From Burkholderiaceae bacterium (lineage in GTDB: Bacteria; Pseudomonadota; Gammaproteobacteria; Burkholderiales; Burkholderiaceae_C), in the NCBI GenBank assembly GCA_023954035.1, contig JAMLIT010000011.1, positions 17,127 to 81,126 of the forward strand: a stretch of DNA of 64,000 bases. Direction: 5' to 3'. Below are positions 1 through 64,000 of the stretch, in pieces (the first letter of the stretch is position 1; every line of letters begins with the position of its first letter). The notes under the pieces were generated by a model. That model did not search any database and was not told the DNA's origin. It saw only the letters and a program-made list of their open reading frames with translations. The translations under genes were made by a program, and so were the position numbers.

Positions 1-1274
1 CGCAGATTGTGGGACTGGCCAAGGATCTGGCGCGCTCGCTCAGCCTGGTGTCGATCCGCGTGGTTGAAACCATTCCGGGCAAGAATTTCATGGCGCTGGA
101 ATTGCCCAATGCGCGCCGCCAGACCATCAAGCTCTCCGAAATCCTGGGCTCGCAGATTTACCACGAAGGCAAAAGCCTGCTCACCATGGGCCTGGGCAAG
201 GACATTGTCGGCAACCCGGTGGTGGCCGATCTGGCCAAGATGCCGCACGTGCTGGTGGCCGGCACCACGGGCTCGGGCAAGTCGGTGGGCATCAACGCCA
301 TGATTCTGAGCCTGCTCTACAAGGCCGAGGCGCGCGACGTGCGCCTGCTGATGATCGACCCCAAGATGCTGGAAATGTCGGTCTACGAAGGTATTCCGCA
401 CCTGCTCGCGCCCGTAGTGACGGACATGAAGCAGGCTGCCAACGGCCTGAACTGGTGTGTGGGCGAGATGGAGCGGCGCTACAAGCTCATGAGCAAGCTG
501 GGCGTACGCAACCTGGCGGGCTACAACGTCAAGATCGACGAAGCCAAGGTGCGGGGCGAAACCCTTCCCAACCCCTTCAGCCTGACGCCCGAGGAGCCCG
601 AGCCCCTGGAGCGCCTGCCGCACATCGTCGTCGTCATCGACGAGCTGGCCGACCTGATGATGGTCGTCGGCAAGAAGATCGAGGAGCTGATTGCGCGTCT
701 GGCGCAAAAGGCGCGCGCCGCCGGCATCCACCTCATTCTGGCCACCCAGCGCCCCAGTGTCGACGTGATCACCGGTCTCATCAAGGCCAACATACCCACC
801 CGCATTGCCTTCCAGGTGTCGAGCAAGATCGACAGCCGCACCATCCTGGACCAGATGGGCGCCGAAGCGCTGCTGGGCATGGGCGACATGCTGTACATGG
901 CCAGCGGCACGGGCTTGCCGGTGCGCGTGCACGGCGCGTTTGTCAGCGACGAGGAGGTGCACCGCGTGGTCAGCTACTTGAAGAGCCAGGGCGAGCCCGA
1001 TTACATCGAGGGCGTGCTGGAGGGCGGAACCGTGGATGGGGACGGCGATCTATCGCTCGATGGCGAGACTGGCGGCGAGAAGGACCCGATGTACGACCAA
1101 GCGGTCGAAATCGTCCTCAAGGACCGCAAGGCCAGCATCAGCTACGTGCAGCGCAAGCTGCGTATCGGCTACAACCGCTCGGCGCGCCTCTTGGAAGACA
1201 TGGAAAAGGCGGGCTTGGTCAGCGGACTGACCACGAGCGGCCAGCGGGAAGTTCTTGTTCCTGCGAGAGAGTAA
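1..1274 (+). CDS. ftsK: DNA translocase FtsK, C-terminal motor (5' end outside window)
   Basis: This is the ATP-driven DNA pump that clears and aligns chromosome termini at the division septum and activates XerCD. The reading frame is open from the window edge, so the membrane domain and start codon lie outside. Counting from the first in-frame GTG at position 9, the Walker A motif GTTGSGKS is at residues 85-92 and the Walker B stretch VVVIDELAD is near residue 209. The last ~65 residues (starting [11 protein letters not shown]) match the winged-helix gamma domain that reads KOPS sequences. The protein ends at a normal place for the family, and lolA follows, a common neighbour. The identification is very secure; only the N-terminus is missing. 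Confidence 0.96.
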
Positions 1275-1480
1275 TCGGCGCGTCCCCCTGAGCGGCTGCG
1301 CCGCTCGGTGCAACCGCCAGAGGCGGAAGCTCTTCGGGGACGTCCAAGCCGGCGCGGCGGGGCGGCCCGGCCGGCATAGGCCCTTGCGCGGCTTTCGCCG
1401 GTAAGTGGCGCGCCCTTCTTCCTACGTTGGTGGTTGCTCTTGCTGCGTTAGAACGGAAGTTGACTTCTAAGGTTACGTGA

Positions 1481-2113
1481 ATGAAAAAGATACTCACTGC
1501 AATTTTCATAGCTGCCAGCGCTTGTGCAGCAAGCGCTGACGGGTTAAAAAGCCTTGAATCCTTTATGCAGAACACGCGCTCGGCGCAGGCCGAGTTCACG
1601 CAGGAAGTGACGGCGCCGGCGAAGAACGGCCAGGCGCCGCGCACCAGGACGTCGAGCGGAAGTTTTGCTTTTGAGCGACCGGGGCAGTTTCGCTTCGATT
1701 ACAAAAAGCCCTTTGCCCAGACCATCGTGGCCGACGGCAAGACGCTGTGGCTGTACGACGCCGATCTGAACCAGGTGACCGAGCGCGCCCAATCCAAAGC
1801 GCTGGGCAGCACGCCGGCGGCGCTGCTGGCGTCCGCGCCGAACCTGCAGGCGCTGACGAAGGACTTTGTCCTGGAATCGGCCCCTGAGCAGGACGGCTTG
1901 CAGTGGGTGAACGCAACGCCCAAGGCCAAAGACGGTCAGCTGCAAAGCGTGCGGGTGGGCTTGCGTGGCGAGCAGCTGGCGGCGCTGGAAATTTTGGATA
2001 GCTTTGGCCAGCGCTCGTTGATCCGCTTTGAGAACGTGCAGGCCAACCCCGATTTGCCTTCGACCACCTTTGATTTCAAGGTGCCGCAGGGGGCCGACGT
2101 ACTCAAGCAATAG
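1481..2113 (+). CDS. lolA: Outer-membrane lipoprotein carrier protein LolA
   Basis: LolA is the periplasmic chaperone that carries lipoproteins released by LolCDE to LolB on the outer membrane. The 210-residue product starts MKKILTAIF and has a signal peptide of about 19 residues ending near ASA. The mature protein has the expected LolA pattern: an early SLESFMQNTRSAQAEFTQ-like helix, then SGSFAFERPGQFRFDY and a late LDSFGQRSLIRFENV segment. Length is normal for the family. It lies 206 bp downstream of ftsK, and ftsK-lolA-rarA is a familiar order in beta- and gammaproteobacteria. I see nothing abnormal in it. Confidence 0.93.
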   Translation: MKKILTAIFIAASACAASADGLKSLESFMQNTRSAQAEFTQEVTAPAKNGQAPRTRTSSGSFAFERPGQFRFDYKKPFAQTIVADGKTLWLYDADLNQVTERAQSKALGSTPAALLASAPNLQALTKDFVLESAPEQDGLQWVNATPKAKDGQLQSVRVGLRGEQLAALEILDSFGQRSLIRFENVQANPDLPSTTFDFKVPQGADVLKQ

Positions 2114-2121
2114 CACGGCCG

Positions 2122-2359
2122 ATGCGATCTGCCTTGCTTTGTGTGGTGGCCAGTGCACTGGCGATTGATGGCCACGCAGCTTCGTACGATTGCGCCGCCG
2201 CCAAAACGGCCGTGGAGAAGCACATTTGCAGCGTCCCCTTGCTCAGTCGCCTCGACGAGGCAATGGCCGCCAGACCCAGCGATGTTGTCGTCGGACGTGG
2301 ACCTTTCGCGCAGGGCGCTGCGGGCCGAGCAGCGCCAATGGCTGGTGGACGTTGACTAG
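2122..2359 (+). pseudogene. LprI-like (lysozyme-inhibitor type) small secreted protein, frameshifted
   Basis: The first ~50 codons from ATG 2122 give a signal peptide followed by a cysteine-bearing segment (SYDCAAAKTAVEKHICS, then LSRLDEAMA). This is the LprI / DUF1311 pattern found in lysozyme inhibitors and small periplasmic proteins. The rest of the pattern (RRALRAEQRQWLVDVD) continues only in the neighbouring frame and ends at the TAG at 2357-2359. A shift near 2280 is therefore needed to join them. Even when joined, the family's usual final cysteine is missing. I read this as a decayed gene; a sequencing error of one base is the alternative. Confidence 0.5.
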
Positions 2360-2360
2360 C

Positions 2361-3158
2361 ATGGCAACACATCGCCGCCCGCGGGTATTTGTGCGCTCGG
2401 CAGCGGTCGAGCGCATGCGGCAAAAGCTGCTTAGCGACTCCTTTGCGCACGCGCAAATGGCGCTCATTGTGCTGCTCACCGGAGGCTGCGGCCTGCTGGC
2501 GTCGTTTTCCCTGCTGCGCTACGGGATGGGCAGCATGGCGCTGCGTTACCCGTTGGCGCTGGGTCTGGCCTACCTGTTTTTCTTGTTCCTGATTTGGCTG
2601 TGGCTGCGCACCAACGCGCGCGACTGGCTTGATGTTCCCGATTTCGCCAACGCGGTACCGGGCCGCGACTGCGGGGGCGCACCAGCCATGCGCAGCGGTA
2701 CCGGCGGCGACTTTGCGGGCGGCGGAGCGTCGGGCGATTTCGAGGTGCTGGCATCATCTCCCCTACTGCCCGCCAGCCCAGCCAGTGCCGATTCGCCGTT
2801 GTCCTCGGTGGGCGATGCCGTGGGCTCGGTCACGGACGCTGATGAGTTCGCGATTGCGCTCTTGGCCATTGCACTGGCCGTGGGCCTGGCATTCGCCTCG
2901 CTATACGTGGTGTACATCGCTCCGGTGCTGTTTGCTGAAGTGTTGGTGGACGGCGCGCTGTCGTACGCGCTGTTTCGCCATTTGCGTGGGCAAGACCCAA
3001 CGCATTGGCTGACCAGCACGTTCAAGCGCACCGCGCTGCCATTTGTCATTGCGGCGCTGTTCCTCGCGGGCATGGGCGCGGCCATGTCGGCCTACGCGCC
3101 CGACGCGCATTCCGTCGGCCAGTTCGTCAAACAGGCGCAAAGGAGGCAGGGGGCATGA
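2361..3158 (+). CDS. Hypothetical multi-spanning membrane protein
   Basis: This 265-residue product starts at the ATG at 2361, two bases after the stop of the LprI-like remnant. Hydrophobic stretches at about residues 33-52, 63-80, 172-200 and 228-250 suggest four membrane segments. A long Gly/Ser/Ala-rich, low-complexity linker (about residues 95-165) sits between the second and third. I recognise no catalytic motif and cannot assign a family. Its TGA overlaps the rarA start in an ATGA junction, so the two are probably translationally coupled. The upstream small secreted-protein remnant may once have belonged to the same unit. Confidence 0.6.
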   Translation: MATHRRPRVFVRSAAVERMRQKLLSDSFAHAQMALIVLLTGGCGLLASFSLLRYGMGSMALRYPLALGLAYLFFLFLIWLWLRTNARDWLDVPDFANAVPGRDCGGAPAMRSGTGGDFAGGGASGDFEVLASSPLLPASPASADSPLSSVGDAVGSVTDADEFAIALLAIALAVGLAFASLYVVYIAPVLFAEVLVDGALSYALFRHLRGQDPTHWLTSTFKRTALPFVIAALFLAGMGAAMSAYAPDAHSVGQFVKQAQRRQGA

Positions 3159-4474
3159 GAAAAACTCCGACTGCCGCACACCAGCCGCTGGCCGAGCGCT
3201 TGCGCCCCAAAACCCTGGGCGAAGTGATAGGGCAAGCCCAGCTGCTCGGCCCCGGCATGCCGCTGCGCCTGGCGTTCGAGTCGGGCAGGCCGCATTCCTG
3301 CATCCTGTGGGGGCCGCCTGGCACCGGCAAGACGACGATCGCCCGCCTGATGGCCGATGCGTTTGATGCGCAGTTCATTGCGATCAGCGCGGTGCTCGGG
3401 GGCGTCAAGGACATTCGCGAAGCCGTCGAGCGGGCCACGGCTGCGCGGGACGGCCTGGAGCAGCGGCGCACCATCGTTTTTGTCGACGAAGTGCACCGCT
3501 TCAACAAGTCGCAGCAGGATGCGTTCTTGCCGCATGTCGAATCGGGCCTTTTCACCTTTGTCGGCGCCACCACGGAGAACCCGTCGTTCGAGGTCAACTC
3601 GGCGCTGCTGTCCCGCGCCACCGTGTATGTGCTGGAGCCGCTCGGGCCTGGGGATTTAAAGCAAATTGTGGCTCTGGCGCAGGCGGAACAAGCGCTACCA
3701 GCTATTGAAAGCGTAGCGGTAGAGCGCTTGGTCGCCTACGCCGACGGCGACGCCCGGCGCCTGCTCAATACGCTCGAAACCCTGGCCATGGCGGCCGGGC
3801 AGGAGAAGGTGGAAGCCATCACCGACGCCTGGCTGCTGCGCGTGCTGGGCGAGCGCCTGCGCCGCTACGACAAGGGCGGCGAGCAGTTCTACGACACCAT
3901 CAGCGCGCTGCACAAAGCGGTGCGCGGCTCGGACCCGGACGCTGCGCTCTACTGGCTGGTGCGCATGCTCGACGGCGGCGCCGACCCGCGCTACATGGCG
4001 CGGCGCATGGTGCGCATGGCCAGCGAAGACATCGGCCTGGCCGATCCGCGCGCGCTGCGCCTGGCGCTGGACGCAGCAGAAGTCTACGAGCGCCTGGGCA
4101 GCCCCGAGGGCGAGCTGGCGCTGGCGCAGTGCGTGGTCTATCTGGCTGTGGCACCGAAATCGAACGCGGTCTACAAAGCCTATAACGCGGCGCGCGCCTT
4201 CATCAAGCAGGACGGCACGCGGCCCGTTCCCATGCATTTGCGCAATGCGCCGACGAAGCTGATGAAGCAGCTCGACTACGGCAAGGGCTACCGCTACGCG
4301 CACGACGAGGCAGATGGCTTTGCCGCAGGCGAGACCTACCTGCCGGAGGGCCTGGCCACCCCCGGTTTCTACCAACCCGTGCCGCGCGGACTGGAGATTC
4401 GGATCGGGGAAAAACTCGACGAATTGCGTGCGCGCAACCACAACGCCGGACGGGATCCGCAGACGCCCCGGTAG
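3155..4474 (+). CDS. rarA: Replication-associated recombination protein A (MgsA/RarA AAA+ ATPase)
   Basis: RarA is a clamp-loader-like AAA+ ATPase that acts at stalled replication forks. The start is the ATG at 3155, preceded by AGGAGG and overlapping the upstream stop; it gives 439 residues, the normal size. Early family signature (LAERLRPKTLGEVIGQ), Walker A (GPPGTGKTT, about residues 54-62) and Walker B (VFVDEVHRFNKSQQD, about 108-122) are present, as are the sensor region ATTENPSFEVNSALLSRA and the C-terminal YAHD-type tail. Residues ~167-186 fall in an unusually AT-rich patch that matches the interspersed element described separately at 3656-3712; the frame is kept through it. Confidence 0.94.
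   Translation: MRKTPTAAHQPLAERLRPKTLGEVIGQAQLLGPGMPLRLAFESGRPHSCILWGPPGTGKTTIARLMADAFDAQFIAISAVLGGVKDIREAVERATAARDGLEQRRTIVFVDEVHRFNKSQQDAFLPHVESGLFTFVGATTENPSFEVNSALLSRATVYVLEPLGPGDLKQIVALAQAEQALPAIESVAVERLVAYADGDARRLLNTLETLAMAAGQEKVEAITDAWLLRVLGERLRRYDKGGEQFYDTISALHKAVRGSDPDAALYWLVRMLDGGADPRYMARRMVRMASEDIGLADPRALRLALDAAEVYERLGSPEGELALAQCVVYLAVAPKSNAVYKAYNAARAFIKQDGTRPVPMHLRNAPTKLMKQLDYGKGYRYAHDEADGFAAGETYLPEGLATPGFYQPVPRGLEIRIGEKLDELRARNHNAGRDPQTPR
3656..3712 (-). repeat. Interspersed ~60-bp element, copy inside rarA
   Basis: Read on the minus strand this stretch gives CAATAGCTGGTAGCGCTTG, then a diverged middle, then CCAGAGCCACAATTTGC. That lines up with the other copies (ATAGCTG, AGCGCTTAT, GCTGGAGGCCAATTT). 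It encodes part of the RarA lid region without breaking the frame. It is one of the more diverged copies on the right-hand arm. Confidence 0.55.
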
Positions 4475-4626
4475 GCATTCGGTGATAAGTCCATACCGGG
4501 CCAAATGGCGCGAAAATTAGACAGACTTATGTTTTGCGCATCCCGCTGATGCGCTGCAAACCCAAGGGAAAACCCCTCCAAACCCGCATCCGTGCTGCGT
4601 TTGCACATCGCTACAATTCCGCCTTC

Positions 4627-4660
4627 AAACCCGCGCGGCTACTTTCCTGGCGGGTTTTTT
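4627..4660 (+). terminator. Rho-independent terminator / possible leader attenuator before livH
   Basis: An 8-bp stem (AAACCCGC paired with GCGGGTTT) closes a 15-base loop and is followed by a run of six T. It could end the rarA transcript. It also lies just after a possible -10 box (TACAAT at 4612-4617) and 80 bp before livH, so it might instead sit in the liv leader. No other gene lies in the 267-bp gap between rarA and livH. Confidence 0.65.
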
Positions 4661-4741
4661 GCTAGATGGCAGACGGGCTCACAAGGCCGCACCCGCGCAG
4701 GGTGCCTGCATACCGAGCCCGCCACAAACGAAGGACTTCTT

Positions 4742-5671
4742 ATGGAAATCTTGCTGCAGCAGATCATCAACGGTCTGGTTCTCGGCAGCATGTACGCCTT
4801 GATAGCCTTGGGCTACACCATGGTGTACGGCATCATTCAACTGATCAACTTTGCGCATGGCGAGGTGCTGATGATAGGCGCGCTCACCAGCTGGAGCTGC
4901 ATCCACCTCATGCAGGATGCCATGCCCTGGGCGCCGGGATGGTTGATCCTTCTGCTTGCCACCATCATTGCCTGCATCGTGGCTGCGGCGCTGAACTTCA
5001 CGATTGAAAAGGTGGCATACCGGCCGCTGCGCAATGCGTCGCGCCTGGCGCCACTCATTACCGCGCTGGGCATGTCCATCCTGCTGCAGACGCTGGCCAT
5101 GATCATCTGGAAGCCGAACTACAAACCCTATCCCACGCTGCTGCCGGCCGCGCCTTTCGAGGTGGCGGGGGCAGTGATCACGTCCACGCAGATTCTGATC
5201 CTGGGCGTCACCGCGATTTCCCTGGCCATCCTGACCTGGCTGGTGGGCTATACCAACCTGGGCCGGGCCATGCGCGCTACGGCAGAAAACCCGCGGGTGG
5301 CCGCGCTCATGGGCGTCAAGCCCGACATGGTGATTTCTGCCACCTTCATCATCGGCGCCATCCTGGCGGCCATTGCCGGCATCATGTATGCATCCAATTA
5401 CGGGACGGCGCAGCACACCATGGGCTTTCTTCCTGGCCTCAAAGCCTTTACCGCCGCGGTGTTCGGCGGCATCGGCAATCTGGCCGGCGCGGTGGTGGGC
5501 GGCATCCTGCTGGGGCTGATCGAGGCGATCGGCTCGGGCTACATCGGCACCCTCACCGGCGGCGTGCTGGGCAGCAACTATGCCGACATCTTTGCCTTCA
5601 TCGTGCTGATCATCATCCTGACGCTGCGGCCGTCGGGCCTGTTCGGCGAACGCGTGGCCGACCGCGCCTGA
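4742..5671 (+). CDS. livH: Branched-chain amino-acid ABC transporter permease LivH
   Basis: LivH is one of the two inner-membrane permeases of the high-affinity leucine/isoleucine/valine-type ABC importer. The ATG at 4742 gives 309 residues, the usual length, beginning MEILLQQIINGLVLGSMYAL, a strong LivH start. The protein is hydrophobic throughout with many membrane segments, and it has the family's INFAHGE motif near residue 37 and a GGIGNLAGAVVGGILLG stretch late on. It heads livH-livM-livG-livF. No periplasmic binding protein gene (livJ/K) is present in the window, so the substrate within the amino-acid/amide class stays uncertain. Confidence 0.93.
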   Translation: MEILLQQIINGLVLGSMYALIALGYTMVYGIIQLINFAHGEVLMIGALTSWSCIHLMQDAMPWAPGWLILLLATIIACIVAAALNFTIEKVAYRPLRNASRLAPLITALGMSILLQTLAMIIWKPNYKPYPTLLPAAPFEVAGAVITSTQILILGVTAISLAILTWLVGYTNLGRAMRATAENPRVAALMGVKPDMVISATFIIGAILAAIAGIMYASNYGTAQHTMGFLPGLKAFTAAVFGGIGNLAGAVVGGILLGLIEAIGSGYIGTLTGGVLGSNYADIFAFIVLIIILTLRPSGLFGERVADRA

Positions 5672-5684
5672 GGAGGACCTGACC

Positions 5685-6764
5685 ATGAAGCAAAAAAATA
5701 TTGCCCTCTGGGTCATCGGCGCCATCGCGCTGCTGGTGTTGCCCCTCATCCTGCAGTCCTTTGGCAGTGCCTGGGTGCGCATCGCCGACCTGGCCCTGCT
5801 GTACATCATGCTGGCCTTGGGCCTGAACATCGTGGTCGGCTACGCGGGCCTGCTGGACCTGGGCTATGTGGCCTTCTACGCCGTGGGCGCCTACCTGTTC
5901 GCGCTGCTGGCTTCGCCGCATCTGGCGGACACCTTCGCCGGTTTCGCGGCGATGTTCCCCAATGGCCTGCACTTTTCCATGTGGCTGGTCATTCCCATTG
6001 CCCTGGTTCTGGCGGCGTTTACGGGGGTGCTGCTGGGCATTCCGGTGCTCAAGCTGCGAGGGGACTATCTGGCCATCGTGACGCTGGGTTTCGGGGAGAT
6101 CATTCGCATCTTCATGAACAACCTGGACCACCCGATCAACATCACCAACGGCCCCAAGGGGCTTGGGCAGATCGATTCGGTGCACATCTTCGGCTTCGAC
6201 TTTGGCCGGGCCCACGAACTGTTCGGCTTCGAGATCCGCTCGGTCTCGATGTACTACTACCTGTTCCTTTTCCTGGTGCTGGTCACGGTTCTGGTGTGCT
6301 ACCGGCTGCAGGACTCGCGCATCGGCCGCGCGTGGATGGCCATTCGCGAGGACGAAATCGCCGCCAAGGCCATGGGCATCAACACGCGCAACATGAAGCT
6401 GCTGGCTTTCGGCATGGGCGCGTCGTTTGGCGGCGTCTCGGGCGTGATGTTCTCGGCATTCCAGGGCTTTGTCTCGCCCGAGTCGTTCAGCCTGATGGAG
6501 TCGGTGATGATCGTTGCCATGGTCGTGCTGGGCGGCATCGGCCACATTCCGGGCGTGATTCTGGGCGCCATCCTGCTGTCCGCATTGCCCGAAGTGCTGC
6601 GCTACGTGGCGGGCCCGCTGCAGTCCATGACCGACGGGCGCCTGGACTCGGCCATCCTGCGGCAGTTGCTGATTGCGCTCGCCATGATCACCGTGATGCT
6701 GATTCGTCCCCGCGGCCTGTGGCCGGCTCCCGAGCACGGCAAGAGCCTGGAACAGAAGACCTGA
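5685..6764 (+). CDS. livM: Branched-chain amino-acid ABC transporter permease LivM
   Basis: This is the second permease of the Liv importer, with 359 residues and many hydrophobic helices. Recognisable family features are YIMLALGLNIVVGYAGLLDLG near the start, the motif LRGDYLAIVTLGFGEIIR in the cytoplasmic coupling region, and GGIGHIPGVILGAILL towards the end. It starts 13 bp after livH behind an AGGAGGACC ribosome-binding site and is followed 20 bp later by livG. The C-terminus PRGLWPAPEHGKSLEQ is typical of proteobacterial LivM. Nothing is abnormal. Confidence 0.93.
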   Translation: MKQKNIALWVIGAIALLVLPLILQSFGSAWVRIADLALLYIMLALGLNIVVGYAGLLDLGYVAFYAVGAYLFALLASPHLADTFAGFAAMFPNGLHFSMWLVIPIALVLAAFTGVLLGIPVLKLRGDYLAIVTLGFGEIIRIFMNNLDHPINITNGPKGLGQIDSVHIFGFDFGRAHELFGFEIRSVSMYYYLFLFLVLVTVLVCYRLQDSRIGRAWMAIREDEIAAKAMGINTRNMKLLAFGMGASFGGVSGVMFSAFQGFVSPESFSLMESVMIVAMVVLGGIGHIPGVILGAILLSALPEVLRYVAGPLQSMTDGRLDSAILRQLLIALAMITVMLIRPRGLWPAPEHGKSLEQKT

Positions 6765-6784
6765 ACACCGCAGAAAGACACAAC

Positions 6785-7567
6785 ATGGCAGAGAACTCCA
6801 ATGCGCCGGTGCTCAAGGTCGCCGGCATTTCCAAGCGGTTCGGTGGTTTGCAGGCGCTCTCGGACGTCGGCATCACCATCCAGCGCGGCCAGGTCTATGG
6901 TTTGATCGGACCCAACGGCGCAGGCAAAACCACCTTCTTCAACGTGATCACCGGGCTCTACACGCCCGACAGCGGCAGTTTCGAGCTGGCCGGCAAGCCT
7001 TACGAACCCAAGGCCGTGCACCTGGTGGCCAAGGCAGGCATCGCCAGAACCTTCCAGAACATTCGCTTGTTTGCTGAAATGACGGCGCTGGAAAACGTGA
7101 TGGTTGGGCGGCACATCCGCACCCATTCGGGACTCTTTGGCGCCGTGTTTCGCACCAAGGGCTTCAAGAAGGAGGAGGCCCAGATCGCCAAGCGCGCGCA
7201 GGAGCTGCTGGACTACGTCGGCATCGGCAGCTACGCCGACTACAAGGCCCGCACGCTGTCCTACGGCGACCAGCGGCGCCTGGAAATTGCCCGGGCGCTG
7301 GCCACCGACCCGCAGCTGATCGCGCTCGACGAGCCCGCAGCCGGAATGAACGCCACTGAAAAAGTCATGTTGCGCGAGCTGATCGATCGCATCCGCAACG
7401 ACAACCGCACGATTTTGCTGATCGAGCACGATGTCAAGCTGGTGATGGGCCTGTGCGATCGCGTCACCGTGCTCGACTACGGCAAGCAGATTGCGGAAGG
7501 AACGCCCGCCGACGTGCAGAAGGACGAAAAAGTCATTGAGGCCTATCTGGGCACCGGAGGACATTGA
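6785..7567 (+). CDS. livG: Branched-chain amino-acid ABC transporter ATPase LivG
   Basis: LivG is one of two cytoplasmic ATPases powering the importer. From the ATG at 6785 there are 260 residues. Walker A (GPNGAGKTT) is at residues 42-50, the ABC signature appears as LSYGDQRRLEIARAL, and Walker B is LIALDEPAAGM followed by the LivG-typical C-terminal helix. It lies 20 bp after livM, and its stop overlaps the region just before livF. The start was chosen because upstream codons in the same frame only extend into livM. The length matches the family. Confidence 0.94.
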   Translation: MAENSNAPVLKVAGISKRFGGLQALSDVGITIQRGQVYGLIGPNGAGKTTFFNVITGLYTPDSGSFELAGKPYEPKAVHLVAKAGIARTFQNIRLFAEMTALENVMVGRHIRTHSGLFGAVFRTKGFKKEEAQIAKRAQELLDYVGIGSYADYKARTLSYGDQRRLEIARALATDPQLIALDEPAAGMNATEKVMLRELIDRIRNDNRTILLIEHDVKLVMGLCDRVTVLDYGKQIAEGTPADVQKDEKVIEAYLGTGGH

Positions 7568-7569
7568 GC

Positions 7570-8298
7570 ATGGCCGAGCAAAACAACAACATTCTTTTGC
7601 AGGTCAGCGGCCTCAAGGTGGGCTATGGCGGCATCCAGGCCGTCAAAGGCATTGATTTTGAAGTGCGCACCGGCGAGCTGGTCTCCCTCATTGGCTCCAA
7701 CGGTGCGGGCAAGACGACCACGATGAAGGCCATTACCGGGACGCTGACGTTTGCCGACGGTGACATCCGTTACCAGGGCGAGAGCATCCGGGGGCAAGGC
7801 GCCTGGGATCTGGTCAAGAAGGGCCTGGTCATGGTGCCCGAGGGGCGCGGCGTGTTTGCCCGCATGACCATCGTCGAAAACCTGCAGATGGGCGCCTTCA
7901 CCCGACGCGACAAGGCGGGCATTGCCGCCGACATCGATCGCATGTTCGCGCTCTTTCCCCGCCTCAAGGAGCGGTGCGACCAGTTGGCCGGCACCATGTC
8001 CGGCGGCGAGCAGCAGATGCTGGCCATGGCCCGGGCGCTGATGAGCCAGCCCAAGCTGCTGCTGCTTGACGAGCCCTCCATGGGCCTCTCGCCGCTCATG
8101 GTGGACAAGATTTTCGAAGTCGTGCGCGACGTGTACGCCCAGGGCGTCACGGTGCTGCTGGTCGAGCAGAACGCCAGCCGGGCGCTGGCCATTGCCAACC
8201 GTGGCTACGTGATGGAGTCGGGCATCATCACCATGACCGGCCCCGGCAAGGAATTGCTGAGCGACCCCAAGGTGCGCGCCGCCTATCTCGGCGAGTGA
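7570..8298 (+). CDS. livF: Branched-chain amino-acid ABC transporter ATPase LivF
   Basis: This is the second ATPase of the Liv importer. The ATG at 7570 sits 8 bp after GGAGG; a TTG at 7564 is a weaker alternative start. The 242-residue product has Walker A (GSNGAGKTT) at residues 42-50, the signature MSGGEQQMLAMARAL and Walker B LLLLDEPSMGLSP, all in LivF form. It is the last gene of the liv run; 240 bp without a gene follow before the phosphate module. The LivG/LivF order is typical and the pair probably forms a heterodimer. Confidence 0.94.
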   Translation: MAEQNNNILLQVSGLKVGYGGIQAVKGIDFEVRTGELVSLIGSNGAGKTTTMKAITGTLTFADGDIRYQGESIRGQGAWDLVKKGLVMVPEGRGVFARMTIVENLQMGAFTRRDKAGIAADIDRMFALFPRLKERCDQLAGTMSGGEQQMLAMARALMSQPKLLLLDEPSMGLSPLMVDKIFEVVRDVYAQGVTVLLVEQNASRALAIANRGYVMESGIITMTGPGKELLSDPKVRAAYLGE

Positions 8299-8538
8299 TG
8301 CCGGTGCTGGCCGTCCGCCAGCCCGCACGTTCCTTGCCACCAGGCCAGGGTCGCCACGCTTTTGCGGGAGCTGGCGCCACTGGCATCGCGGGCCCGCGAT
8401 GCAGGCAAGGCGCTGGCCGTCAGTTTCCCTTCATGGGCGCAGGAATGTGCGCGGTAAACTCGCGCCACATTCCCGAAACCCATTCCGTGGTTTCGTCACG
8501 CTGTTGACGTCTCTTACCGCACCCCCCTGGAGTTCCAC

Positions 8539-9186
8539 ATGCTGTTTGGCAAGCTCTTGCCGCGCGAAGGCAACTTTTTCGAAATGTTCAACCAGCACGC
8601 CGAACTGATCGTGGAAGCGGCCCGGGCGTTCGGACAACTGGTGGCCCATTACAACGACCCGCACATGCGCGAGAAGTACGCACGGGACGTGGACAACGCC
8701 GAGCGCGCCGCCGACCGCATCACCCATGAAGTGAACAAGGCGGTGCACAAGACCTTCATCACGCCGATCGACCGCGAGCAGATCCATTCCCTGATCAACA
8801 CCATGGACGACGTGGCCGACCTGATCCAGGACTCCGCCGAAACCATGAGCCTCTACGACATCCGCGAGATGACCGATGAAATCGCCCGCCTGACGGAGCT
8901 GAGCGTGCGCGCCGTGGAGCGCATGCGCGACGCGGTCAAGCTCTTGAACAAGCTGGCCGATACCGCCACGGCGGAAGCGGCGCTCAAGACCTGCGAAGAA
9001 ATCGACAAGCTCGAGAGCGACGCCGACCGCGTGCTGCGCAGCGCCATGAGCAAGTTGTTCCGCGAAGAGCCCGACGTGCGCGAACTGATCAAGCTCAAGG
9101 CCATCTACGAACTGCTGGAGACCATCACCGACAAGTGCGAAGACGTCGCCAACCTCATCGAGGGCATCGTCCTCGAGAACTCCTGA
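8539..9186 (+). CDS. DUF47 family (PhoU-like) phosphate transport regulator
   Basis: DUF47 proteins are all-helical relatives of PhoU that pair with low-affinity Pit phosphate transporters and are thought to tune their activity. The product has 215 residues, the standard size, and begins MLFGKLLPREGNFFEMFNQH, a strong family start. It has the expected E/D-rich helical repeats and the ITDKCEDVANLIEGIVLENS end. It lies 18 bp before pit, so the two are almost certainly co-transcribed. The assignment to family is firm; the regulatory mechanism is inferred from relatives. Confidence 0.92.
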   Translation: MLFGKLLPREGNFFEMFNQHAELIVEAARAFGQLVAHYNDPHMREKYARDVDNAERAADRITHEVNKAVHKTFITPIDREQIHSLINTMDDVADLIQDSAETMSLYDIREMTDEIARLTELSVRAVERMRDAVKLLNKLADTATAEAALKTCEEIDKLESDADRVLRSAMSKLFREEPDVRELIKLKAIYELLETITDKCEDVANLIEGIVLENS

Positions 9187-9204
9187 GCCTGGCTCCCGCA
9201 CGCA

Positions 9205-10215
9205 ATGCAAACCGTACAGACCGCCCTGTGGGTCGTGGCGCTGCTGGTCGCCCTGGCCATCGTGTTCGATTTCATGAACGGCTTTCACGACGCGGCCAAT
9301 TCAATTGCCACTGTGGTCTCCACCGGGGTGCTCAAGCCGGGCCAGGCCGTGGTGTTTGCCGCGTTTTTCAATTTCATCGCCATTTTCGTGTTCCACCTCA
9401 GCGTGGCGGCCACGATTGGCAAGGGCATCGTCCAGCCCGGCGTCGTCGACACCCACGTCGTGTTTGGCGCATTGACGGGCGCCATCGTCTGGAACCTCAT
9501 CACGTGGTACTACGGCATACCCAGCAGCTCCTCGCATGCGCTGATCGGCGGCATCGTGGGCGCCGTGATGGCCAAGACCGGCGCCGGCGCGCTCATCGCC
9601 TCAGGCATCCTCAAGACCGTCGCCTTCATCTTTCTCTCGCCGCTGCTGGGCTTTCTTTTTGGTTCGCTGATGATGGTGGTCGTCGCCTGGGCTTTCCGCC
9701 GCGCACGCCCGAGCCGCATCGACAAGTGGTTCCGACGCCTGCAGCTGGTTTCCGCCGGCGCTTACAGCCTGGGCCATGGCGGCAACGACGCGCAGAAGAC
9801 CATAGGCATCATCTGGCTGCTGCTGATCGCCACCGGCTATACCTCGGCGAGCGATGCGTCCCCGCCGATGTGGACCATCATCAGCTGCTATTCGGCCATC
9901 GCGCTGGGCACGATGTTTGGCGGCTGGCGCATCGTCAAGACCATGGGCCAGAAGATCACCAAGCTCAAGCCGGTGGGCGGTTTCTGCGCGGAAACCGGGG
10001 GCGCAATGACCTTGTTTCTGGCTACGCTGCTGGGCATTCCAGTCTCCACCACGCACACCATCACTGGCGCGATCGTCGGCGTGGGCTCGGTGCAGCGTGC
10101 CAGCGCGGTGCGCTGGGGCGTGGCCGGCAACATCGTCTGGGCCTGGATTCTGACGATTCCGGCCAGCGCCTTCGTGGCGGCCATTGCCTACTGGTTCAGC
10201 CTGCAGCTGTATTGA
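9205..10215 (+). CDS. pit: Inorganic phosphate transporter, Pit family
   Basis: Pit proteins import inorganic phosphate as a metal-phosphate complex driven by the proton gradient. The 336-residue product has the duplicated Pit architecture: an N-terminal signature FDFMNGFHDAANSIATVV near residue 24 and a second half signature SLGHGGNDAQKTIGI near residue 190. About ten hydrophobic segments are visible. Translation starts at an ATG 18 bp after the DUF47 gene. The final PVSTTHTITGAIVGVG stretch is also family-typical. A copy of the interspersed element lies just after the stop codon. Confidence 0.93.
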   Translation: MQTVQTALWVVALLVALAIVFDFMNGFHDAANSIATVVSTGVLKPGQAVVFAAFFNFIAIFVFHLSVAATIGKGIVQPGVVDTHVVFGALTGAIVWNLITWYYGIPSSSSHALIGGIVGAVMAKTGAGALIASGILKTVAFIFLSPLLGFLFGSLMMVVVAWAFRRARPSRIDKWFRRLQLVSAGAYSLGHGGNDAQKTIGIIWLLLIATGYTSASDASPPMWTIISCYSAIALGTMFGGWRIVKTMGQKITKLKPVGGFCAETGGAMTLFLATLLGIPVSTTHTITGAIVGVGSVQRASAVRWGVAGNIVWAWILTIPASAFVAAIAYWFSLQLY

Positions 10216-10235
10216 GCGACCCGCTCCCGTGCCTT

Positions 10236-10306
10236 CGATGCTATTGAGAGCATAGCTTTCAGCCCTTACTGCATAAGCGCTGGAGGGTAATTTCATTCAA
10301 AATTGA
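10236..10306 (+). repeat. Interspersed ~60-bp element, intergenic copy after pit
   Basis: This copy reads GCATAGCTTTCAGCCCTTAC, then GCATAAGCGCTGGAGGGTAA and an AT-rich TTTCATTCAAAATTG tail. The order of blocks matches the other copies. It sits between the convergent pit and TM2-protein genes. Its inner inverted arms are imperfect, and the run of AT bases does not follow the stem closely enough to call a terminator. Confidence 0.65.
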
Positions 10307-10318
10307 AGGCCGAGCAGG

Positions 10319-10765
10319 TCACCGCGAAATCTTGTGGGCTTCGGCGATCTGGTATTCGAAGTAGTGCTGAAAGCTGTAGGCGAGGGTGGCCATGAGCACG
10401 CCGGTGCCAATGAGCAGCGCCGTCGCCACGGCAAACACGGTGCTCCAGCCAGTGCGCCCAGCGGCGGCGTCGCAGGCGGCACCCGGATTGAAGCGCGCGT
10501 TCCACTTCTCGGGAGACGAGAGGCCGTAGACGATCGCCGTCAGTGCGCACAGCGCGATGGTCAAGCCCAGGAGGGGCACAAGCACCCAGCTCAGCGCGTC
10601 GTCCTGGCCCAGGGTTTGCACCCGCTCGATTCCATAAGCGCCCAGCGAGGTGGGAACGATCAGCAACCAAGCCAGCGGATCGCGCAGCCCGTGCAGGTAG
10701 AAGCGGTGCAGGCCGATCGGCCCGCCCAGGAACGCCAACCAGGCGGCAACCGTCTTGTTTTTCAT
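10319..10765 (-). CDS. TM2-domain membrane protein
   Basis: The product (148 residues from the ATG at 10765) begins MKNKTVAAWLAFLGGPIGLHRFYLHG, the TM2 signature: a first helix, then a polar G-x-HRFYLG-like turn, then a second helix. Two more hydrophobic segments follow (about residues 62-85 and 110-132), so the protein is larger than a minimal TM2 protein. An in-frame ATG 30 bp upstream is possible but breaks the family start. TM2 proteins have no settled function; they are thought to act in membrane organisation. It is convergent with pit and lies beside the GNAT gene on the same strand. Confidence 0.72.
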   Translation of the reverse strand: MKNKTVAAWLAFLGGPIGLHRFYLHGLRDPLAWLLIVPTSLGAYGIERVQTLGQDDALSWVLVPLLGLTIALCALTAIVYGLSSPEKWNARFNPGAACDAAAGRTGWSTVFAVATALLIGTGVLMATLAYSFQHYFEYQIAEAHKISR

Positions 10766-10772
10766 GGCGCCA

Positions 10773-11294
10773 TTATTCGGGCGATTGGCTGTCACCGCTG
10801 CCCAGGGGCCTTTGCATCAGCACGATGTCGCGCCAGGCGCCGTGCTTCCAGCCCACCGAACGCATTCGGCCCGTATGTTCAAACCCCAGGGACTCGTGCA
10901 GCCGAATGGAGCCAAGATTGGCCGAATCGCCCACCACGGCCATCAACTGGCGCACGCCCGCCGCTTCGGCGCGCTCGATGAGCGCAGTGAGCAGTGCGCG
11001 GCCCACGCCCGTGCCGCGCGCGGTGTCGGCGACATAGACCGAATCTTCCGCAGAAAAGCGGTAGGCCGGCCGCGGCTTGAACCAGTTGGCGTAGGCAAAG
11101 CCCTGCACCTGGCCGCCGCGCTCGGCCACCAGCCAGGGCAGCTGGCGTGAGAGCACTTCGGCGCGGCGGGCCGCCATGTCGGCTCGGCTGGGAGGGTCGA
11201 GTTCAAACGTGCCGGTGCCATGAAGGACGTGATGGGCATAGATGGCCGTGATGGCGTCGAGATCGCCATCGCCGCTGGGGCGAACAAAAAGCAT
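10773..11294 (-). CDS. GNAT N-acetyltransferase (phosphinothricin acetyltransferase-like)
   Basis: This is a 173-residue acetyltransferase of the Pat/YncA branch, which acetylates amino groups of phosphinothricin or methionine analogues using acetyl-CoA. The start MLFVRPSGDGDLDAITAIYAHHVLHGTGTFE and the motif VYVADTARGTGVGRALLTALIERA (acetyl-CoA binding, R/Q-x-x-G-x-G/A) are clear, as is the LHESLGFEHTGRMRSVGWKHGAW end. The ATG at 11294 was chosen over far-upstream in-frame codons because the family starts here. It is divergent from rpsP, with the promoter region between them. Confidence 0.85.
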   Translation of the reverse strand: MLFVRPSGDGDLDAITAIYAHHVLHGTGTFELDPPSRADMAARRAEVLSRQLPWLVAERGGQVQGFAYANWFKPRPAYRFSAEDSVYVADTARGTGVGRALLTALIERAEAAGVRQLMAVVGDSANLGSIRLHESLGFEHTGRMRSVGWKHGAWRDIVLMQRPLGSGDSQSPE

Positions 11295-11313
11295 GGAGAA
11301 AAGGAAAGAAAGA

Positions 11314-11319
11314 TATAAT
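11314..11319 (+). promoter_or_regulatory. Candidate -10 box for the rpsP operon
   Basis: A perfect TATAAT lies in an A-rich stretch 120 bp before rpsP and just outside the divergent GNAT start. No good -35 hexamer is visible at 16-18 bp, so the assignment rests on the -10 match and position only. Confidence 0.4.
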
Positions 11320-11438
11320 CGACGGCTTTGCAGCGTGTCGCTGGCCGGGTGGCCATGTCGCGTGTCTCTACGTTGTAAATCTTGCGGTCCGGTGTTGACG
11401 AGGGTCAGCGCGCCGGCCCACCACCCGAAGGATAAATC

Positions 11439-11690
11439 ATGGTCGTCATTCGACTCTCTCGCGGCGGCTCCAAGGGCCGACCTTTCTACAACATCGTCGT
11501 TGCCGACAAGCGCGTGCGCCGCGACGGCCGCTTCATCGAACGCCTGGGCTTCTACAACCCCACGGCCAAGGAAAGCGAAGAAGGGCTGCGCATTGCGCAA
11601 GACCGCCTGAGCTACTGGAAGAGCGTGGGCGCGCAAGCCTCGCCCACCGTGGACCGTCTGGTCAAGCAGGCGGCCAAGCAGGCTGCCTGA
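11439..11690 (+). CDS. rpsP: 30S ribosomal protein bS16
   Basis: This 83-residue protein binds 16S rRNA in the body of the small subunit and helps its assembly. It starts [30 protein letters not shown], which is diagnostic for bS16, and continues with [12 protein letters not shown] and the Asp-Arg-Leu-x-Tyr-Trp segment near the end. It is the first gene of the conserved rpsP-rimM-trmD-rplS order. Size and composition are normal. Confidence 0.97.
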
Positions 11691-11767
11691 ACCGGCCTTC
11701 GGCCGATCGGGGCGGACGGCGTCAGTGCATGGCGCTTTCCGCCCTTTTTTCATTCCGGCCTGCTGAC

Positions 11768-12340
11768 ATGAAACCTGCTTTCGCGCTCTGCCCCGCCCCA
11801 CTGCCACCCGACGCGGTCGAGGTTGGCCGGGTCTCCGACGCCTGGGGTGTCAAAGGCTGGTTCAAGGTCGTTCCCCACAGCAGCGCGCCTGCTGCGCTGC
11901 TGGTCAGCCGCGTCTGGTACCTGCAGCCCAGCGAGCGCGGGGTTCAGAGCTTTGCGGGCACCGTCCAGCTCGATGTGCGCCAGGCGCGTGCGCACGGCGG
12001 CGGCGTTGTCGCCTGGGCGCAGGGCATCGACGACCGCAGCAGCGCCCAGGCCTTGCGCGGTTCGCGCATTTTTGTGCCGCGGGCCAGCTTTCCCAAGACC
12101 GACGAAGGCGAGTACTACTGGGTGGACCTGATGGGCCTGGCCGTGGAGAACCGCCAAGGCCTGGCGCTGGGCACCGTGCGAGAGCTGCTCACCACTGGAG
12201 CGCAAACCGTGCTCGTGCTCGACGGCGAGGTGGTCGAGGGCCAACCCGTGGAGCGCATGATTCCCTTCGTCGCTGCCTTCATTGACGAGGTCGACCTGCC
12301 GGGCAGGCGCATCGTGGCCGACTGGCAGCCCGACTACTAA
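11768..12340 (+). CDS. rimM: Ribosome maturation factor RimM
   Basis: RimM binds bS19 and assists maturation of the 30S head. The ATG at 11768 gives 190 residues. The N-terminal RimM barrel starts [20 protein letters not shown] (about residue 19) and the PRC-barrel half contains [19 protein letters not shown] and later [23 protein letters not shown]. The ATG 39 bp upstream is in frame but adds residues outside the family. It sits between rpsP and trmD, as expected. Confidence 0.93.
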
Positions 12341-12357
12341 ACCCCTGGGCGCCGCGC

Positions 12358-13134
12358 GTGCGTTTTGACGTCATCACCTTGTTTCCCGAGCTGTTCGCGC
12401 CCTTTTTGGCGGGCGGCGTCACGCGGCGCGCCTTCGCTTCGGGGCAGGTGACCGTCGTGCTGTGGAATCCGCGCGATTTTGCCCAGGGCAACTACCGGCG
12501 GGTGGACGACCGTCCCTTTGGCGGCGGCCCCGGCATGGTCATGCTTGCCGAGCCCCTCGCGCAGTGCCTGGCCGCCATTCGCTCGGCGCGTGCCGAGAGC
12601 GAAAGCCTTGGAGCCGTGGCGCCGCTGGTGCTTTTCTCGCCCATCGGTGCGCCCCTGAACCACGCAGCGGTCGTGCAGTGGGCGCAGAGCCCCGGCGCGG
12701 TGCTGCTGTGCGGGCGCTACGAGGGCATTGACCAGCGCTTCATCGATCGCCATGTCGACGTGCAGATCAGCCTGGGGGACTTCGTGCTCTCGGGCGGAGA
12801 GATCGCTGCCATGGCCTTGCTCGATGCCGTCGCCCGGCTGCAGCCCGGCGTGCTGCACGGCGCGGGGAGCCACGCGCAGGACAGCTTCAACCCCGCGCTC
12901 GACGGACTGCTCGATTGCCCGCACTACACCCGGCCCGAAGTCTGGCAGGGCGAGGCTGCGCCGGCCGAATTGCTTTCGGGGCATCACGCGCAGATCGAGG
13001 AGTGGCGCCGCCGCCAGAGTCTGCTGCTGACGGCGCGCCACCGGCCCGATCTGATTGCCGCGGCCCGCGCCGCAGGGCACCTGGGCGCGGCCGACGAAGC
13101 CCTGCTGCAAGCGCAAAGCGACCGCACGCTATAA
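12358..13134 (+). CDS. trmD: tRNA (guanine-N1-)-methyltransferase TrmD
   Basis: TrmD methylates G37 of tRNAs next to the anticodon, using S-adenosylmethionine, and prevents +1 frameshifting. The likely start is GTG at 12358 ([13 protein letters not shown]), giving 258 residues. The trefoil-knot SAM site is visible as [19 protein letters not shown] followed by [16 protein letters not shown] (about residues 116-152). The C-terminal domain ends with the conserved RRPDLI-like segment ([10 protein letters not shown]). The stop codon overlaps a TATAAT at 13130-13135. Confidence 0.95.
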
Positions 13135-13135
13135 T
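13130..13135 (+). promoter_or_regulatory. Possible internal -10 box before rplS
   Basis: A TATAAT hexamer spans the trmD stop codon, 109 bp before the rplS start. No convincing -35 box is seen, so a separate rplS promoter is only a possibility. Confidence 0.3.
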
Positions 13136-13243
13136 GGCAGGCTTTTCGATCCTCTGCCCGGCCGGTCCGCATGCGATGCCAGGACCCATCTGTCAATCCC
13201 GACACTGCCAATCATGGCGCGGACACGATCGCAGGACGCTCAC

Positions 13244-13639
13244 ATGAACCTGATCCAGACCCTCGAGGCGGAAGAAATTGCCCGCCTTGGCAAGACCATT
13301 CCCGTCTTTGCCCCCGGCGACACCGTCGTCGTCAGCGTCAACGTGGTGGAAGGTACGCGCAAGCGCGTGCAGGCCTACGAAGGCGTAGTGATTGCCAAGC
13401 GCAACCGCGGCATCAACAGCGCGTTCATCGTGCGCAAGATCTCCAGCGGCGAAGGTGTCGAGCGCACCTTCCAGACCTACAGCCCGCTGATCGCCAAGAT
13501 CGAAGTCAAGCGCCGCGGCGACGTGCGCCGCGCCAAGCTGTACTACCTGCGCGATCGCAGCGGCAAGTCGGCTCGGATCAAGGAAAAGCTGCCGTCCCGC
13601 CGCAAGGCTTCGGCCGCCGACCTGGCGAGCGCCGAATAA
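13244..13639 (+). CDS. rplS: 50S ribosomal protein bL19
   Basis: bL19 sits at the interface between the ribosomal subunits. The ATG at 13244 ([20 protein letters not shown]) gives 131 residues with the diagnostic block [35 protein letters not shown] and the [25 protein letters not shown] end. A Lys/Arg/Ala extension follows, as in other Burkholderiales. It closes the rpsP operon, and a strong terminator lies right after it. Confidence 0.96.
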
Positions 13640-13661
13640 GGCGATAACGCCCGTGCGCCCA

Positions 13662-13700
13662 GGCCGCCGCAGCGCTATGCTGCAGCGGCCTTTTTCTTTT
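13662..13700 (+). terminator. Rho-independent terminator after rplS
   Basis: A long GC-rich stem (GGCCGC...GCAGC paired with GCTGC...GCGGCC) closes a very short loop, and TTTTTCTTTT follows. The last T is immediately before the ATG used for the next gene, which is unusual. Confidence 0.85.
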
Positions 13701-14405
13701 ATGCCCTCCGACGCCCAGCCCATCGCGCCTTTCGCGCTGCCGCAGTTCGATCCGCGCACGGTTCCCGTGCTCGGAACCGACGCCGGGCTGCCGGCCGTCG
13801 CGCCCCAGCGCATCACGGCGCAGGCGCTGCGAACACGTTTTGCTTCGCCGCCTGCCTGGCAGCCCGAGATTTCTGGGGAGCCGAGCTTCAGCGCGCGCGC
13901 GCCCGCCCGTGCTGCGGTGCTGATTGCCCTGGTGCAGCGGGCCGAGCCCACGGTGCTCTTGACCGAACGCAGCCTGCAGTTGTCCACCCATTCGGGTCAG
14001 GTTGCTTTTCCCGGCGGCCGGGTGGACGACATCGATGCCAACCCGGTGGCAGCCGCGCTGCGCGAGGCGCACGAGGAGGTGGGCCTGGACCCGCGCTGTG
14101 CCGACGTGCTGGGGGAGTTGCCGGTGTATGTGACCGGTTCGTCCTTCATCGTCTCGCCGGTGGTGGCGCTGGTGCCGCCCGATTGCGCACTGCGCCCCAA
14201 TCCGCATGAAGTGAGCCGCGTCTTCGAGGTGCCGCTCGGCTTTCTGCTCGACCCTGCTCACCACCGCCGCCATGCGGTCGAGTTTCATGGCGTTCGGCGC
14301 GAGTGGTACTCCATGCCCTTTGAGGACGCGGCCGGCTATGAGCATTTCATCTGGGGCGCGACCGCCGGCATGCTGCGCAATTTCTACCGCTTTCTTTTGG
14401 CTTGA
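13701..14405 (+). CDS. CoA-type Nudix hydrolase (NudL-like)
   Basis: Nudix enzymes of this branch cleave CoA and its derivatives to 3',5'-ADP and phosphopantetheine. The product (234 residues from ATG 13701) has the NudL signature STHSGQVAFPGGRVDD immediately before the Nudix box, whose REAHEEVGL part is at about residue 123. Both halves are in the right order and spacing. The start is uncertain: it abuts the rplS terminator and has no ribosome-binding site. In-frame GTG 13653 and ATG 13677 lie upstream within the hairpin. The family assignment does not depend on the start. Confidence 0.85.
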   Translation: MPSDAQPIAPFALPQFDPRTVPVLGTDAGLPAVAPQRITAQALRTRFASPPAWQPEISGEPSFSARAPARAAVLIALVQRAEPTVLLTERSLQLSTHSGQVAFPGGRVDDIDANPVAAALREAHEEVGLDPRCADVLGELPVYVTGSSFIVSPVVALVPPDCALRPNPHEVSRVFEVPLGFLLDPAHHRRHAVEFHGVRREWYSMPFEDAAGYEHFIWGATAGMLRNFYRFLLA

Positions 14406-14476
14406 GGCGGGCGGCCACGCGCCAGCCGCGCCGCCGCCGGTCGGTCTCTTCGGGCAGACCGCTATCATTCCGGCCC

Positions 14477-15463
14477 ATGAGTTTCATCGCCATCCTGCTG
14501 GCCTTGCTGATCGAGCAGGCGCGCCCGCTGTCTCGCCGCAATCCGGTGCACGCCGGCCTGCGCGCCTGGTCGCTTTCGGCGAGCCGCAATTTCGACGCCG
14601 GCAAACCGCACCATGCCTGGGTGGCGTGGGCGCTCGCCGTGGTGTTGCCGGCCTGCCTGGTCGCAGGCGTCCACGTGCTGCTGGTCCTGACGCTGGGCTG
14701 GCCGCTGGCCGTCGTGTGGAACATTGCGGTGCTCTATATCACGCTGGGGTTTCGCCAGTTCAGCCACCATTTCACCCGCATTCGCGATGCGCTCGACCTG
14801 GGCGACGAGCGCGGGGCGCGCGAAGCTCTGGCGCACTGGCAGCAAGTGAACGTGGGCGAGCTGCCGCGCAGCGAGCTGGTGCGCCACGTACTGGAGTATT
14901 CGGTGCTGGCGGCGCACCGCCACGTGTTTGGCGTGCTCGCCTGGTACTCGGTGCTGGCCGCGCTGGGCCTGGGGCCGGCGGGCGCGGTGCTCTACCGCAT
15001 GGGTGAATTTGCCGCGCGTTACTGGAGCCGGCCTGGCCCGGACGCGGCGCCGCGCGCCAGCGAGGCCTTGCAGCGTGCATCGGCCGCCGCCTGGATGGCG
15101 CTCGACTGGCTGCCGGTGCGACTGACGGCGCTGTGCTTTGCCGTCGTCGGCAGTTTTGAGGAGGCCATCGATGGCTGGCGCTTTCACGCCCAGCGTTTTC
15201 CCAACGACAACGACGGTGTGCTGCTGGCTGCAACGTCCGGCGCCATCAACGTGCGACTGGGCGGGGAGGCGCTGAAGTCACGACCCGGGCCGCGGCCGCG
15301 TGACGGCTTGGAAATGGACGCCGAACTGGGCGACAGCGACAGCACGCCCGGCCGGGAGCCCGAGCTGGCGCACTTGCGCAGCGTGGTGGGTCTGGTCTGG
15401 CGGTCCGTCGTGGTGTGGATGCTGCTGCTGGCGCTGCTGACGCTGGCGCGCTTTCTCGGCTGA
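14477..15463 (+). CDS. CobD/CbiB-family membrane protein
   Basis: The 328-residue product from ATG 14477 begins MSFIAILLALLIEQARPL, the usual start of the CobD/CbiB-like (AmpE-related) proteins seen in Burkholderiales. Membrane helices are visible near residues 3-18, 52-90, 145-165 and 310-326. A conserved LPVRLTALCFAVVGSFEEAIDGWR segment is at about residue 215. True CbiB makes the aminopropanol arm of cobalamin, but no cobalamin gene is nearby, so that role is not supported here. A long hydrophilic loop rich in Gly/Arg/Asp precedes the last helix. Confidence 0.75.
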   Translation: MSFIAILLALLIEQARPLSRRNPVHAGLRAWSLSASRNFDAGKPHHAWVAWALAVVLPACLVAGVHVLLVLTLGWPLAVVWNIAVLYITLGFRQFSHHFTRIRDALDLGDERGAREALAHWQQVNVGELPRSELVRHVLEYSVLAAHRHVFGVLAWYSVLAALGLGPAGAVLYRMGEFAARYWSRPGPDAAPRASEALQRASAAAWMALDWLPVRLTALCFAVVGSFEEAIDGWRFHAQRFPNDNDGVLLAATSGAINVRLGGEALKSRPGPRPRDGLEMDAELGDSDSTPGREPELAHLRSVVGLVWRSVVVWMLLLALLTLARFLG

Positions 15464-15492
15464 GCGCCCAAGGCCTGGCGCACCGCCGCCGC

Positions 15493-16431
15493 TCAGTAGC
15501 GCGTCTGGCCCAGCTCTTTGAACAGATCGCTATAAATAGAATAGCGAATGGCGCTTATTCCGTCTGCGCTGGGGCCATTTTTTACTGCAGAAATGACGCC
15601 GCAACCGGGTTCGTGCAGGTGCGTGCAGTTGTAGAACTTGCAATGCGAGGCGTGCGCTGCGATGTCGGGCATGCAGCGCGCGAGGTCCATGGGCGCGATG
15701 TGGTGCAGGCCGAATTCCTGGAAGCCCGGCGAGTCGATCACGGCCGTACTGCGCTGCCCATCCAGCCAATACAGCGCCGTGCTGGTGGTGGTGTGGCGGC
15801 CGGAGTTGAGGGCCTGAGAGATTTCGGCCGTCTGCACCGCCGCGCCCGGCACCAGCAGGTTTACCAGACTGCTTTTTCCGACGCCCGAGGGGCCAAGCAC
15901 CAGCGTGGTCTTGCCTGCCAGACGCGGCAGCAGCGCATCGCGGGCGGCTTCGGGCGTTTGCGCAAGCGACAGCGGCAGCACCGGATAGTGCTGGCCTTGG
16001 CCGATGTCGCGGTAGGGCTGCAGGCGCTGCCAGGCGCGCTCGAACGGTTCGGGCAAATCGCTTTTGTTGAGGGCAATGAGCGGTGCAATCCCGGCGGCTT
16101 GCGCAGCGATCAGCGCGCGGGCCAGCTGCATTTCCGAGAAAACCGGCTCGGCAGCCAGCAGGATCAGGATCTGGTCGAGGTTGGCAGCAAACGATTTGGT
16201 GCGGATTTCGTCCTGGCGGTAGAAGAGGTTGCGCCTCTCTTCTACCTTCTCGATGGTGCCCTCGTTGCCCTGACCGGCGGCCGCTGGCAGCCATGCGACC
16301 CGGTCGCCCACCACAGACTGGCTGCGTTTGCCCCGAGGGTGGCAGATGCGGCGCTCGCCGTCCTGCGTTTCCACGACACAGTGCCGCCCGTGGCTGGCAA
16401 CCACCAGGCCTTGGCGCAAGGCTTCAGCCAT
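15493..16431 (-). CDS. rsgA: Small ribosomal subunit biogenesis GTPase RsgA
   Basis: RsgA is a circularly permuted GTPase that checks late 30S assembly. The 312-residue product has an OB-fold N-terminus, G4 as NKSDLPEP (about residue 120), G1 as GPSGVGKSSLVN (about 183) and G3 as IDSPGFQEFG. The zinc finger is Cys-x5-His-x-Cys type (CKFYNCTHLHEPGCGV). After the finger, the last ~28 residues (VKNGPSADGISAIRYSIYS...) come from a copy of the interspersed element in place of the usual E-x-G-x-I-x-x-x-RY tail. The frame is open and the length normal, so it is probably active. Confidence 0.93.
   Translation of the reverse strand: MAEALRQGLVVASHGRHCVVETQDGERRICHPRGKRSQSVVGDRVAWLPAAAGQGNEGTIEKVEERRNLFYRQDEIRTKSFAANLDQILILLAAEPVFSEMQLARALIAAQAAGIAPLIALNKSDLPEPFERAWQRLQPYRDIGQGQHYPVLPLSLAQTPEAARDALLPRLAGKTTLVLGPSGVGKSSLVNLLVPGAAVQTAEISQALNSGRHTTTSTALYWLDGQRSTAVIDSPGFQEFGLHHIAPMDLARCMPDIAAHASHCKFYNCTHLHEPGCGVISAVKNGPSADGISAIRYSIYSDLFKELGQTRY
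15531..15590 (+). repeat. Interspersed ~60-bp element, copy inside rsgA
   Basis: On the plus strand the stretch reads ATAGCGAATGGCGCTTATTC, then CGTCTGCGCTGGGGCCATTT and a TTTACTGCAG tail. It matches the core blocks of the intergenic copies and is antisense to rsgA. It encodes the C-terminal tail after the zinc finger. Confidence 0.7.
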
Positions 16432-16446
16432 GGCGTGGGTGCCAGT

Positions 16447-16782
16447 TCATGTGAGCAGAGCGTCGAAGCGGCTGGCGCAGTCAAAGTCGGTGCTGGATAT
16501 GCCACCCACGTCGTGCGTGTTGAGCCGCACGACACAGCGGTCGTAGTGCACCGAGAGGTCGGGGTGGTGGTCCTGCGCGTGGGCCACGAAGGCCAGCGCA
16601 TTCACGAAGGCCATGGTCTGGTAGTAGTTGGCAAAGCGGTAGGTCTTCTCGATGGCCACTTCGGCGCCGTCGCCTTGCAATCGCCAGCCCTCCCGTTGGG
16701 CCAATGCAGCTACTATTTCTGTAGCTGACAGCGCACGCCGTGTCTGCGTGGACCAGTCTTTTTGCTTCAAATCTTGTGTCAT
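16447..16782 (-). CDS. 4a-hydroxytetrahydrobiopterin dehydratase
   Basis: This enzyme (PCD/DCoH, PhhB) dehydrates 4a-hydroxytetrahydropterin in pterin recycling. The 111-residue product has the family's core: GW near residue 33, YRFANYYQTMAFVNALAFVAHAQDHHPDLSVHYDRCVVRLNTHDVGGIS, with the catalytic His-His pair in the DHHPD motif. Length is slightly above the minimum because of an N-terminal extension. That extension (about residues 1-25) matches a diverged copy of the interspersed element. No phenylalanine hydroxylase gene is seen nearby. Its start overlaps the M48 protease stop by 4 bp. Confidence 0.88.
   Translation of the reverse strand: MTQDLKQKDWSTQTRRALSATEIVAALAQREGWRLQGDGAEVAIEKTYRFANYYQTMAFVNALAFVAHAQDHHPDLSVHYDRCVVRLNTHDVGGISSTDFDCASRFDALLT
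16715..16774 (+). repeat. Interspersed ~60-bp element, diverged copy at the pterin dehydratase start
   Basis: The stretch reads TCTGTAGCTGACAGCGCACG, then CCGTGTCTGCGTGGACCAGT and an AT-rich TTTTTGCTTCAAATCTTG. Block order matches the family, but many bases differ. It encodes the extra N-terminal residues of the enzyme. Confidence 0.45.
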
Positions 16783-18095
16783 GCGGCTGCTCCTGCGTGC
16801 ATGCGCGCCAGGCGCTCTACGGCCGGCGGATGCGAGTAATAGAACCTCACGTAGACCGGATCGGGCGTGAGCGTGGACGCATTGTCTTCGTAGAGCTTGA
16901 GCAGGGCCGAGGCCAGGGAGCCGCCGTCCGTTTGCGCCACCGCGTAGGCGTCGGCCTGAAACTCGTGGGCGCGCGACATCTGCGCAAACAGCGGCGAGAG
17001 GAACACGGTGAAGACCGGGACGGCCAGCAGGAACAGCAGCAGGGCCAGCGCATCATTGGGCGGTGCGGCGGCGCCGGGCACCAGGGCCGGCAGGGCCGGC
17101 TGGACACCCAGGCCGGTATAGAACCACACCTGCGTAGAGAGCCAGCCCAGCAGGGCAAAACCGGCCAGACTCAGAGCAAACATGGCGGCCATGCGTTTGG
17201 TGATGTGCCGGTGGTGAAAGTGCCCCAACTCGTGCGCCAGCACGGCTTCGACCTCGTCGGGCGAGAGCTGGCGCAGCAGGGTGTCGAAGAACACCACGCG
17301 CTTGGCGCTGCCAAAACCGGTGAAATAGGCGTTGGCGTGGGCGCTCCGGCGGCTGCCATCCATCACGAAAAGTCCTTTGGCGGCGAATCCGCAGCGCTGC
17401 ATCAGCGCCTGCACCCGCGCCGCCAGCGCTTCGTCTTGCAGCGGGACGAACTTGTTGAAAAACGGGGCAATGAAGCTGGGATACACCCACATCAGCAGCA
17501 GATTGAAGCCTGTCCACAGCGCCCAGGCCCAGAGCCACCAGAGTGACCCGGCCGATGCCATGAGCGCCAGGATGGCGGCCGCCAGCGGCAAGCCGATGAG
17601 CGCTCCGAGCAAGGTCGACTTCACCAGGTCGCTGAGCCACAGCCGCGGGGTGGTCTGGTTGAAGCCAAAGCGCTGCTCGAGAACGAAGGTCTGGTACAGC
17701 GTGCCCGGCAAGTCGATCAGGGCGCTGATCACGGCAAACGCGGCGAGCAAAGCCAACTGCTGCCCCATGCCGCCCCCCAGTGCCGAGAGCAGGGCCTGGT
17801 TGAGCGCGTCCAGGCCGCCCAGCAGGGTCCAGCCCAGCAGGACTGCCGCACCCAGCGCCGCCTCCAGAATGCCAAAGCGCAGCTTGGCGCGGGTGTAATC
17901 GGCCGCCTTGTGGTGCGCAGGCAGGGCGATGCGCTGGGCAAAGGCTGGAGGCACGGCAGCGCGTCCCCGGGTCACTTCGCGCAGCTGCCGTCCGGCCAGC
18001 CACAGCTTGAGCAGGAAGCCCAAACTCAGCGCGAGGGCAAAAGCGGCGCTCAACAAGAGCGAGGGGGTCAGGGAAAAAGCGGTGGTGTCGGGCAT
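16779..18095 (-). CDS. M48 family zinc metallopeptidase (Ste24/CAAX-protease type)
   Basis: The 438-residue membrane protein resembles Ste24/CAAX prenyl proteases, which in bacteria work in membrane protein quality control. The zinc site [10 protein letters not shown] is at about residues 286-295, and the third ligand lies in the [13 protein letters not shown] motif (about residue 357). Seven or so hydrophobic segments are visible, with the Ste24-type [26 protein letters not shown] block before the catalytic domain. The ATG at 18095 was chosen because upstream in-frame sequence overlaps the divergent orn gene. It overlaps the pterin dehydratase start in an ATGA junction. Confidence 0.92.
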
Positions 18096-18159
18096 GTGGG
18101 GCGAGTTTAGGGCAAGCCTGCGCGGCCCGAGCGCGCCCGCCTTGCGCGACAATGAGCGC

Positions 18160-18759
18160 ATGTCCGCGCCCCTCGATACCCTTTCCCGCTCCGACCAAAA
18201 CCTCGTCTGGCTCGACTGCGAGATGACGGGCCTGGACCCCGAAAAAGAACGCATCATCGAGATCGCCGTGATCGTGACCGGGCCCCAGCTGACGCCGCGC
18301 ATCGAAGGGCCGGTGCTGGTCATTCATCAAAGCGACGCCCTTCTGGACGCCATGGATGCATGGAACAAGGGCACCCATGGACGCAGCGGCCTCATCGACA
18401 AGGTGCGCGCGTCGTCCTTGACGGAGGCGGATGCCGAGGCGCAGCTGCTGGAGTTCGTCCGGCGCTATGTGCCCAAGGGGGCCGTGCCTTTGTGCGGCAA
18501 CAGCATCGGACAGGACCGGCGATTCCTGGCCCGCTACATGCCCCGGCTCGAAGCCTTCCTGCACTACCGCAACGTCGATGTGAGCACGCTCAAGGAACTG
18601 GCCCGGCGCTGGAAGCCGTCGGCCTACAGCAGTTTCAAGAAGGCCCAGAAGCACACGGCGCTGGCCGACGTGCACGAGTCTATCGACGAGCTGGCCCACT
18701 ACCGCGCGCAGCTTTTTGCCCCCGACGCCCTTGCGGGAAAACCCGAGGTCGTGGCATAA
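18160..18759 (+). CDS. orn: Oligoribonuclease
   Basis: Orn is the DEDDh exonuclease that degrades di- to pentaribonucleotides, including pGpG from cyclic-di-GMP breakdown. The ATG at 18160 gives 199 residues. The catalytic residues are visible as [12 protein letters not shown] (Exo I), [11 protein letters not shown] (Exo II) and [12 protein letters not shown] (Exo III with the His and Asp). The length is normal for the family apart from a slightly longer C-terminus. Given the GGDEF, EAL and HD-GYP proteins in this window, Orn would complete the turnover route. Confidence 0.95.
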
Positions 18760-18978
18760 TCTCTGGCTTGCACCGCACCTGCGCTGCAAATTTTGTGCAT
18801 CTCCCTTCACACACCGGGTACGCAGACACACTGGCCCTCGCCACTGTGCTTTTGCAGCAACAGCCCAGCCGCAGCGGCGCGACGCCACTGCAGGTTTCGT
18901 TTGATGGTTGATGTTTTTTAACCATTGACGAAGCCCCCCGAAGCGTTCCGCTCGGGATGCTTGCGTGAGAGAAAAATC

Positions 18979-20733
18979 ATGACCGACACTTTTGAAGTGC
19001 AGGGCGACTTTGCGCCTGCACAATCCCTGGAATCGACCACTGCGCCCCAGGCCGTTGCCGCAATGAGCGACGACTCTGTGCAAGTGGCCGCGGAGCCCAA
19101 CGGCTTTGTCGCCTTGGGCCTGGCCCCCGAGCTGGTGGCCGCTGTGGCTGACCTCGGTTACACCCAGCCCACGGCGGTACAGCTCAAGTGCATTCCTCTG
19201 GCCATGGGCGCCAACGCCCAGGGGGGCCGCTACATCGATCTGATGGTCTCCAGCCAGACTGGCAGCGGCAAGACCGCGGCCTTCCTGCTGCCCGTGCTCA
19301 ACACCTTGCTGCGCCAGCAGGCCGAGGCGGCCGAGCAGGCCCGCGCCGACTACGAGCGCGCCGCCGCCGAGGCAGTGGCGCGCGGAGAAGCGCCGCCCAA
19401 GCGCGCCAAGCGCAAAGACCCCACGAGCAACCGCAACTTCAAGCCGGCCGTGCCCGGGGCGCTCATCGTGTGTCCGACGCGCGAACTGGCCCAGCAGGTG
19501 GCGCACGACGCCATCGACCTCGTCAAGCACGCCCGCGGCCTTCGCGTGGCCAACGTGGTGGGCGGCATGCCTTACCAGTTGCAGATTGCCAAGCTGCAGA
19601 ACGCCGACCTGGTCGTCGCCACGCCGGGCCGGCTGCTCGACCTGCAGCGTTCCATGCAGATCAAGCTCGACAAAGTGCAGTTTTTGGTAGTGGATGAAGC
19701 CGACCGCATGCTGGACCTGGGCTTCTCGGACGACCTGGCCGAGATCAACCAGCTGACCAGCCAGCGCAAGCAGACCATGATGTTCAGCGCCACCTTTGCG
19801 CCGCGCATCCAGCAGCTTGCCATGCGCGTGATGCACGACGGCGGCTCATCGGTACAGAAGATCCAGATCGACTCGCCCCAGGAAAAGCACGTCAATATCC
19901 AGCAAATCCTGTACTGGGCCGACAACCTGCAGCACAAACGCAAGATGCTCGACCACTGGCTGCGCGATACGAGCATCAACCAGGCCATCGTGTTTGCCAG
20001 CACGCAGATCGAATGCGACGGCTTGGCAGCGGACCTGCAGCAGGAAGGTTTCAGCGCCGTGGCGCTGCATGGCGCCCTCAGCCAGGGGCTGCGCAACCGG
20101 CGCCTGATGGCGCTGCGCAACGGCCAGGTGCAGATCCTGGTGGCCACCGACGTGGCTGCGCGCGGCATCGACGTGCCCACCATCACCCACGTATTCAACT
20201 TTGGTCTGCCCATGAAGGCAGAGGACTACACCCACCGCATCGGCCGCACCGGCCGGGCTGGCCGCGATGGTCTGGCCATTACCTTTGCCGAGTTCCGCGA
20301 CCGCCGCAAAATCTTCGACATCGAAAGCTACACCCGCCAGCAGCTCAAGGCGGAAGTGATTCCTGGGCTCGAACCCACGCAGCGCTTCCCGTCTGCCCGG
20401 GCGCCGCAGGGAAGTTTCAGCGAGCGCGGCGCGCGCGCTCAAGCCGGGCGCGATCGCGGCTATGCCGGTGCGTCGCGCAGCGATGGCCGGAGCGGCTTCA
20501 ATGACCGCCAGCGCGTGCAAGGCGCGCCCGAAGCCCGTGCGTTCGCACCGCGGCGAGACGCCGAAGGCTTTGGCCGCAAGCCGGGCTTTGGCGATGCCGG
20601 GCGCGGCGCTTCGGCCGGAGCACGGGGCGATTTCGCGCCGCGCAAGCCTGCTTTTGCCAAGCCGGGCGCGCCGGCAGGCAAGTCGTTCACGCCGCACGAT
20701 GCGCGCAAGCGCCCGGCCCGGCCGGCGCGTTGA
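18979..20733 (+). CDS. DEAD-box ATP-dependent RNA helicase (RhlE-like)
   Basis: This RNA-unwinding enzyme has 584 residues from the ATG at 18979. The motifs are in order: Q motif (GYTQPTAVQ), I (SSQTGSGKTAAF), Ia (PTRELAQQV), GG, II (VVDEADRMLDLGF), III (SAT) and VI (HRIGRTGRAGRDG). An unusual charged insert (about residues 115-155, rich in Ala/Glu/Arg) lies between motifs I and Ia. The C-terminal ~120 residues are an Arg/Gly/Ala-rich basic tail, typical of RNA-binding extensions. A 219-bp untranslated stretch precedes it and a terminator follows. Confidence 0.92.
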   Translation: MTDTFEVQGDFAPAQSLESTTAPQAVAAMSDDSVQVAAEPNGFVALGLAPELVAAVADLGYTQPTAVQLKCIPLAMGANAQGGRYIDLMVSSQTGSGKTAAFLLPVLNTLLRQQAEAAEQARADYERAAAEAVARGEAPPKRAKRKDPTSNRNFKPAVPGALIVCPTRELAQQVAHDAIDLVKHARGLRVANVVGGMPYQLQIAKLQNADLVVATPGRLLDLQRSMQIKLDKVQFLVVDEADRMLDLGFSDDLAEINQLTSQRKQTMMFSATFAPRIQQLAMRVMHDGGSSVQKIQIDSPQEKHVNIQQILYWADNLQHKRKMLDHWLRDTSINQAIVFASTQIECDGLAADLQQEGFSAVALHGALSQGLRNRRLMALRNGQVQILVATDVAARGIDVPTITHVFNFGLPMKAEDYTHRIGRTGRAGRDGLAITFAEFRDRRKIFDIESYTRQQLKAEVIPGLEPTQRFPSARAPQGSFSERGARAQAGRDRGYAGASRSDGRSGFNDRQRVQGAPEARAFAPRRDAEGFGRKPGFGDAGRGASAGARGDFAPRKPAFAKPGAPAGKSFTPHDARKRPARPAR

Positions 20734-20755
20734 ACGTTCCCCGTTTTTCTCATCG

Positions 20756-20786
20756 AAGGCCGGTTCCGCAAGGTGCCGGCCTTTTT
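20756..20786 (+). terminator. Rho-independent terminator after the DEAD-box helicase gene
   Basis: AAGGCCGG pairs with CCGGCCTT across a short loop, and a T run follows. It lies 23 bp after the helicase stop and before the GTG start of the next gene. Confidence 0.8.
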
Positions 20787-20846
20787 CATGTCCCGGCGCG
20801 GGTGCGTTCTGAACAAGACAATAATGGCGACCGAGGAGTTTTTCAC

Positions 20847-22310
20847 GTGCCATCCACCCCCACCACAGACACCGATTTCGAACACATGTTCGAACTGGCG
20901 CCGGTATCGCTCTGGCTGGAAGATTTCAGCGCTTTGAAGCAGTTGTTTGACGCGTGGCGGGCCGAGGGCGTTACCGACCTGCGGGCGCACCTGCAAGCGG
21001 ACCCGCAGCGGGTGCGCGAATGCGCCCGCTGCCTCAAACCCCTGCGCGTCAATCAGCGCACCCTGTCCATGCTGTCTGCCACCGATGCCGACGCGCTGTT
21101 CGCTCAGCTGGACCGGGTCTTTCGGGACGATATGCATCTGCGCTTTGCCAATGAACTCGAGCAGCTCTGGGCCGGCTCGCCGGGGTTCGACAACCAGACG
21201 GTGAACTACGCGCTCGATGGCCGGCGCCTGGACGTCGTCGTCCACGCCCGCATCCTGCCTGGCCACGAAGACAGCTGGAGCCGCGTGCTGGTGTCGCTCG
21301 AAGACGTGACTGCGCAGACCCAGGCCACGCAGCGCCTTCAGAAAAGCGAGCGCTACGCGCACGACCTGTTCGAGCATTCGCCGGTTTCGCTCTGGGTCGA
21401 GGACTTCAGCGCGGTCAAGCGCCTGCTGGACGGCGTGCGAGTTCAGGGCATACGCGACTTCAAGACGTTCCTCAAGGTGCATCCGGACTTCGTCTCGCGC
21501 TGCATGCAGGAAATCCGCGTCATCGACGTCAACCAGCAAACCTTGCAGATGTTCGGCGCTGCGAGCAAGGACGTCTTGCTCAACAACACGGCCCGCATTT
21601 TCCGGGGCGAGATGCAGGAGTCTTTTGCCGAGCAACTGCAGGACCTGTGGGAAGGCAAGCTGGTCCAGCAGCGTGAAGTGGTGAACTACGCCTTGTCCGG
21701 CGACGCGGTCCATATCCACATGCAGTTCGCCGTGCTCGATGGCCACCGGGACGACTGGGGACTGGTTCTGTTGTCGCTGGTGGACATCACGGCACGCAAG
21801 AAGGCCGAGGCCTACCTGGAATACCTGGGCAAGCACGACGTGCTGACCCAACTGCGCAACCGCGCGTTCTACGTGGAGGAACTCAACCGCATCACGCGCA
21901 AGGGCCCCTGGCCGCTGGCCGTGGTCACGATCGACCTCAACGGCCTCAAGACCGTCAACGACGAGCAGGGGCATGGCGCAGGTGATGCCTTGCTGCGGCG
22001 CGTCGGCGAAGTCTTGGCCAAGGCTGTCGATCCTTCGGCCTGCGCGGCCCGCATTGGTGGTGATGAATTCACCATCCTGCTGCCAGGAACGGACGAGCGC
22101 GGCGCGCTCGCATTGACCGAGCGCATCCACTCCCTGGTGGACATGAACAACCAGTTTTATTCCGGCCAACCGCTGAGCCTGGCCATCGGCGTGGCCAGTT
22201 GCGTCAGTGGAGACCAGGTCGAAGCCGCGCTGCACCGCGCCGACCAGGCGATGTACGCAGAGAAGGCGCGCTACTACGAAGAGGGGCGAGCCGACCGGCG
22301 GCGGCGCTAG
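20847..22310 (+). CDS. Twin-PAS diguanylate cyclase (GGDEF)
   Basis: The protein makes cyclic-di-GMP from GTP. The GTG at 20847, 8 bp after GAGGAG, gives 487 residues with no signal peptide. Two related sensor units occur in tandem, at about residues 9-165 and 170-320. Each starts with the same pattern (PVSLWxEDFSAxKxLxDxxRxxG) and ends in a PAS-like fold followed by a DIT/DVT boundary. The GGDEF domain (about 330-480) has the intact RIGGDEF active site and DLNGLKTVND metal-site motif. The RxxD inhibitory site expected five residues upstream of GGDEF is absent. The intracellular ligand of the PAS units cannot be predicted. Confidence 0.87.
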   Translation: MPSTPTTDTDFEHMFELAPVSLWLEDFSALKQLFDAWRAEGVTDLRAHLQADPQRVRECARCLKPLRVNQRTLSMLSATDADALFAQLDRVFRDDMHLRFANELEQLWAGSPGFDNQTVNYALDGRRLDVVVHARILPGHEDSWSRVLVSLEDVTAQTQATQRLQKSERYAHDLFEHSPVSLWVEDFSAVKRLLDGVRVQGIRDFKTFLKVHPDFVSRCMQEIRVIDVNQQTLQMFGAASKDVLLNNTARIFRGEMQESFAEQLQDLWEGKLVQQREVVNYALSGDAVHIHMQFAVLDGHRDDWGLVLLSLVDITARKKAEAYLEYLGKHDVLTQLRNRAFYVEELNRITRKGPWPLAVVTIDLNGLKTVNDEQGHGAGDALLRRVGEVLAKAVDPSACAARIGGDEFTILLPGTDERGALALTERIHSLVDMNNQFYSGQPLSLAIGVASCVSGDQVEAALHRADQAMYAEKARYYEEGRADRRRR

Positions 22311-22346
22311 GCGTTGGCCCAGCCGCCTGGCGCTGCGCACCGGAGC

Positions 22347-23579
22347 TCAGGCCAGAATCGCGCTGCGGCCAATTTCGGGCCAGCGGTGGTGCAGGTAAAT
22401 CCACGCCGCCAGGCCGATGCCCATCATCAGCAGCGAAGACAAGGCCATCAGGCGGGTCGAATGCATGACCAGGGGAACGAGCAGACCCGCCACCGCGCCG
22501 TTGGCGACGGATCCAATGAAGGCCTGAAGCGAGGAAGCCATACCGCGCCGCGCTGGGTACAAGTCGAGCACCAGCAAGGTGACCACGGGCACCATCAGCG
22601 CCCAGCCGAAGGCAAACACCGCAATGGGTACCAGCGCCCAGGAGACATGCGCGGGAAACAGCAGGTTGGCCAGCAGGTTCAGCAGCGAGGTCGTCAGCAT
22701 GATCACAAAGCCGTGCCGGATCTGGCGCTTGGGCGCAATCTTGCCGGCCAGCCGACCACTGAGCCATGCGCCGGACATGATGCCGGAAATGGTCAGTATG
22801 AAAAACCAGAAAAATTCCTGTGGCCCCAGCCCGAGGTGGTTACCCAGAAAAGCGGGGGCGCCGAGGATGTACAGGAACATGCCATTGAAAGGCACGCCAC
22901 TGGCCAATGCCAGCAAAAGAAAGCGTGGGCTCGATCCCAGTTGCCAATAGCCCCGCATCAGGTGGCGCACTTCGAACGGCTGGCGATGGTCTGCGTGCAG
23001 CGTCTCGGGCAGCAGGCGGTAGTTGGCCAGCCAAAGCGCCACGCCCACCAAGGTCAGGAACCAGAAAATGCTGTGCCAACCCGTATGTACCAGCAGCCAT
23101 CCGCCGACGATCGGCGCTATGGCGGGTGCTGCGCCGAAATAAATGGTGACCTGGCTCATCACCTTCTGCGCCTGCGCCGGCGGAAACATGTCGCGAATGA
23201 CGGCGCGTGAGACGACGATGCCAGCGCCCGTCGACAAGCCCTGCAGAGCGCGAAAGAAAACCAGTTGCCCAATGCTTTGCGACAGTGCGCAACCCGCCGA
23301 CGCCAGGGTGAAGACGGCGATGCCCCATAGCACGACGGGGCGGCGGCCGAAGCTGTCCGCCAGCGCCCCATGGAACAGGTTCATGAACGCAAAGCCAAAC
23401 AGATAGGCCGAGAGCGTCTGCTGCATTTCCACCGGTGTCGCGCCCAGGGCAGTGGCGATGCCCGAAAAGGCGGGCAGGTAGGTGTCGATCGAGAACGGCC
23501 CCAGCATGCCCAGCAGCGCGAGCAAGACGGCCAAAGCCCAGCGCGGACCCCGCCACAGTTGATCGGCTTGTGGATGCAT
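22347..23579 (-). CDS. Bcr/CflA-family drug-resistance MFS exporter
   Basis: This is a 12-helix major-facilitator exporter of the bicyclomycin/florfenicol (DHA1) group. The 410-residue product from the ATG at 23579 has the hallmarks GPFSIDTYLPAF in helix 1, LADSFGRRPV (motif A after helix 2) and RALQGLSTGAGIVVSRAVIRDMF in helix 4. Total length is normal. The true substrate is unknown. It is convergent with the diguanylate cyclase gene and is the last chromosomal gene before the tRNA-Lys integration site. Confidence 0.88.
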   Translation of the reverse strand: MHPQADQLWRGPRWALAVLLALLGMLGPFSIDTYLPAFSGIATALGATPVEMQQTLSAYLFGFAFMNLFHGALADSFGRRPVVLWGIAVFTLASAGCALSQSIGQLVFFRALQGLSTGAGIVVSRAVIRDMFPPAQAQKVMSQVTIYFGAAPAIAPIVGGWLLVHTGWHSIFWFLTLVGVALWLANYRLLPETLHADHRQPFEVRHLMRGYWQLGSSPRFLLLALASGVPFNGMFLYILGAPAFLGNHLGLGPQEFFWFFILTISGIMSGAWLSGRLAGKIAPKRQIRHGFVIMLTTSLLNLLANLLFPAHVSWALVPIAVFAFGWALMVPVVTLLVLDLYPARRGMASSLQAFIGSVANGAVAGLLVPLVMHSTRLMALSSLLMMGIGLAAWIYLHHRWPEIGRSAILA

Positions 23580-23901
23580 GGAAAGGACGGGGTAGAAAAA
23601 AGTGGAGCAGTCGCCCCGAGCGGGATGCCGCGCAATTATGGAGGGGCTGGAAAAAGCGTGCTGGGCGCCATGGGATCGCTGCCGTTCGCAACCCGCAAAT
23701 AAGAAAGCGGGCGCAATGGTCAGGGATCGCCTTGACCCCGTAGGTCTCACGCCTGCTGCACACGCTGAGCGCATCGAAGCGTGGATTCCGGAGCCGGCCT
23801 TCCTAAGCGCAGTCAGCGCGAAATCTAGGACGAGGGCATGCAGGCAATGGAGGCCGATGGAAGCTCCAAAAATCGTCTTGCATTGACCCTTGCGTCCTGA
23901 G
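23580..23901. other. Gene-free stretch between the MFS exporter and the tRNA-Lys fragment
   Basis: About 320 bp lie between the MFS start and the terminator of the ancestral tRNA gene. I see only short ORFs with poor coding character in all frames and no clear promoter or structured RNA. The MFS promoter must lie here but is not recognisable. Confidence 0.5.
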
Positions 23902-23942
23902 AAAGAAAAAAGCGCGCTACCCTTTTTGATAGCGCGCTTTCC
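23902..23942 (-). terminator. Minus-strand terminator of the ancestral tRNA-Lys gene
   Basis: On the minus strand AAGCGCGCTA pairs with TAGCGCGCTT, and TTTTTTCTTT follows. It lies just after the tRNA-Lys 3' fragment, so it should be the native terminator that integration separated from the gene. Confidence 0.85.
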
Positions 23943-23950
23943 TTCGAAAG

Positions 23951-23999
23951 TGGTGGGTCCTGAGTGGCTCGAACACTCGACCTACGGATTAAGAGTCCG
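23951..23999 (-). repeat. Duplicated 3' end of tRNA-Lys (island attachment site, left)
   Basis: These 49 bp match the 3' end (CCA through the anticodon arm) of the intact tRNA-Lys at 32593-32641 with one mismatch (C in place of T in the T-loop, tRNA sense). The 5' half of the tRNA is missing here. This is the direct repeat expected when a tyrosine recombinase integrates in a tRNA gene. Confidence 0.92.
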
Positions 24000-24014
24000 A
24001 CCACATTGGTTAAA

Positions 24015-24147
24015 TTCTGGCAAAGTTAGGATAGTCCTGCACTCGGTTGCAAGCGCTAAGTACATGTCAAAGAAGGGGAAAGTATCCGGTAGGAGTCCGT
24101 AGGTCATTCGCACCCATCCTGCATTTTTCTGGCAAAATTCTGGCAAA
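24015..24147. promoter_or_regulatory. Integrase arm-type repeats, left end (three TTCTGGCAAA)
   Basis: The decamer TTCTGGCAAA occurs at 24015-24024, 24127-24136 and 24138-24147, between the attachment core and the integrase start. The same word recurs at the right end of the island. Placement inside both ends suits arm-type binding sites for the integrase. Confidence 0.6.
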
Positions 24148-24166
24148 TTTCCCAAGAGGCCAGATC

Positions 24167-25576
24167 ATGCCCAGCCCTGCCAAGCCAGTTGCCAGCCCCT
24201 CAGCAGCCCTCAAGGCGATGTCCGAAGGGGACACCATCACCGTGTGCAAAGTCGCCCCAGCGGGGGCACTACAGGCCCGCAACGGAAAGAAGGGCATCGT
24301 GTTTTTCTGGCGCTACAGCCAAGGCACCACAAGCCAGCGCCTGCCCATCGGCCCCTATGACCCGACACCGGGCCACGTCAACAAGCACACCCCGACCGCT
24401 GCGGGCTACTCGATAGCCGCCGCCATCAAGGCCGCTGAAGCGCTGGCAGTGCAGCACGTCACCGCCAAGGCCGAAGGCAGCGGCATGGGTGAAATCTTGG
24501 AACAGCAGAAGCAGGCGAAGGCCGAAGCGAAAGCCCAGCAAGAAGCCGCAGCCCTTGCAGCGAAGGCCGCAGCCGATGCCAAGGAAGCAGCAGCCAAGTA
24601 CACCCTACGCGCCCTGTTGCTGGCGTACTGCGACTACCTGCAAAGCCTTGGCAGGCGCAGCCATACGGATGCCCGCAGCATCTTCACGCTGCACGTCTTT
24701 GACGCATGGCCCGCAGTGGCAGCGCTGCCAGCCAAGGCCGTAACGGATGAACAGATTGCAGACATGATGCGCCGCCTTCATGAGGCAGGCAAAGGCCGCA
24801 CGTCCAACAAGCTGCGCAGCTACATCCGGGCCGCGTATCAAGTCGCCAAGGCTGCGAAGTCAAAGCCCAGCATTCCGGTTAGCTTCAAAGCCTACGGGGT
24901 CACACACAACCCAGCGGCAGAGACTGCGCCCGACGAATCAGCGAACAAGGCCGATAAGAATCCGCTATCCGCTGCGGAAATGCGCACCTACTGGAAGGCA
25001 ATCGAGAGCATCCCCGGAACCAAGGGGGCAGCGCTGCGCCTGCACCTACTCACGGGCGGGCAGCGTATCGAGCAGCTTTGCAGCCTGCACACCAGCAACG
25101 TGACCACCAGCACCCAGCCCGAAACCATCACCCTGTTTGATGGCAAGGGCAGGCCCGGTAAGGCACCACGGCCCCACGTAGTGCCGTTGATCCCAGCCGC
25201 AGCGAAGGCGATGCAAGAGCTTGCCCCAGCCGGTGACTTCGCCTTGTCCACCGATGGCGGAAAAACGCGTCTGAGCCCCTTCACGCTGGCCCGGTGGGCG
25301 CAAGACCTGGCCGCAGCCGCTGGCTTGCAAGACTTCCAAGTGAAGCGCCTACGCTCAGGCGTGGAAACGATGCTTTCCGCCCGTGGCGTGTCCAAGGAAA
25401 TCCGGGGCAGGCTGCAAAGCCACGGCATTGCCGGGGTGCAAGACGCCCACTATGACGGGCACGACTACTTGAACGAAAAGCACGCCGCGCTAAATACACT
25501 ATTCAAGGCCCTTGAGTCAATTGCAGAGCCGATTGCAGGAAATATCTACAGCCTGCCCAAAGTCGCAGCATATTGA
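24167..25576 (+). CDS. Tyrosine recombinase / site-specific integrase
   Basis: This is the recombinase expected to have inserted the island into tRNA-Lys. The ATG at 24167 gives 469 residues. A charged, Ala/Lys-rich coiled-coil-like stretch (about residues 100-145) precedes a SAM-like core-binding domain (about 145-260) and the catalytic domain (about 275-440). The first catalytic Arg lies in GGQRIEQL, followed by HVVPL, a KRLR segment in place of the usual HxxR box, SHG, and HYDGHDY with the nucleophilic tyrosine. Arm-type repeats lie just before its start. The gene reads away from the attachment site. Confidence 0.9.
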   Translation: MPSPAKPVASPSAALKAMSEGDTITVCKVAPAGALQARNGKKGIVFFWRYSQGTTSQRLPIGPYDPTPGHVNKHTPTAAGYSIAAAIKAAEALAVQHVTAKAEGSGMGEILEQQKQAKAEAKAQQEAAALAAKAAADAKEAAAKYTLRALLLAYCDYLQSLGRRSHTDARSIFTLHVFDAWPAVAALPAKAVTDEQIADMMRRLHEAGKGRTSNKLRSYIRAAYQVAKAAKSKPSIPVSFKAYGVTHNPAAETAPDESANKADKNPLSAAEMRTYWKAIESIPGTKGAALRLHLLTGGQRIEQLCSLHTSNVTTSTQPETITLFDGKGRPGKAPRPHVVPLIPAAAKAMQELAPAGDFALSTDGGKTRLSPFTLARWAQDLAAAAGLQDFQVKRLRSGVETMLSARGVSKEIRGRLQSHGIAGVQDAHYDGHDYLNEKHAALNTLFKALESIAEPIAGNIYSLPKVAAY

Positions 25577-25756
25577 CCCCGGCCCAAATACGGGCCAAAA
25601 TTATCTCACTCCCCTTGCACCCATTAGGAGAGTAGCAACAGACCCATAGGGCATTGGGCATCCGGTAAGCCGTGATGTGTTGCGTCAAATCTAGCCGTGC
25701 TGGCTTTTTGGCGCACCACACACGGCTTTTTGCATTTCGCGCCGGAAAGCCACTCA

Positions 25757-26044
25757 ATGCCCGTCAACATCGTCTTTCGACCTGATACGGAACCGGCCCC
25801 CGCCAAGAAATCCAAAGGGAAGCCGGGGCACGCCAAGCCCATCCCGATTGATAAATCAGCCCTGCTGAAACCGGGGAGATTGAGGCCGGGGCACCTGATG
25901 CACCTGTATGGAATTTCGCATTCCACGCTTTACAAAAGGCGTGAAGATGGCCTGATTCCCCCGCCTGATTTAGTTGAACACCATCGGCCAATCTGGTTCA
26001 CCAGCACCATTGCGCCATTCTTTGGGGTGAAGGCCGATGGCTAA
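25757..26044 (+). CDS. AlpA-like helix-turn-helix DNA-binding protein
   Basis: The 95-residue product from ATG 25757 has a basic, Lys/Pro-rich N-terminus. A winged HTH follows, with the pattern HLMHLYGISHSTLYKRREDGLIPPP and then IWFTSTIAPFF near the end. The layout (helix, turn, K/R-rich recognition helix, G-x-I-P wing) resembles AlpA-like regulators and excisionases of integrated islands. Such proteins often control or direct excision by the neighbouring integrase. It overlaps the start of the next gene by 8 bp, so the two are coupled. Confidence 0.7.
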   Translation: MPVNIVFRPDTEPAPAKKSKGKPGHAKPIPIDKSALLKPGRLRPGHLMHLYGISHSTLYKRREDGLIPPPDLVEHHRPIWFTSTIAPFFGVKADG

Positions 26045-26291
26045 TCACACCTCACGAATAGGGCAACGCCCATTTAAGAGCCTGATTGCCGAATGCAATA
26101 CATGGCTTGCTGATAGTGGCCTGCGCGTAGTCGATTGGTCAATGGGCGATCCAGATATTCCACCAAGCAAGCGTTTCTACTTGGAAACAACGGACGGTGG
26201 CGATGATTGGGACGCTATCCCTTGCCTGCGCACTTTTCACTCAGAAATGCAGGCAAAGCACGCCAAACAAAACACCATAGTAATTGGATAA
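26037..26291 (+). CDS. Hypothetical island protein (84 aa)
   Basis: I do not recognise this small protein. It is acidic and soluble, with no signal peptide, membrane segment or known motif. It starts in an 8-bp overlap with the AlpA-like gene and ends just as an operator-like palindrome begins (26286-26308). Base composition is AT-richer than the chromosome, as for its neighbours. The coding assignment rests on the tight coupling upstream and on the open frame. Confidence 0.5.
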   Translation: MANHTSRIGQRPFKSLIAECNTWLADSGLRVVDWSMGDPDIPPSKRFYLETTDGGDDWDAIPCLRTFHSEMQAKHAKQNTIVIG

Positions 26292-26308
26292 ACCTGCAAT
26301 CATTGCAG
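26286..26308. promoter_or_regulatory. Operator-like palindrome TGCAATCATTGCA, copy 1
   Basis: A perfect inverted repeat (TGCAAT-C-ATTGCA) sits in a 22-bp stretch repeated exactly at 28283-28304. It lies just before the gene at 26329. A regulator encoded in the island could bind both. Confidence 0.55.
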
Positions 26309-26328
26309 AGAAAGAGAAGGAACCAGAA

Positions 26329-26715
26329 ATGACCACCAAGAGAGCTAACAAGAATACGACCCCGCAACCTGCCAACTGCCCCAGGCCAAAAATCCGTGAT
26401 GTTGAATGTGAAATCACAGAGTATGGCTATCACAATCGAGAGTTCTGGGATTCATTCGGGGTCAAGGATCACTCGGGGGAGCCTGTCAAGGGTTGGAAGG
26501 TTCTGCAAGTTCTATCAGCAGTGGTATTGCCAGATGATCCGAATGAGAATCCTCACCACTACTTCGATTACGAAGGAAGAGACATTATTGCGCAGGCACT
26601 CCGCGAAGGACGAATATATGGGACGCCTGCTGAATTCTGGGCAAAAGGAAAAGAGCGGGAATTCCTCGAATATCTTTATGCCAAATATCCGAAGGTGAAG
26701 CGCGTGCAAGCATAA
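26329..26715 (+). CDS. Hypothetical island protein (128 aa)
   Basis: I do not recognise the family. The ATG at 26329 follows a good AGAAGGAACC ribosome-binding site. The 128-residue product is charged and soluble, with a Lys/Asn-rich start and aromatic-rich middle (EITEYGYHNREFWDSFGV, HHYFDYEGRDIIAQAL). No membrane or signal segment is present. Codon use and base composition match the AT-richer part of the island. A palindromic operator-like site lies 20 bp upstream. Confidence 0.55.
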   Translation: MTTKRANKNTTPQPANCPRPKIRDVECEITEYGYHNREFWDSFGVKDHSGEPVKGWKVLQVLSAVVLPDDPNENPHHYFDYEGRDIIAQALREGRIYGTPAEFWAKGKEREFLEYLYAKYPKVKRVQA

Positions 26716-26744
26716 AAAACCCCCGGTGACTTTCGCCACCGGGG
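26714..26744 (-). terminator. Terminator-like hairpin, oriented to the minus strand
   Basis: CCCCGGTG pairs with CACCGGGG across a 7-base loop. On the minus strand a run of six U would follow the stem; on the plus strand there is none. It lies right after a plus-strand gene, so the orientation is unexpected. Confidence 0.6.
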
Positions 26745-27029
26745 TAATCCGTACCATTGCCATCTGCTGGAGTGAGAAGGAACCAGCACCCATATTGTGC
26801 TGTCCCTTCAACCTCCGAGCAAATGGGAAAAGTGACACCCGCCAATCGAAACGACGCCCAAAAGTGGCACGTAGTTTGTGCCAAGTGGCACGCACCAATC
26901 GAAACGGGAAACCGCATCCAAACGACAAGAAAACCTCTACCGGCCATCACGAAAACCTGATTCTTTGACCCCCGAGAACAGGCCCAAAAAGGGAGTGGCA
27001 CGGACACACCTAATCGAACCATAGAAGCC
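26745..27029. other. Gene-free, repeat-rich stretch before the 413-aa gene
   Basis: About 285 bp carry no convincing gene. They contain three or four copies of a ~23-bp unit of the form AGTGGCACG followed by CCAATCGAAACG (26831, 26884, 26994, and a partial at 26863). A GAAGGAACCAGCA repeat of the preceding ribosome-binding-site region lies at 26776. This looks regulatory or like an origin. Confidence 0.5.
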
Positions 27030-28271
27030 ATGTTGAACCCTCCTGAAACCTTGAAGCCACCTGCCTTCCCGTACCACGATTGGCCCGAGAACGTACCCCC
27101 TTCACAGCAGCTTGTGGCCCTGTACTTGACCCTTCCAAGCCACAGGGAGAACGTCCATAGGATGGTTGAACTTCTCAGGGCGGGAACCACTGCCAGAGCC
27201 TTCATGAATCACCCGCATCTAGGGCTTCGCAAGCTGGGCAACTGGCATAAAGACCGGGCGAAGTCATTTGCACGCGCAGCCCATCGCGGCCCCCATTCTC
27301 CCGAGCTTGAAGAGTGGCCCGCTATCGCGTGGCATTTGGGGCCATGTCCCCTTATGGGCCGTCAAGCCTCAGTTCACCGCATTGATGATCTTCAGTCTTA
27401 CACCATCGGATTTTTGGAGTGGGCAGATAAAGGGGTGCAGGCCGTGGAGAAAGCATCAGACAAGCCGGAATCCGGCTGCAAGGTGAAATGGCAAGGCAAG
27501 TACATTTCCGACCGTCAGTTAATTGACAAACTCAAGTCATTGGGCATTGTCAAAACAGAATTGAGCGTTCGCAAGTTTCGCCAGAATAACAAGACAAAAC
27601 ATCCCAATTTAGACGCTTTGCACGATGCCATGCTTCAAAAATGGGGAGCGCTTGAAGCTGCACAGGCCAAACCATTCAAATATTTGCCTGATTTTCTGGG
27701 GGATGCGCCCCCGATATCTGGAATCCATCCTGCCCACGAATGGGAGCGCCTATTCAAGGTGCATAAAGCCCTGAGGCTACCCCGGCTGGAAATTCAGCGA
27801 AAGGTGGCATTGGAGCTTGAGGCAGACATTTCAAAGACGCTTGCCCGCATCGGGAGCGATGCCAGCGTATACAGAGAGCGCCTGGAAAATGATCTTCAGA
27901 TCACGCAAGGATTCATCCGCAAGGTGCGTGACAAGATCAAAGATATGACCTTGAAGCAGGCTCACCATCTGCACTCACTGCATATTTCAGAAAATCCAGA
28001 TCAACAATTTCAGATGCAGCCCGTAGGCTTTCGCCACAAACCCGCGCCACCAGCACCGGTAGCGCTGCCATTTTGGGCAGACCCAGCGGTGAAGATATGC
28101 ACCATTGCAGACCTTGAAGAGTGGCGAGCAAAAGCCGAAGCGGGGGAGGAAGGGGCATATTTTCGTGCGAAGCTCCCTTACAGCCAATGGTTTGATGGCC
28201 CTGCACTGATTCAAATGGAAAAAGAACGTGAAGAGCAGATGCTGGAATTATTTAAAATCATCAATAGCTAA
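27030..28271 (+). CDS. Hypothetical island protein (413 aa)
   Basis: This is the largest intact non-IS cargo gene of the island and I do not recognise it. It starts ATG at 27030 and gives 413 residues without a signal peptide or membrane segment. Segments rich in Lys, Glu and Leu (about residues 250-320) suggest helices, and a Pro-rich hinge follows at about residue 335. No Walker, HUH, primase or nuclease motif is visible to me. The iteron-like repeats directly upstream make a replication initiator one possibility, but nothing in the protein confirms it. Confidence 0.6.
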   Translation: MLNPPETLKPPAFPYHDWPENVPPSQQLVALYLTLPSHRENVHRMVELLRAGTTARAFMNHPHLGLRKLGNWHKDRAKSFARAAHRGPHSPELEEWPAIAWHLGPCPLMGRQASVHRIDDLQSYTIGFLEWADKGVQAVEKASDKPESGCKVKWQGKYISDRQLIDKLKSLGIVKTELSVRKFRQNNKTKHPNLDALHDAMLQKWGALEAAQAKPFKYLPDFLGDAPPISGIHPAHEWERLFKVHKALRLPRLEIQRKVALELEADISKTLARIGSDASVYRERLENDLQITQGFIRKVRDKIKDMTLKQAHHLHSLHISENPDQQFQMQPVGFRHKPAPPAPVALPFWADPAVKICTIADLEEWRAKAEAGEEGAYFRAKLPYSQWFDGPALIQMEKEREEQMLELFKIINS

Positions 28272-28282
28272 AACATGAAATA

Positions 28283-28304
28283 GGATAAACCTGCAATCAT
28301 TGCA
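28283..28304. promoter_or_regulatory. Operator-like palindrome TGCAATCATTGCA, copy 2
   Basis: This is an exact repeat of the 22 bp at 26287-26308, again ahead of a plus-strand gene (28388). The inverted repeat is perfect around a central C. Confidence 0.55.
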
Positions 28305-28754
28305 AAACGCGCCGCACCCTATCAGTTGAATATCCACCCACCAAGGTTTATAATCGAACCATCTTAACGCACCCGCAGAGTAACGCCATGAAAATCAAAG
28401 CCGTAGCAAAAGAGCTTAAAAATGCTGATGTACGCTTTATTTCGCTGGTTAAGCGTGGCGCAAACCGCATCCCGTTTCGCATCCTTAAAACCGATAGCAA
28501 AGAGGGAACTCAAATGATCGACTTAGCAAACCTCAGCCCCGTTTTGAAGGGCGAGAAAACCCGCATCGTTCCCCGTGAGGAAAAGGTGCTGAAAGCCGTA
28601 AATACACGGAGTTTTGCCCAAATTCTGGGGGCGAGCGTTTCCCGTGATATTGGCACTCCACCCCCACCCGTAAAGATTGCCCCCGCCCCGATTGTTAGCG
28701 CCGGAGTAATACTGACCCACCCCGTCGACGTAAAACTGACCCACCTGGGAGAGG

Positions 28755-30565
<1,811 letters not shown>

Positions 30566-31135
30566 GCGGTGCCGCGCGCTGCCCGGCCGCTACGGGCTAC
30601 GCCCTACGCGCCCGAGCAGCGCAATCGAAGGAGCCCGGGTGGGTCAGATTTACTTCGGCGATCAGGCAGGAAAGTGGGTCAGAACTAAATCGGCGTTGAC
30701 ACCCGATAGCAGCAAAGCCAATTGCGAGCATCCAAGATACGCCGGTTGGCGTGGGCAAACCTATGCCACGGGCATTCAACACGCCCAAACAACCCGCAAG
30801 CACGTTGCCAGCGGCAAGCCGTGACAACCCGGTTAGCTACCGCGACCTGCAACAAGCAATTGATGCCGCGATGTCAAAGCAGCGCGACGAAGCAAAGCGC
30901 GAAGCGTTTGAGCGTGGCCGTAGCGCCTTCAGCCGCATTCACAAGTCCACAGCACCCGACGCACCCAGCGGCACGGGGAGCGCTTGGAGCTTGCGTAACG
31001 CATCCGGCAAGCTGGTGCAGTCCGTGCTTGGTGGGGCTTCCCGTAAGACAGATGCACCCTTGCCAGCCAACAGCGCATGGCGTCCTATGTCTGGTGCCAG
31101 CCTCAAGGGTTGAACGAACCCGAACGGATGCGAAT

Positions 31136-31576
31136 ATGCCCACCCTCACGCCACGCCAGCTACAGGCCGCAAGCCTGATTGCATCGGGTCAATCGCAACG
31201 GCAGGTAGCCAAGGCCGTGGGCGTGAGTTATCAGACCGTCAACGTGTGGGCGCAGACACCAGACTTCAGGCAACAGGTACAGACCATCATTGGTGACGCC
31301 CACCAAGGCACCATCACCATGTTGCAAGGGCAGCGCCTGAAGGCCCTAGAGCAGCTTTCCAACTTGCTGGAAACGGCACCCCCAGCAGTCAAGTTACAGG
31401 CCATCAGAACGGTTCTGGAGGCTACCAACAGCCTGCCGACACCAGCCGCACCAGCGCCAGCACGATCACCAGAACAAGCCTCACATGATCGTCTGCGCGA
31501 TGCGTTGATTGAAGCCACTGGCTGGCTGGTGGAGGAAGGCCACTTACCTGCACCGACCTATGCACTTCGTCACTGA
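31136..31576 (+). CDS. HTH protein, terminase-small-subunit-like
   Basis: The 146-residue product from ATG 31136 starts with a strong HTH: TPRQLQAASLIASGQSQRQVAKAVGVSYQTVNVWAQTPDF (about residues 4-43). A helical region follows with QRLKALEQLSNLLETAPPAVKLQAIRTVLE. This combination (HTH of the phBC6A51 / insertion-element type, then helices) is typical of phage terminase small subunits. It could also be an ordinary regulator. A Pro/Ala-rich linker precedes the last 30 residues. It overlaps the next small gene. Confidence 0.6.
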   Translation: MPTLTPRQLQAASLIASGQSQRQVAKAVGVSYQTVNVWAQTPDFRQQVQTIIGDAHQGTITMLQGQRLKALEQLSNLLETAPPAVKLQAIRTVLEATNSLPTPAAPAPARSPEQASHDRLRDALIEATGWLVEEGHLPAPTYALRH

Positions 31577-31850
31577 ATTCAGCCGCCCCGTGGTACTGGC
31601 CCTAGTCGCCATGGTGCTAGGCGCAAAGGGCTTGCGCAGCGCCAGCGCGGCAGAGACTTTACTGTTGATGCCACCGGCAGAACTATGGCCCTTGGTGCTG
31701 GAAGCCTATGCGCAGAACAAAGCCGCATTTGAAGGCTTGCCCATGGGGATGCACGAACGCCTAGGCATGGAAGAGCGTCGGGCCATCCGCCTTGCCCTCA
31801 CGCTGGGCAGTCTGCACCCGATCACCACCTTGTCACGCAAGGCCGCGTGA
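31560..31850 (+). CDS. Hypothetical island protein (96 aa)
   Basis: I do not recognise this protein. It has 96 residues from the ATG at 31560, overlapping the preceding gene by 17 bp. The N-terminus is moderately hydrophobic (about residues 9-24) but does not look like a strong signal or anchor. The rest is soluble and helical in character. It ends three bases before the convergent DUF2026 gene. The coding call rests on the overlap and the open frame. Confidence 0.4.
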   Translation: MHFVTEFSRPVVLALVAMVLGAKGLRSASAAETLLLMPPAELWPLVLEAYAQNKAAFEGLPMGMHERLGMEERRAIRLALTLGSLHPITTLSRKAA

Positions 31851-31853
31851 AGA

Positions 31854-32477
31854 TCACCACACGCCAGTGATGGATGGTGCGCACGGAACCAATCGCTTTG
31901 GTGCCCCGTGGCTGTCGCCCATCATCATTTCCTTGAGCTTCTTTGGCGGGCGACTATGCCAAGTGGTGCAAACCTCGATCAAATCGGAGACCCCAATGGG
32001 CTGACGGTCTAGAAGTGATTCCGTCAGTTCCCGGTCATGCTGAAGGTAGAACTCGCCCGCGTGCTGAATTTCCCCGATGCTGCCTTTGCAATCTTCCAAG
32101 CGCTTTTGCAGCATTTGGCGAGGCACAGGCCGTGTGTAGCCATCCTCACGCATAGCAACGCCCAGGATGGGGGCCATGAAGTCGATAAGCCAGCCGTCGC
32201 ACTCAACCCACGCATGGAATGCATCGCTGTCGCTTTCCTTGTCGCCTCCCATGCGCCCATACACGGCAACATCCGCTGATGCTTCATCAATCATCATCGC
32301 CATGCACCCAGCGCTGAGCGTAGCAGGCAATCGGTAGGTATCTCTGAGGATCAGTGTCCCTGCTGCGGCAAAGAGCAAGCAAGCCCGATGCGTCACCGCA
32401 ATTTCGGTGGCTTGAAGCACGCTATAGACAACTTCGTAGATACGTTGATAGTCAGGCAGTGGCAACAGAGGGCGCAT
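31854..32477 (-). CDS. DUF2026 family protein
   Basis: The 207-residue product from ATG 32477 begins MRPLLPLPDYQRIYEVVYSVL and contains HRACLLFAAAGTLILRD, then DSDAFHAWVECDGWLIDFMAPIL, and a late EFYLQHDRELTESLLD. These segments in this order match the DUF2026 pattern as I know it. The Cys-...-His/W...-Asp layout resembles a transglutaminase-like or papain-like fold, but that is a guess from residues, not a proven activity. It is the only gene of the island on the minus strand and lies at the right boundary beside the arm-type repeats. Confidence 0.7.
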   Translation of the reverse strand: MRPLLPLPDYQRIYEVVYSVLQATEIAVTHRACLLFAAAGTLILRDTYRLPATLSAGCMAMMIDEASADVAVYGRMGGDKESDSDAFHAWVECDGWLIDFMAPILGVAMREDGYTRPVPRQMLQKRLEDCKGSIGEIQHAGEFYLQHDRELTESLLDRQPIGVSDLIEVCTTWHSRPPKKLKEMMMGDSHGAPKRLVPCAPSITGVW

Positions 32478-32496
32478 GGCAGGGGTTCCGCTGGAA

Positions 32497-32517
32497 ATCT
32501 GGCAAATTTCTGGCAAA
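32497..32517. promoter_or_regulatory. Integrase arm-type repeats, right end
   Basis: Two copies of the word lie here: ATCTGGCAAA at 32497-32506 and TTCTGGCAAA at 32508-32517. They mirror the close pair at the left end of the island (24127-24147). Confidence 0.55.
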
Positions 32518-32537
32518 AAATCTTCCAGTGAAAGGCA

Positions 32538-32575
32538 AGAAAAAAGCACCTACTGCGTTACCGCTGTAAGTGCTT
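32538..32575 (-). terminator. Minus-strand terminator after tRNA-Lys, brought by the island
   Basis: On the minus strand AAGCACTTAC pairs with GTAGGTGCTT and six U follow. It lies directly behind the intact tRNA-Lys and belongs to the island, since the native terminator is at 23902-23942. Confidence 0.8.
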
Positions 32576-32592
32576 GATTCTTCTTAATATTT

Positions 32593-32668
32593 TGGTGGGT
32601 CCTGAGTGACTCGAACACTCGACCTACGGATTAAGAGTCCGCTGCTCTACCAACTGAGCTAAGAACCC
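32593..32668 (-). tRNA. tRNA-Lys (anticodon CUU)
   Basis: The 76-base gene folds as a complete tRNA with encoded CCA. The acceptor pairs GGGTTCT with AGGACCC (one G-U pair), the D-arm is AGCTCAGTTGGTAGAGC, the anticodon loop is CTCTTAA (anticodon CTT), and the T-arm is GAGTG-TTCGAGT-CACTC. Its 5' part is chromosomal, but the 3' 49 bp were supplied by the island at integration. A TATAAT box lies upstream. Confidence 0.95.
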
Positions 32669-32705
32669 ACTTCAAAATCGTTTCTGCGCCGTGGCAGAGA
32701 GCGAA

Positions 32706-32711
32706 ATTATA
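32706..32711 (-). promoter_or_regulatory. Candidate -10 box of tRNA-Lys
   Basis: On the minus strand a perfect TATAAT lies 38 bp upstream of the tRNA 5' end, a normal distance with a short leader. The -35 region is not a good match. Confidence 0.45.
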
Positions 32712-32734
32712 GCCAGAAAACAGGCCCTGGCCAG

Positions 32735-33622
32735 CTACTGCATTGCATTGCGGCTGGCGAGCTCCACGAACAGGCCGCTGTGGTCAAGTTCGCCCAGGCC
32801 GTGCTCGACGCTTTGGGCGTAGAGCGCTTCGAGCAGCGCAGTGACGGGCGCATCAAAGCCGATTTCCCGTGCCGTAGCGAGCACGTTGCGCAGGTCCTTG
32901 AGTTGCACGTTCATGCTGCCGCGCGGAGCGAAGTCGCGCTCGACCATGCGCTGACCGTGCAACTGCAAAATGCGGCTGTCGGCAAAGCCGCCCCCGATGG
33001 CTTCGCGCACTTTGCCCATGTCGGCGCCACCTTTGGCGGCAAACAGCAGGGCCTCGGCCACGGCGCCGATGGTGATGCCGACAATCATCTGGTTGGCCAG
33101 CTTCGCCAATTGCCCGGCACCATGCGGCCCGACCAGCGTTGCGCGTCCCAAGACCTGAAAGATGGCTTGCGCCCGCTGGAAGTCGGCCAGCCTGCCGCCC
33201 ACCATGATCGCCAGCGTTCCGGCCTCTGCGCCGACGGTGCCGCCCGAGACTGGGGCATCCAGGTGGCTCACGCCCAGTTCGCTCAGGCGGGCGGCGTGAT
33301 CGCGCGCCTCGCGCGGCTGGATGGAGGCCATGTCAATGAACAGACTTCCGGGCGCCATCGCCGCCGCCGCGCCCTGCTCGAACAGAACCTCACGGACGAC
33401 CGAGCCATTTTCAAGAAAGCTGATGGTGATGTCGGCCTGGGCGCTCGCTTCGGCTGCACCTGCGCAAGCCACCGCTCCGTCATCGGCCAGCAGCAGGGCT
33501 TTGGCGGGGGTGCGGTTCCAGGCGCGCACGGGCAAACCCGCCTGCAGCAGGCGCCTGCCGGCGCGCAAGCCCATCAGGCCAACGCCCAGCAGCGCGATGC
33601 GGGGAGGGGGACGGTCGGACAT
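32735..33622 (-). CDS. NAD(P)-dependent beta-hydroxyacid dehydrogenase (GarR/MmsB-like)
   Basis: Enzymes of this family oxidise 3-hydroxyisobutyrate or reduce tartronate semialdehyde. The ATG at 33622 gives 295 residues. The Rossmann motif is IALLGVGLMGLRAGRRLLQAG near the start, with the substrate-binding DAPVSGGTVGAEAGTLAIMVGG at about residue 120 and the catalytic lysine region GAGQLAKLANQMIVG at about 170. The exact substrate cannot be named. The gene stands alone and is separated from guaC by 141 bp. Confidence 0.87.
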   Translation of the reverse strand: MSDRPPPRIALLGVGLMGLRAGRRLLQAGLPVRAWNRTPAKALLLADDGAVACAGAAEASAQADITISFLENGSVVREVLFEQGAAAAMAPGSLFIDMASIQPREARDHAARLSELGVSHLDAPVSGGTVGAEAGTLAIMVGGRLADFQRAQAIFQVLGRATLVGPHGAGQLAKLANQMIVGITIGAVAEALLFAAKGGADMGKVREAIGGGFADSRILQLHGQRMVERDFAPRGSMNVQLKDLRNVLATAREIGFDAPVTALLEALYAQSVEHGLGELDHSGLFVELASRNAMQ

Positions 33623-33763
33623 GGTGGGCTCCCAAAGAGGTTCTGTGGCCATCATGGTGCGCCAGCGCCCCTGCTGGCTGTCATCTGGCTTGCAGCTTGT
33701 ATGCGCCGGCGTTCAAGGTGTTTTGCGCTTTTCCCCACCACACTCGCGCCGAGCACGGCTTGC

Positions 33764-34741
33764 TTACATCAGCAAATGCTCGCCAGCGTTGTCCCCGCCC
33801 AGGATGACATAGTTGACTTTGCGGATGTCCATCAGACGCGTGCCGCCCGAGTAGCTGATGGAGCTTTGCACGTCCTGCTCCATCTCGATCAGCGTATCGG
33901 CGAGCGTGCCCTTGATGGGCTCGAGGATGCGCTTGCCCTCCACATGGCGGTATTCGCCCTTGTTGAAGTCGCTGGCCGAGCCGTAGTACTCCTTGTAGAG
34001 CTGGCCATCGACTTCCACCGTCTTGCCCGGGGACTCCTCGTGCCCCGCAAAAAGCGAGCCAATCATCACCATGCTGGCGCCGAAACGCACGCTCTTGGCG
34101 ATGTCGCCATGGCTGCGGATGCCGCCGTCGGCAATGATGGGCTTGGTCGCCACGCGCGCGCACCACTTGAGCGCCGAAAGCTGCCAGCCGCCAGTGCCAA
34201 AACCGGTCTTGAGCTTGGTGATGCACACCTTGCCGGGCCCGACGCCAACCTTGGTGGCGTCGGCTCCCCAGTTTTCCAGGTCGATCACCGCCTCGGGTGT
34301 GGCGACGTTGCCGGCGATGACGAAGGCCCGCGGCAGCTTTTCCTTGAGGTGGGCAATCATCGCGTGCACCGTCTCGGCGTGTCCGTGCGCGATGTCGATG
34401 GTGATGTATTCGGGCGACAACCCTTCGGCCACCAGGCGCGAGACGGTCTCGTAGTCGGGCGCCTTGACGCCCAGCGAAATCGAGGCGTACACCCCGCGCT
34501 CGGTCATGCTTCGAACGAATCGCACATTGTCGAAGTCGAAGCGATGCATCACGTAAAAATAACCTGCGCGGGCCATCCATTCGCAGATCGCCTCGTTCAC
34601 CACGGTTTTCATGTTGGAGGGCACGACCGGCAGGCGAAAGCGCCGCCCGCCCAGTTCCACGCTGGCATCGCACTCGGCGCGGCTTTGCACGCGGCACTTG
34701 CGCGGCAGGAGCAGCACGTTGTCGTAGTCGAAGATTTCCAT
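33764..34741 (-). CDS. guaC: GMP reductase
   Basis: GuaC reduces GMP to IMP with NADPH and balances the guanine and adenine pools. The ATG at 34741 gives 325 residues ([18 protein letters not shown]), the size of the GuaC2-type enzyme. The IMPDH/GMPR barrel shows VPSNMKTV, the catalytic loop [17 protein letters not shown] with the active Cys (about residue 176), [35 protein letters not shown] and a late YGSAS motif. The in-frame extension upstream is outside the family and was not used. Confidence 0.93.
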
Positions 34742-34954
34742 AAAGATTCCAAGCTCCGTAGAAGGCCGCAAAGGCAAACGCTGCCCTGCGGTGGGCGCTT
34801 GGCCTGGCCCCGGTGTTTTGCGAGGGGCCTGCGAGGAGACCACCCGAGCCCTGCTTGCGCAGGCGCAAAAAAACCGGGCGCCAAGAAACTTGGGCCCGGT
34901 GGTTGATTCTACAAGCAATGCCCAGCTGCTGCCGGTGTGGCGCTGCCAATGGGG

Positions 34955-35692
34955 CTAGGTTGGGTTCGCCAGACACTGCGCCACGGCTGTCGCGACCACC
35001 TGGCCGTCGCGGTCCTCCATCCAGCCGATCACTGCCAGGCGGCTCGGGTCGGTGCTGGGCGCCAGTTGCATGGCGCGGCGCTCTATCCAGCGGGTGCCGC
35101 GCGGCAAACCCGTACGCTCATTTTTTAATAGCTGATTGCCCTCGTCCCACGTGCGCTGGAACAGGTTTCGGACCAGATTTCTTTCCACGGCCGTGCCTTC
35201 CGTTCCGGCGCCAACCTGCTCCACCAGCGCGATCGAAACGGTCCACGGGCCGTGCTCCCTGGATGGCAGGTCGCCGAGATAACTGACGTCGGCACCGACG
35301 TAGCCGCTGACCGCCGGCCCGAACGACACGCGCAGGTGCCCGGCGGGTGGGCGCGCAGCCGCCGTGCTGACGTGCACGGCGCTGGTGGCAGGCGGCTGGC
35401 GGCCAAGGGCCTGCAGCCGCAGGAGTGCCTCCGGTCGCGCGGCGGCCGAAAGCGGGGCATCGTCGCCGGCCGCCGTAGGGACGATCCAGTCGAGCACCGC
35501 AGCGCTCGGGCCGGGTGCCAATCGGGTGCCTTGCCAGCAGTCGGTGCAGTCGGCGCTCAGGAAGCGCTCGACCAGCACCCGCGGCGCGGATGCGCCGTCG
35601 CTGCTGCAGGCGTTTTGGGCCGACACCAGCGGCCCCTGAAGGGCCAACAGCCCAACAAGCAGCCGCGGCACAGTGCGTACGAAGAAGTGCAT
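34955..35692 (-). CDS. Hypothetical secreted protein with a CxxC motif (DUF1223-like)
   Basis: The 245-residue product from ATG 35692 starts with a signal peptide (MHFFVRTVPRLLVGLLALQG, cleavage near VSAQNA). Soon after it carries ERFLSADCTDCWQG: a thioredoxin-like Cys-x-x-Cys in a context like the DUF1223 start (LVELFTSQGCSSC). The remainder is soluble. A redox or disulfide role is therefore possible but not shown. A diverged copy of the interspersed element lies inside the gene (about residues 175-191). It is divergent from uvrD. Confidence 0.6.
   Translation of the reverse strand: MHFFVRTVPRLLVGLLALQGPLVSAQNACSSDGASAPRVLVERFLSADCTDCWQGTRLAPGPSAAVLDWIVPTAAGDDAPLSAAARPEALLRLQALGRQPPATSAVHVSTAAARPPAGHLRVSFGPAVSGYVGADVSYLGDLPSREHGPWTVSIALVEQVGAGTEGTAVERNLVRNLFQRTWDEGNQLLKNERTGLPRGTRWIERRAMQLAPSTDPSRLAVIGWMEDRDGQVVATAVAQCLANPT
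35118..35170 (+). repeat. Interspersed ~60-bp element, diverged copy inside the CxxC-protein gene
   Basis: The stretch reads TTTTTTAATAGCTGATTGCC, then CTCGTCCCACGTGCGCTGGA and an AGGTTTC tail. Blocks ATAGCTG and TGCGCTGGA are in the right order and spacing, but the match is partial. Confidence 0.45.
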
Positions 35693-35718
35693 GGAGCCTC
35701 GCTTTCTACAATTGGCGC

Positions 35719-38151
35719 ATGTTCCCACAAGACCCGGCATCCCGTGCGCCGCACGGGGCAGCGCCCACGCCATCGGCGTCGCGGCTGCTCGCGCACCTCA
35801 ACGCCGAACAATTGGCCGCCGTCACCGCGCCCCCCGGCCACGCCCTCATCCTGGCAGGCGCCGGCTCGGGCAAGACGCGCGTACTCACCACGCGCATCGC
35901 CTGGCTGCTCTCGACCGGTCAGGCCACGCCCGGCGGCATTCTCGCCGTCACCTTCACCAACAAGGCGGCCAAGGAGATGGTGGCGCGGCTCTCGGCCATG
36001 CTGCCGGTGAACGTGCGCGGCATGTGGATAGGCACCTTCCACGGGCTGTGCAACCGGCTGCTGCGCGCGCACCACAAGGCGGCGGGATTGCCGCAGGCGT
36101 TTCAGATTCTCGATACCCAAGACCAGCTCTCGGCCATCAAGCGACTGTGCAAGCAGGTCAACGTGGACACCGAGCGCTTCGTGCCCAAGCAATTGCAGTA
36201 CTTCATTGCAGGCTGCAAGGAGGAGGGCATGCGCCCCCGCGATGTTCCTGCCCACGACAGCGACGCGCGCAGGAAGGTCGAGATCTACCAGCTCTATGAG
36301 GAGCAATGCCAGCGCGAAGGCGTGGTCGATTTTGGCGAGCTGATGCTGCGCAGCTACGAGCTGCTGCGGGACAACGACGCCATCCGCGCGCACTACCAGC
36401 ACCGCTTTGCGCACATCCTGGTGGACGAGTTCCAGGACACCAACAAGCTGCAATACGCCTGGCTTAAACAGCTCGCCAGCGACGAGGTGGCCGGCCGGTT
36501 CGAGCCCCGCGGCAGCGTGATGGCGGTGGGCGACGACGACCAGAGCATCTATGCCTTTCGCGGCGCGCGCGTGGGCAACATGCAGGACTTCGTGCGCGAA
36601 TTTCGCGTCGAGCGGCAAATCAAGCTCGAGCAGAATTACCGCAGCTACAGCAACATTCTGGACAGCGCCAACGCGCTGATTTCCCACAACAGCAAGCGCC
36701 TGGGCAAGAACCTGCGCACCGAGCGCGGCCCCGGCGAGCCGGTGCGCGTGTACGAGGCGGCGAGCGACCTGCAGGAAGCGCAGTGGATGGTGGACGAAAT
36801 CCGCCAGCTGGTGAAGAACGACGGCGTGGCGCGCCAGGAAGTCGCCATCCTCTACCGCAGCAACGCGCAAAGCCGGGTCATTGAAACCGCGCTGTTCAAC
36901 GCCGCCGTGCCCTACCGGGTGTACGGCGGCCTGCGCTTTTTCGAGCGCGCCGAAATCAAGCACGCGCTGGCCTATCTGCGGCTTTTGGAGAACCCGCAGG
37001 ACGACACCAGCTTTTTGCGCGTGGTGAACTTCCCGCCGCGCGGTATCGGCGCGCGCAGCCTGGAGCTGCTGCAGGACGCCGCCAAAAGCGCGGGCTGCTC
37101 GCTGCACGACGCCGTCACCAGCATGAGCGGCAAGGCCGGCAGCAACCTGACCGCCTTTGTCGCGCAAATCGACGTGCTGCGCGAGCAGACCCAGGGCCAG
37201 CCGCTGCGCGCCATCATCGAGCAGGTGCTGGAAGCCAGCGGCCTGCTCGAGCACTACCGCGCCGAGCGCGACGGCCAGGATCGCATTGAGAACCTGAACG
37301 AGCTCGTCAATGCCGCCGAGAGCTTCGTCATGCTCGAAGGCTTCGGCCGCGACGCCGTCGCCCTGCCGCTCGACGAGCACGGCCAGCCGCTCAGCCAAAG
37401 CCCGGCCAGCCAGGGGCTGGACCCGAACGCGCCGCTGCTGGATGCCCCCCTTCTCAACCCGCCGGGCGTGGACCAGGACACCGGCGAGACGCTCTCGCCG
37501 CTGGCCGCCTTCCTCACGCACGCCGCGCTCGAAGCCGGCGACAACCAGGCCCAGGCCGGCCAGGACGCCGTGCAGCTGATGACGGTGCACGCCAGCAAGG
37601 GGCTGGAATTCGACGTGGTCTTCATCGGCGGCCTGGAAGACGGCCTGTGTCCGCATGAGAACGCCCTCTCCGAGCAGGGCGGCATCGAGGAGGAGCGCCG
37701 CCTGATGTATGTCGCCATCACCCGCGCCAGAAAGCGCCTGTACCTGAGCCACTCGCAGACCCGCATGCTGCACGGCCAGACGCGCTATGCCATCAAAAGC
37801 CGATTCTTCGACGAGCTGCCCGAATCGGCGCTCAAGTGGATCACGCCCAGGCAATCGGCATTTGGTGCAACTGCTTCTTTTTTAGGAGCTGGTAGCGTAT
37901 ATGGAATAAGCGCTAGAGGCCAATTTGGCTTGAATTCTGAGCGCTTTTCCAACCCACCCGTGCCGCCGCAGAAGCAGCCGCTCGCCCACGGCATCGCGGC
38001 CGGCAAGAGCGTGTTCCATACCAAGTTCGGTGAAGGCAAGGTGCTGGCGGTCGAAGGCACGGGCGATGACGCGCGCGCGCAAGTGCGCTTTGGCCGCCAT
38101 GGGACCAAGTGGCTGGCGCTGGCGGTTGCGAAGCTGACCTTGGTCGATTGA
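35719..38151 (+). CDS. uvrD: DNA helicase II UvrD (SF1A)
   Basis: UvrD unwinds DNA 3' to 5' in nucleotide excision and mismatch repair. The ATG at 35719 gives 810 residues. SF1 motifs are in order: I (AGAGSGKTRVLTTRI), II (VDEFQDTN), III (GDDDQSIYAFRGA), IV (LEQNYRS), V (VHASKGLEFDVVFIGGLEDG) and VI (RRLMYVAITRARKRLYLSH). The C-terminal Tudor-like segment (VFHTKFGEGKVLAVEG) is kept. Between motif VI and this segment, residues ~714-741 (GATASFLGAGSVYGISARGQ...) come from a copy of the interspersed element; the frame stays open. Confidence 0.95.
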   Translation: MFPQDPASRAPHGAAPTPSASRLLAHLNAEQLAAVTAPPGHALILAGAGSGKTRVLTTRIAWLLSTGQATPGGILAVTFTNKAAKEMVARLSAMLPVNVRGMWIGTFHGLCNRLLRAHHKAAGLPQAFQILDTQDQLSAIKRLCKQVNVDTERFVPKQLQYFIAGCKEEGMRPRDVPAHDSDARRKVEIYQLYEEQCQREGVVDFGELMLRSYELLRDNDAIRAHYQHRFAHILVDEFQDTNKLQYAWLKQLASDEVAGRFEPRGSVMAVGDDDQSIYAFRGARVGNMQDFVREFRVERQIKLEQNYRSYSNILDSANALISHNSKRLGKNLRTERGPGEPVRVYEAASDLQEAQWMVDEIRQLVKNDGVARQEVAILYRSNAQSRVIETALFNAAVPYRVYGGLRFFERAEIKHALAYLRLLENPQDDTSFLRVVNFPPRGIGARSLELLQDAAKSAGCSLHDAVTSMSGKAGSNLTAFVAQIDVLREQTQGQPLRAIIEQVLEASGLLEHYRAERDGQDRIENLNELVNAAESFVMLEGFGRDAVALPLDEHGQPLSQSPASQGLDPNAPLLDAPLLNPPGVDQDTGETLSPLAAFLTHAALEAGDNQAQAGQDAVQLMTVHASKGLEFDVVFIGGLEDGLCPHENALSEQGGIEEERRLMYVAITRARKRLYLSHSQTRMLHGQTRYAIKSRFFDELPESALKWITPRQSAFGATASFLGAGSVYGISARGQFGLNSERFSNPPVPPQKQPLAHGIAAGKSVFHTKFGEGKVLAVEGTGDDARAQVRFGRHGTKWLALAVAKLTLVD
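37875..37940 (+). repeat. Interspersed ~60-bp element, well-preserved copy inside uvrD
   Basis: The copy reads TTTTTTAGGAGCTGGTAGCG, then TATATGGAATAAGCGCTAGA and GGCCAATTTGGCTTGAATTC. It is among the best matches to the consensus and is much more AT-rich than the surrounding gene. Confidence 0.75.
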
Positions 38152-38281
38152 GTCGGCCCTGCATGCAAAATCCCCTTTCTCGAAGCGCGAGCCAGGCTTG
38201 GCTGCTTCGGTGGCCGCGGCGCCGCTGCCTGCGCCGCCCTGCCCAGGCCTGGCGCGCGCTGGATTCATCTGCTGCTATTTC

Positions 38282-39565
38282 ATGAATGCTCCCGCCACCG
38301 TGACCATCTCCGTCGATCAGTTGTGCGTCGGCCTCTACGTGCACCTGGACATGAACTGGCTGGACCACGCCTTTGCCCGCAACAGTTTTCTCCTGAAGAA
38401 CGCCGCGCAGATCGACGCGATCAAACGCATGGGGCTGGAGAAAATCCGCGTGGAGCCGGCGCGCTCTTCGAGCCGCCCCTTGCGCATGCCCGCCCCGGCG
38501 CCCGTGCCCGATCCGGTGGAAAAGGTGGTGCCCAGTGAAGAAGAAAACGCATTGATCAGCGAGAAGAAGGCGCGCATCGACCGAATCAAGGCCGAGCGTG
38601 CCGCGATTGCCCAGTGCGAGAAAAAGTTCGCCAAGGCAGGCACCGCACTCAAGAACATCGAGCGCAGCGTGTTTGCCAGGCCCCAGGAGGCCTTGGCCGA
38701 GGCGGATCAATTGGTGCAGGGCATGCTTGACGATCTGCTGGCAGACAAGAACATCGCCATCCACCTGATGAACGACAAGATCGCCGGCGAGGACGCGTAC
38801 TACCACTCGCTCAACGTGGCGGTGCTGGCGATGATGCTGGCCAAGGAGCTGGGTCTGTCGGCCGAAGACATCAAGGCCACCGGCATCGGCTGCCTGTTTC
38901 ACGACATCGGCAAGGTGGAAATCCCGGCGCGCATCGTGCATGCCACCCTTCCGCTCAAGCGGGCGGAAAAGAATTTGCTGCAGCTGCACTGCCAGTATGG
39001 GCTGAGGATCGTGAGCAAGCTGGGCCTGCCGAAAGCGTCGCTGGACATCATCGGCCAGCACCACGAGGCCATGGATGGCAGTGGCTATCCGGCGCAGCTG
39101 CGCGGTGAACAAATTGCCCTTGCAGCGCGGATTGCCGGCCTCATCAACGCCTATGACAACCACTGCAACCGAACGAATCCCGCCGATTCGCTCACGCCGT
39201 TCGAGGCCTTGTCGACCATGTTCAAGCAGCAACGGCATTTGTTCGACCTGGCGCCGCTGACCATGTTCATCCGCCTCATGGGCGTCTATCCGCCGGGCAC
39301 CCTGGTCAAGCTGTCCGACGACACGGTGGGCATGGTCATTTCCATCAACTCGGGCAAGTCGCTGCGGCCCAACGTGCTGATCTACGACCCCGGCGTGCCC
39401 AAGAACGAGGCCATCATCCTGGACCTGAGCCAGGAACCTGACATCGAGATCAGCGCCAGCTTGAAACCCGGCCAGCTCAGCCCCCAGGCCTACGACTACC
39501 TGAGCCCGCGCAAGCGCATGACGTATTTTCTGGACGCGCCCACGACGGCGCCAAAACCCGCCTGA
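38282..39565 (+). CDS. HD-GYP domain cyclic-di-GMP phosphodiesterase (DUF3391 N-terminus)
   Basis: HD-GYP enzymes hydrolyse cyclic-di-GMP to GMP. The ATG at 38282 gives 427 residues. The N-terminal ~65 residues (VTISVDQLCVGLYVHLDMNWLDHAFARNSFLLKN) are the DUF3391 type that often precedes HD-GYP. The catalytic domain has CLFHDIGKVEIPARIVHA (HD) and HHEAMDGSGYPAQLRGEQI (HH-ExxDGxGYP), so both signature motifs are intact. A coiled-coil stretch (about residues 85-135) links the two. It pairs with the GGDEF and EAL proteins in the window. Confidence 0.92.
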   Translation: MNAPATVTISVDQLCVGLYVHLDMNWLDHAFARNSFLLKNAAQIDAIKRMGLEKIRVEPARSSSRPLRMPAPAPVPDPVEKVVPSEEENALISEKKARIDRIKAERAAIAQCEKKFAKAGTALKNIERSVFARPQEALAEADQLVQGMLDDLLADKNIAIHLMNDKIAGEDAYYHSLNVAVLAMMLAKELGLSAEDIKATGIGCLFHDIGKVEIPARIVHATLPLKRAEKNLLQLHCQYGLRIVSKLGLPKASLDIIGQHHEAMDGSGYPAQLRGEQIALAARIAGLINAYDNHCNRTNPADSLTPFEALSTMFKQQRHLFDLAPLTMFIRLMGVYPPGTLVKLSDDTVGMVISINSGKSLRPNVLIYDPGVPKNEAIILDLSQEPDIEISASLKPGQLSPQAYDYLSPRKRMTYFLDAPTTAPKPA

Positions 39566-39592
39566 CGCCCCGCGCGTGAGCCGCGCAAAGGC

Positions 39593-40441
39593 TCAATCGG
39601 CCGCCGGCGGCGCAGGCTCGGACGCGGTGAGGGCCTGCTCCGCAGCGGGCTCCGGCCGCTCGGGCGGCTCAAAGCAGTCGCGAAAAGTAAAGACAATGGA
39701 GCTGAACAGCATGGCGGCCAGCATCATGGCCAGCGCGACCATGGCGCCGCCCATCACGGCGGGGCCGCTGCCAAGGCCCATGAGCGCCAGCACCGCAGTG
39801 ATCAGGCTCATTGCCACGCCGCCCAGGGCAAACACCGCCAGCCAGCCCAGCCCGTACACCGTGAATGCGCCCAGGTTGCGCACGCAGGCGATGAAGCTGA
39901 AGAACAGGCTTTTTACCGGCGGCACGCCATGCCAGTGCACCAAGCCCGGCGCGTGCCAGAACAAGAGCGACAGCGGCAGGTACAGCACCATGGCCACCCA
40001 CATGGCGAGCTGGAAGTCGCCGCTTTGGGCCACTTCCTGCGTCAGCGGCTCGCCGCCGAGGTAGACCTCTGCGAACTGCCCGCCATCGAACAGGGCCGAA
40101 ATCGCAATGATCAGCAAAAAGCCGGCGGCGTAGAGCAGGCCCAGCACGGCCATGTCGCGCAGGCGCTGTCGGCCCGTGCGAAATGCCACCAGCAGCAAGG
40201 CGGGCGTGGGAAAGCGCCCCTGGCCCGCCTCGGCCGCAGCGACCATCATGGCCAGCGTGGCCGAGGGCAGCAGCATCAGCGCCAGCGCCGGGCCGATGAG
40301 CGGAAACAGGGTGGCGATCGACATCGCCGCCATGGTCATGAAGAACAGGGCGGACAAGGCCATCGGCTGGCGCCAGAAGACGCGAATGCCGCCTTTGACC
40401 CAGGCGATGCCCGTGCGGGCGGGGACGATGTGCAGTTTCAT
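39593..40441 (-). CDS. BPSS1780-family membrane protein
   Basis: The 282-residue product starts MKLHIVPARTGIAWVKGGIRVFWRQPMALSALFF, which is the family's diagnostic opening. Six or so membrane helices are spread over the length, with a Pro/Glu/Ala-rich cytoplasmic tail at the end. The function is unknown in the family. Its start overlaps the thrB stop in an ATGA junction, so the two are probably translated together. This pairing is common in Burkholderiales. Confidence 0.8.
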   Translation of the reverse strand: MKLHIVPARTGIAWVKGGIRVFWRQPMALSALFFMTMAAMSIATLFPLIGPALALMLLPSATLAMMVAAAEAGQGRFPTPALLLVAFRTGRQRLRDMAVLGLLYAAGFLLIIAISALFDGGQFAEVYLGGEPLTQEVAQSGDFQLAMWVAMVLYLPLSLLFWHAPGLVHWHGVPPVKSLFFSFIACVRNLGAFTVYGLGWLAVFALGGVAMSLITAVLALMGLGSGPAVMGGAMVALAMMLAAMLFSSIVFTFRDCFEPPERPEPAAEQALTASEPAPPAAD

Positions 40442-41418
40442 TCAGACAGACAGGTGGAGTCGCACGAGGCGGGCACAAGAGGGTGGGCGACGCGCTGGCG
40501 CAATACGCGCTCGAAATGCTGGGGGTCGTGCGGAGTGAGCACCTCGGCTTCGCGCGGCAGATGCCAGTCCCACAGGCGCGAGATCCAGAAGCGCAGCGCT
40601 CCGGCGCGCGCCATCGCGGGCAGCAGGCTGCGCTCGGCAGCGCTGAGGGGCCGCACGGCCTCATACGCCTGCAGGAGCGCGCTGGCGCGCCGGGCGTCGT
40701 GCGCGCCGGTGGGCAGGTGGACGCACCAGTCGTTCATGCACACCGCCAGGTCGAACAACCAGGTGTCGACGCCGGCAAAGTAGAAGTCGAAAAAGCCGGT
40801 GAGCTGCTCGCCCTCGAACATGACGTTGTCGCGGAACAGGTCGGCATGGACCGGCCCGCGCGGCAGCGCGGCGTAGGTGGGGCTTTGGGCCACGTGGTTC
40901 TGGTAGGCCAGTTCGCTGCGCAGCAGCGCCGCCTGGGCGGGGCCGAGTTCTGGCAGCACCGATGGCGCGGTCTCGTTCCACCAGGCCAGGCCGCGCAGAT
41001 TCGGCTGCTGGCGCTCGAAGCTGCGCCCCGCCAGATGCATGCGCGCCAGCATGTCGCCCACGGCGGCGCAGTGCACGGGCTGCGGCGCGAGCTGGCTGTG
41101 GCCGGCGAGGCGGTTGACCAGGGCAGCGGGCTTGCTGCACACGCTGTGCAGGATTTCACCCTGCGCATCGGCCTGCGGGTCCGGAACCGGAATGCCGGCA
41201 TGCGCCAGGTGCTTCATCAGATGCAGATAGAAAGGCAGTTGCTCGGCCGTGAGCCGCTCGAACAGCGTCAGCACGTACTCGCCCGCCGTGCAGGTGACGA
41301 AGTAGTTGGTGTTCTCGATGCCGCCGGCAATGCCGCGCAACGCCATCAGTTCGCCCAGACGGAGCTTGTGCAGCAGCGCGCTGGCCGCTTCGGGGGAGAC
41401 GGGGGTAAAGACAGCCAT
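40438..41418 (-). CDS. thrB: Homoserine kinase (APH-fold type)
   Basis: ThrB phosphorylates homoserine in threonine synthesis. The 326-residue product starts MAVFTPVSPEAASALLHKLRLGE and has the APH-like features GIENTNYFV (nucleotide loop), LPRGPVHADLFRDNVMFE (catalytic HxDxxxxN, about residues 185-202) and FDFYFAGVDTWLFDLA (the metal-binding Asp). This is the non-GHMP version of ThrB found in Pseudomonas and Burkholderiales. The gene is coupled to the BPSS1780 gene. Confidence 0.92.
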   Translation of the reverse strand: MAVFTPVSPEAASALLHKLRLGELMALRGIAGGIENTNYFVTCTAGEYVLTLFERLTAEQLPFYLHLMKHLAHAGIPVPDPQADAQGEILHSVCSKPAALVNRLAGHSQLAPQPVHCAAVGDMLARMHLAGRSFERQQPNLRGLAWWNETAPSVLPELGPAQAALLRSELAYQNHVAQSPTYAALPRGPVHADLFRDNVMFEGEQLTGFFDFYFAGVDTWLFDLAVCMNDWCVHLPTGAHDARRASALLQAYEAVRPLSAAERSLLPAMARAGALRFWISRLWDWHLPREAEVLTPHDPQHFERVLRQRVAHPLVPASCDSTCLSE

Positions 41419-41513
41419 GGCTCAGGGCGGCACGCAAACTGGGGTTCAAAAAGACGGACGCGCAGCGGGCCTCGGGGTGGGCGCAGCGCGCGGGCAAAAG
41501 GGGCGCGGCCCGC

Positions 41514-41879
41514 TCAGAACTTGATCACGTTCCACACGCGCGGGCCGGTGGTCGATTCGGAGCCATTCTGCGGTCGATTGCGCACGCCGTCGGACGGCAG
41601 CACCTCGTAGGAGGGCATGCTGCCGGCAGCGGGCTGCACGGTGATGCTGCGCGTCTGGCCGCCTATGCGCAGTTCGTCGACTGCGCTGCCCTGGTCCTGC
41701 AGGTGGATGCGTTCCACGCGCTGCTCGATACGCTGCCTTGATTGCTCTGTATTCGATAGCTGATTTGGGTTATCCAGCGTGCGCTGGGTGCCATTTTGAC
41801 TGGTATTTTGGGCAAGCGCGCAGCTGCTGGCGAAAGCCAGCAGCAACACACAGGCGATGGGGTGGGGAGGGGCGCGCAT
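41514..41879 (-). CDS. Hypothetical small secreted protein (121 aa)
   Basis: The product has a signal peptide (MRAPPHPIACVLLLAFASSCALA, cleaved before QNTSQN) and a hydrophilic mature part rich in Gln, Arg, Asn and Ser. Near the end is a YEVLPSDGVRNRPQN-type segment. I do not recognise the family; similar small secreted proteins sit beside polA in other Burkholderiales. The N-terminal half of the mature part (NTSQNGTQRTLDNPNQLSNTEQ) is encoded by a copy of the interspersed element. Confidence 0.6.
   Translation of the reverse strand: MRAPPHPIACVLLLAFASSCALAQNTSQNGTQRTLDNPNQLSNTEQSRQRIEQRVERIHLQDQGSAVDELRIGGQTRSITVQPAAGSMPSYEVLPSDGVRNRPQNGSESTTGPRVWNVIKF
41752..41810 (+). repeat. Interspersed ~60-bp element, copy inside the 121-aa secreted-protein gene
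   Basis: The copy reads TTCGATAGCTGATTTGGGTT, then ATCCAGCGTGCGCTGGGTGC and CATTTTGACTGGTATTTT. The tail matches the intergenic copy at 51837 (GATTTGACGGGTATTTT) very well. It is antisense to the gene. Confidence 0.65.
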
Positions 41880-41934
41880 CGCGCAATTCTAGGCGGCTGC
41901 GCCGGGCGCACCGTGGGCGCGCCGCTTGTCCCGC

Positions 41935-43137
41935 TCAGCGCCCCGCCGCCTCGTCGTCCACCGCCTGCTGCACCGCACGGTAGAAGGCCTCGCGCGCTTC
42001 GCTCGTCGCGCGGTGGCTGGCGCCGGCAGACCAGTTGGCGTTGGAGGCAATCACCAGCTTGCGCTGGGGGTCGATGAAGATGCCCTGGCCAAAGATGCCG
42101 CGCGCGGCGAAGGCGCCGCTGTCGTAGGTCCACCACTGGTAGCCGTAGCCACGTCCCTCCTGCCCGATGGGCGCCTGCTTGCGGGTCGCTTCGGCCAGCC
42201 AGCCGCCCGGCACGATGCTCTGGCCGTTCACTTGGGCGCCATCGAGGATGAACTGGCCAAAGTGGGCAAAGTCGCGCGTCGCGGCCTGAATGCAGCAGCC
42301 GCTGATCTCGTTGCCGGTCTTGGACAGCAGCCAGGTGGCTTGCTGCTCCATGCCCGCAGGGTTCCAGACCTTTTCATACAGATAGTCGGCCAGCGGTTTT
42401 TTCGTCGCCTGCTGCACCAGGATGCCCACCAGATTCGTCTCGCCCGTGCTGTAGTGCCAGCGCGTGCCGGCCGGCGCCTCGCGCGGCAGCTTGCGCATGT
42501 AGCTCACCAGCGCGTCCACGCCGGCTTCGGGTTGGTGGTTGTTGAACTGGGCGACGTCGGATTGGGGGTCGCCGTAGTCCTCGTTCCAGCGCACGCCCGA
42601 CGTCATGGTCAGCAGCTGGCGCACGCTCACGTCGTCATAGGCCGAGCCTTTCATGTCCGGGATGTAGTCGCTGACCTTGTCGTCCATGCTTTTGATGAAG
42701 CCGTCGCGCAGCGCCGCGCCCACCAGCGTGGAGGTGAAGGATTTGGCAACGGAAAAACTCGTCCAGCGGCCGTCCTTGTCGAAATCGAGGCCATAGCGTT
42801 CCACGCGAATCTTGCCGTCCTGCAGGATGACCACGGCGGCGCTGCGCTGGCTGGCCATGTAGGCGTCCAGGTCGATGGGAAGCTTGAGCGGCTCGCCCTG
42901 CGGCAGGGGCTTGGGCGCGCTGCTGGCGGGGATGTCGTGCCACTTGGCCAGCAGTGAAATCCGGTCGAGTGCGCGAAAGGCGGCGTCGCGCTGCGGCACG
43001 CTCCAGAACAGCAGGTCGCGGTTGGTGGGGGCGGTTTTCAGCAGGGCGCGCGTCTCCTTGTCCAGGCTGAACCAGCCGGCTGTGCCGGCAAGAACAAGGG
43101 CGGCGAGCGTCCCCAGGGCGATTTTCTTGATCTTCAA
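41935..43137 (-). CDS. Serine hydrolase, beta-lactamase class C / 6-aminohexanoate-dimer hydrolase family
   Basis: The enzyme is a secreted or membrane-anchored serine hydrolase with 400 residues. I place the start at TTG 43137, which has a GGGGAG ribosome-binding site; no ATG fits, since the frame upstream is only the antisense of polA. A hydrophobic N-terminus (IALGTLAALVLAGTAGWFSL) is followed by the catalytic SVAKSFTSTLVGAAL (SxxK, about residues 128-142) and by RWHYSTGETNLVGIL (YxN-like YST/GET, about 222). Towards the end are GYGYQWW and the FGQGIFIDPQRKLVIASNAN motif. The substrate may be a peptide or amide and cannot be named. Confidence 0.82.
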   Translation of the reverse strand: MKIKKIALGTLAALVLAGTAGWFSLDKETRALLKTAPTNRDLLFWSVPQRDAAFRALDRISLLAKWHDIPASSAPKPLPQGEPLKLPIDLDAYMASQRSAAVVILQDGKIRVERYGLDFDKDGRWTSFSVAKSFTSTLVGAALRDGFIKSMDDKVSDYIPDMKGSAYDDVSVRQLLTMTSGVRWNEDYGDPQSDVAQFNNHQPEAGVDALVSYMRKLPREAPAGTRWHYSTGETNLVGILVQQATKKPLADYLYEKVWNPAGMEQQATWLLSKTGNEISGCCIQAATRDFAHFGQFILDGAQVNGQSIVPGGWLAEATRKQAPIGQEGRGYGYQWWTYDSGAFAARGIFGQGIFIDPQRKLVIASNANWSAGASHRATSEAREAFYRAVQQAVDDEAAGR

Positions 43138-43272
43138 TGCAGTACTCCCCAATAGGTCATGGCAAACGAAATGGCGACCGGCGACATTCAACACGAAGCG
43201 CCGCCCGCACGCCAGGGGAAAAGCCCCTTGATGGCGGCCGCCCGCATCGGCTTCCTGTGCACAATCCGGCGC

Positions 43273-46047
43273 ATGAGCGAGAACAAAACCCTTTTGCTGG
43301 TCGACGGCTCCAGCTACCTCTACCGCGCCTACCACGCCATGCCCGACCTGCGTGCCGTGCCCGGCGACCCGGCCAGCCCGGCCACCGGCGCGATTCGGGG
43401 AATGATCAACATGCTGCAGGTGCTGCGGCGCGAGGTGCCGGCCGACTATGCCGTCTGCGTGTTCGATGCGCCGGGCCCGACCTTCCGCGACGCGCTGTAT
43501 CCCGAATACAAGCAGCACCGCAGCCCCATGCCCGACGACCTGCGCGCGCAGATACCGCCCATCCACGAGGTGGTGGCGCTGCTGGGCTGGAAAGTGCTGG
43601 TGGTGCCCCATGTGGAGGCCGACGACGTCATCGGCACGCTGGCCGTGACTGCCGCGCGCCAGGGTATCGATGTGGTCATCAGCAGCGGCGACAAGGATCT
43701 GGCGCAGCTTGTGACCGAGCGCATCGTCATCATCGACACCATGAGCGGCAAGCGCCGCGACCTGGCGGGTGTCGAGGCCGAGTTCGGCGTGCCCGCGCGG
43801 CTCATGGTCGATTTCCAGACCCTCGTCGGCGACCCGGTGGACAACGTTCCCGGCGTGGAGAAGGTCGGCCCCAAGACCGCGGCCAAGTGGCTGCAGGAGC
43901 ATGGCTCGATCGAAGGCGTGATCGCCAACGCCAACCAGGTCAAGGGCGTGGCGGGCGAGAACCTGCGCAAGGCGCTGCCCTGGCTGCCCAGGGCGCGCGA
44001 GATCCTGACCATCAAGACCGATTGCGACCTGGCAGAGTGGGTGGCGGGCCTGCCCGCGCTCGACGCGGTGCGCATCGGCTGCGCAAACGAGAAAGCGCTG
44101 CAGGCGTTCTACGACCGCTTCGGCTTCAAAGGCCTGGCGCGTGCGCTCGCCGCCTCCACCACGAAGCCCAAGCCGGCGTTCGTGCCGTCGGACGATTTGT
44201 TTGCCGACCTGCCGCCTGACGCCGCGCCCGCGGCAGGCGACGCGCCGGTGCACTACGACACCGTGCTCGATTGGGACAGCTTCGAGCGCTGGCTGGGCAA
44301 GATCCGGGCGGCCGAGCTCACCGCCATCGACACCGAAACCACCTCGCTCGACGACATGCGCGCCGAACTCGTGGGCATCTCGCTTTCCACCGAACCGCTC
44401 GCCGGTGCCTACATCCCGCTGGCGCACGCCGGGCCGGGTGCACCCCCGCAGTTGCCCATGGCCGAGGTGCTGGCGCGCCTCAAGCCCTGGCTGGAGGACG
44501 CCCAGGCGCGCAAGCTCGGCCAGCACATCAAGTACGACCGGCACGTGTTTGCCAACCACGGCATCGAAGTGCGGGGCTACGTGCACGACACCATGCTGCA
44601 AAGCTACGTGCTCGAAGTGCACAAACCGCACGGCCTGCAGAGCCTGGCCGAGCGCCATCTGGGGCGCACCGGCGCCAGCTACGAATCGCTCTGCGGCAAG
44701 GGCGCGCACCAGATTGCCTTTGCCCAGGTCGATGTCGCCAAGGCCGCGCACTACGCCTGCGAGGACGCCGAGCAGACCATGGCGGTGCACCAGGCGCTGT
44801 GGCCGCTGCTGGAGGCGAGCGAGAAGTTGCGCGCCATCTACGCGCTGGAAATCGAGAGCAGCGAGGCGCTCTACCGCATCGAGCGCAATGGCGTGCTGAT
44901 CGACGCCGCCACGCTGGCGGCGCAAAGCCACGAGCTGGGCCAGCGCATCCTGCAGCTGGAAACCGAGGCGTATGCGATTGCCGGCCAGCCCTTCAACCTG
45001 GGCAGCCCCAAGCAGCTTGGCGAAATCTTCTTCGACAAGCTGGGCATGCCGGTGGTGAAGAAGACCGCCACCGGCGCGCGCAGCACCGACGAGGAAGTGC
45101 TGGAAAAGCTGGCCGAGAACTACCCTCTGCCCGCCAAGCTGCTGGAGCACCGCAGCCTGTCCAAGCTCAAGGGCACCTACACCGACAAGCTGGCGCAATT
45201 GGCGCACCCGCGCACCGGCCGCGTGCATACCCACTACGCGCAGGCCGTGGCGGTCACCGGGCGGCTGTCGAGCAACGACCCCAACCTGCAGAACATCCCC
45301 ATTCGCACCGCAGAAGGCCGCCGCGTGCGCGAGGCCTTCGTCGCGCCGCCGGGCTGCGTGATTGCCAGCTGCGACTACAGCCAGATCGAGCTGCGCATCA
45401 TGGCGCATCTCTCGGGCGACCAGGCGCTGCTGCACGCCTTCCAGCACGGCCTGGACGTGCACCGCGCCACGGCGGCCGAGGTGTTCAACGTGGCCGTGGA
45501 TCAGGTGTCCAGCGAGCAGCGCCGCTACGCCAAGGTCATCAACTTCGGCCTGATCTACGGCATGAGCAAGTTCGGCCTGGCCAAGAACCTGGGCATCACC
45601 AACGACGCAGCCGGCGCCTACATCGACCGCTACTTTCAGCGCTACCCCGGCGTCAAGCGCTACATGGACGACACCCGCGCCCAGGCCAAGTCGCTGGGCT
45701 ACGTGGAAACCGTGTTCGGCCGGCGCCTGTACCTGCCCGAGATCAACAGCCCCAACGGCCCGCGCCGCGCCGGTGCCGAGCGCGCCGCCATCAACGCGCC
45801 CATGCAGGGCACGGCGGCCGACCTGATCAAGATGGCCATGGTCAAGGTGCAGCAGGTGCTGGACGCGCACAAGCCCGACATCCTGATGGTGCTGCAGGTG
45901 CACGACGAACTGGTGTTCGAGCTGCCGCAAGCCGAGGTGGAGTGGGTGAAGCGGGAAATCCCGAAACTGATGGCCGGCATTGCCGCGCTGAAGGTGCCGC
46001 TGCTTGCCGAAGTGGGCGTCGGGCCGAACTGGGAGAAAGCACACTAG
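43273..46047 (+). CDS. polA: DNA polymerase I
   Basis: Pol I fills gaps and removes RNA primers. The ATG at 43273 gives 924 residues. The 5'-3' exonuclease domain (about 1-300) starts LLLVDGSSYLYRAYHAMPDL and has DKDLAQLV and VPGVEKVGPKTAAKWL. The 3'-5' exonuclease domain keeps the metal motif TAIDTETTSLD (about residue 351), so proofreading is likely. Polymerase motifs A (ASCDYSQIELRIMAHLSGD, about 699), B (RRYAKVINFGLIYGMS) and C (VLQVHDELVFE, about 876) are intact. Confidence 0.97.
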   Translation: MSENKTLLLVDGSSYLYRAYHAMPDLRAVPGDPASPATGAIRGMINMLQVLRREVPADYAVCVFDAPGPTFRDALYPEYKQHRSPMPDDLRAQIPPIHEVVALLGWKVLVVPHVEADDVIGTLAVTAARQGIDVVISSGDKDLAQLVTERIVIIDTMSGKRRDLAGVEAEFGVPARLMVDFQTLVGDPVDNVPGVEKVGPKTAAKWLQEHGSIEGVIANANQVKGVAGENLRKALPWLPRAREILTIKTDCDLAEWVAGLPALDAVRIGCANEKALQAFYDRFGFKGLARALAASTTKPKPAFVPSDDLFADLPPDAAPAAGDAPVHYDTVLDWDSFERWLGKIRAAELTAIDTETTSLDDMRAELVGISLSTEPLAGAYIPLAHAGPGAPPQLPMAEVLARLKPWLEDAQARKLGQHIKYDRHVFANHGIEVRGYVHDTMLQSYVLEVHKPHGLQSLAERHLGRTGASYESLCGKGAHQIAFAQVDVAKAAHYACEDAEQTMAVHQALWPLLEASEKLRAIYALEIESSEALYRIERNGVLIDAATLAAQSHELGQRILQLETEAYAIAGQPFNLGSPKQLGEIFFDKLGMPVVKKTATGARSTDEEVLEKLAENYPLPAKLLEHRSLSKLKGTYTDKLAQLAHPRTGRVHTHYAQAVAVTGRLSSNDPNLQNIPIRTAEGRRVREAFVAPPGCVIASCDYSQIELRIMAHLSGDQALLHAFQHGLDVHRATAAEVFNVAVDQVSSEQRRYAKVINFGLIYGMSKFGLAKNLGITNDAAGAYIDRYFQRYPGVKRYMDDTRAQAKSLGYVETVFGRRLYLPEINSPNGPRRAGAERAAINAPMQGTAADLIKMAMVKVQQVLDAHKPDILMVLQVHDELVFELPQAEVEWVKREIPKLMAGIAALKVPLLAEVGVGPNWEKAH

Positions 46048-46102
46048 GACTCCCCCTGCGGCGCGCCTGTGGCACACAGGCAGTGGCGCGAGCGGCGCAG
46101 GT

Positions 46103-46154
46103 ATCGGGGTCAGATCACGATTTCGCAAAGCGAAACTCGTGCTCTGACCCCGAT
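46103..46154. repeat. REP-like palindrome after polA
   Basis: A 52-bp imperfect palindrome has arms ATCGGGGTCAGATCACGATT and the matching AGTCTCGTGCTCTGACCCCGAT-type arm around GCAAAGC. The TCTGACCCC/GGGGTCAGA ends resemble sequences I associate with REP-type elements and RAYT transposases in Burkholderiales. It could fold into a strong hairpin and might also end polA transcription. Confidence 0.6.
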
Positions 46155-46237
46155 GCCGGACTATCGAGCGCCGCGATGGCGGGCCGCAGAACAGTCGAGC
46201 TGTTCGCCAGCAGCCATTGCCTGCCTGAACCCAGGTA

Positions 46238-46303
46238 GAAATTTTAGTGTTTTAGGCCTCTAGCGCTTATCCCGTAAGCGCTTCCAGCTATCAAGATTGA
46301 AAC
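46238..46303 (-). repeat. Interspersed ~60-bp element, intergenic copy directly before azlC
   Basis: On the minus strand this reads TTGATAGCTGGAAGCGCTTA, then CGGGATAAGCGCTAGAGGCC and TAAAACACTAAAATTTC. The inner arms GCGCTTA...TAAGCGC are perfect. It forms the whole 5' region of azlC up to its GTG. Confidence 0.75.
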
Positions 46304-47059
46304 GTGAATCCGTCCCTGCCCACCCTGCGCCCCGCCTCCTGGACCCCCGCCATGCGCATGGGCCTGTCCATCGCCGTCGCCACCGGCCTCTACGGCATCT
46401 CCTTCGGCGCGCTCGCCGTGGCGGCCGGCCTCACCGTCGGGCAGACCATGGCGCTCAGCCTGCTGATGTTCACGGGCGGCTCGCAGTTCGCCTTCATTGG
46501 CGTGATCGCAGGTGGCGGTGTCCCGTCTGCCGCGCTCGGCGCCGCAGCACTGCTGGGCGTGCGCAACGCCGTCTACGCCATGCAGATGAACCACATGCTC
46601 CAACCCCGTGGCTGGCGCATATGGCTCGCCGCCCAGGTCACCATCGACGAATCCACCGCCACTGCCGCTGGCCAAACCGCGCTTGATGAGCAGCGCCGCG
46701 GCTTCTGGACGGCGGGCTTGGGCATTTTCGTGCTCTGGAACCTGTTCACCTTCGTCGGCGCCTGGCTGGGCGACGCCCTGGGCGACCCGCGCCGCTGGGG
46801 GCTGGATGGCGCGGCCGTCGCGGCCTTCCTCGGCCTGCTCTGGCCCCGCCTGCGCCAGCGCGAGCCTGTAGCGCTGGCGGTGCTGAGCGGCGTGGTCACC
46901 GCGCTCGCCTTGCCCATGCTGCCGCCCGGTCTGCCCATCCTTGTCGCCGCTGCGGTCGGCGCCGCCTGGGGTTGGTGGGTGCCCGAGCGCGCTGCGGCTG
47001 CGCCTGTCGGGTCTGACGCGGCAGAAGCGGCAGAAGCGGCAGAGGGGACAGCACCATGA
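46304..47059 (+). CDS. azlC: AzlC-family branched-chain amino-acid exporter, large subunit
   Basis: AzlC with AzlD (YgaZH type) exports branched-chain amino acids. The start is probably the GTG at 46304 (MNPSLPTLRP), giving 251 residues; an ATG at 46352 gives a shorter version starting at the first helix. The family segment GLYGISFGALAVAAGL leads into MFTGGSQFAFIGVIAGGG and GVRNAVYAMQMN. The C-terminus carries an unusual Ala/Glu repeat (AEAAEAAEG). The gene has no clear ribosome-binding site because the interspersed element abuts it. It overlaps azlD in an ATGA junction. Confidence 0.85.
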   Translation: MNPSLPTLRPASWTPAMRMGLSIAVATGLYGISFGALAVAAGLTVGQTMALSLLMFTGGSQFAFIGVIAGGGVPSAALGAAALLGVRNAVYAMQMNHMLQPRGWRIWLAAQVTIDESTATAAGQTALDEQRRGFWTAGLGIFVLWNLFTFVGAWLGDALGDPRRWGLDGAAVAAFLGLLWPRLRQREPVALAVLSGVVTALALPMLPPGLPILVAAAVGAAWGWWVPERAAAAPVGSDAAEAAEAAEGTAP

Positions 47060-47361
47060 CGCTCTGGCTTGCCATCCTGGGCGGCGCCGCTGTCACCTAC
47101 CTCACCAAGCTCTCGGGTTACGCCGTGCCTGCCCGCTGGCTCGCCAACCCCCGCATGACGCGCGTGGCCGGGGCCATCACCGTCGCGCTGCTGTCGGCCT
47201 TGACTGTGATGAACACCTTCGCAGCGGGCGCTGGGCTGGCGCTGGATGCGCGGCTGGCGGCCTTGGTGGTGGCGGCGCTGGCGCTGTGGGCAAGGTGGCC
47301 GTTTTTGCTGGTGGTGGTGCTCGGGGCCGTGGCGGCGGGGGTGGTGCGGTGGTGGGTGTGA
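47056..47361 (+). CDS. azlD: AzlD-family branched-chain amino-acid exporter, small subunit
   Basis: This is the small membrane partner of AzlC. The 101-residue product (MTLWLAILGGAAVTYLTKLSGYAVPARWLA) has four hydrophobic segments and the family Tyr-Leu-Thr-Lys motif near residue 15. It starts inside the azlC stop (ATGA). Most of this gene is repeated 1.5 kb downstream as a damaged copy, which points to a local duplication. Confidence 0.85.
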   Translation: MTLWLAILGGAAVTYLTKLSGYAVPARWLANPRMTRVAGAITVALLSALTVMNTFAAGAGLALDARLAALVVAALALWARWPFLLVVVLGAVAAGVVRWWV

Positions 47362-47900
47362 GGGAGCGCTTGCAGGGATCCTGGTTTCACCGCGGGCGCC
47401 TTTTGGCCAGTCCCTCCAGGCCATCGCTGCGCTGGGCCCCGGCCTCGGCAGCGGTGCGCATTCGGCGGAGCGCAGGCATTGGGGCGCAGTGCAACTGTCG
47501 GGTCGCGATGCGGCGCAGCGAAGCCCGTGCTCAAAACCCAATCCCGGAAAAAGGGCGCAACGCGGGGGTTTGCCCATTTAATGATTTGATTGCTGCAGTG
47601 GATTACCGTCCAGATGGCGAGCGGCTACGATCGACCATTTGAAGCAATCTCCGCTTTTCTGCAGAAACGTCATTCGAACTGCCGACACTCTCTGAATATT
47701 GTCGGACAACCTCTGTGCATTTCAAATATTCAAGCGTTTTTTGCGCAGCGTACGCCGGGGCGGTGGATTAAGCACCACCGCTCCGGCGCACAAATTAATA
47801 CTTGCATCCGCACCACAGCATCTGCTGGACGGCGCTTGAGCAAGTGCGCAGAGCCGGGTTCTACATCTTGGCATCGGCCAGAAAATGCACCCTTCCGTGA
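47362..47900. other. Gene-free stretch after azlCD
   Basis: About 540 bp carry no convincing gene on either strand. The first ~200 bp are GC-rich like the chromosome, and the rest is much more AT-rich with many short stops. I see no tRNA, terminator or strong repeat. The composition break near 47580 suggests old insertion or decay. Confidence 0.5.
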
Positions 47901-48182
47901 TTACCAATTGCCTTTTTTCTTGCGTTCCTGGTATTTTTCTTTGGCTTTTTCGTCCTTATTGCTCTTCTTGTACTCGTCAGCAGCCTCTTTTGCGCTGCGC
48001 ATTCTCTCCTTGTGTTCACGGTCTGCTTTTCTCAACGTGCCAACATTTTTGCTCTCCTTGTCGGCCTTAGCCTCGCTTCGCTCTCTGACACCGGGTGCTT
48101 GCGCATTTACGGCGCTCGAAAATACGCTCATGACCAGAGTGGCCAGGATCAACGACAAGCGGACAGAATTCAACTTACTCAT
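47901..48182 (-). CDS. Small secreted Lys/Glu-rich protein
   Basis: The 93-residue product starts with a signal peptide (MSKLNSVRLSLILATLVMSVFSSAVNAQA). The mature part is almost entirely charged (Lys, Glu, Asp, Arg) with a heptad-like helix and ends EKYQERKKKGNW. I do not recognise the family. An AT-rich setting and lower-GC codons set it apart from the chromosome. The signal peptide and clean frame support that it is a gene. Confidence 0.55.
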   Translation of the reverse strand: MSKLNSVRLSLILATLVMSVFSSAVNAQAPGVRERSEAKADKESKNVGTLRKADREHKERMRSAKEAADEYKKSNKDEKAKEKYQERKKKGNW

Positions 48183-48531
48183 AGTGCAACTCCTTCTTTC
48201 GAAAAAATCGTGAGATTGATGTCATGGCAAAACAAGGCAGCCTGGTCAGGGTTGCTCCATCTAGACTTCAGCTGACCTTTACGAATGATAGGCGAAATGA
48301 AGATGTCAGAACAGGTATCGGAACACAATAGAAGGGAACCTCTAAAAATCGCTGGTTCTGCATTGACATGCTCAGCTGTTTTGCAATTTCCGTTAATGCT
48401 AATTTCTGATGCAAACGAGTCTTATTTTAGCGCGTTTTCGTCCTTCTTCTCCGTCTGAGACATTTGCGCTTTGCAGATGCACCGCAGTTTTCGATGGCTC
48501 TTCCTGGTAGAACGCATCCGACTCGTAGCGT
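48183..48531. other. AT-rich gene-free stretch
   Basis: About 350 bp before the azlD copy contain no gene that I can support. The region must hold the promoter of the minus-strand secreted-protein gene. No strong promoter or hairpin stands out. Confidence 0.45.
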
Positions 48532-48776
48532 AGGCCATTCTGGCCGGCGCCGCCTTCACCTACCTCACCAAGCTCTCGGGTTACGCCGTGCCTGCCCGCT
48601 GGCTCGCCAACCCCCGCATGACGCGCGTGGCCGGGGCCATCACCGTGGCGCTGCTGTCGGCCTTGACCGTGATGAACACCTTCGCAGCTGGCGCTGAGCA
48701 GGCGCTGAATGCGCGGCTGGCGGCCTTGGTGGTGGGTGTGAGCGCGGGCAGTTCAAGCACCGCGTTGACGGCGTAA
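48532..48776 (+). pseudogene. Truncated second copy of azlD
   Basis: The stretch 48532-48736 is almost identical to azlD bases ~47076-47280 and lacks the first seven or so codons. It then jumps, at a GGTGGTGG repeat, to the sequence at the azlD end (GGTGGGTGTGAG). The result has lost about 70 bp and reads on into unrelated residues to 48776. This is a duplication followed by an internal deletion. Confidence 0.85.
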
Positions 48777-48843
48777 AGTGCTGATTCGCGCGGTGAAGCA
48801 TCGAATGCTCCCGGCATGATTTCTCCAGGCTGGGCCAGTCACC

Positions 48844-49668
48844 ATGATTTCATCAACGAGGCATGACACCAATCCCTCGTTCCCTATCGGTTTTAAACCG
48901 CTCAAGGGAACGCCCAAAGACTGCGAAGAATGTGGCAGGGGCGCGCGCCTCGACTTCGGCTTCGAATACGCTTTTCAACCCATCGTAGATCTCGACAAGC
49001 GCAGCATCTACGCGCACGAAGCCTTGGTGCGCGGGCCGCGGGGCGAGAGTGCCGACAGTGTTCTGGCGCAGGTCCATGACGACAACCGCTACCGGTTTGA
49101 CCAGGCGTGCCGCGTCAAGGCCATCAAAGGTGCCAGCGCCCTGGGAATGACTGAGTTGCTGTCGATCAATTTTTTGCCCAACGCCATCTACAGGCCCGAG
49201 CTGTGCATTCGCACGACCCTGGAGGCCGCGCGGGTGCACGGGTTTGCGCTCGAGCGCATCATTTTCGAGGTGACCGAAGGCGAGCGGGTGGAAGATGGCC
49301 CCTGGTTCGCCGAGATCCTGCGCGAATACCAGCGCTGTGGCTTCAAAACGGCCATCGATGATTTCGGGGCCGGCTACGCGGGCCTGGCTTTGCTCGCCGA
49401 TTTTCAGCCTGACCTGATCAAGCTCGACATGGGCCTGGTGCGCCATATCGATCGCGACCGTGCGCGGCGGGTCATCGTCGGCAGCCTGGTGCGCATGTTC
49501 CGCGACATGGGCATAGAGGTGATTGCCGAAGGGGTTGAGACTGAGGCTGAGCGCGATGTGCTGCGCGACGCGGGCATCCATCTGATGCAGGGCCACCTTT
49601 TTGCCCGGCCCGCTTTTCAAGCGCTCGCTCCCGTGGGGTTCGGCGTGCCCCCTGGCGCGCAGTCCTGA
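48844..49668 (+). CDS. EAL domain cyclic-di-GMP phosphodiesterase
   Basis: EAL enzymes cleave cyclic-di-GMP to pGpG, which Orn (present in this window) degrades further. The 274-residue product has a short Cys-bearing N-terminus (DCEECGRG). The catalytic set is complete: YAHEALVRG (the EAL), SINFLPN (Asn), FEVTEGERV (Glu), AIDDFGAGYAG (DD), IKLDMGLVR (Lys) and EGVETEAE (Glu). It has no sensor domain of its own, so regulation by partners is likely. The frame and length are clean. Confidence 0.9.
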   Translation: MISSTRHDTNPSFPIGFKPLKGTPKDCEECGRGARLDFGFEYAFQPIVDLDKRSIYAHEALVRGPRGESADSVLAQVHDDNRYRFDQACRVKAIKGASALGMTELLSINFLPNAIYRPELCIRTTLEAARVHGFALERIIFEVTEGERVEDGPWFAEILREYQRCGFKTAIDDFGAGYAGLALLADFQPDLIKLDMGLVRHIDRDRARRVIVGSLVRMFRDMGIEVIAEGVETEAERDVLRDAGIHLMQGHLFARPAFQALAPVGFGVPPGAQS

Positions 49669-49803
49669 GGCGCCGGTCTGCACAGGCGCTGCCAGCGGAG
49701 GATGGTGGCCCCTGCCACACACGAAACGAGCAGCGTCGCTACACTGATTTTTGTGGCGCACCTGCGGGTCGCGCCTGTCTGATTTCTTCGAGGAGCTTGT
49801 TGC

Positions 49804-50682
49804 ATGCCTGATTCCACCCCCTACACCCCGCCCGCCGTCTGGCAGTGGAACAAGGAAAACGGCGGCAAGTTCGCCAGCATCAACCGGCCGATTTCCGGCG
49901 CAACGCACGACAAAGAGCTGCCGGTCGGCAAGCACCCGCTGCAGCTCTATTCGCTGGCGACACCCAATGGCGTCAAAGTCACGGTGATGCTGGAGGAACT
50001 GCTGGCGCTGGGCCACAGCGGGCCTGAATATGACGCCTGGCTCATCAATATCCAGGAGGGCGCGCAATTCGGCAGCGGCTTTGTGGCGGTGAACCCCAAC
50101 TCCAAGATTCCGGCGCTGCTGGACCGCAGCGACGCAGCCCACCCCGTGCGCGTGTTCGAGTCTGGCGCCATCCTGCTGTACCTGGCGGAGAAATTTGGCG
50201 CCTTTGTTCCTGCCAGTGGTGCGGCGCGCGCCGAGTGCCTGTCGTGGCTGTTCTGGCAGATGGGCAGCGGGCCGTTTTTGGGCGGCGGCTTCGGGCATTT
50301 TTATGCCTACGCGCCAGAGAAGTTTGAATACCCTATTGATCGCTTTGCCATGGAGGTCAAGCGCCAGATGGATGTGCTGAACAAGCGCCTGGCAGAGCAC
50401 GAGTTCATCGCCGGGAGCGACTACACCATTGCCGACATGGCGATCTGGCCCTGGTATGGGGCGCTGGCCCGGGGCCAGTTGTACGAGGCGGGCGAGTTTT
50501 TGCAGGTGCACGAATACACCCATGTGGTGCGCTGGGCCGAAAAGATCGCCCAACGCCCGGCGGTGCAGCGCGGGCGCAAGGTGAACCGTGTGTTTGGCGA
50601 CCCCGCCAGCCAGCTGCACGAGCGACACGATGCCAGCGACTTTGATACCAAGACCCAAGACAAGTTGGCCTCATCCACTTAA
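49804..50682 (+). CDS. YghU-like glutathione S-transferase / disulfide-bond oxidoreductase
   Basis: The 292-residue product resembles YghU/YfcG, which use glutathione to reduce disulfides. The start ATG at 49804 follows a typical TTGTTGC spacing. The N-terminal thioredoxin fold carries GNA/NGVKVTVMLEELLALG and VNPNSKIPALLDRS, and the helical domain ends in GSDYTIADMAIWPWYG. The N-terminal extension before the fold (about 60 residues) is usual for YghU. It lies 12 bp before a second GST gene, so the two probably form one transcript. Confidence 0.9.
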   Translation: MPDSTPYTPPAVWQWNKENGGKFASINRPISGATHDKELPVGKHPLQLYSLATPNGVKVTVMLEELLALGHSGPEYDAWLINIQEGAQFGSGFVAVNPNSKIPALLDRSDAAHPVRVFESGAILLYLAEKFGAFVPASGAARAECLSWLFWQMGSGPFLGGGFGHFYAYAPEKFEYPIDRFAMEVKRQMDVLNKRLAEHEFIAGSDYTIADMAIWPWYGALARGQLYEAGEFLQVHEYTHVVRWAEKIAQRPAVQRGRKVNRVFGDPASQLHERHDASDFDTKTQDKLASST

Positions 50683-50694
50683 GGACACCCCCAC

Positions 50695-51327
50695 ATGATT
50701 ACCTTGTACGACTGCGCCTCGGCGCCCAGCCCGCGCCGGGCGCGCATCTTCCTCGCTGAAAAGGGCGTGCCACACGACACCATTGCAGTCGACCTGCGCA
50801 CCGGCGAGCAGCTGGGCGAGGCCTACCGCCAGATCAACCCGCAGTGCACCGTGCCCGCGCTGCGTACCGACGAAGGCCTGCTGCTGGCCGACAACGCGGG
50901 CATTGCCGCCTACCTGGAGGCGCGCTACCCCGAACCGCCCCTGCTGGGCACCACGCCCGAGGAGAAGGCCGAGATTGCCAGCTGGAACTGGCGCATGGAG
51001 TTCGAGGGCCTGCTGGCCATTGCCGAGGCGCTGCGCAACAGCGCGCCTGCCATGGCCAACCGCGCGCTGCCAGGGGCGGTGAACTATCCGCAAATTCCCG
51101 CATTGGCCGAGCGAGGCCTGGCGCGGGTCGACCAGTTTTTCGACACGCTCAATGCGCGCCTTGCGGGCCGCGACTTCGTGGCAACCGAGCGCTTTTCGGT
51201 GGCCGACATCACTGCCGTGGTGGCGGTGGACTTCGCACGCATCGTCAAGCGCAAGCCGGGCGAGCAGCACCCGCACCTGCTGCGCTGGCGCGCGGCCATG
51301 GCGGAACGGCCGTCCATGGCTTTGTAG
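50695..51327 (+). CDS. Glutathione S-transferase
   Basis: This 210-residue GST begins MITLYDCASAPSPRRARIFLAEKGV. The glutathione-binding loop is INPQCTVPALRTDEG followed by LLADNAGIAAYLEARYP, and the C-terminal helices include DFVATERFSVADITAVVAVDFARIV. It follows the YghU-like gene by 12 bp and precedes the flavodoxin-like gene by 12 bp. Substrate cannot be predicted. The three genes together suggest a small thiol/redox or detoxification unit. Confidence 0.9.
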   Translation: MITLYDCASAPSPRRARIFLAEKGVPHDTIAVDLRTGEQLGEAYRQINPQCTVPALRTDEGLLLADNAGIAAYLEARYPEPPLLGTTPEEKAEIASWNWRMEFEGLLAIAEALRNSAPAMANRALPGAVNYPQIPALAERGLARVDQFFDTLNARLAGRDFVATERFSVADITAVVAVDFARIVKRKPGEQHPHLLRWRAAMAERPSMAL

Positions 51328-51339
51328 CAGGGTGCGGAC

Positions 51340-51834
51340 ATGCGCAAGACGCTGCTGATCGTCTACCACTCCCTGACGGGCGGTACGCAGCAAATGGCCG
51401 AGGCGGCGCGGGCCGGGGCCGCGACGGACGAAGCTTGCACAGTGCGGCTGTTGCACGCCGCAGAAGCGGGCCCGCAAGACGTGCTGGCAGCCGACGGCTA
51501 TCTCTTTGCCACGCCCGAGAACCTGGCGGCCATCAGCGGGCAGCTCAAGGATTTTTTTGACCGCTGCTACTACCCGGTGCTGGACCGGGTGAACGGCCGC
51601 CCCTACGCCAGCCTGGTGTGTGCGGGCAGCGATGGCAGCAACGCGGCGCGGCAGATGGCGCGCATTGCCACCGGCTGGCGGCTCAAGGCGGTGGCCGAGC
51701 CGTTGATCGTGTGCACCCACGCCCAGACGCCCGAGGCCATCCTGGCGCCCAAGCACATTGGCGCCGACGATCTGGAGCGCTGCCGTGCGCTGGGCGAGGC
51801 CCTGGCGGCGGGGCTGTCGCTGGGCGTCTTCTGA
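51340..51834 (+). CDS. Flavodoxin-like / NADPH-dependent FMN reductase-family protein
   Basis: The 164-residue product starts MRKTLLIVYHSLTGGTQQMAEAARAG, with the phosphate-binding loop HSLTGGTQ of flavodoxins. The middle segment DGYLFATPENLAAISGQLKDFFDRCYYPVLDRVNGRPYASLVCAGSDG has the isoalloxazine-loop pattern. It probably binds FMN. It follows the GST gene closely and may share its transcript. The start and length are normal for flavodoxin-like proteins. Confidence 0.8.
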   Translation: MRKTLLIVYHSLTGGTQQMAEAARAGAATDEACTVRLLHAAEAGPQDVLAADGYLFATPENLAAISGQLKDFFDRCYYPVLDRVNGRPYASLVCAGSDGSNAARQMARIATGWRLKAVAEPLIVCTHAQTPEAILAPKHIGADDLERCRALGEALAAGLSLGVF

Positions 51835-51836
51835 TT

Positions 51837-51900
51837 CTGTTTTGATAGCTGCTGGCGCTTGTTCTGTAAGCGTTGGAGGCCGATTTGACGGGTATTTTCT
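51837..51900 (+). repeat. Interspersed ~60-bp element, intergenic copy after the flavodoxin-like gene
   Basis: The copy reads TTTTGATAGCTGCTGGCGCT, then TGTTCTGTAAGCGTTGGAGG and CCGATTTGACGGGTATTTTC. It is close to the consensus. It lies between two convergent genes. Confidence 0.75.
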
Positions 51901-51922
51901 GTGGGGTATGCAGGCGCGGCTT

Positions 51923-52810
51923 TCAGCGCCAGGCGGTGGCGACCAATTGGCTGAAATGCACGCCGGGCCGTCCCAGCAGTTGTTCAAAGACGGCCGGGTT
52001 GCCCACGTTGTCGCTGCCCAGCATGGCCAGGGTTTCGCTGCACCAGGGCGAGGCGGGCACGGCGTCGCCCAGGCGGGCGCTGATATTTGTCAGCACCTGG
52101 GGCAGGCGCAGCACCATGGCAGGGCGGTGACCGAGCTGCTGGCGCAGGCTGGCGATGAAGGCGCCCATGGTGAGCGCCTCGGGTCCGGTGCATTCGATGA
52201 TGCCCGTCTGCTCCAGTGCCGCTAGGAGTGCGACCACGGCTGCGGCAAGGTCGTGCACGCAGACGGGTTGTACCCGCGCATCGAGCACCGGGCCGGGGAA
52301 CAGTGCCACGGGCAGGCGTGCCAGGTTCATGAACAGCGCGCTGCTGTCGCCGCCTTTGCCATACACCACGCTGGGCCGCAGGATGGCGGGGTGCAGTGCG
52401 CCCTGCGCGGCCAATGCCTGCAGGTGTGTCTCGGCGGCCCGTTTGGTTTGCGCGTAGCGGGTGTCGCTGCCGTCAATGCCCAGTGCCGAAATCTGCACCA
52501 CGCGCCGCACCCCGGCCTGGGCGCAGGCGTCAAACAGGGCGATGGGCGTATCGCGGTGCACGGCGTCGATGGGTCTTGCGCGGGTGTCGCGCAGCACACC
52601 CACGGCGTTGACCACGGCGTCGATGCCCTGAAGCCGGGGCAACCAGGCGGCGGCCAAGGTATCTTTTGAAAAATCCATGCGCACCTGCCCGGGCTGCAGC
52701 GCGCTCTGGCGGGGCGAAACGCCGCCGTGCACCGTATGGCCAGCCGCTTGCAGTGCGAGCTGCAGCGTGTGGCCTATGAAGCCGGTCGAGCCGGTGAGGA
52801 GAATGCGCAT
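51923..52810 (-). CDS. NAD(P)-binding epimerase/reductase-family protein (complex I NDUFA9-like)
   Basis: The ATG at 52810 gives 295 residues. The N-terminal nucleotide-binding motif is ILLTGSTGFIGHTLQLALQAAGH, followed by VVNAVGVLRD, VVQISALGID and RYAQTKRAAE, an atypical SDR with YxxxK. The later half (RPSVVYGKGGDSSALFMNLARLPV) resembles the NDUFA9/YcfI-type branch. The exact substrate is unknown. It is convergent with the flavodoxin-like gene. Confidence 0.83.
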   Translation of the reverse strand: MRILLTGSTGFIGHTLQLALQAAGHTVHGGVSPRQSALQPGQVRMDFSKDTLAAAWLPRLQGIDAVVNAVGVLRDTRARPIDAVHRDTPIALFDACAQAGVRRVVQISALGIDGSDTRYAQTKRAAETHLQALAAQGALHPAILRPSVVYGKGGDSSALFMNLARLPVALFPGPVLDARVQPVCVHDLAAAVVALLAALEQTGIIECTGPEALTMGAFIASLRQQLGHRPAMVLRLPQVLTNISARLGDAVPASPWCSETLAMLGSDNVGNPAVFEQLLGRPGVHFSQLVATAWR

Positions 52811-53167
52811 AGGACGTCCAAAAAAAGCGTTGGTGCGAACGATAAGGCGTTTGCGCTGCACGCGGGGATGGGGGCGGAGCGGTTCCTGGGCAGCGCGCGG
52901 TCATGCGCGCTGGCGCAGCACAAAGCGGCGGCAGGCCCTAGACTTGTTCAGCATAGCTGCCATGGGATATGAGAGACCCGCTGACGAATCGATGACGTCC
53001 GCCGCGCCGTCTCGATTAGGACGCATGCGAACCTGCAGCCTTTGCAGCGCAACCCGTGTCGATGTCTAGCCGGGCGTGCTTTTTGTTGGCATGCGTGAAT
53101 TGGCCGTCGGACGGCGGCTGGCATGCTCCCGTCCATCGATACCCGGATAAACAGTCGGGAGGTAAGA
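52811..53167. other. Gene-free stretch before the WYL regulator
   Basis: About 357 bp hold no gene that I can support. The upstream region of the regulator lies here, with two TGGCATGC words (53087 and 53119) as the only notable repeat. No clear -10/-35 pair or hairpin is visible. This gap is also the boundary between chromosome and the CRISPR locus. Confidence 0.45.
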
Positions 53168-54142
53168 GTGGCACAGGCAGAACGATTGCAAAAAATACAC
53201 CGGTGGCTTGCCGCCGGGCGATGTGTGCCACGCGAACGCATGCTGAATGAGCTCGAAGTCTCTTACTCCACGCTCAAGCGCGACATCGCGTTTTTGCGCG
53301 ATCGTTTCCACATTCCCATTGTCTGGGTGGCGCAGTTGCGGGGCTGGCAGATCGACAAGCAGTGTTCCGGCTCGCAGCATGAAGTACCGGGATTGTGGCT
53401 GAGCTCCGAGGAAATCCATGCGCTGCTGACGATGCAGCACCTGCTGAGCGCGCTCGATGCGGGTCGCTTGTTGCAGCCGCACGTCAGCGCGCTGCAGCGT
53501 TGTCTGCGGCAAGTGCTTGAAAGCGGAGCGGCGCTCGACGCCCACGTGGAGCGCCGCATTCGCATCCTGCCAATGAGCGCCCGGCGCATCGATCTGCCGC
53601 AGTTCCAGGTGGTGGGCTCGGCGTTGGCTCATTGCAGGCGACTTCGCATTCGCTACCACGCGCGCAGCGACGACCAGGTCAGCGAGCGCGAGGTGTCGCC
53701 GCAAAGACTGGTGCACTACCGGGACAACTGGTATTTGGACGCCTGGTGCCACTGGCGCGAAGGGTTGCGCAGTTTCAGCATCGATGCGATCAAGGACGCG
53801 CGACTGCTGGAGCAGCCAGCGATCGAACTTGCGGAAACGGAACTCGATGCCGAACTCGGCGCTGGCTATGGAATTTTCAGCGGCAAGGCTGTGCAAACGG
53901 CGCAGTTGCGGTTTGCCCGGCGCAGTGCCCGCTGGGTGGCGGCCGAGCGCTGGCACCCGAATCAGATTGGGCGTTGGGACCATCAAGGCAGATGGTTGCT
54001 GAGCGTGCCTTTCGCTGACCCGCGCGAGCTGGTCCGCGACATCCTGCGGCACGTACCGGATGTCGAGGTCCTGGCGCCGGACGAACTCCGAGACGAGGTT
54101 TTGCGCCGTCTTGCCGACGGGGTGCGTGGGATGACTGGATGA
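53168..54142 (+). CDS. WYL-domain HTH transcriptional regulator
   Basis: WYL regulators bind nucleic acid or nucleotide ligands and often control defence loci. I place the start at GTG 53168, after GGGAGG, giving 324 residues that begin VAQAERLQKIHRWLAAGRCV. The N-terminal winged HTH has LEVSYSTLKRDIAFLRDRFHIPIVW (about residues 28-52). The WYL domain shows the YRDNWYLDAWCHWREGLRSFSIDAI motif (about 178-202), and a WCX-like C-terminus follows. It stands alone just before the cas operon on the same strand, so it is the likely regulator of it. Confidence 0.87.
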   Translation: MAQAERLQKIHRWLAAGRCVPRERMLNELEVSYSTLKRDIAFLRDRFHIPIVWVAQLRGWQIDKQCSGSQHEVPGLWLSSEEIHALLTMQHLLSALDAGRLLQPHVSALQRCLRQVLESGAALDAHVERRIRILPMSARRIDLPQFQVVGSALAHCRRLRIRYHARSDDQVSEREVSPQRLVHYRDNWYLDAWCHWREGLRSFSIDAIKDARLLEQPAIELAETELDAELGAGYGIFSGKAVQTAQLRFARRSARWVAAERWHPNQIGRWDHQGRWLLSVPFADPRELVRDILRHVPDVEVLAPDELRDEVLRRLADGVRGMTG

Positions 54143-54437
54143 ATGAGCAGGGAATTGTCAGGCTCGAGGCTCATCGGGTGAACCCGAGAGGGCCCATAGT
54201 CCGGGCAAAGGGAAGCGATTCCCGCGCAATCCGATATTTCAGCTTGTACAGAGAGCGCAATGACGAAACACCGACAAGAGGCGGCTTTCGCCGAATTTTT
54301 TGGTTTTGCTAGAGGCTACCAAACCGCTCATTCAGACTGTGCGGCTACTCGCTCAATGCAGACAAGCCCGCGATCGAGGCTTGAGAGAGGATGCGGCCGT
54401 ATCGTGAAATCCATCACACCACACGAGGAGAAATGAC
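54143..54437 (+). promoter_or_regulatory. Leader region of the cas operon with inverted repeat
   Basis: The gap between the WYL gene and cas7 carries an inverted repeat at 54299-54323 (TTTGGT...ACCAAA around CTAG) in an AT-rich stretch, and a weak hairpin (GGCG-GCTTT-CGCC) followed by T6 at 54281-54301. A WYL or other regulator could bind the repeat. A 58-codon ORF overlaps all of this. Confidence 0.45.
54260..54436 (+). CDS. Possible 58-residue ORF coupled to cas7
   Basis: An ATG at 54260 after a GAGAG site opens a 58-codon frame that ends one base before the cas7 ATG (TGA at 54434-54436, ATG at 54438). The product would be small, basic and Arg/Ser-rich with three Cys and no membrane segment. 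Codon third positions are only about half G or C, unlike nearby genes. I know no family match. It could be a coupling peptide, an anti-repressor or chance. Confidence 0.3.
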   Translation: MTKHRQEAAFAEFFGFARGYQTAHSDCAATRSMQTSPRSRLERGCGRIVKSITPHEEK

Positions 54438-60209
<5,772 letters not shown>

Positions 60210-60213
<4 letters not shown>

Positions 60214-61121
60214 GCCGGATCCGACTAGTGGGCCTTGACGGCACCAATCCGCTCGATTTTCTTGCGGCGCTGGGTCTTCTTCGTGTTGTCCCCGGCGCGA
60301 AGCTCGGTTTCTCCAACGACGGTTCATTCCAGGCCTTTGTTGAGGGACTTGACCACAGCGAAGCGAATCTGGCAGCCCTTATCGCGAACGACGCGCAAGC
60401 CTCGGCAGAGCCGAACGGCGTCTGGCGTTTCACATACGAGAAGGCGGCCACAAAGAAACAGGAGGCGAAACCGGTCGCGGACCTCAAGCCAGCACCAGGC
60501 GACTTCAAAACCTTCCTCGTGACCTCTGTGAACGCGTGGGTCGCCGGCAACGAAGAAATGGCCGCTTACGCGGCAGCCTACGCCACGGACGTCGCGGTCG
60601 ATGGCAAAGGGAACATCAAGCCGACCGCATTCCACTTCACCGCAGCGCAGCAGACCTTTCTCGGCGCTGTGGACGGCATTCGCAGCACAGTCACCGAAGA
60701 GTGGATCAAACAATCGCTGTTCGAAGGACAAGGGGAAAGGCCTGGCTCGAACCTTCGTTGGGACCCCGGCGCGGATCGAAATTGGGCTTTGATGGCGACC
60801 AACCCCAGCGACGCGGGTACTCGCGTCGATGCTCCGATCGAGTGGCTGGCATTTCGTGGACTTCCCTTGCTCCCCAGCTTCCCGCGCGGAAAACGAATCA
60901 TGACGACAGCCGTTGCCGGTCATGCCGATGACACAACTTTCACGTGGCCGCTCTGGATGGTTCCAGCTTCCTGCCATACGGTGCGCTCACTGCTTCAGGT
61001 GGATTGGAGGCAGCGAACGCAGGAGGGCAGGGCGCGCGGCGTTTTCGCTATCTGCACGTCCGCGATCCGGCGGTCCGATCAAGGTTTTGGTAATTTCGGC
61101 CCGTCGGCGATGACAAGTTGA
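60210..61121 (+). CDS. cas8: Type I-G Cas8 large subunit (short, Cas8u/Csb3-like)
   Basis: This would be the PAM-sensing large subunit of the I-G effector. The 303-residue product begins MSRIRLVGLDGTNPLDFLAALGLLRVV, the usual opening of Cas8u proteins, and has PIEWLAFRGLPLLPSF and TFTWPLWMVPASCHTVRSLLQ in the second half. Near the end is GVFAICTSAIRRSDQGFGNFGPSAM. It is shorter than the Csx17-type Cas8 (~700 residues) but near the size of the Csb3-like type. It overlaps cas3 by ATGA. A second open frame at the 3' end raises a minor doubt about frame integrity. Confidence 0.78.
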
Positions 61122-61257
61122 GGCCCGCGGAAATGGCAGTGCAAACGCCCCATTCGGCTAGACCATTCGAGCATGTTTGGTTTGGGCCTGTTTGGGCCCG
61201 TGGTGCAGAGTTGTTGCGTCAAGGACGCCCAATACCTGGATACGTCGGAGGATCGAC

Positions 61258-63051
61258 GTGACGACTGAACAAGCCCAACCAGCGCCGCGGATCGATGCGG
61301 GCTCCCTGACCCCAGCCCAAGCCCATCTCCCCCTCGACGCCCCACCTCTTCCGGCAGGAGCGCCTCTGCTTCCAGCGCGCATGCTCAATGAATACGTCTA
61401 CTGCCCGCGTCTGGCATATCTAGAGTGGGTGCAGGGCGAGTGGGCCGATTCGGCCGACACCGTCGACGGGCGCCACGTGCACCGGCGTGTCGACAAGAGC
61501 GCAGGCAAGCCGCCGCCTACTGATGAGGCGCAAGAACCGCCGGAGCGAGTTCACGTGCACTCGCTGGAGCTTTCATCCGACGCCCTTGGCCTGATCGCAC
61601 GGTTGGACCTTGCCGAGTTTGAAGGTCGGCGCGCGGTGCCGGTGGACTACAAGCGCGGCAAGCGCCCGCACGTGGCCCGGGGTGCGTACGATCCCGAACG
61701 CGTGCAGCTGTGCGCGCAAGGCTTGTTGCTGCGCGAGCACGGCTATGAGGCCAACGAGGGAGTGCTCTACTTCGCAGCCTCGCGTGAGCGCGTGCTCGTG
61801 GTGTTCGACGATGAGCTTGTCGATGCCACACGCGCTGCCGCCGCAGGCCTGCGCCTCATCGCCAGCGGCGGCCAGATGCCGCCACCACTGGAAAATAGCC
61901 CGAAATGCCCGCGCTGCTCGCTGGCGCCGATTTGCCTGCCCGATGAAGTCCACTATTTGCGCAACGCGCAGGCCCCACCGCGTCCGATGGCGGTTCAGGG
62001 CACGCCCGCCTTGCCCGTGTACGTTCAGGCGCGTGGCGCCAAGGTGGCCAAGAAGGGCGAGGTGCTGGAGATTTCCGTGGATGACGAAGTCACGGCCAAG
62101 GCCCGCCTCATCGATGTTTCGCAGCTCGTGCTGCAAGGCGGCGTTTATCTGACCGGTCCGGCCTTGCATGAGCTGATGGCACGGCAGATTCCCGTGACAT
62201 GGCTGTCGCACGGCGGCTGGTTTCTGGGGCACACCATCGGCCTGGGCCACAAGAATGTCGAGTTGCGCTCGGCGCAATACCGCGCCAGCTTCGACGCCGG
62301 CCACTGCCTGCGCCTGGCGCGCGACATCGTCGCTGCGAAGATCCGCAATCAGCGCACGCTGCTGCGGCGCAATTGGAAGGGAAGTGCTGACACCCCAGAT
62401 GCAATGCCGCAGGTTCTGCTGCAACAGTTCAAGCAGGACGTCGACGCCGCGGAGCGCGCCCGCAGCATCGAGCAATTGCTCGGCGTCGAAGGCAACGCTG
62501 CAGCACGCTACTTTGAACATTTCCGCAATATGCTTTCGCCGGACAAGCGCGCCGCCGGGCAGAACTTTGGCGACGGCTGGTGCTTCGACTTCACCCGCCG
62601 CACTCGCCGACCCCCAGGTGACGCCGTGAACGCACTGCTGTCGTACGCTTACTCGCTGCTGGCACGGACTGTGGCTGTCACGCTGACCGCCGTCGGGTTC
62701 GACGCCCTGCGCGGCTTCTATCATCAGTCGCGCTATGGACGTCCTTCGCTTGCGCTGGACATGATGGAGCCATTTCGCCCCTTGCTCGCCGATTCTTGCG
62801 TGCTCATGGCCATCAACAACGGCGAGATCGGGCCAGAGGATTTTGTGACCGCGGGTGGCGCAGTCAATCTGAACGAGCGCGGCCGCCGCGCCTTCATTGC
62901 CGGGTTCGAGCGGCGACTGGGGCAGGAAGTGGTGCATCCGCTTTTTGGCTACGCGGCCGAATATCGCCAGATCATTGAACTTCAGTGTCGCCTTCTGGGC
63001 CGCCATCTCCTGGGCGAAATCGACCGCTGGCCGGCTTTTGTCACCCGGTGA
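61258..63051 (+). CDS. cas4-cas1: Fused Cas4-Cas1 adaptation protein
   Basis: Cas4 trims prespacers and selects PAM-bearing ends; Cas1 integrates them. The GTG at 61258 (after GGAGG) gives 597 residues; the upstream frame is not family-like. The Cas4 part has NEYVYCPRLAYL (Cys, about residue 47), IARLDLAEFEG and VPVDYKRGK (nuclease DxK, about 129) and a late CPRCSLAPIC cluster (about 217). The Cas1 part (from about 255) keeps Glu in VEGNAAARYF (about 411), His in GFYHQSRYGRP (about 488) and Asp in LALDMMEPFRPLLAD (about 500). Fusion is a hallmark of type I-G. Confidence 0.95.
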   Translation: MTTEQAQPAPRIDAGSLTPAQAHLPLDAPPLPAGAPLLPARMLNEYVYCPRLAYLEWVQGEWADSADTVDGRHVHRRVDKSAGKPPPTDEAQEPPERVHVHSLELSSDALGLIARLDLAEFEGRRAVPVDYKRGKRPHVARGAYDPERVQLCAQGLLLREHGYEANEGVLYFAASRERVLVVFDDELVDATRAAAAGLRLIASGGQMPPPLENSPKCPRCSLAPICLPDEVHYLRNAQAPPRPMAVQGTPALPVYVQARGAKVAKKGEVLEISVDDEVTAKARLIDVSQLVLQGGVYLTGPALHELMARQIPVTWLSHGGWFLGHTIGLGHKNVELRSAQYRASFDAGHCLRLARDIVAAKIRNQRTLLRRNWKGSADTPDAMPQVLLQQFKQDVDAAERARSIEQLLGVEGNAAARYFEHFRNMLSPDKRAAGQNFGDGWCFDFTRRTRRPPGDAVNALLSYAYSLLARTVAVTLTAVGFDALRGFYHQSRYGRPSLALDMMEPFRPLLADSCVLMAINNGEIGPEDFVTAGGAVNLNERGRRAFIAGFERRLGQEVVHPLFGYAAEYRQIIELQCRLLGRHLLGEIDRWPAFVTR

Positions 63052-63069
63052 GACAAGCAGCCGCACGCC

Positions 63070-63366
63070 ATGGCCGACGAGCATCTTTACATCGTCACAT
63101 ATGACATTGCCGACGCTAGGCGATGGCGCTCCGTGTTCAAGCTGATGCACGGCTATGGCGAATGGCTTCAGCTATCGGTCTTCCAGTGCCGGCTCACGCG
63201 CGCGCGAAGCATCGATCTGCGTTCGCGCCTGCTCGAAACCATCCACCACAACGAGGATCATGTGATGATTGTCGATGTCGGCCTGGCAGAGGCTATCGCC
63301 CCACGCATAGAAAGCATAGGCAAGCGAGCGTACCGTGCCGTCGAGCGCATCGCGCTTGTCGTGTGA
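63070..63366 (+). CDS. cas2: CRISPR-associated endoribonuclease/integrase subunit Cas2
   Basis: Cas2 forms the core of the Cas1-Cas2 spacer integrase. The 98-residue product starts MADEHLYIVTYDIADARRWRSVFKLMHGYGEWLQLSVFQC with the conserved Asp at residue 12, and its ferredoxin-like fold is normal in size. It begins 18 bp after cas4-cas1 and is the last gene before the array. All expected Cas2 positions are present. Confidence 0.95.
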   Translation: MADEHLYIVTYDIADARRWRSVFKLMHGYGEWLQLSVFQCRLTRARSIDLRSRLLETIHHNEDHVMIVDVGLAEAIAPRIESIGKRAYRAVERIALVV

Positions 63367-63580
63367 CCCATGGCCCGTTGCCGGCGGCCCACCGAGCGCT
63401 TGGGTGGCAACGTTCTCCGCATACTGCGCTCGCAGCCGCATAGTTCTTTAAAAATCAATGAGTTGTCTCTACAGTCGGTTCAAGCCGGCGACCGATCGGT
63501 GCAGCGTCACCGCGCACCATGCCGCAGCGCTCGCTGAATGGCCGTATGATCCGCCTGCCCTCTGTGCCTGCGCGGGGGCT
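63367..63580 (+). promoter_or_regulatory. CRISPR leader
   Basis: This 214-bp gene-free stretch lies between cas2 and the first repeat. It contains an AT-rich patch (TTCTTTAAAAATCAATGAG, about 63442-63460) as expected of a leader and its promoter. No exact promoter call is possible. It should hold the array promoter and the signal for leader-end spacer integration. Confidence 0.7.
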
Positions 63581-64000
63581 GTTTTCCGGGGCCACGCGCC
63601 CCGGCCTCATTGAAGCCACGCCCGAGATGCCCTGGCCCTGGGCCTGGGCGATGTTTTCCGGGGCCACGCGCCCCGGCCTCATTGAAGCGGGCGCAATGCC
63701 AAGGCGCGGACCGTGACGTTCCGGTTTTCCGGGGCCACGCGCCCCGGCCTCATTGAAGCCCTGAGGCGGCGCAAGCCGCCGATGGAGTTTGGTAGTTTTC
63801 CGGGGCCACGCGCCCCGGCCTCATTGAAGCACCAGTGTGCCGCAGGTGCGTGCCGACGCCACCCACGTTTTCCGGGGCCACGCGCCCCGGCCTCATTGAA
63901 GCCCGGCACGTATGGTATCTCGTTTGAGGTTGAACTACAGGTTTTCCGGGGCCACGCGCCCCGGCCTCATTGAAGCATGCGCAGGTTGATGGTGTCGGCT
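63581..64000 (+). CRISPR. CRISPR array of the type I-G system (six or more repeats, cut by the window edge)
   Basis: Six identical 36-bp repeats start at 63581, 63653, 63724, 63795, 63867 and 63941. The repeat runs GTTTTCCGGGGCCACGCGCC then CCGGCCTCATTGAAGC. It holds a 7-bp stem (CCGGGGC paired with GCCCCGG) around CACGC and ends in ATTGAAGC, the usual 5' handle form. Spacers are 36, 35, 35, 36 and 38 bp, and a sixth spacer starts at 63977. The leader lies at the cas side, so the newest spacers are leftmost. Confidence 0.98.

What the first reader, a model, noticed from the sequence alone, without database searches (positions are those of the whole stretch)
3656..51900. Nine copies of a ~60-bp interspersed element, six of them inside genes
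Copies at 3656, 10236, 15531, 16715, 35118, 37875, 41752, 46238 and 51837 share an ordered set of blocks: TTTTGATAGCTG, GCGCTTAT, a short gap, CGTAAGCGCTGGAGG, CCAATTTGA, TTGAATTTT. The core can form a GCGCTTA...TAAGCGC hairpin. Copies are AT-richer than their surroundings, occur in both orientations and lie in rarA, rsgA, a pterin dehydratase gene, uvrD and two secreted-protein genes without breaking the frame. No transposase is nearby. This looks like a small non-autonomous repeat family with an unusual tolerance for coding regions. I know similar repeats exist in related genomes but not a formal description.
Basis: seen in the sequence. Interest (0 to 1): 0.78.

Follow-up and report, generated by a model that had tools for sequence, protein, structure and literature searches.

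The report
Long DNA signal written into genes
Bacteria of the Comamonadaceae carry well over a hundred copies of a 69-base DNA pattern, and in the genes that could be checked the pattern did not jump in as an insert but replaced the local spelling of existing proteins, which suggests that something in the cell reads this unusually long DNA signal.

Summary
All nine stretches belong to one family, and a tenth copy lies in lolA (1493). The own genome holds at least 150 copies (scoring cap). Forty-nine of 150 family genomes have at least one match; none of 24 genomes from other families of the order does.

The unit is a rigid 69-bp pattern centred on a dyad, with sharp ends, few indels and no excess of half-sites; no two of 98 copies exceed 88% identity. 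In the 7 of 17 in-gene copies with an ortholog in a genome lacking the family, there is no 23-residue insert; the same protein region is spelled differently. At rarA the segment is 37-40 residues long in 79 of 80 loci, while its match to the motif runs from about -110 to +57 bits. Hairpin covariation is weak.

Best explanation: a genome-wide recognition site for an unidentified dimeric DNA-binding protein, created and kept in place by substitution. Chromosome organisation and DNA-uptake-like self-recognition are the leading roles; neither is shown. Some intergenic copies may be insertions. Phage contigs also carry it. The core spacing was listed in 2017 as an unexplained motif of Acidovorax ebreus.

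The parts
   Evidence: R1 52.3 bits; PWM 47; LolA Pfam PF03548; same length in G002
3652..3720 (-). copy in rarA (ORF 3005-4474 +), reverse to the gene
   Evidence: R1 57.6 bits; RarA/MgsA by Pfam; in-place origin over 80 named loci
10237..10305 (+). copy between convergent genes
   Evidence: R1 62.8 bits; nine orthologous gaps of 66-348 bp hold sites scoring 6 to 70
15526..15594 (+). copy at the end of rsgA (ORF 15493-16431 -), reverse to the gene
   Evidence: R1 49.5 bits; RsgA by Pfam; protein alignment with non-carriers, which are 4 residues shorter there
   Evidence: R1 24.8 bits, E 5e-4; PWM 18; orthologs of the same or nearly the same spacing score 2 to 40
35113..35181 (+). copy inside ORF 34955-35773 (-), no Pfam match
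   Evidence: R1 23.9 bits; PWM 38; four orthologs with the same spacing, four others 6 residues shorter next to the site
37870..37938 (+). copy in the C-terminal linker of uvrD (ORF 35515-38151 +)
   Evidence: R1 70.1 bits; UvrD by Pfam; non-carrier linkers are 2-3 residues longer
41741..41809 (+). copy inside a small secreted-protein ORF 41514-41879 (-), reverse to the gene
   Evidence: R1 21.0 bits; PWM 49; no Pfam match
46238..46306 (-). copy between co-directional genes, just before the downstream gene
   Evidence: R1 59.2 bits; nine orthologous gaps score 67 down to -71
51830..51898 (+). copy between convergent genes
   Evidence: R1 57.8 bits; orthologs in G004, G014, G018 score 53-71

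Best explanation
The element is a long (69 bp) genome-wide DNA recognition site rather than a mobile insert. An unidentified protein, probably a homodimer that bends or wraps DNA, recognises a dyad-symmetric core (GCGCTTA-5 bp-TAAGCGC) plus AT-rich blocks about two and three helical turns out. Selection or a sequence-biased process builds and maintains such sites by substitution in place, wherever the local sequence allows: mostly just after stop codons and between genes, but also inside genes by changing codons and permissive residues. Shown: rigid unit with sharp ends, no insertion at the comparable in-gene sites, codon-level imprint, both orientations, even spread round one chromosome, near-complete absence in some species of the same genus, symmetric shift of the consensus between two genera. 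Inferred: the protein, its dimeric binding, DNA bending. Function is not shown. My ranking of roles within this explanation: chromosome organisation (about 0.35), a DNA-uptake or self-recognition signal (about 0.3), other (about 0.35).
For: Boundaries: information stops sharply at columns 1 and 69, centred on the dyad at column 35. Rigidity: 146 of 150 own matches and 118 of 133 in another genus span exactly 76 positions. No excess of half-sites over three shuffled sequences. In place: 7 of 7 in-gene copies with an ortholog in non-carriers G002 or G005 lack any 23-residue insert. RarA: segment of 37-40 residues in 79 of 80 named loci, scores a continuum. Codon choice: 17 of 17 in-gene copies beat all 5000 synonymous resamplings, z 3.8-8.2; 15 of 17 beat all 300 column-shuffled matrices. 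Copies are nearly independent draws: mean identity 61%, maximum 88%. Dyad without hairpin: outer stem columns 22-25 with 45-48 do not covary within copies, yet genus g5 shifted both half-sites (its 30 best copies). Loss or absence: 22 of 25 congeners carry 75 or more matches, G002, G005, G008 carry 0, 1, 0; 835 kb of G002 holds two weak look-alikes. No strand or position bias in G029 (133 sites).
Against: No trans-acting protein was found; neither gene family tested (Y1 transposase, ComEC) separates carriers from non-carriers. Intergenic gaps are longer in carriers than in G002 in 4 of 5 comparable pairs (51/8, 77/63, 100/24, 75/42 bp; 87/586 the other way), and one site is absent in a close relative with a 73-bp difference: insertion of some copies is not excluded. 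A degenerate motif (scores -9 to 23) sits at the stop codon of the Y1 transposase gene in 8 of 8 carriers looked at, against -21 or nothing in 4 of 4 non-carriers. On the 32-copy seed three of five pairing measures exceed nearly all shuffles (5-6 of 500 reach them), and in 98 copies pairs 31-39, 32-38 and 2-22 covary (p 0.018, 0.008, 0.012, uncorrected). Copies are slightly more alike than independent draws (nearest neighbour 75.0% against 72.4%, 0 of 300). Symmetry outside the core is weak. Third-position identity between carriers is higher inside the site than outside in 9 of 10 comparisons for rarA and 7 of 8 for uvrD, but in only 4 of 12 for rsgA. Some genomes far from the family give z of 3-5 in rarA at strongly negative scores, since the best offset was chosen.
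Confidence: 0.65

Rival explanations
1. A non-autonomous mobile element (MITE or REP-like): copies were pasted in by a transposase acting in trans, mostly between genes, and later decayed or were fitted into proteins.
Against: No insert at 7 of 7 comparable in-gene sites; no pair of copies above 88% identity; no excess of half copies; intergenic length differences of 14, 33, 43 and 76 bp are not a constant unit. The Y1 gene occurs in non-carriers too and has a different repeat, GGGGTCAGA/TCTGACCCC-like, downstream in 12 of 12 and upstream in 8 of 12 printed flanks; strong copies lie 3.2 kb or more from it.
Confidence: 0.2
2. A DNA-uptake (self-recognition) sequence for natural transformation, of the same logic as DUS and USS but much longer, spread by biased uptake and recombination. 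This is a special case of the best explanation.
For: Genome-wide, both strands, genes and gene ends, in-place origin, a second dialect, near-complete absence in some species. In print, DUS sit in permissive places of the core genome, form gene-end pairs and come in dialects (PMC2397512 and PMC3630211, passages read). ComEC present in 20 of 22 carrier congeners.
Against: 69 bp instead of 10-12; hundreds, not thousands, of copies; the unit is a dyad and half-sites are not in excess, whereas one DUS suffices for transformation (PMC2397512). ComEC is also present in non-carriers G002 and G005, and is split into three frames in carrier G028. Phage contigs carry the motif.
Confidence: 0.3
3. An RNA-level signal at gene ends (terminator, processing or stability hairpin).
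For: Of 75 classed copies outside called genes, 51 lie between co-directional, 23 between convergent and 1 between divergent genes; some orthologs of the 10237 site look by eye like terminator hairpins with a T tract; weak pairing signals.
Against: Orientation relative to co-directional genes is balanced (23 same, 28 opposite); no covariation of the outer stem; copies in mid-gene in both orientations; no Rfam family matched the copies in the window (one copy searched with permissive threshold).
Confidence: 0.1

Closest known systems
Spaced motif GCTTAT(N)5AAGCG of Acidovorax ebreus TPSY (PMC5217627, 2017; section 13 read)
   Same: The same core spacing; 114 copies, of which 5 in genes; 44 convergent, 4 divergent, 59 co-oriented; close to gene ends. 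The same table lists ATAGCT(N)22CAAAAG in Polaromonas naphthalenivorans (125 copies, 18 in genes), which begins like the left arm here.
   Different: Reported only as an unexplained pair of 5-6-mers; in the section read there is no full-length unit, no origin, no in-gene analysis and no comparison between genomes.
DNA uptake sequences (DUS) of Neisseriaceae and USS of Pasteurellaceae
   Same: Many copies, in genes and at gene ends, with dialects that differ between species (passages of PMC2397512 and PMC3630211).
   Different: 10-12 bp, thousands of copies, single copies suffice; here 69 bp, dyad-based, half-sites not in excess; uptake untested. PMC2397512 argues that many recent DUS arrived by recombination, not by point mutation.
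Beta-proteobacterial repeat element BRE (PMC3110155; section 14 read)
   Same: Repeats in Comamonadaceae and relatives, some entirely inside coding sequences.
   Different: 75-91 bp, 69% G+C, tandem and variable in number in Bordetella; here 41% G+C and mostly single. Sequences were not compared, because BRE's sequence is in a figure and a supplement.
REP elements and Rickettsia palindromic elements
   Same: Interspersed palindromes; the Rickettsia elements lie in reading frames (passages of PMC10969869).
   Different: The Rickettsia elements are inserts; REPs are recalled to be linked to a Y1 transposase. Here no insert in 7 of 7 comparable genes, and the Y1 gene has another repeat.

Membership tests
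REP/RAYT family | Y1 transposase gene flanked by the repeats (feature recalled) | tested here: inconclusive
   12 Y1 loci: a degenerate motif (-9 to 23) at the gene's end in 8 of 8 carriers, -21 or none in 4 of 4 non-carriers; strong copies in 3 loci, 3.2 kb or more away. The gene's own flanking repeat is a different one, and Y1 genes are present in non-carriers
REP/RAYT family | Hairpin maintained by compensating changes | tested here: not met
   98 copies: outer stem columns do not covary; 31-39, 32-38 and 2-22 do weakly, below the strongest unrelated column pairs of the same scan. The 32-copy seed exceeded shuffles on three of five measures
MITE | Copies are inserts, absent as a unit from empty sites | tested here: not met
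   In-gene: 7 of 7 comparable genes without an insert. Intergenic is inconclusive: length differences vary, one 73-bp case
MITE | Terminal inverted repeats with target-site duplication | not tested
   No clean recent insertion was available
Rickettsia palindromic element type | In-frame insertion of an extra peptide into a protein | tested here: not met
   RarA, RsgA, UvrD, LolA, the ORF at 41514, an enoyl-CoA hydratase-like gene (L131) and the gene at L040: non-carriers shorter by at most 4 residues in RsgA and 10 in the 41514 ORF of G005, otherwise within 3
DNA uptake sequence | Genome-wide overrepresentation on both strands, in genes and between them, with dialects | tested here: met
DNA uptake sequence | Short single motif of about 10-12 bp (DUS) that acts as one unit | tested here: not met
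   69-bp dyad unit, no excess of half-sites
DNA uptake sequence | Enhances DNA uptake by competent cells | not testable with these tools
   Needs an uptake assay; ComEC presence does not separate carriers from non-carriers
Intrinsic terminator | Stem followed at once by a T tract, downstream of genes in one orientation | tested here: not met
   Orientation 23 same, 28 opposite; in the consensus the T tract starts about 8 bases after the stem. No terminator program was run
BRE of Bordetella and other Betaproteobacteria | G+C-rich 75-91 bp sequence | tested here: inconclusive
   Size and G+C differ; the sequences could not be compared
Rfam families | Match to a described RNA family | tested here: not met
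   No Rfam match at the window's copies at gathering thresholds; best sub-threshold match at the uvrD copy has E 0.34

The most novel reading that the evidence does not exclude
Comamonadaceae have an undescribed, very long (69 bp) sequence-recognition system that marks their chromosomes, and partly their phages, at hundreds of sites. It is written by substitution into intergenic spacers and conserved genes, forms genus-specific dialects, and is lost wholesale when its reader is lost: a self-recognition or chromosome-organising code longer than any uptake, Chi-like or nucleoid-protein site that I can recall.
Probability: 0.35. Interest if true: 0.88.

Novelty: new variant of a known kind. Interest (0 to 1): 0.7.

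Why it matters
A DNA signal of this length that reshapes codons and residues of conserved proteins (RarA, RsgA, UvrD, LolA) is a clean natural case of DNA-level constraint overriding protein and codon preference. Closely related carriers and non-carriers in one genus make the reader protein findable by comparing gene content, and make the question 'selection or molecular drive?' testable. It also warns that repeats found inside genes are not necessarily insertions.

Tried and rejected
Mobile insert: rejected for the 7 comparable in-gene copies, left open for intergenic ones. Y1 transposase (RAYT) as the mover: present in non-carriers, with its own different flanking repeat; but a degenerate motif lies at the gene's end in 8 of 8 carriers, so this is not closed. 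Hairpin or RNA function: mostly rejected on 98 copies, although the 32-copy seed, largely picked by an exact core match, exceeded shuffles on three of five measures. Half-site as the unit: no excess (sequence resembling a whole unit at -20 or more was masked first, and only two such hits below 0 exist; 76.6 kb of non-carrier sequence gave more weak half-site matches than the own genome, not explained). Codon-position test of consensus matches gave 0.77, 0.82, 0.82 for positions 1, 2, 3, which decides nothing. Replichore or strand bias: none in G029. ComEC as separator: no. Plasmids: the uvrD copy with flanks matched one of 72,556 plasmid records, in a cobN gene of Diaphorobacter, not followed up; one copy is an insensitive probe. 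The copy in a phage terminase matched no record in the annotated phage collection. The terminase copies sit in a variable C-terminal tail, so they do not tell insertion from in-place origin. Literature searches: held no paper. I opened eight papers by id, of which seven are held; I recognised the motif only in PMC5217627. For the other papers listed I saw titles and, for some, abstract beginnings.
Full report
What is there. A seed of 32 copies from the own genome aligned over 76 columns with only end gaps. Three of the ten are weak (16706, 35113, 41741); the seven strong ones were all in the seed. A weight matrix iterated on 98 own copies separates the family from Markov-generated sequence by a wide margin (window copies 18 to 78 bits, best of ten controls -14). 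The own genome, a 3.3-Mb draft of 76 contigs, holds at least 150 copies, which is the number the tool would score. The window's ten copies in 64 kb would scale to about 500 per genome, but this rests on one window.

Shape. Over 98 copies the information content rises at column 1 and falls to background at column 70, and flanks share nothing. The unit is thus 69 bp, centred on the dyad of the core GCGCTTA-NNNNN-TAAGCGC (columns 26-44). AT-rich blocks lie about 20 and 30 bp from the centre, which suggests bending or wrapping (inference). Symmetry outside the core is weak. Copies are rigid: 146 of 150 own matches and 118 of 133 matches in the genome G029 of another genus span exactly 76 positions, although the model allows gaps. 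Half copies are not more frequent than in three shuffled sequences. Pairwise identity over columns 4-70 averages 61% and never exceeds 88%. That is close to, but above, what independent draws from the columns give (nearest neighbour 75.0% against 72.4%, 0 of 300 permutations reach it). There are no young, near-identical copies among the 98.

Not clearly a hairpin family. The palindrome suggests a hairpin. On the 32-copy seed three of five pairing measures exceed nearly all of 500 shuffles (5, 5 and 6 reach them) and two do not (229 and 234). On 98 copies the variable outer stem columns 22-25 with 45-48 vary independently (p 0.13-0.83); pairs 31-39 and 32-38 next to the loop covary (p 0.018 and 0.008, uncorrected), as does 2-22 beyond the small left hairpin (p 0.012), but unrelated column pairs reach higher z values in the same scan. 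Columns that never vary say nothing. Between genera both half-sites shift: in the 30 best copies of G029 the consensus TTA...TAA is TTG...CAA and CTAGCGC...GCGCTAG is CCAGCGC...GCGCTGG. I read this as a two-fold symmetric protein site; a paired stem would also shift on both sides, but should covary within copies.

Where it lies. Of 99 own copies 69 were called intergenic, 17 inside predicted genes and 13 partly overlapping. The gene finder is simple: it missed the ORF at 34955-35773 and the gene at 16706, so two window copies counted as outside genes are in coding sequence; and the stretches were chosen around known copies. Copies outside called genes lie just after stop codons (median 9 bp). 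Of 82 such copies 75 could be classed: 51 between co-directional, 23 between convergent and 1 between divergent genes, against 67, 23 and 15 background gaps; the one divergent case is the missed ORF's copy at 35113. Orientation is balanced (23 same, 28 opposite). In G029 133 sites are spread evenly without strand bias.

Not inserted in the genes that could be checked. This is the central result. For every in-gene copy I looked for the ortholog in non-carrier genomes of the same genus, within the stretches held. Seven of 17 had one: uvrD, rarA, rsgA, lolA, the ORF at 41514, the enoyl-CoA hydratase-like gene in L131 and the gene at L040. None lacks the roughly 23 residues that an insertion would add. 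Non-carriers are 4 residues shorter in RsgA, 1 and 10 shorter in the 41514 ORF (G002, G005), 1 shorter in L040, equal in LolA (G002) and L131, 1 longer in RarA and 2-3 longer in UvrD. In RsgA the motif overlies the tail segment GISAxRYxIYxxL, which non-carriers have as HISANRYRIYGDL. For RarA I compared 80 loci with named records, mostly Burkholderiales: the segment is 37-40 residues long in 79 and 54 in one (L211). The DNA score at the site runs without a clear break from about -110 over -9, 2, 10, 18, 22, 29, 35 and 43 to 57. Four Variovorax loci encode nearly the same peptide with scores of -46 to -62 and ordinary codons (z -0.6 to 1.1 in L141, L142, L144, L146). The offset was chosen as the best one, which lifts all z values; some distant genomes reach 3-5 at very negative scores. 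In all 17 in-gene own copies codon choice beats all 5000 synonymous resamplings, and in 15 of 17 also all 300 column-shuffled matrices, so AT-richness alone does not explain it. Between G000 and other carriers amino-acid identity is lower inside the site than outside in 9 of 10 comparisons for rarA and 8 of 8 for uvrD; four-fold third positions are more alike inside in 9 of 10 and 7 of 8, but in only 4 of 12 for rsgA, on few positions each.

Between genes the picture is less clean. Of 77 copies tested only five true intergenic gene pairs were found together in the non-carrier stretches; the gap is shorter there in four (by 43, 14, 76 and 33 bp) and much longer in one; a sixth row (16706) concerns a gene that the finder missed. 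One copy of G016 is missing in G004 with a 73-bp difference but without a tidy junction. Scores at orthologous gaps are graded (for example 71, 67, 67, 56, 51, 39, 31, 8, 1 and -71 at the 46231 site). Insertion of some intergenic copies cannot be excluded.

Who has it. Of 25 congeners 22 have 75 or more matches (scoring cap 80), while G002, G005 and G008 have 0, 1 and 0; of ten other genera of the family six have at least one; of 24 other families of the order none has any. A wider draw gives 49 of 150 family genomes and 42 of 126 genera with at least one match (stricter filters, 32 candidates scored per genome). In 835 kb of G002 the best scores are 17.7 and 11.1, then negative. Named loci with a rarA score of 26 or more include Comamonas badia and Rhodoferax and Polaromonas MAGs. 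A strict pattern, which fits 43 of 98 own copies exactly, finds 74 stretches in viral contigs, 73 of them with matrix score 20 or more. I examined 7 of these 74, chosen for high scores: in 6 a neighbouring gene or the gene holding the copy is phage-like (RecT/RecE, terminase, portal, Rha or another regulator). Whether these are free phages or prophages was not settled.

The Y1 transposase. A Y1 gene of about 235-270 aa (373 in G007) is found in most genomes of the genus, carriers and non-carriers alike. Strong copies lie in 3 loci, 3.2 kb or more away. The gene is flanked by a different repeat, GGGGTCAGA/TCTGACCCC-like, downstream in 12 of 12 and upstream in 8 of 12 of the printed flanks. So the gene's own repeat seems to be another one, and the degenerate motif may be one more gene-end site; but a link is not excluded. 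I lowered the best explanation from 0.68 to 0.65 and raised the mobile rival from 0.17 to 0.2 for this.

How it most likely works. A rigid symmetric site, kept at DNA level, created in place, with two dialects and near-complete absence in some congeners, points to a reader protein. I put 0.65 on that. The role is open. An uptake signal fits the genome-wide, dialect-forming behaviour known for DUS (PMC2397512 and PMC3630211, passages), but length, copy number, lack of half-sites and presence on phage contigs speak against it. ComEC does not separate carriers from non-carriers (20 of 22 carrier congeners; G002 and G005 have it, G008, an incomplete genome, does not). A chromosome-organising site fits the symmetry, phasing, avoidance of divergent (promoter) gaps and even spread. 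A mobile REP-like element fails on insertion in genes and on copy identity. A terminator fails on orientation and mostly on covariation.

What is in print. PMC5217627 (2017) lists GCTTAT(N)5AAGCG in Acidovorax ebreus, 114 copies, as a potential novel motif without function (section 13). That is the core of this family, so the repeat as such is not new. BRE (PMC3110155, section 14) is G+C-rich and looks different, but could not be compared by sequence. The review of MITEs cites a MITE in Polaromonas; the genome paper that it cites is not held, so identity with the present family is open. I found no description of the full unit or of its in-place origin in searches, which cover one open-licence library only and show 20 papers per search at most.

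Noticed in passing
window 63581-63976: A CRISPR array begins at the window's right end (six direct repeats, Rfam CRISPR-DR16).
   Followed up: no
G002 stretches L219-L258: The non-carrier G002 has two further highly repeated CRISPR-like repeat units in the stretches held (about 38-40 and 32 copies).
   Followed up: no
window about 47407-47626: A stretch of roughly 120-220 bp recurs at other places of the own genome (C49) and of G007, G012 and G018 at 73-82% identity: another dispersed repeat.
   Followed up: no
window about 46077-46160: A 74-84-bp stretch matches single places elsewhere in G004 and G012 at 93% and 89%.
   Followed up: no
G028:C1:1836740-1837544: A carrier of another genus with a one-contig genome has its ComEC gene split over three pieces, so the motif persists where this competence gene looks broken.
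   Followed up: no
L067-L078, around the Y1 gene: The conserved Y1-transposase gene is flanked by its own repeat (GGGGTCAGA/TCTGACCCC-like), in carriers and non-carriers alike, and carries a degenerate copy of the present motif at its stop codon in 8 of 8 carriers.
   Followed up: partly
L344:8126-8201, L321:1101-1176, L337:8487-8562: Strong copies (matrix scores 91, 86, 86) lie in the C-terminal tail of phage terminase large-subunit genes (L344 and L321 by PHROGs, L337 by an identical tail).
   Followed up: partly
L230 (minus strand, offset 14157) and L255:3037: Two weak look-alikes (17.7 and 11.1 bits) in non-carrier G002 may be relics of the family.
   Followed up: no
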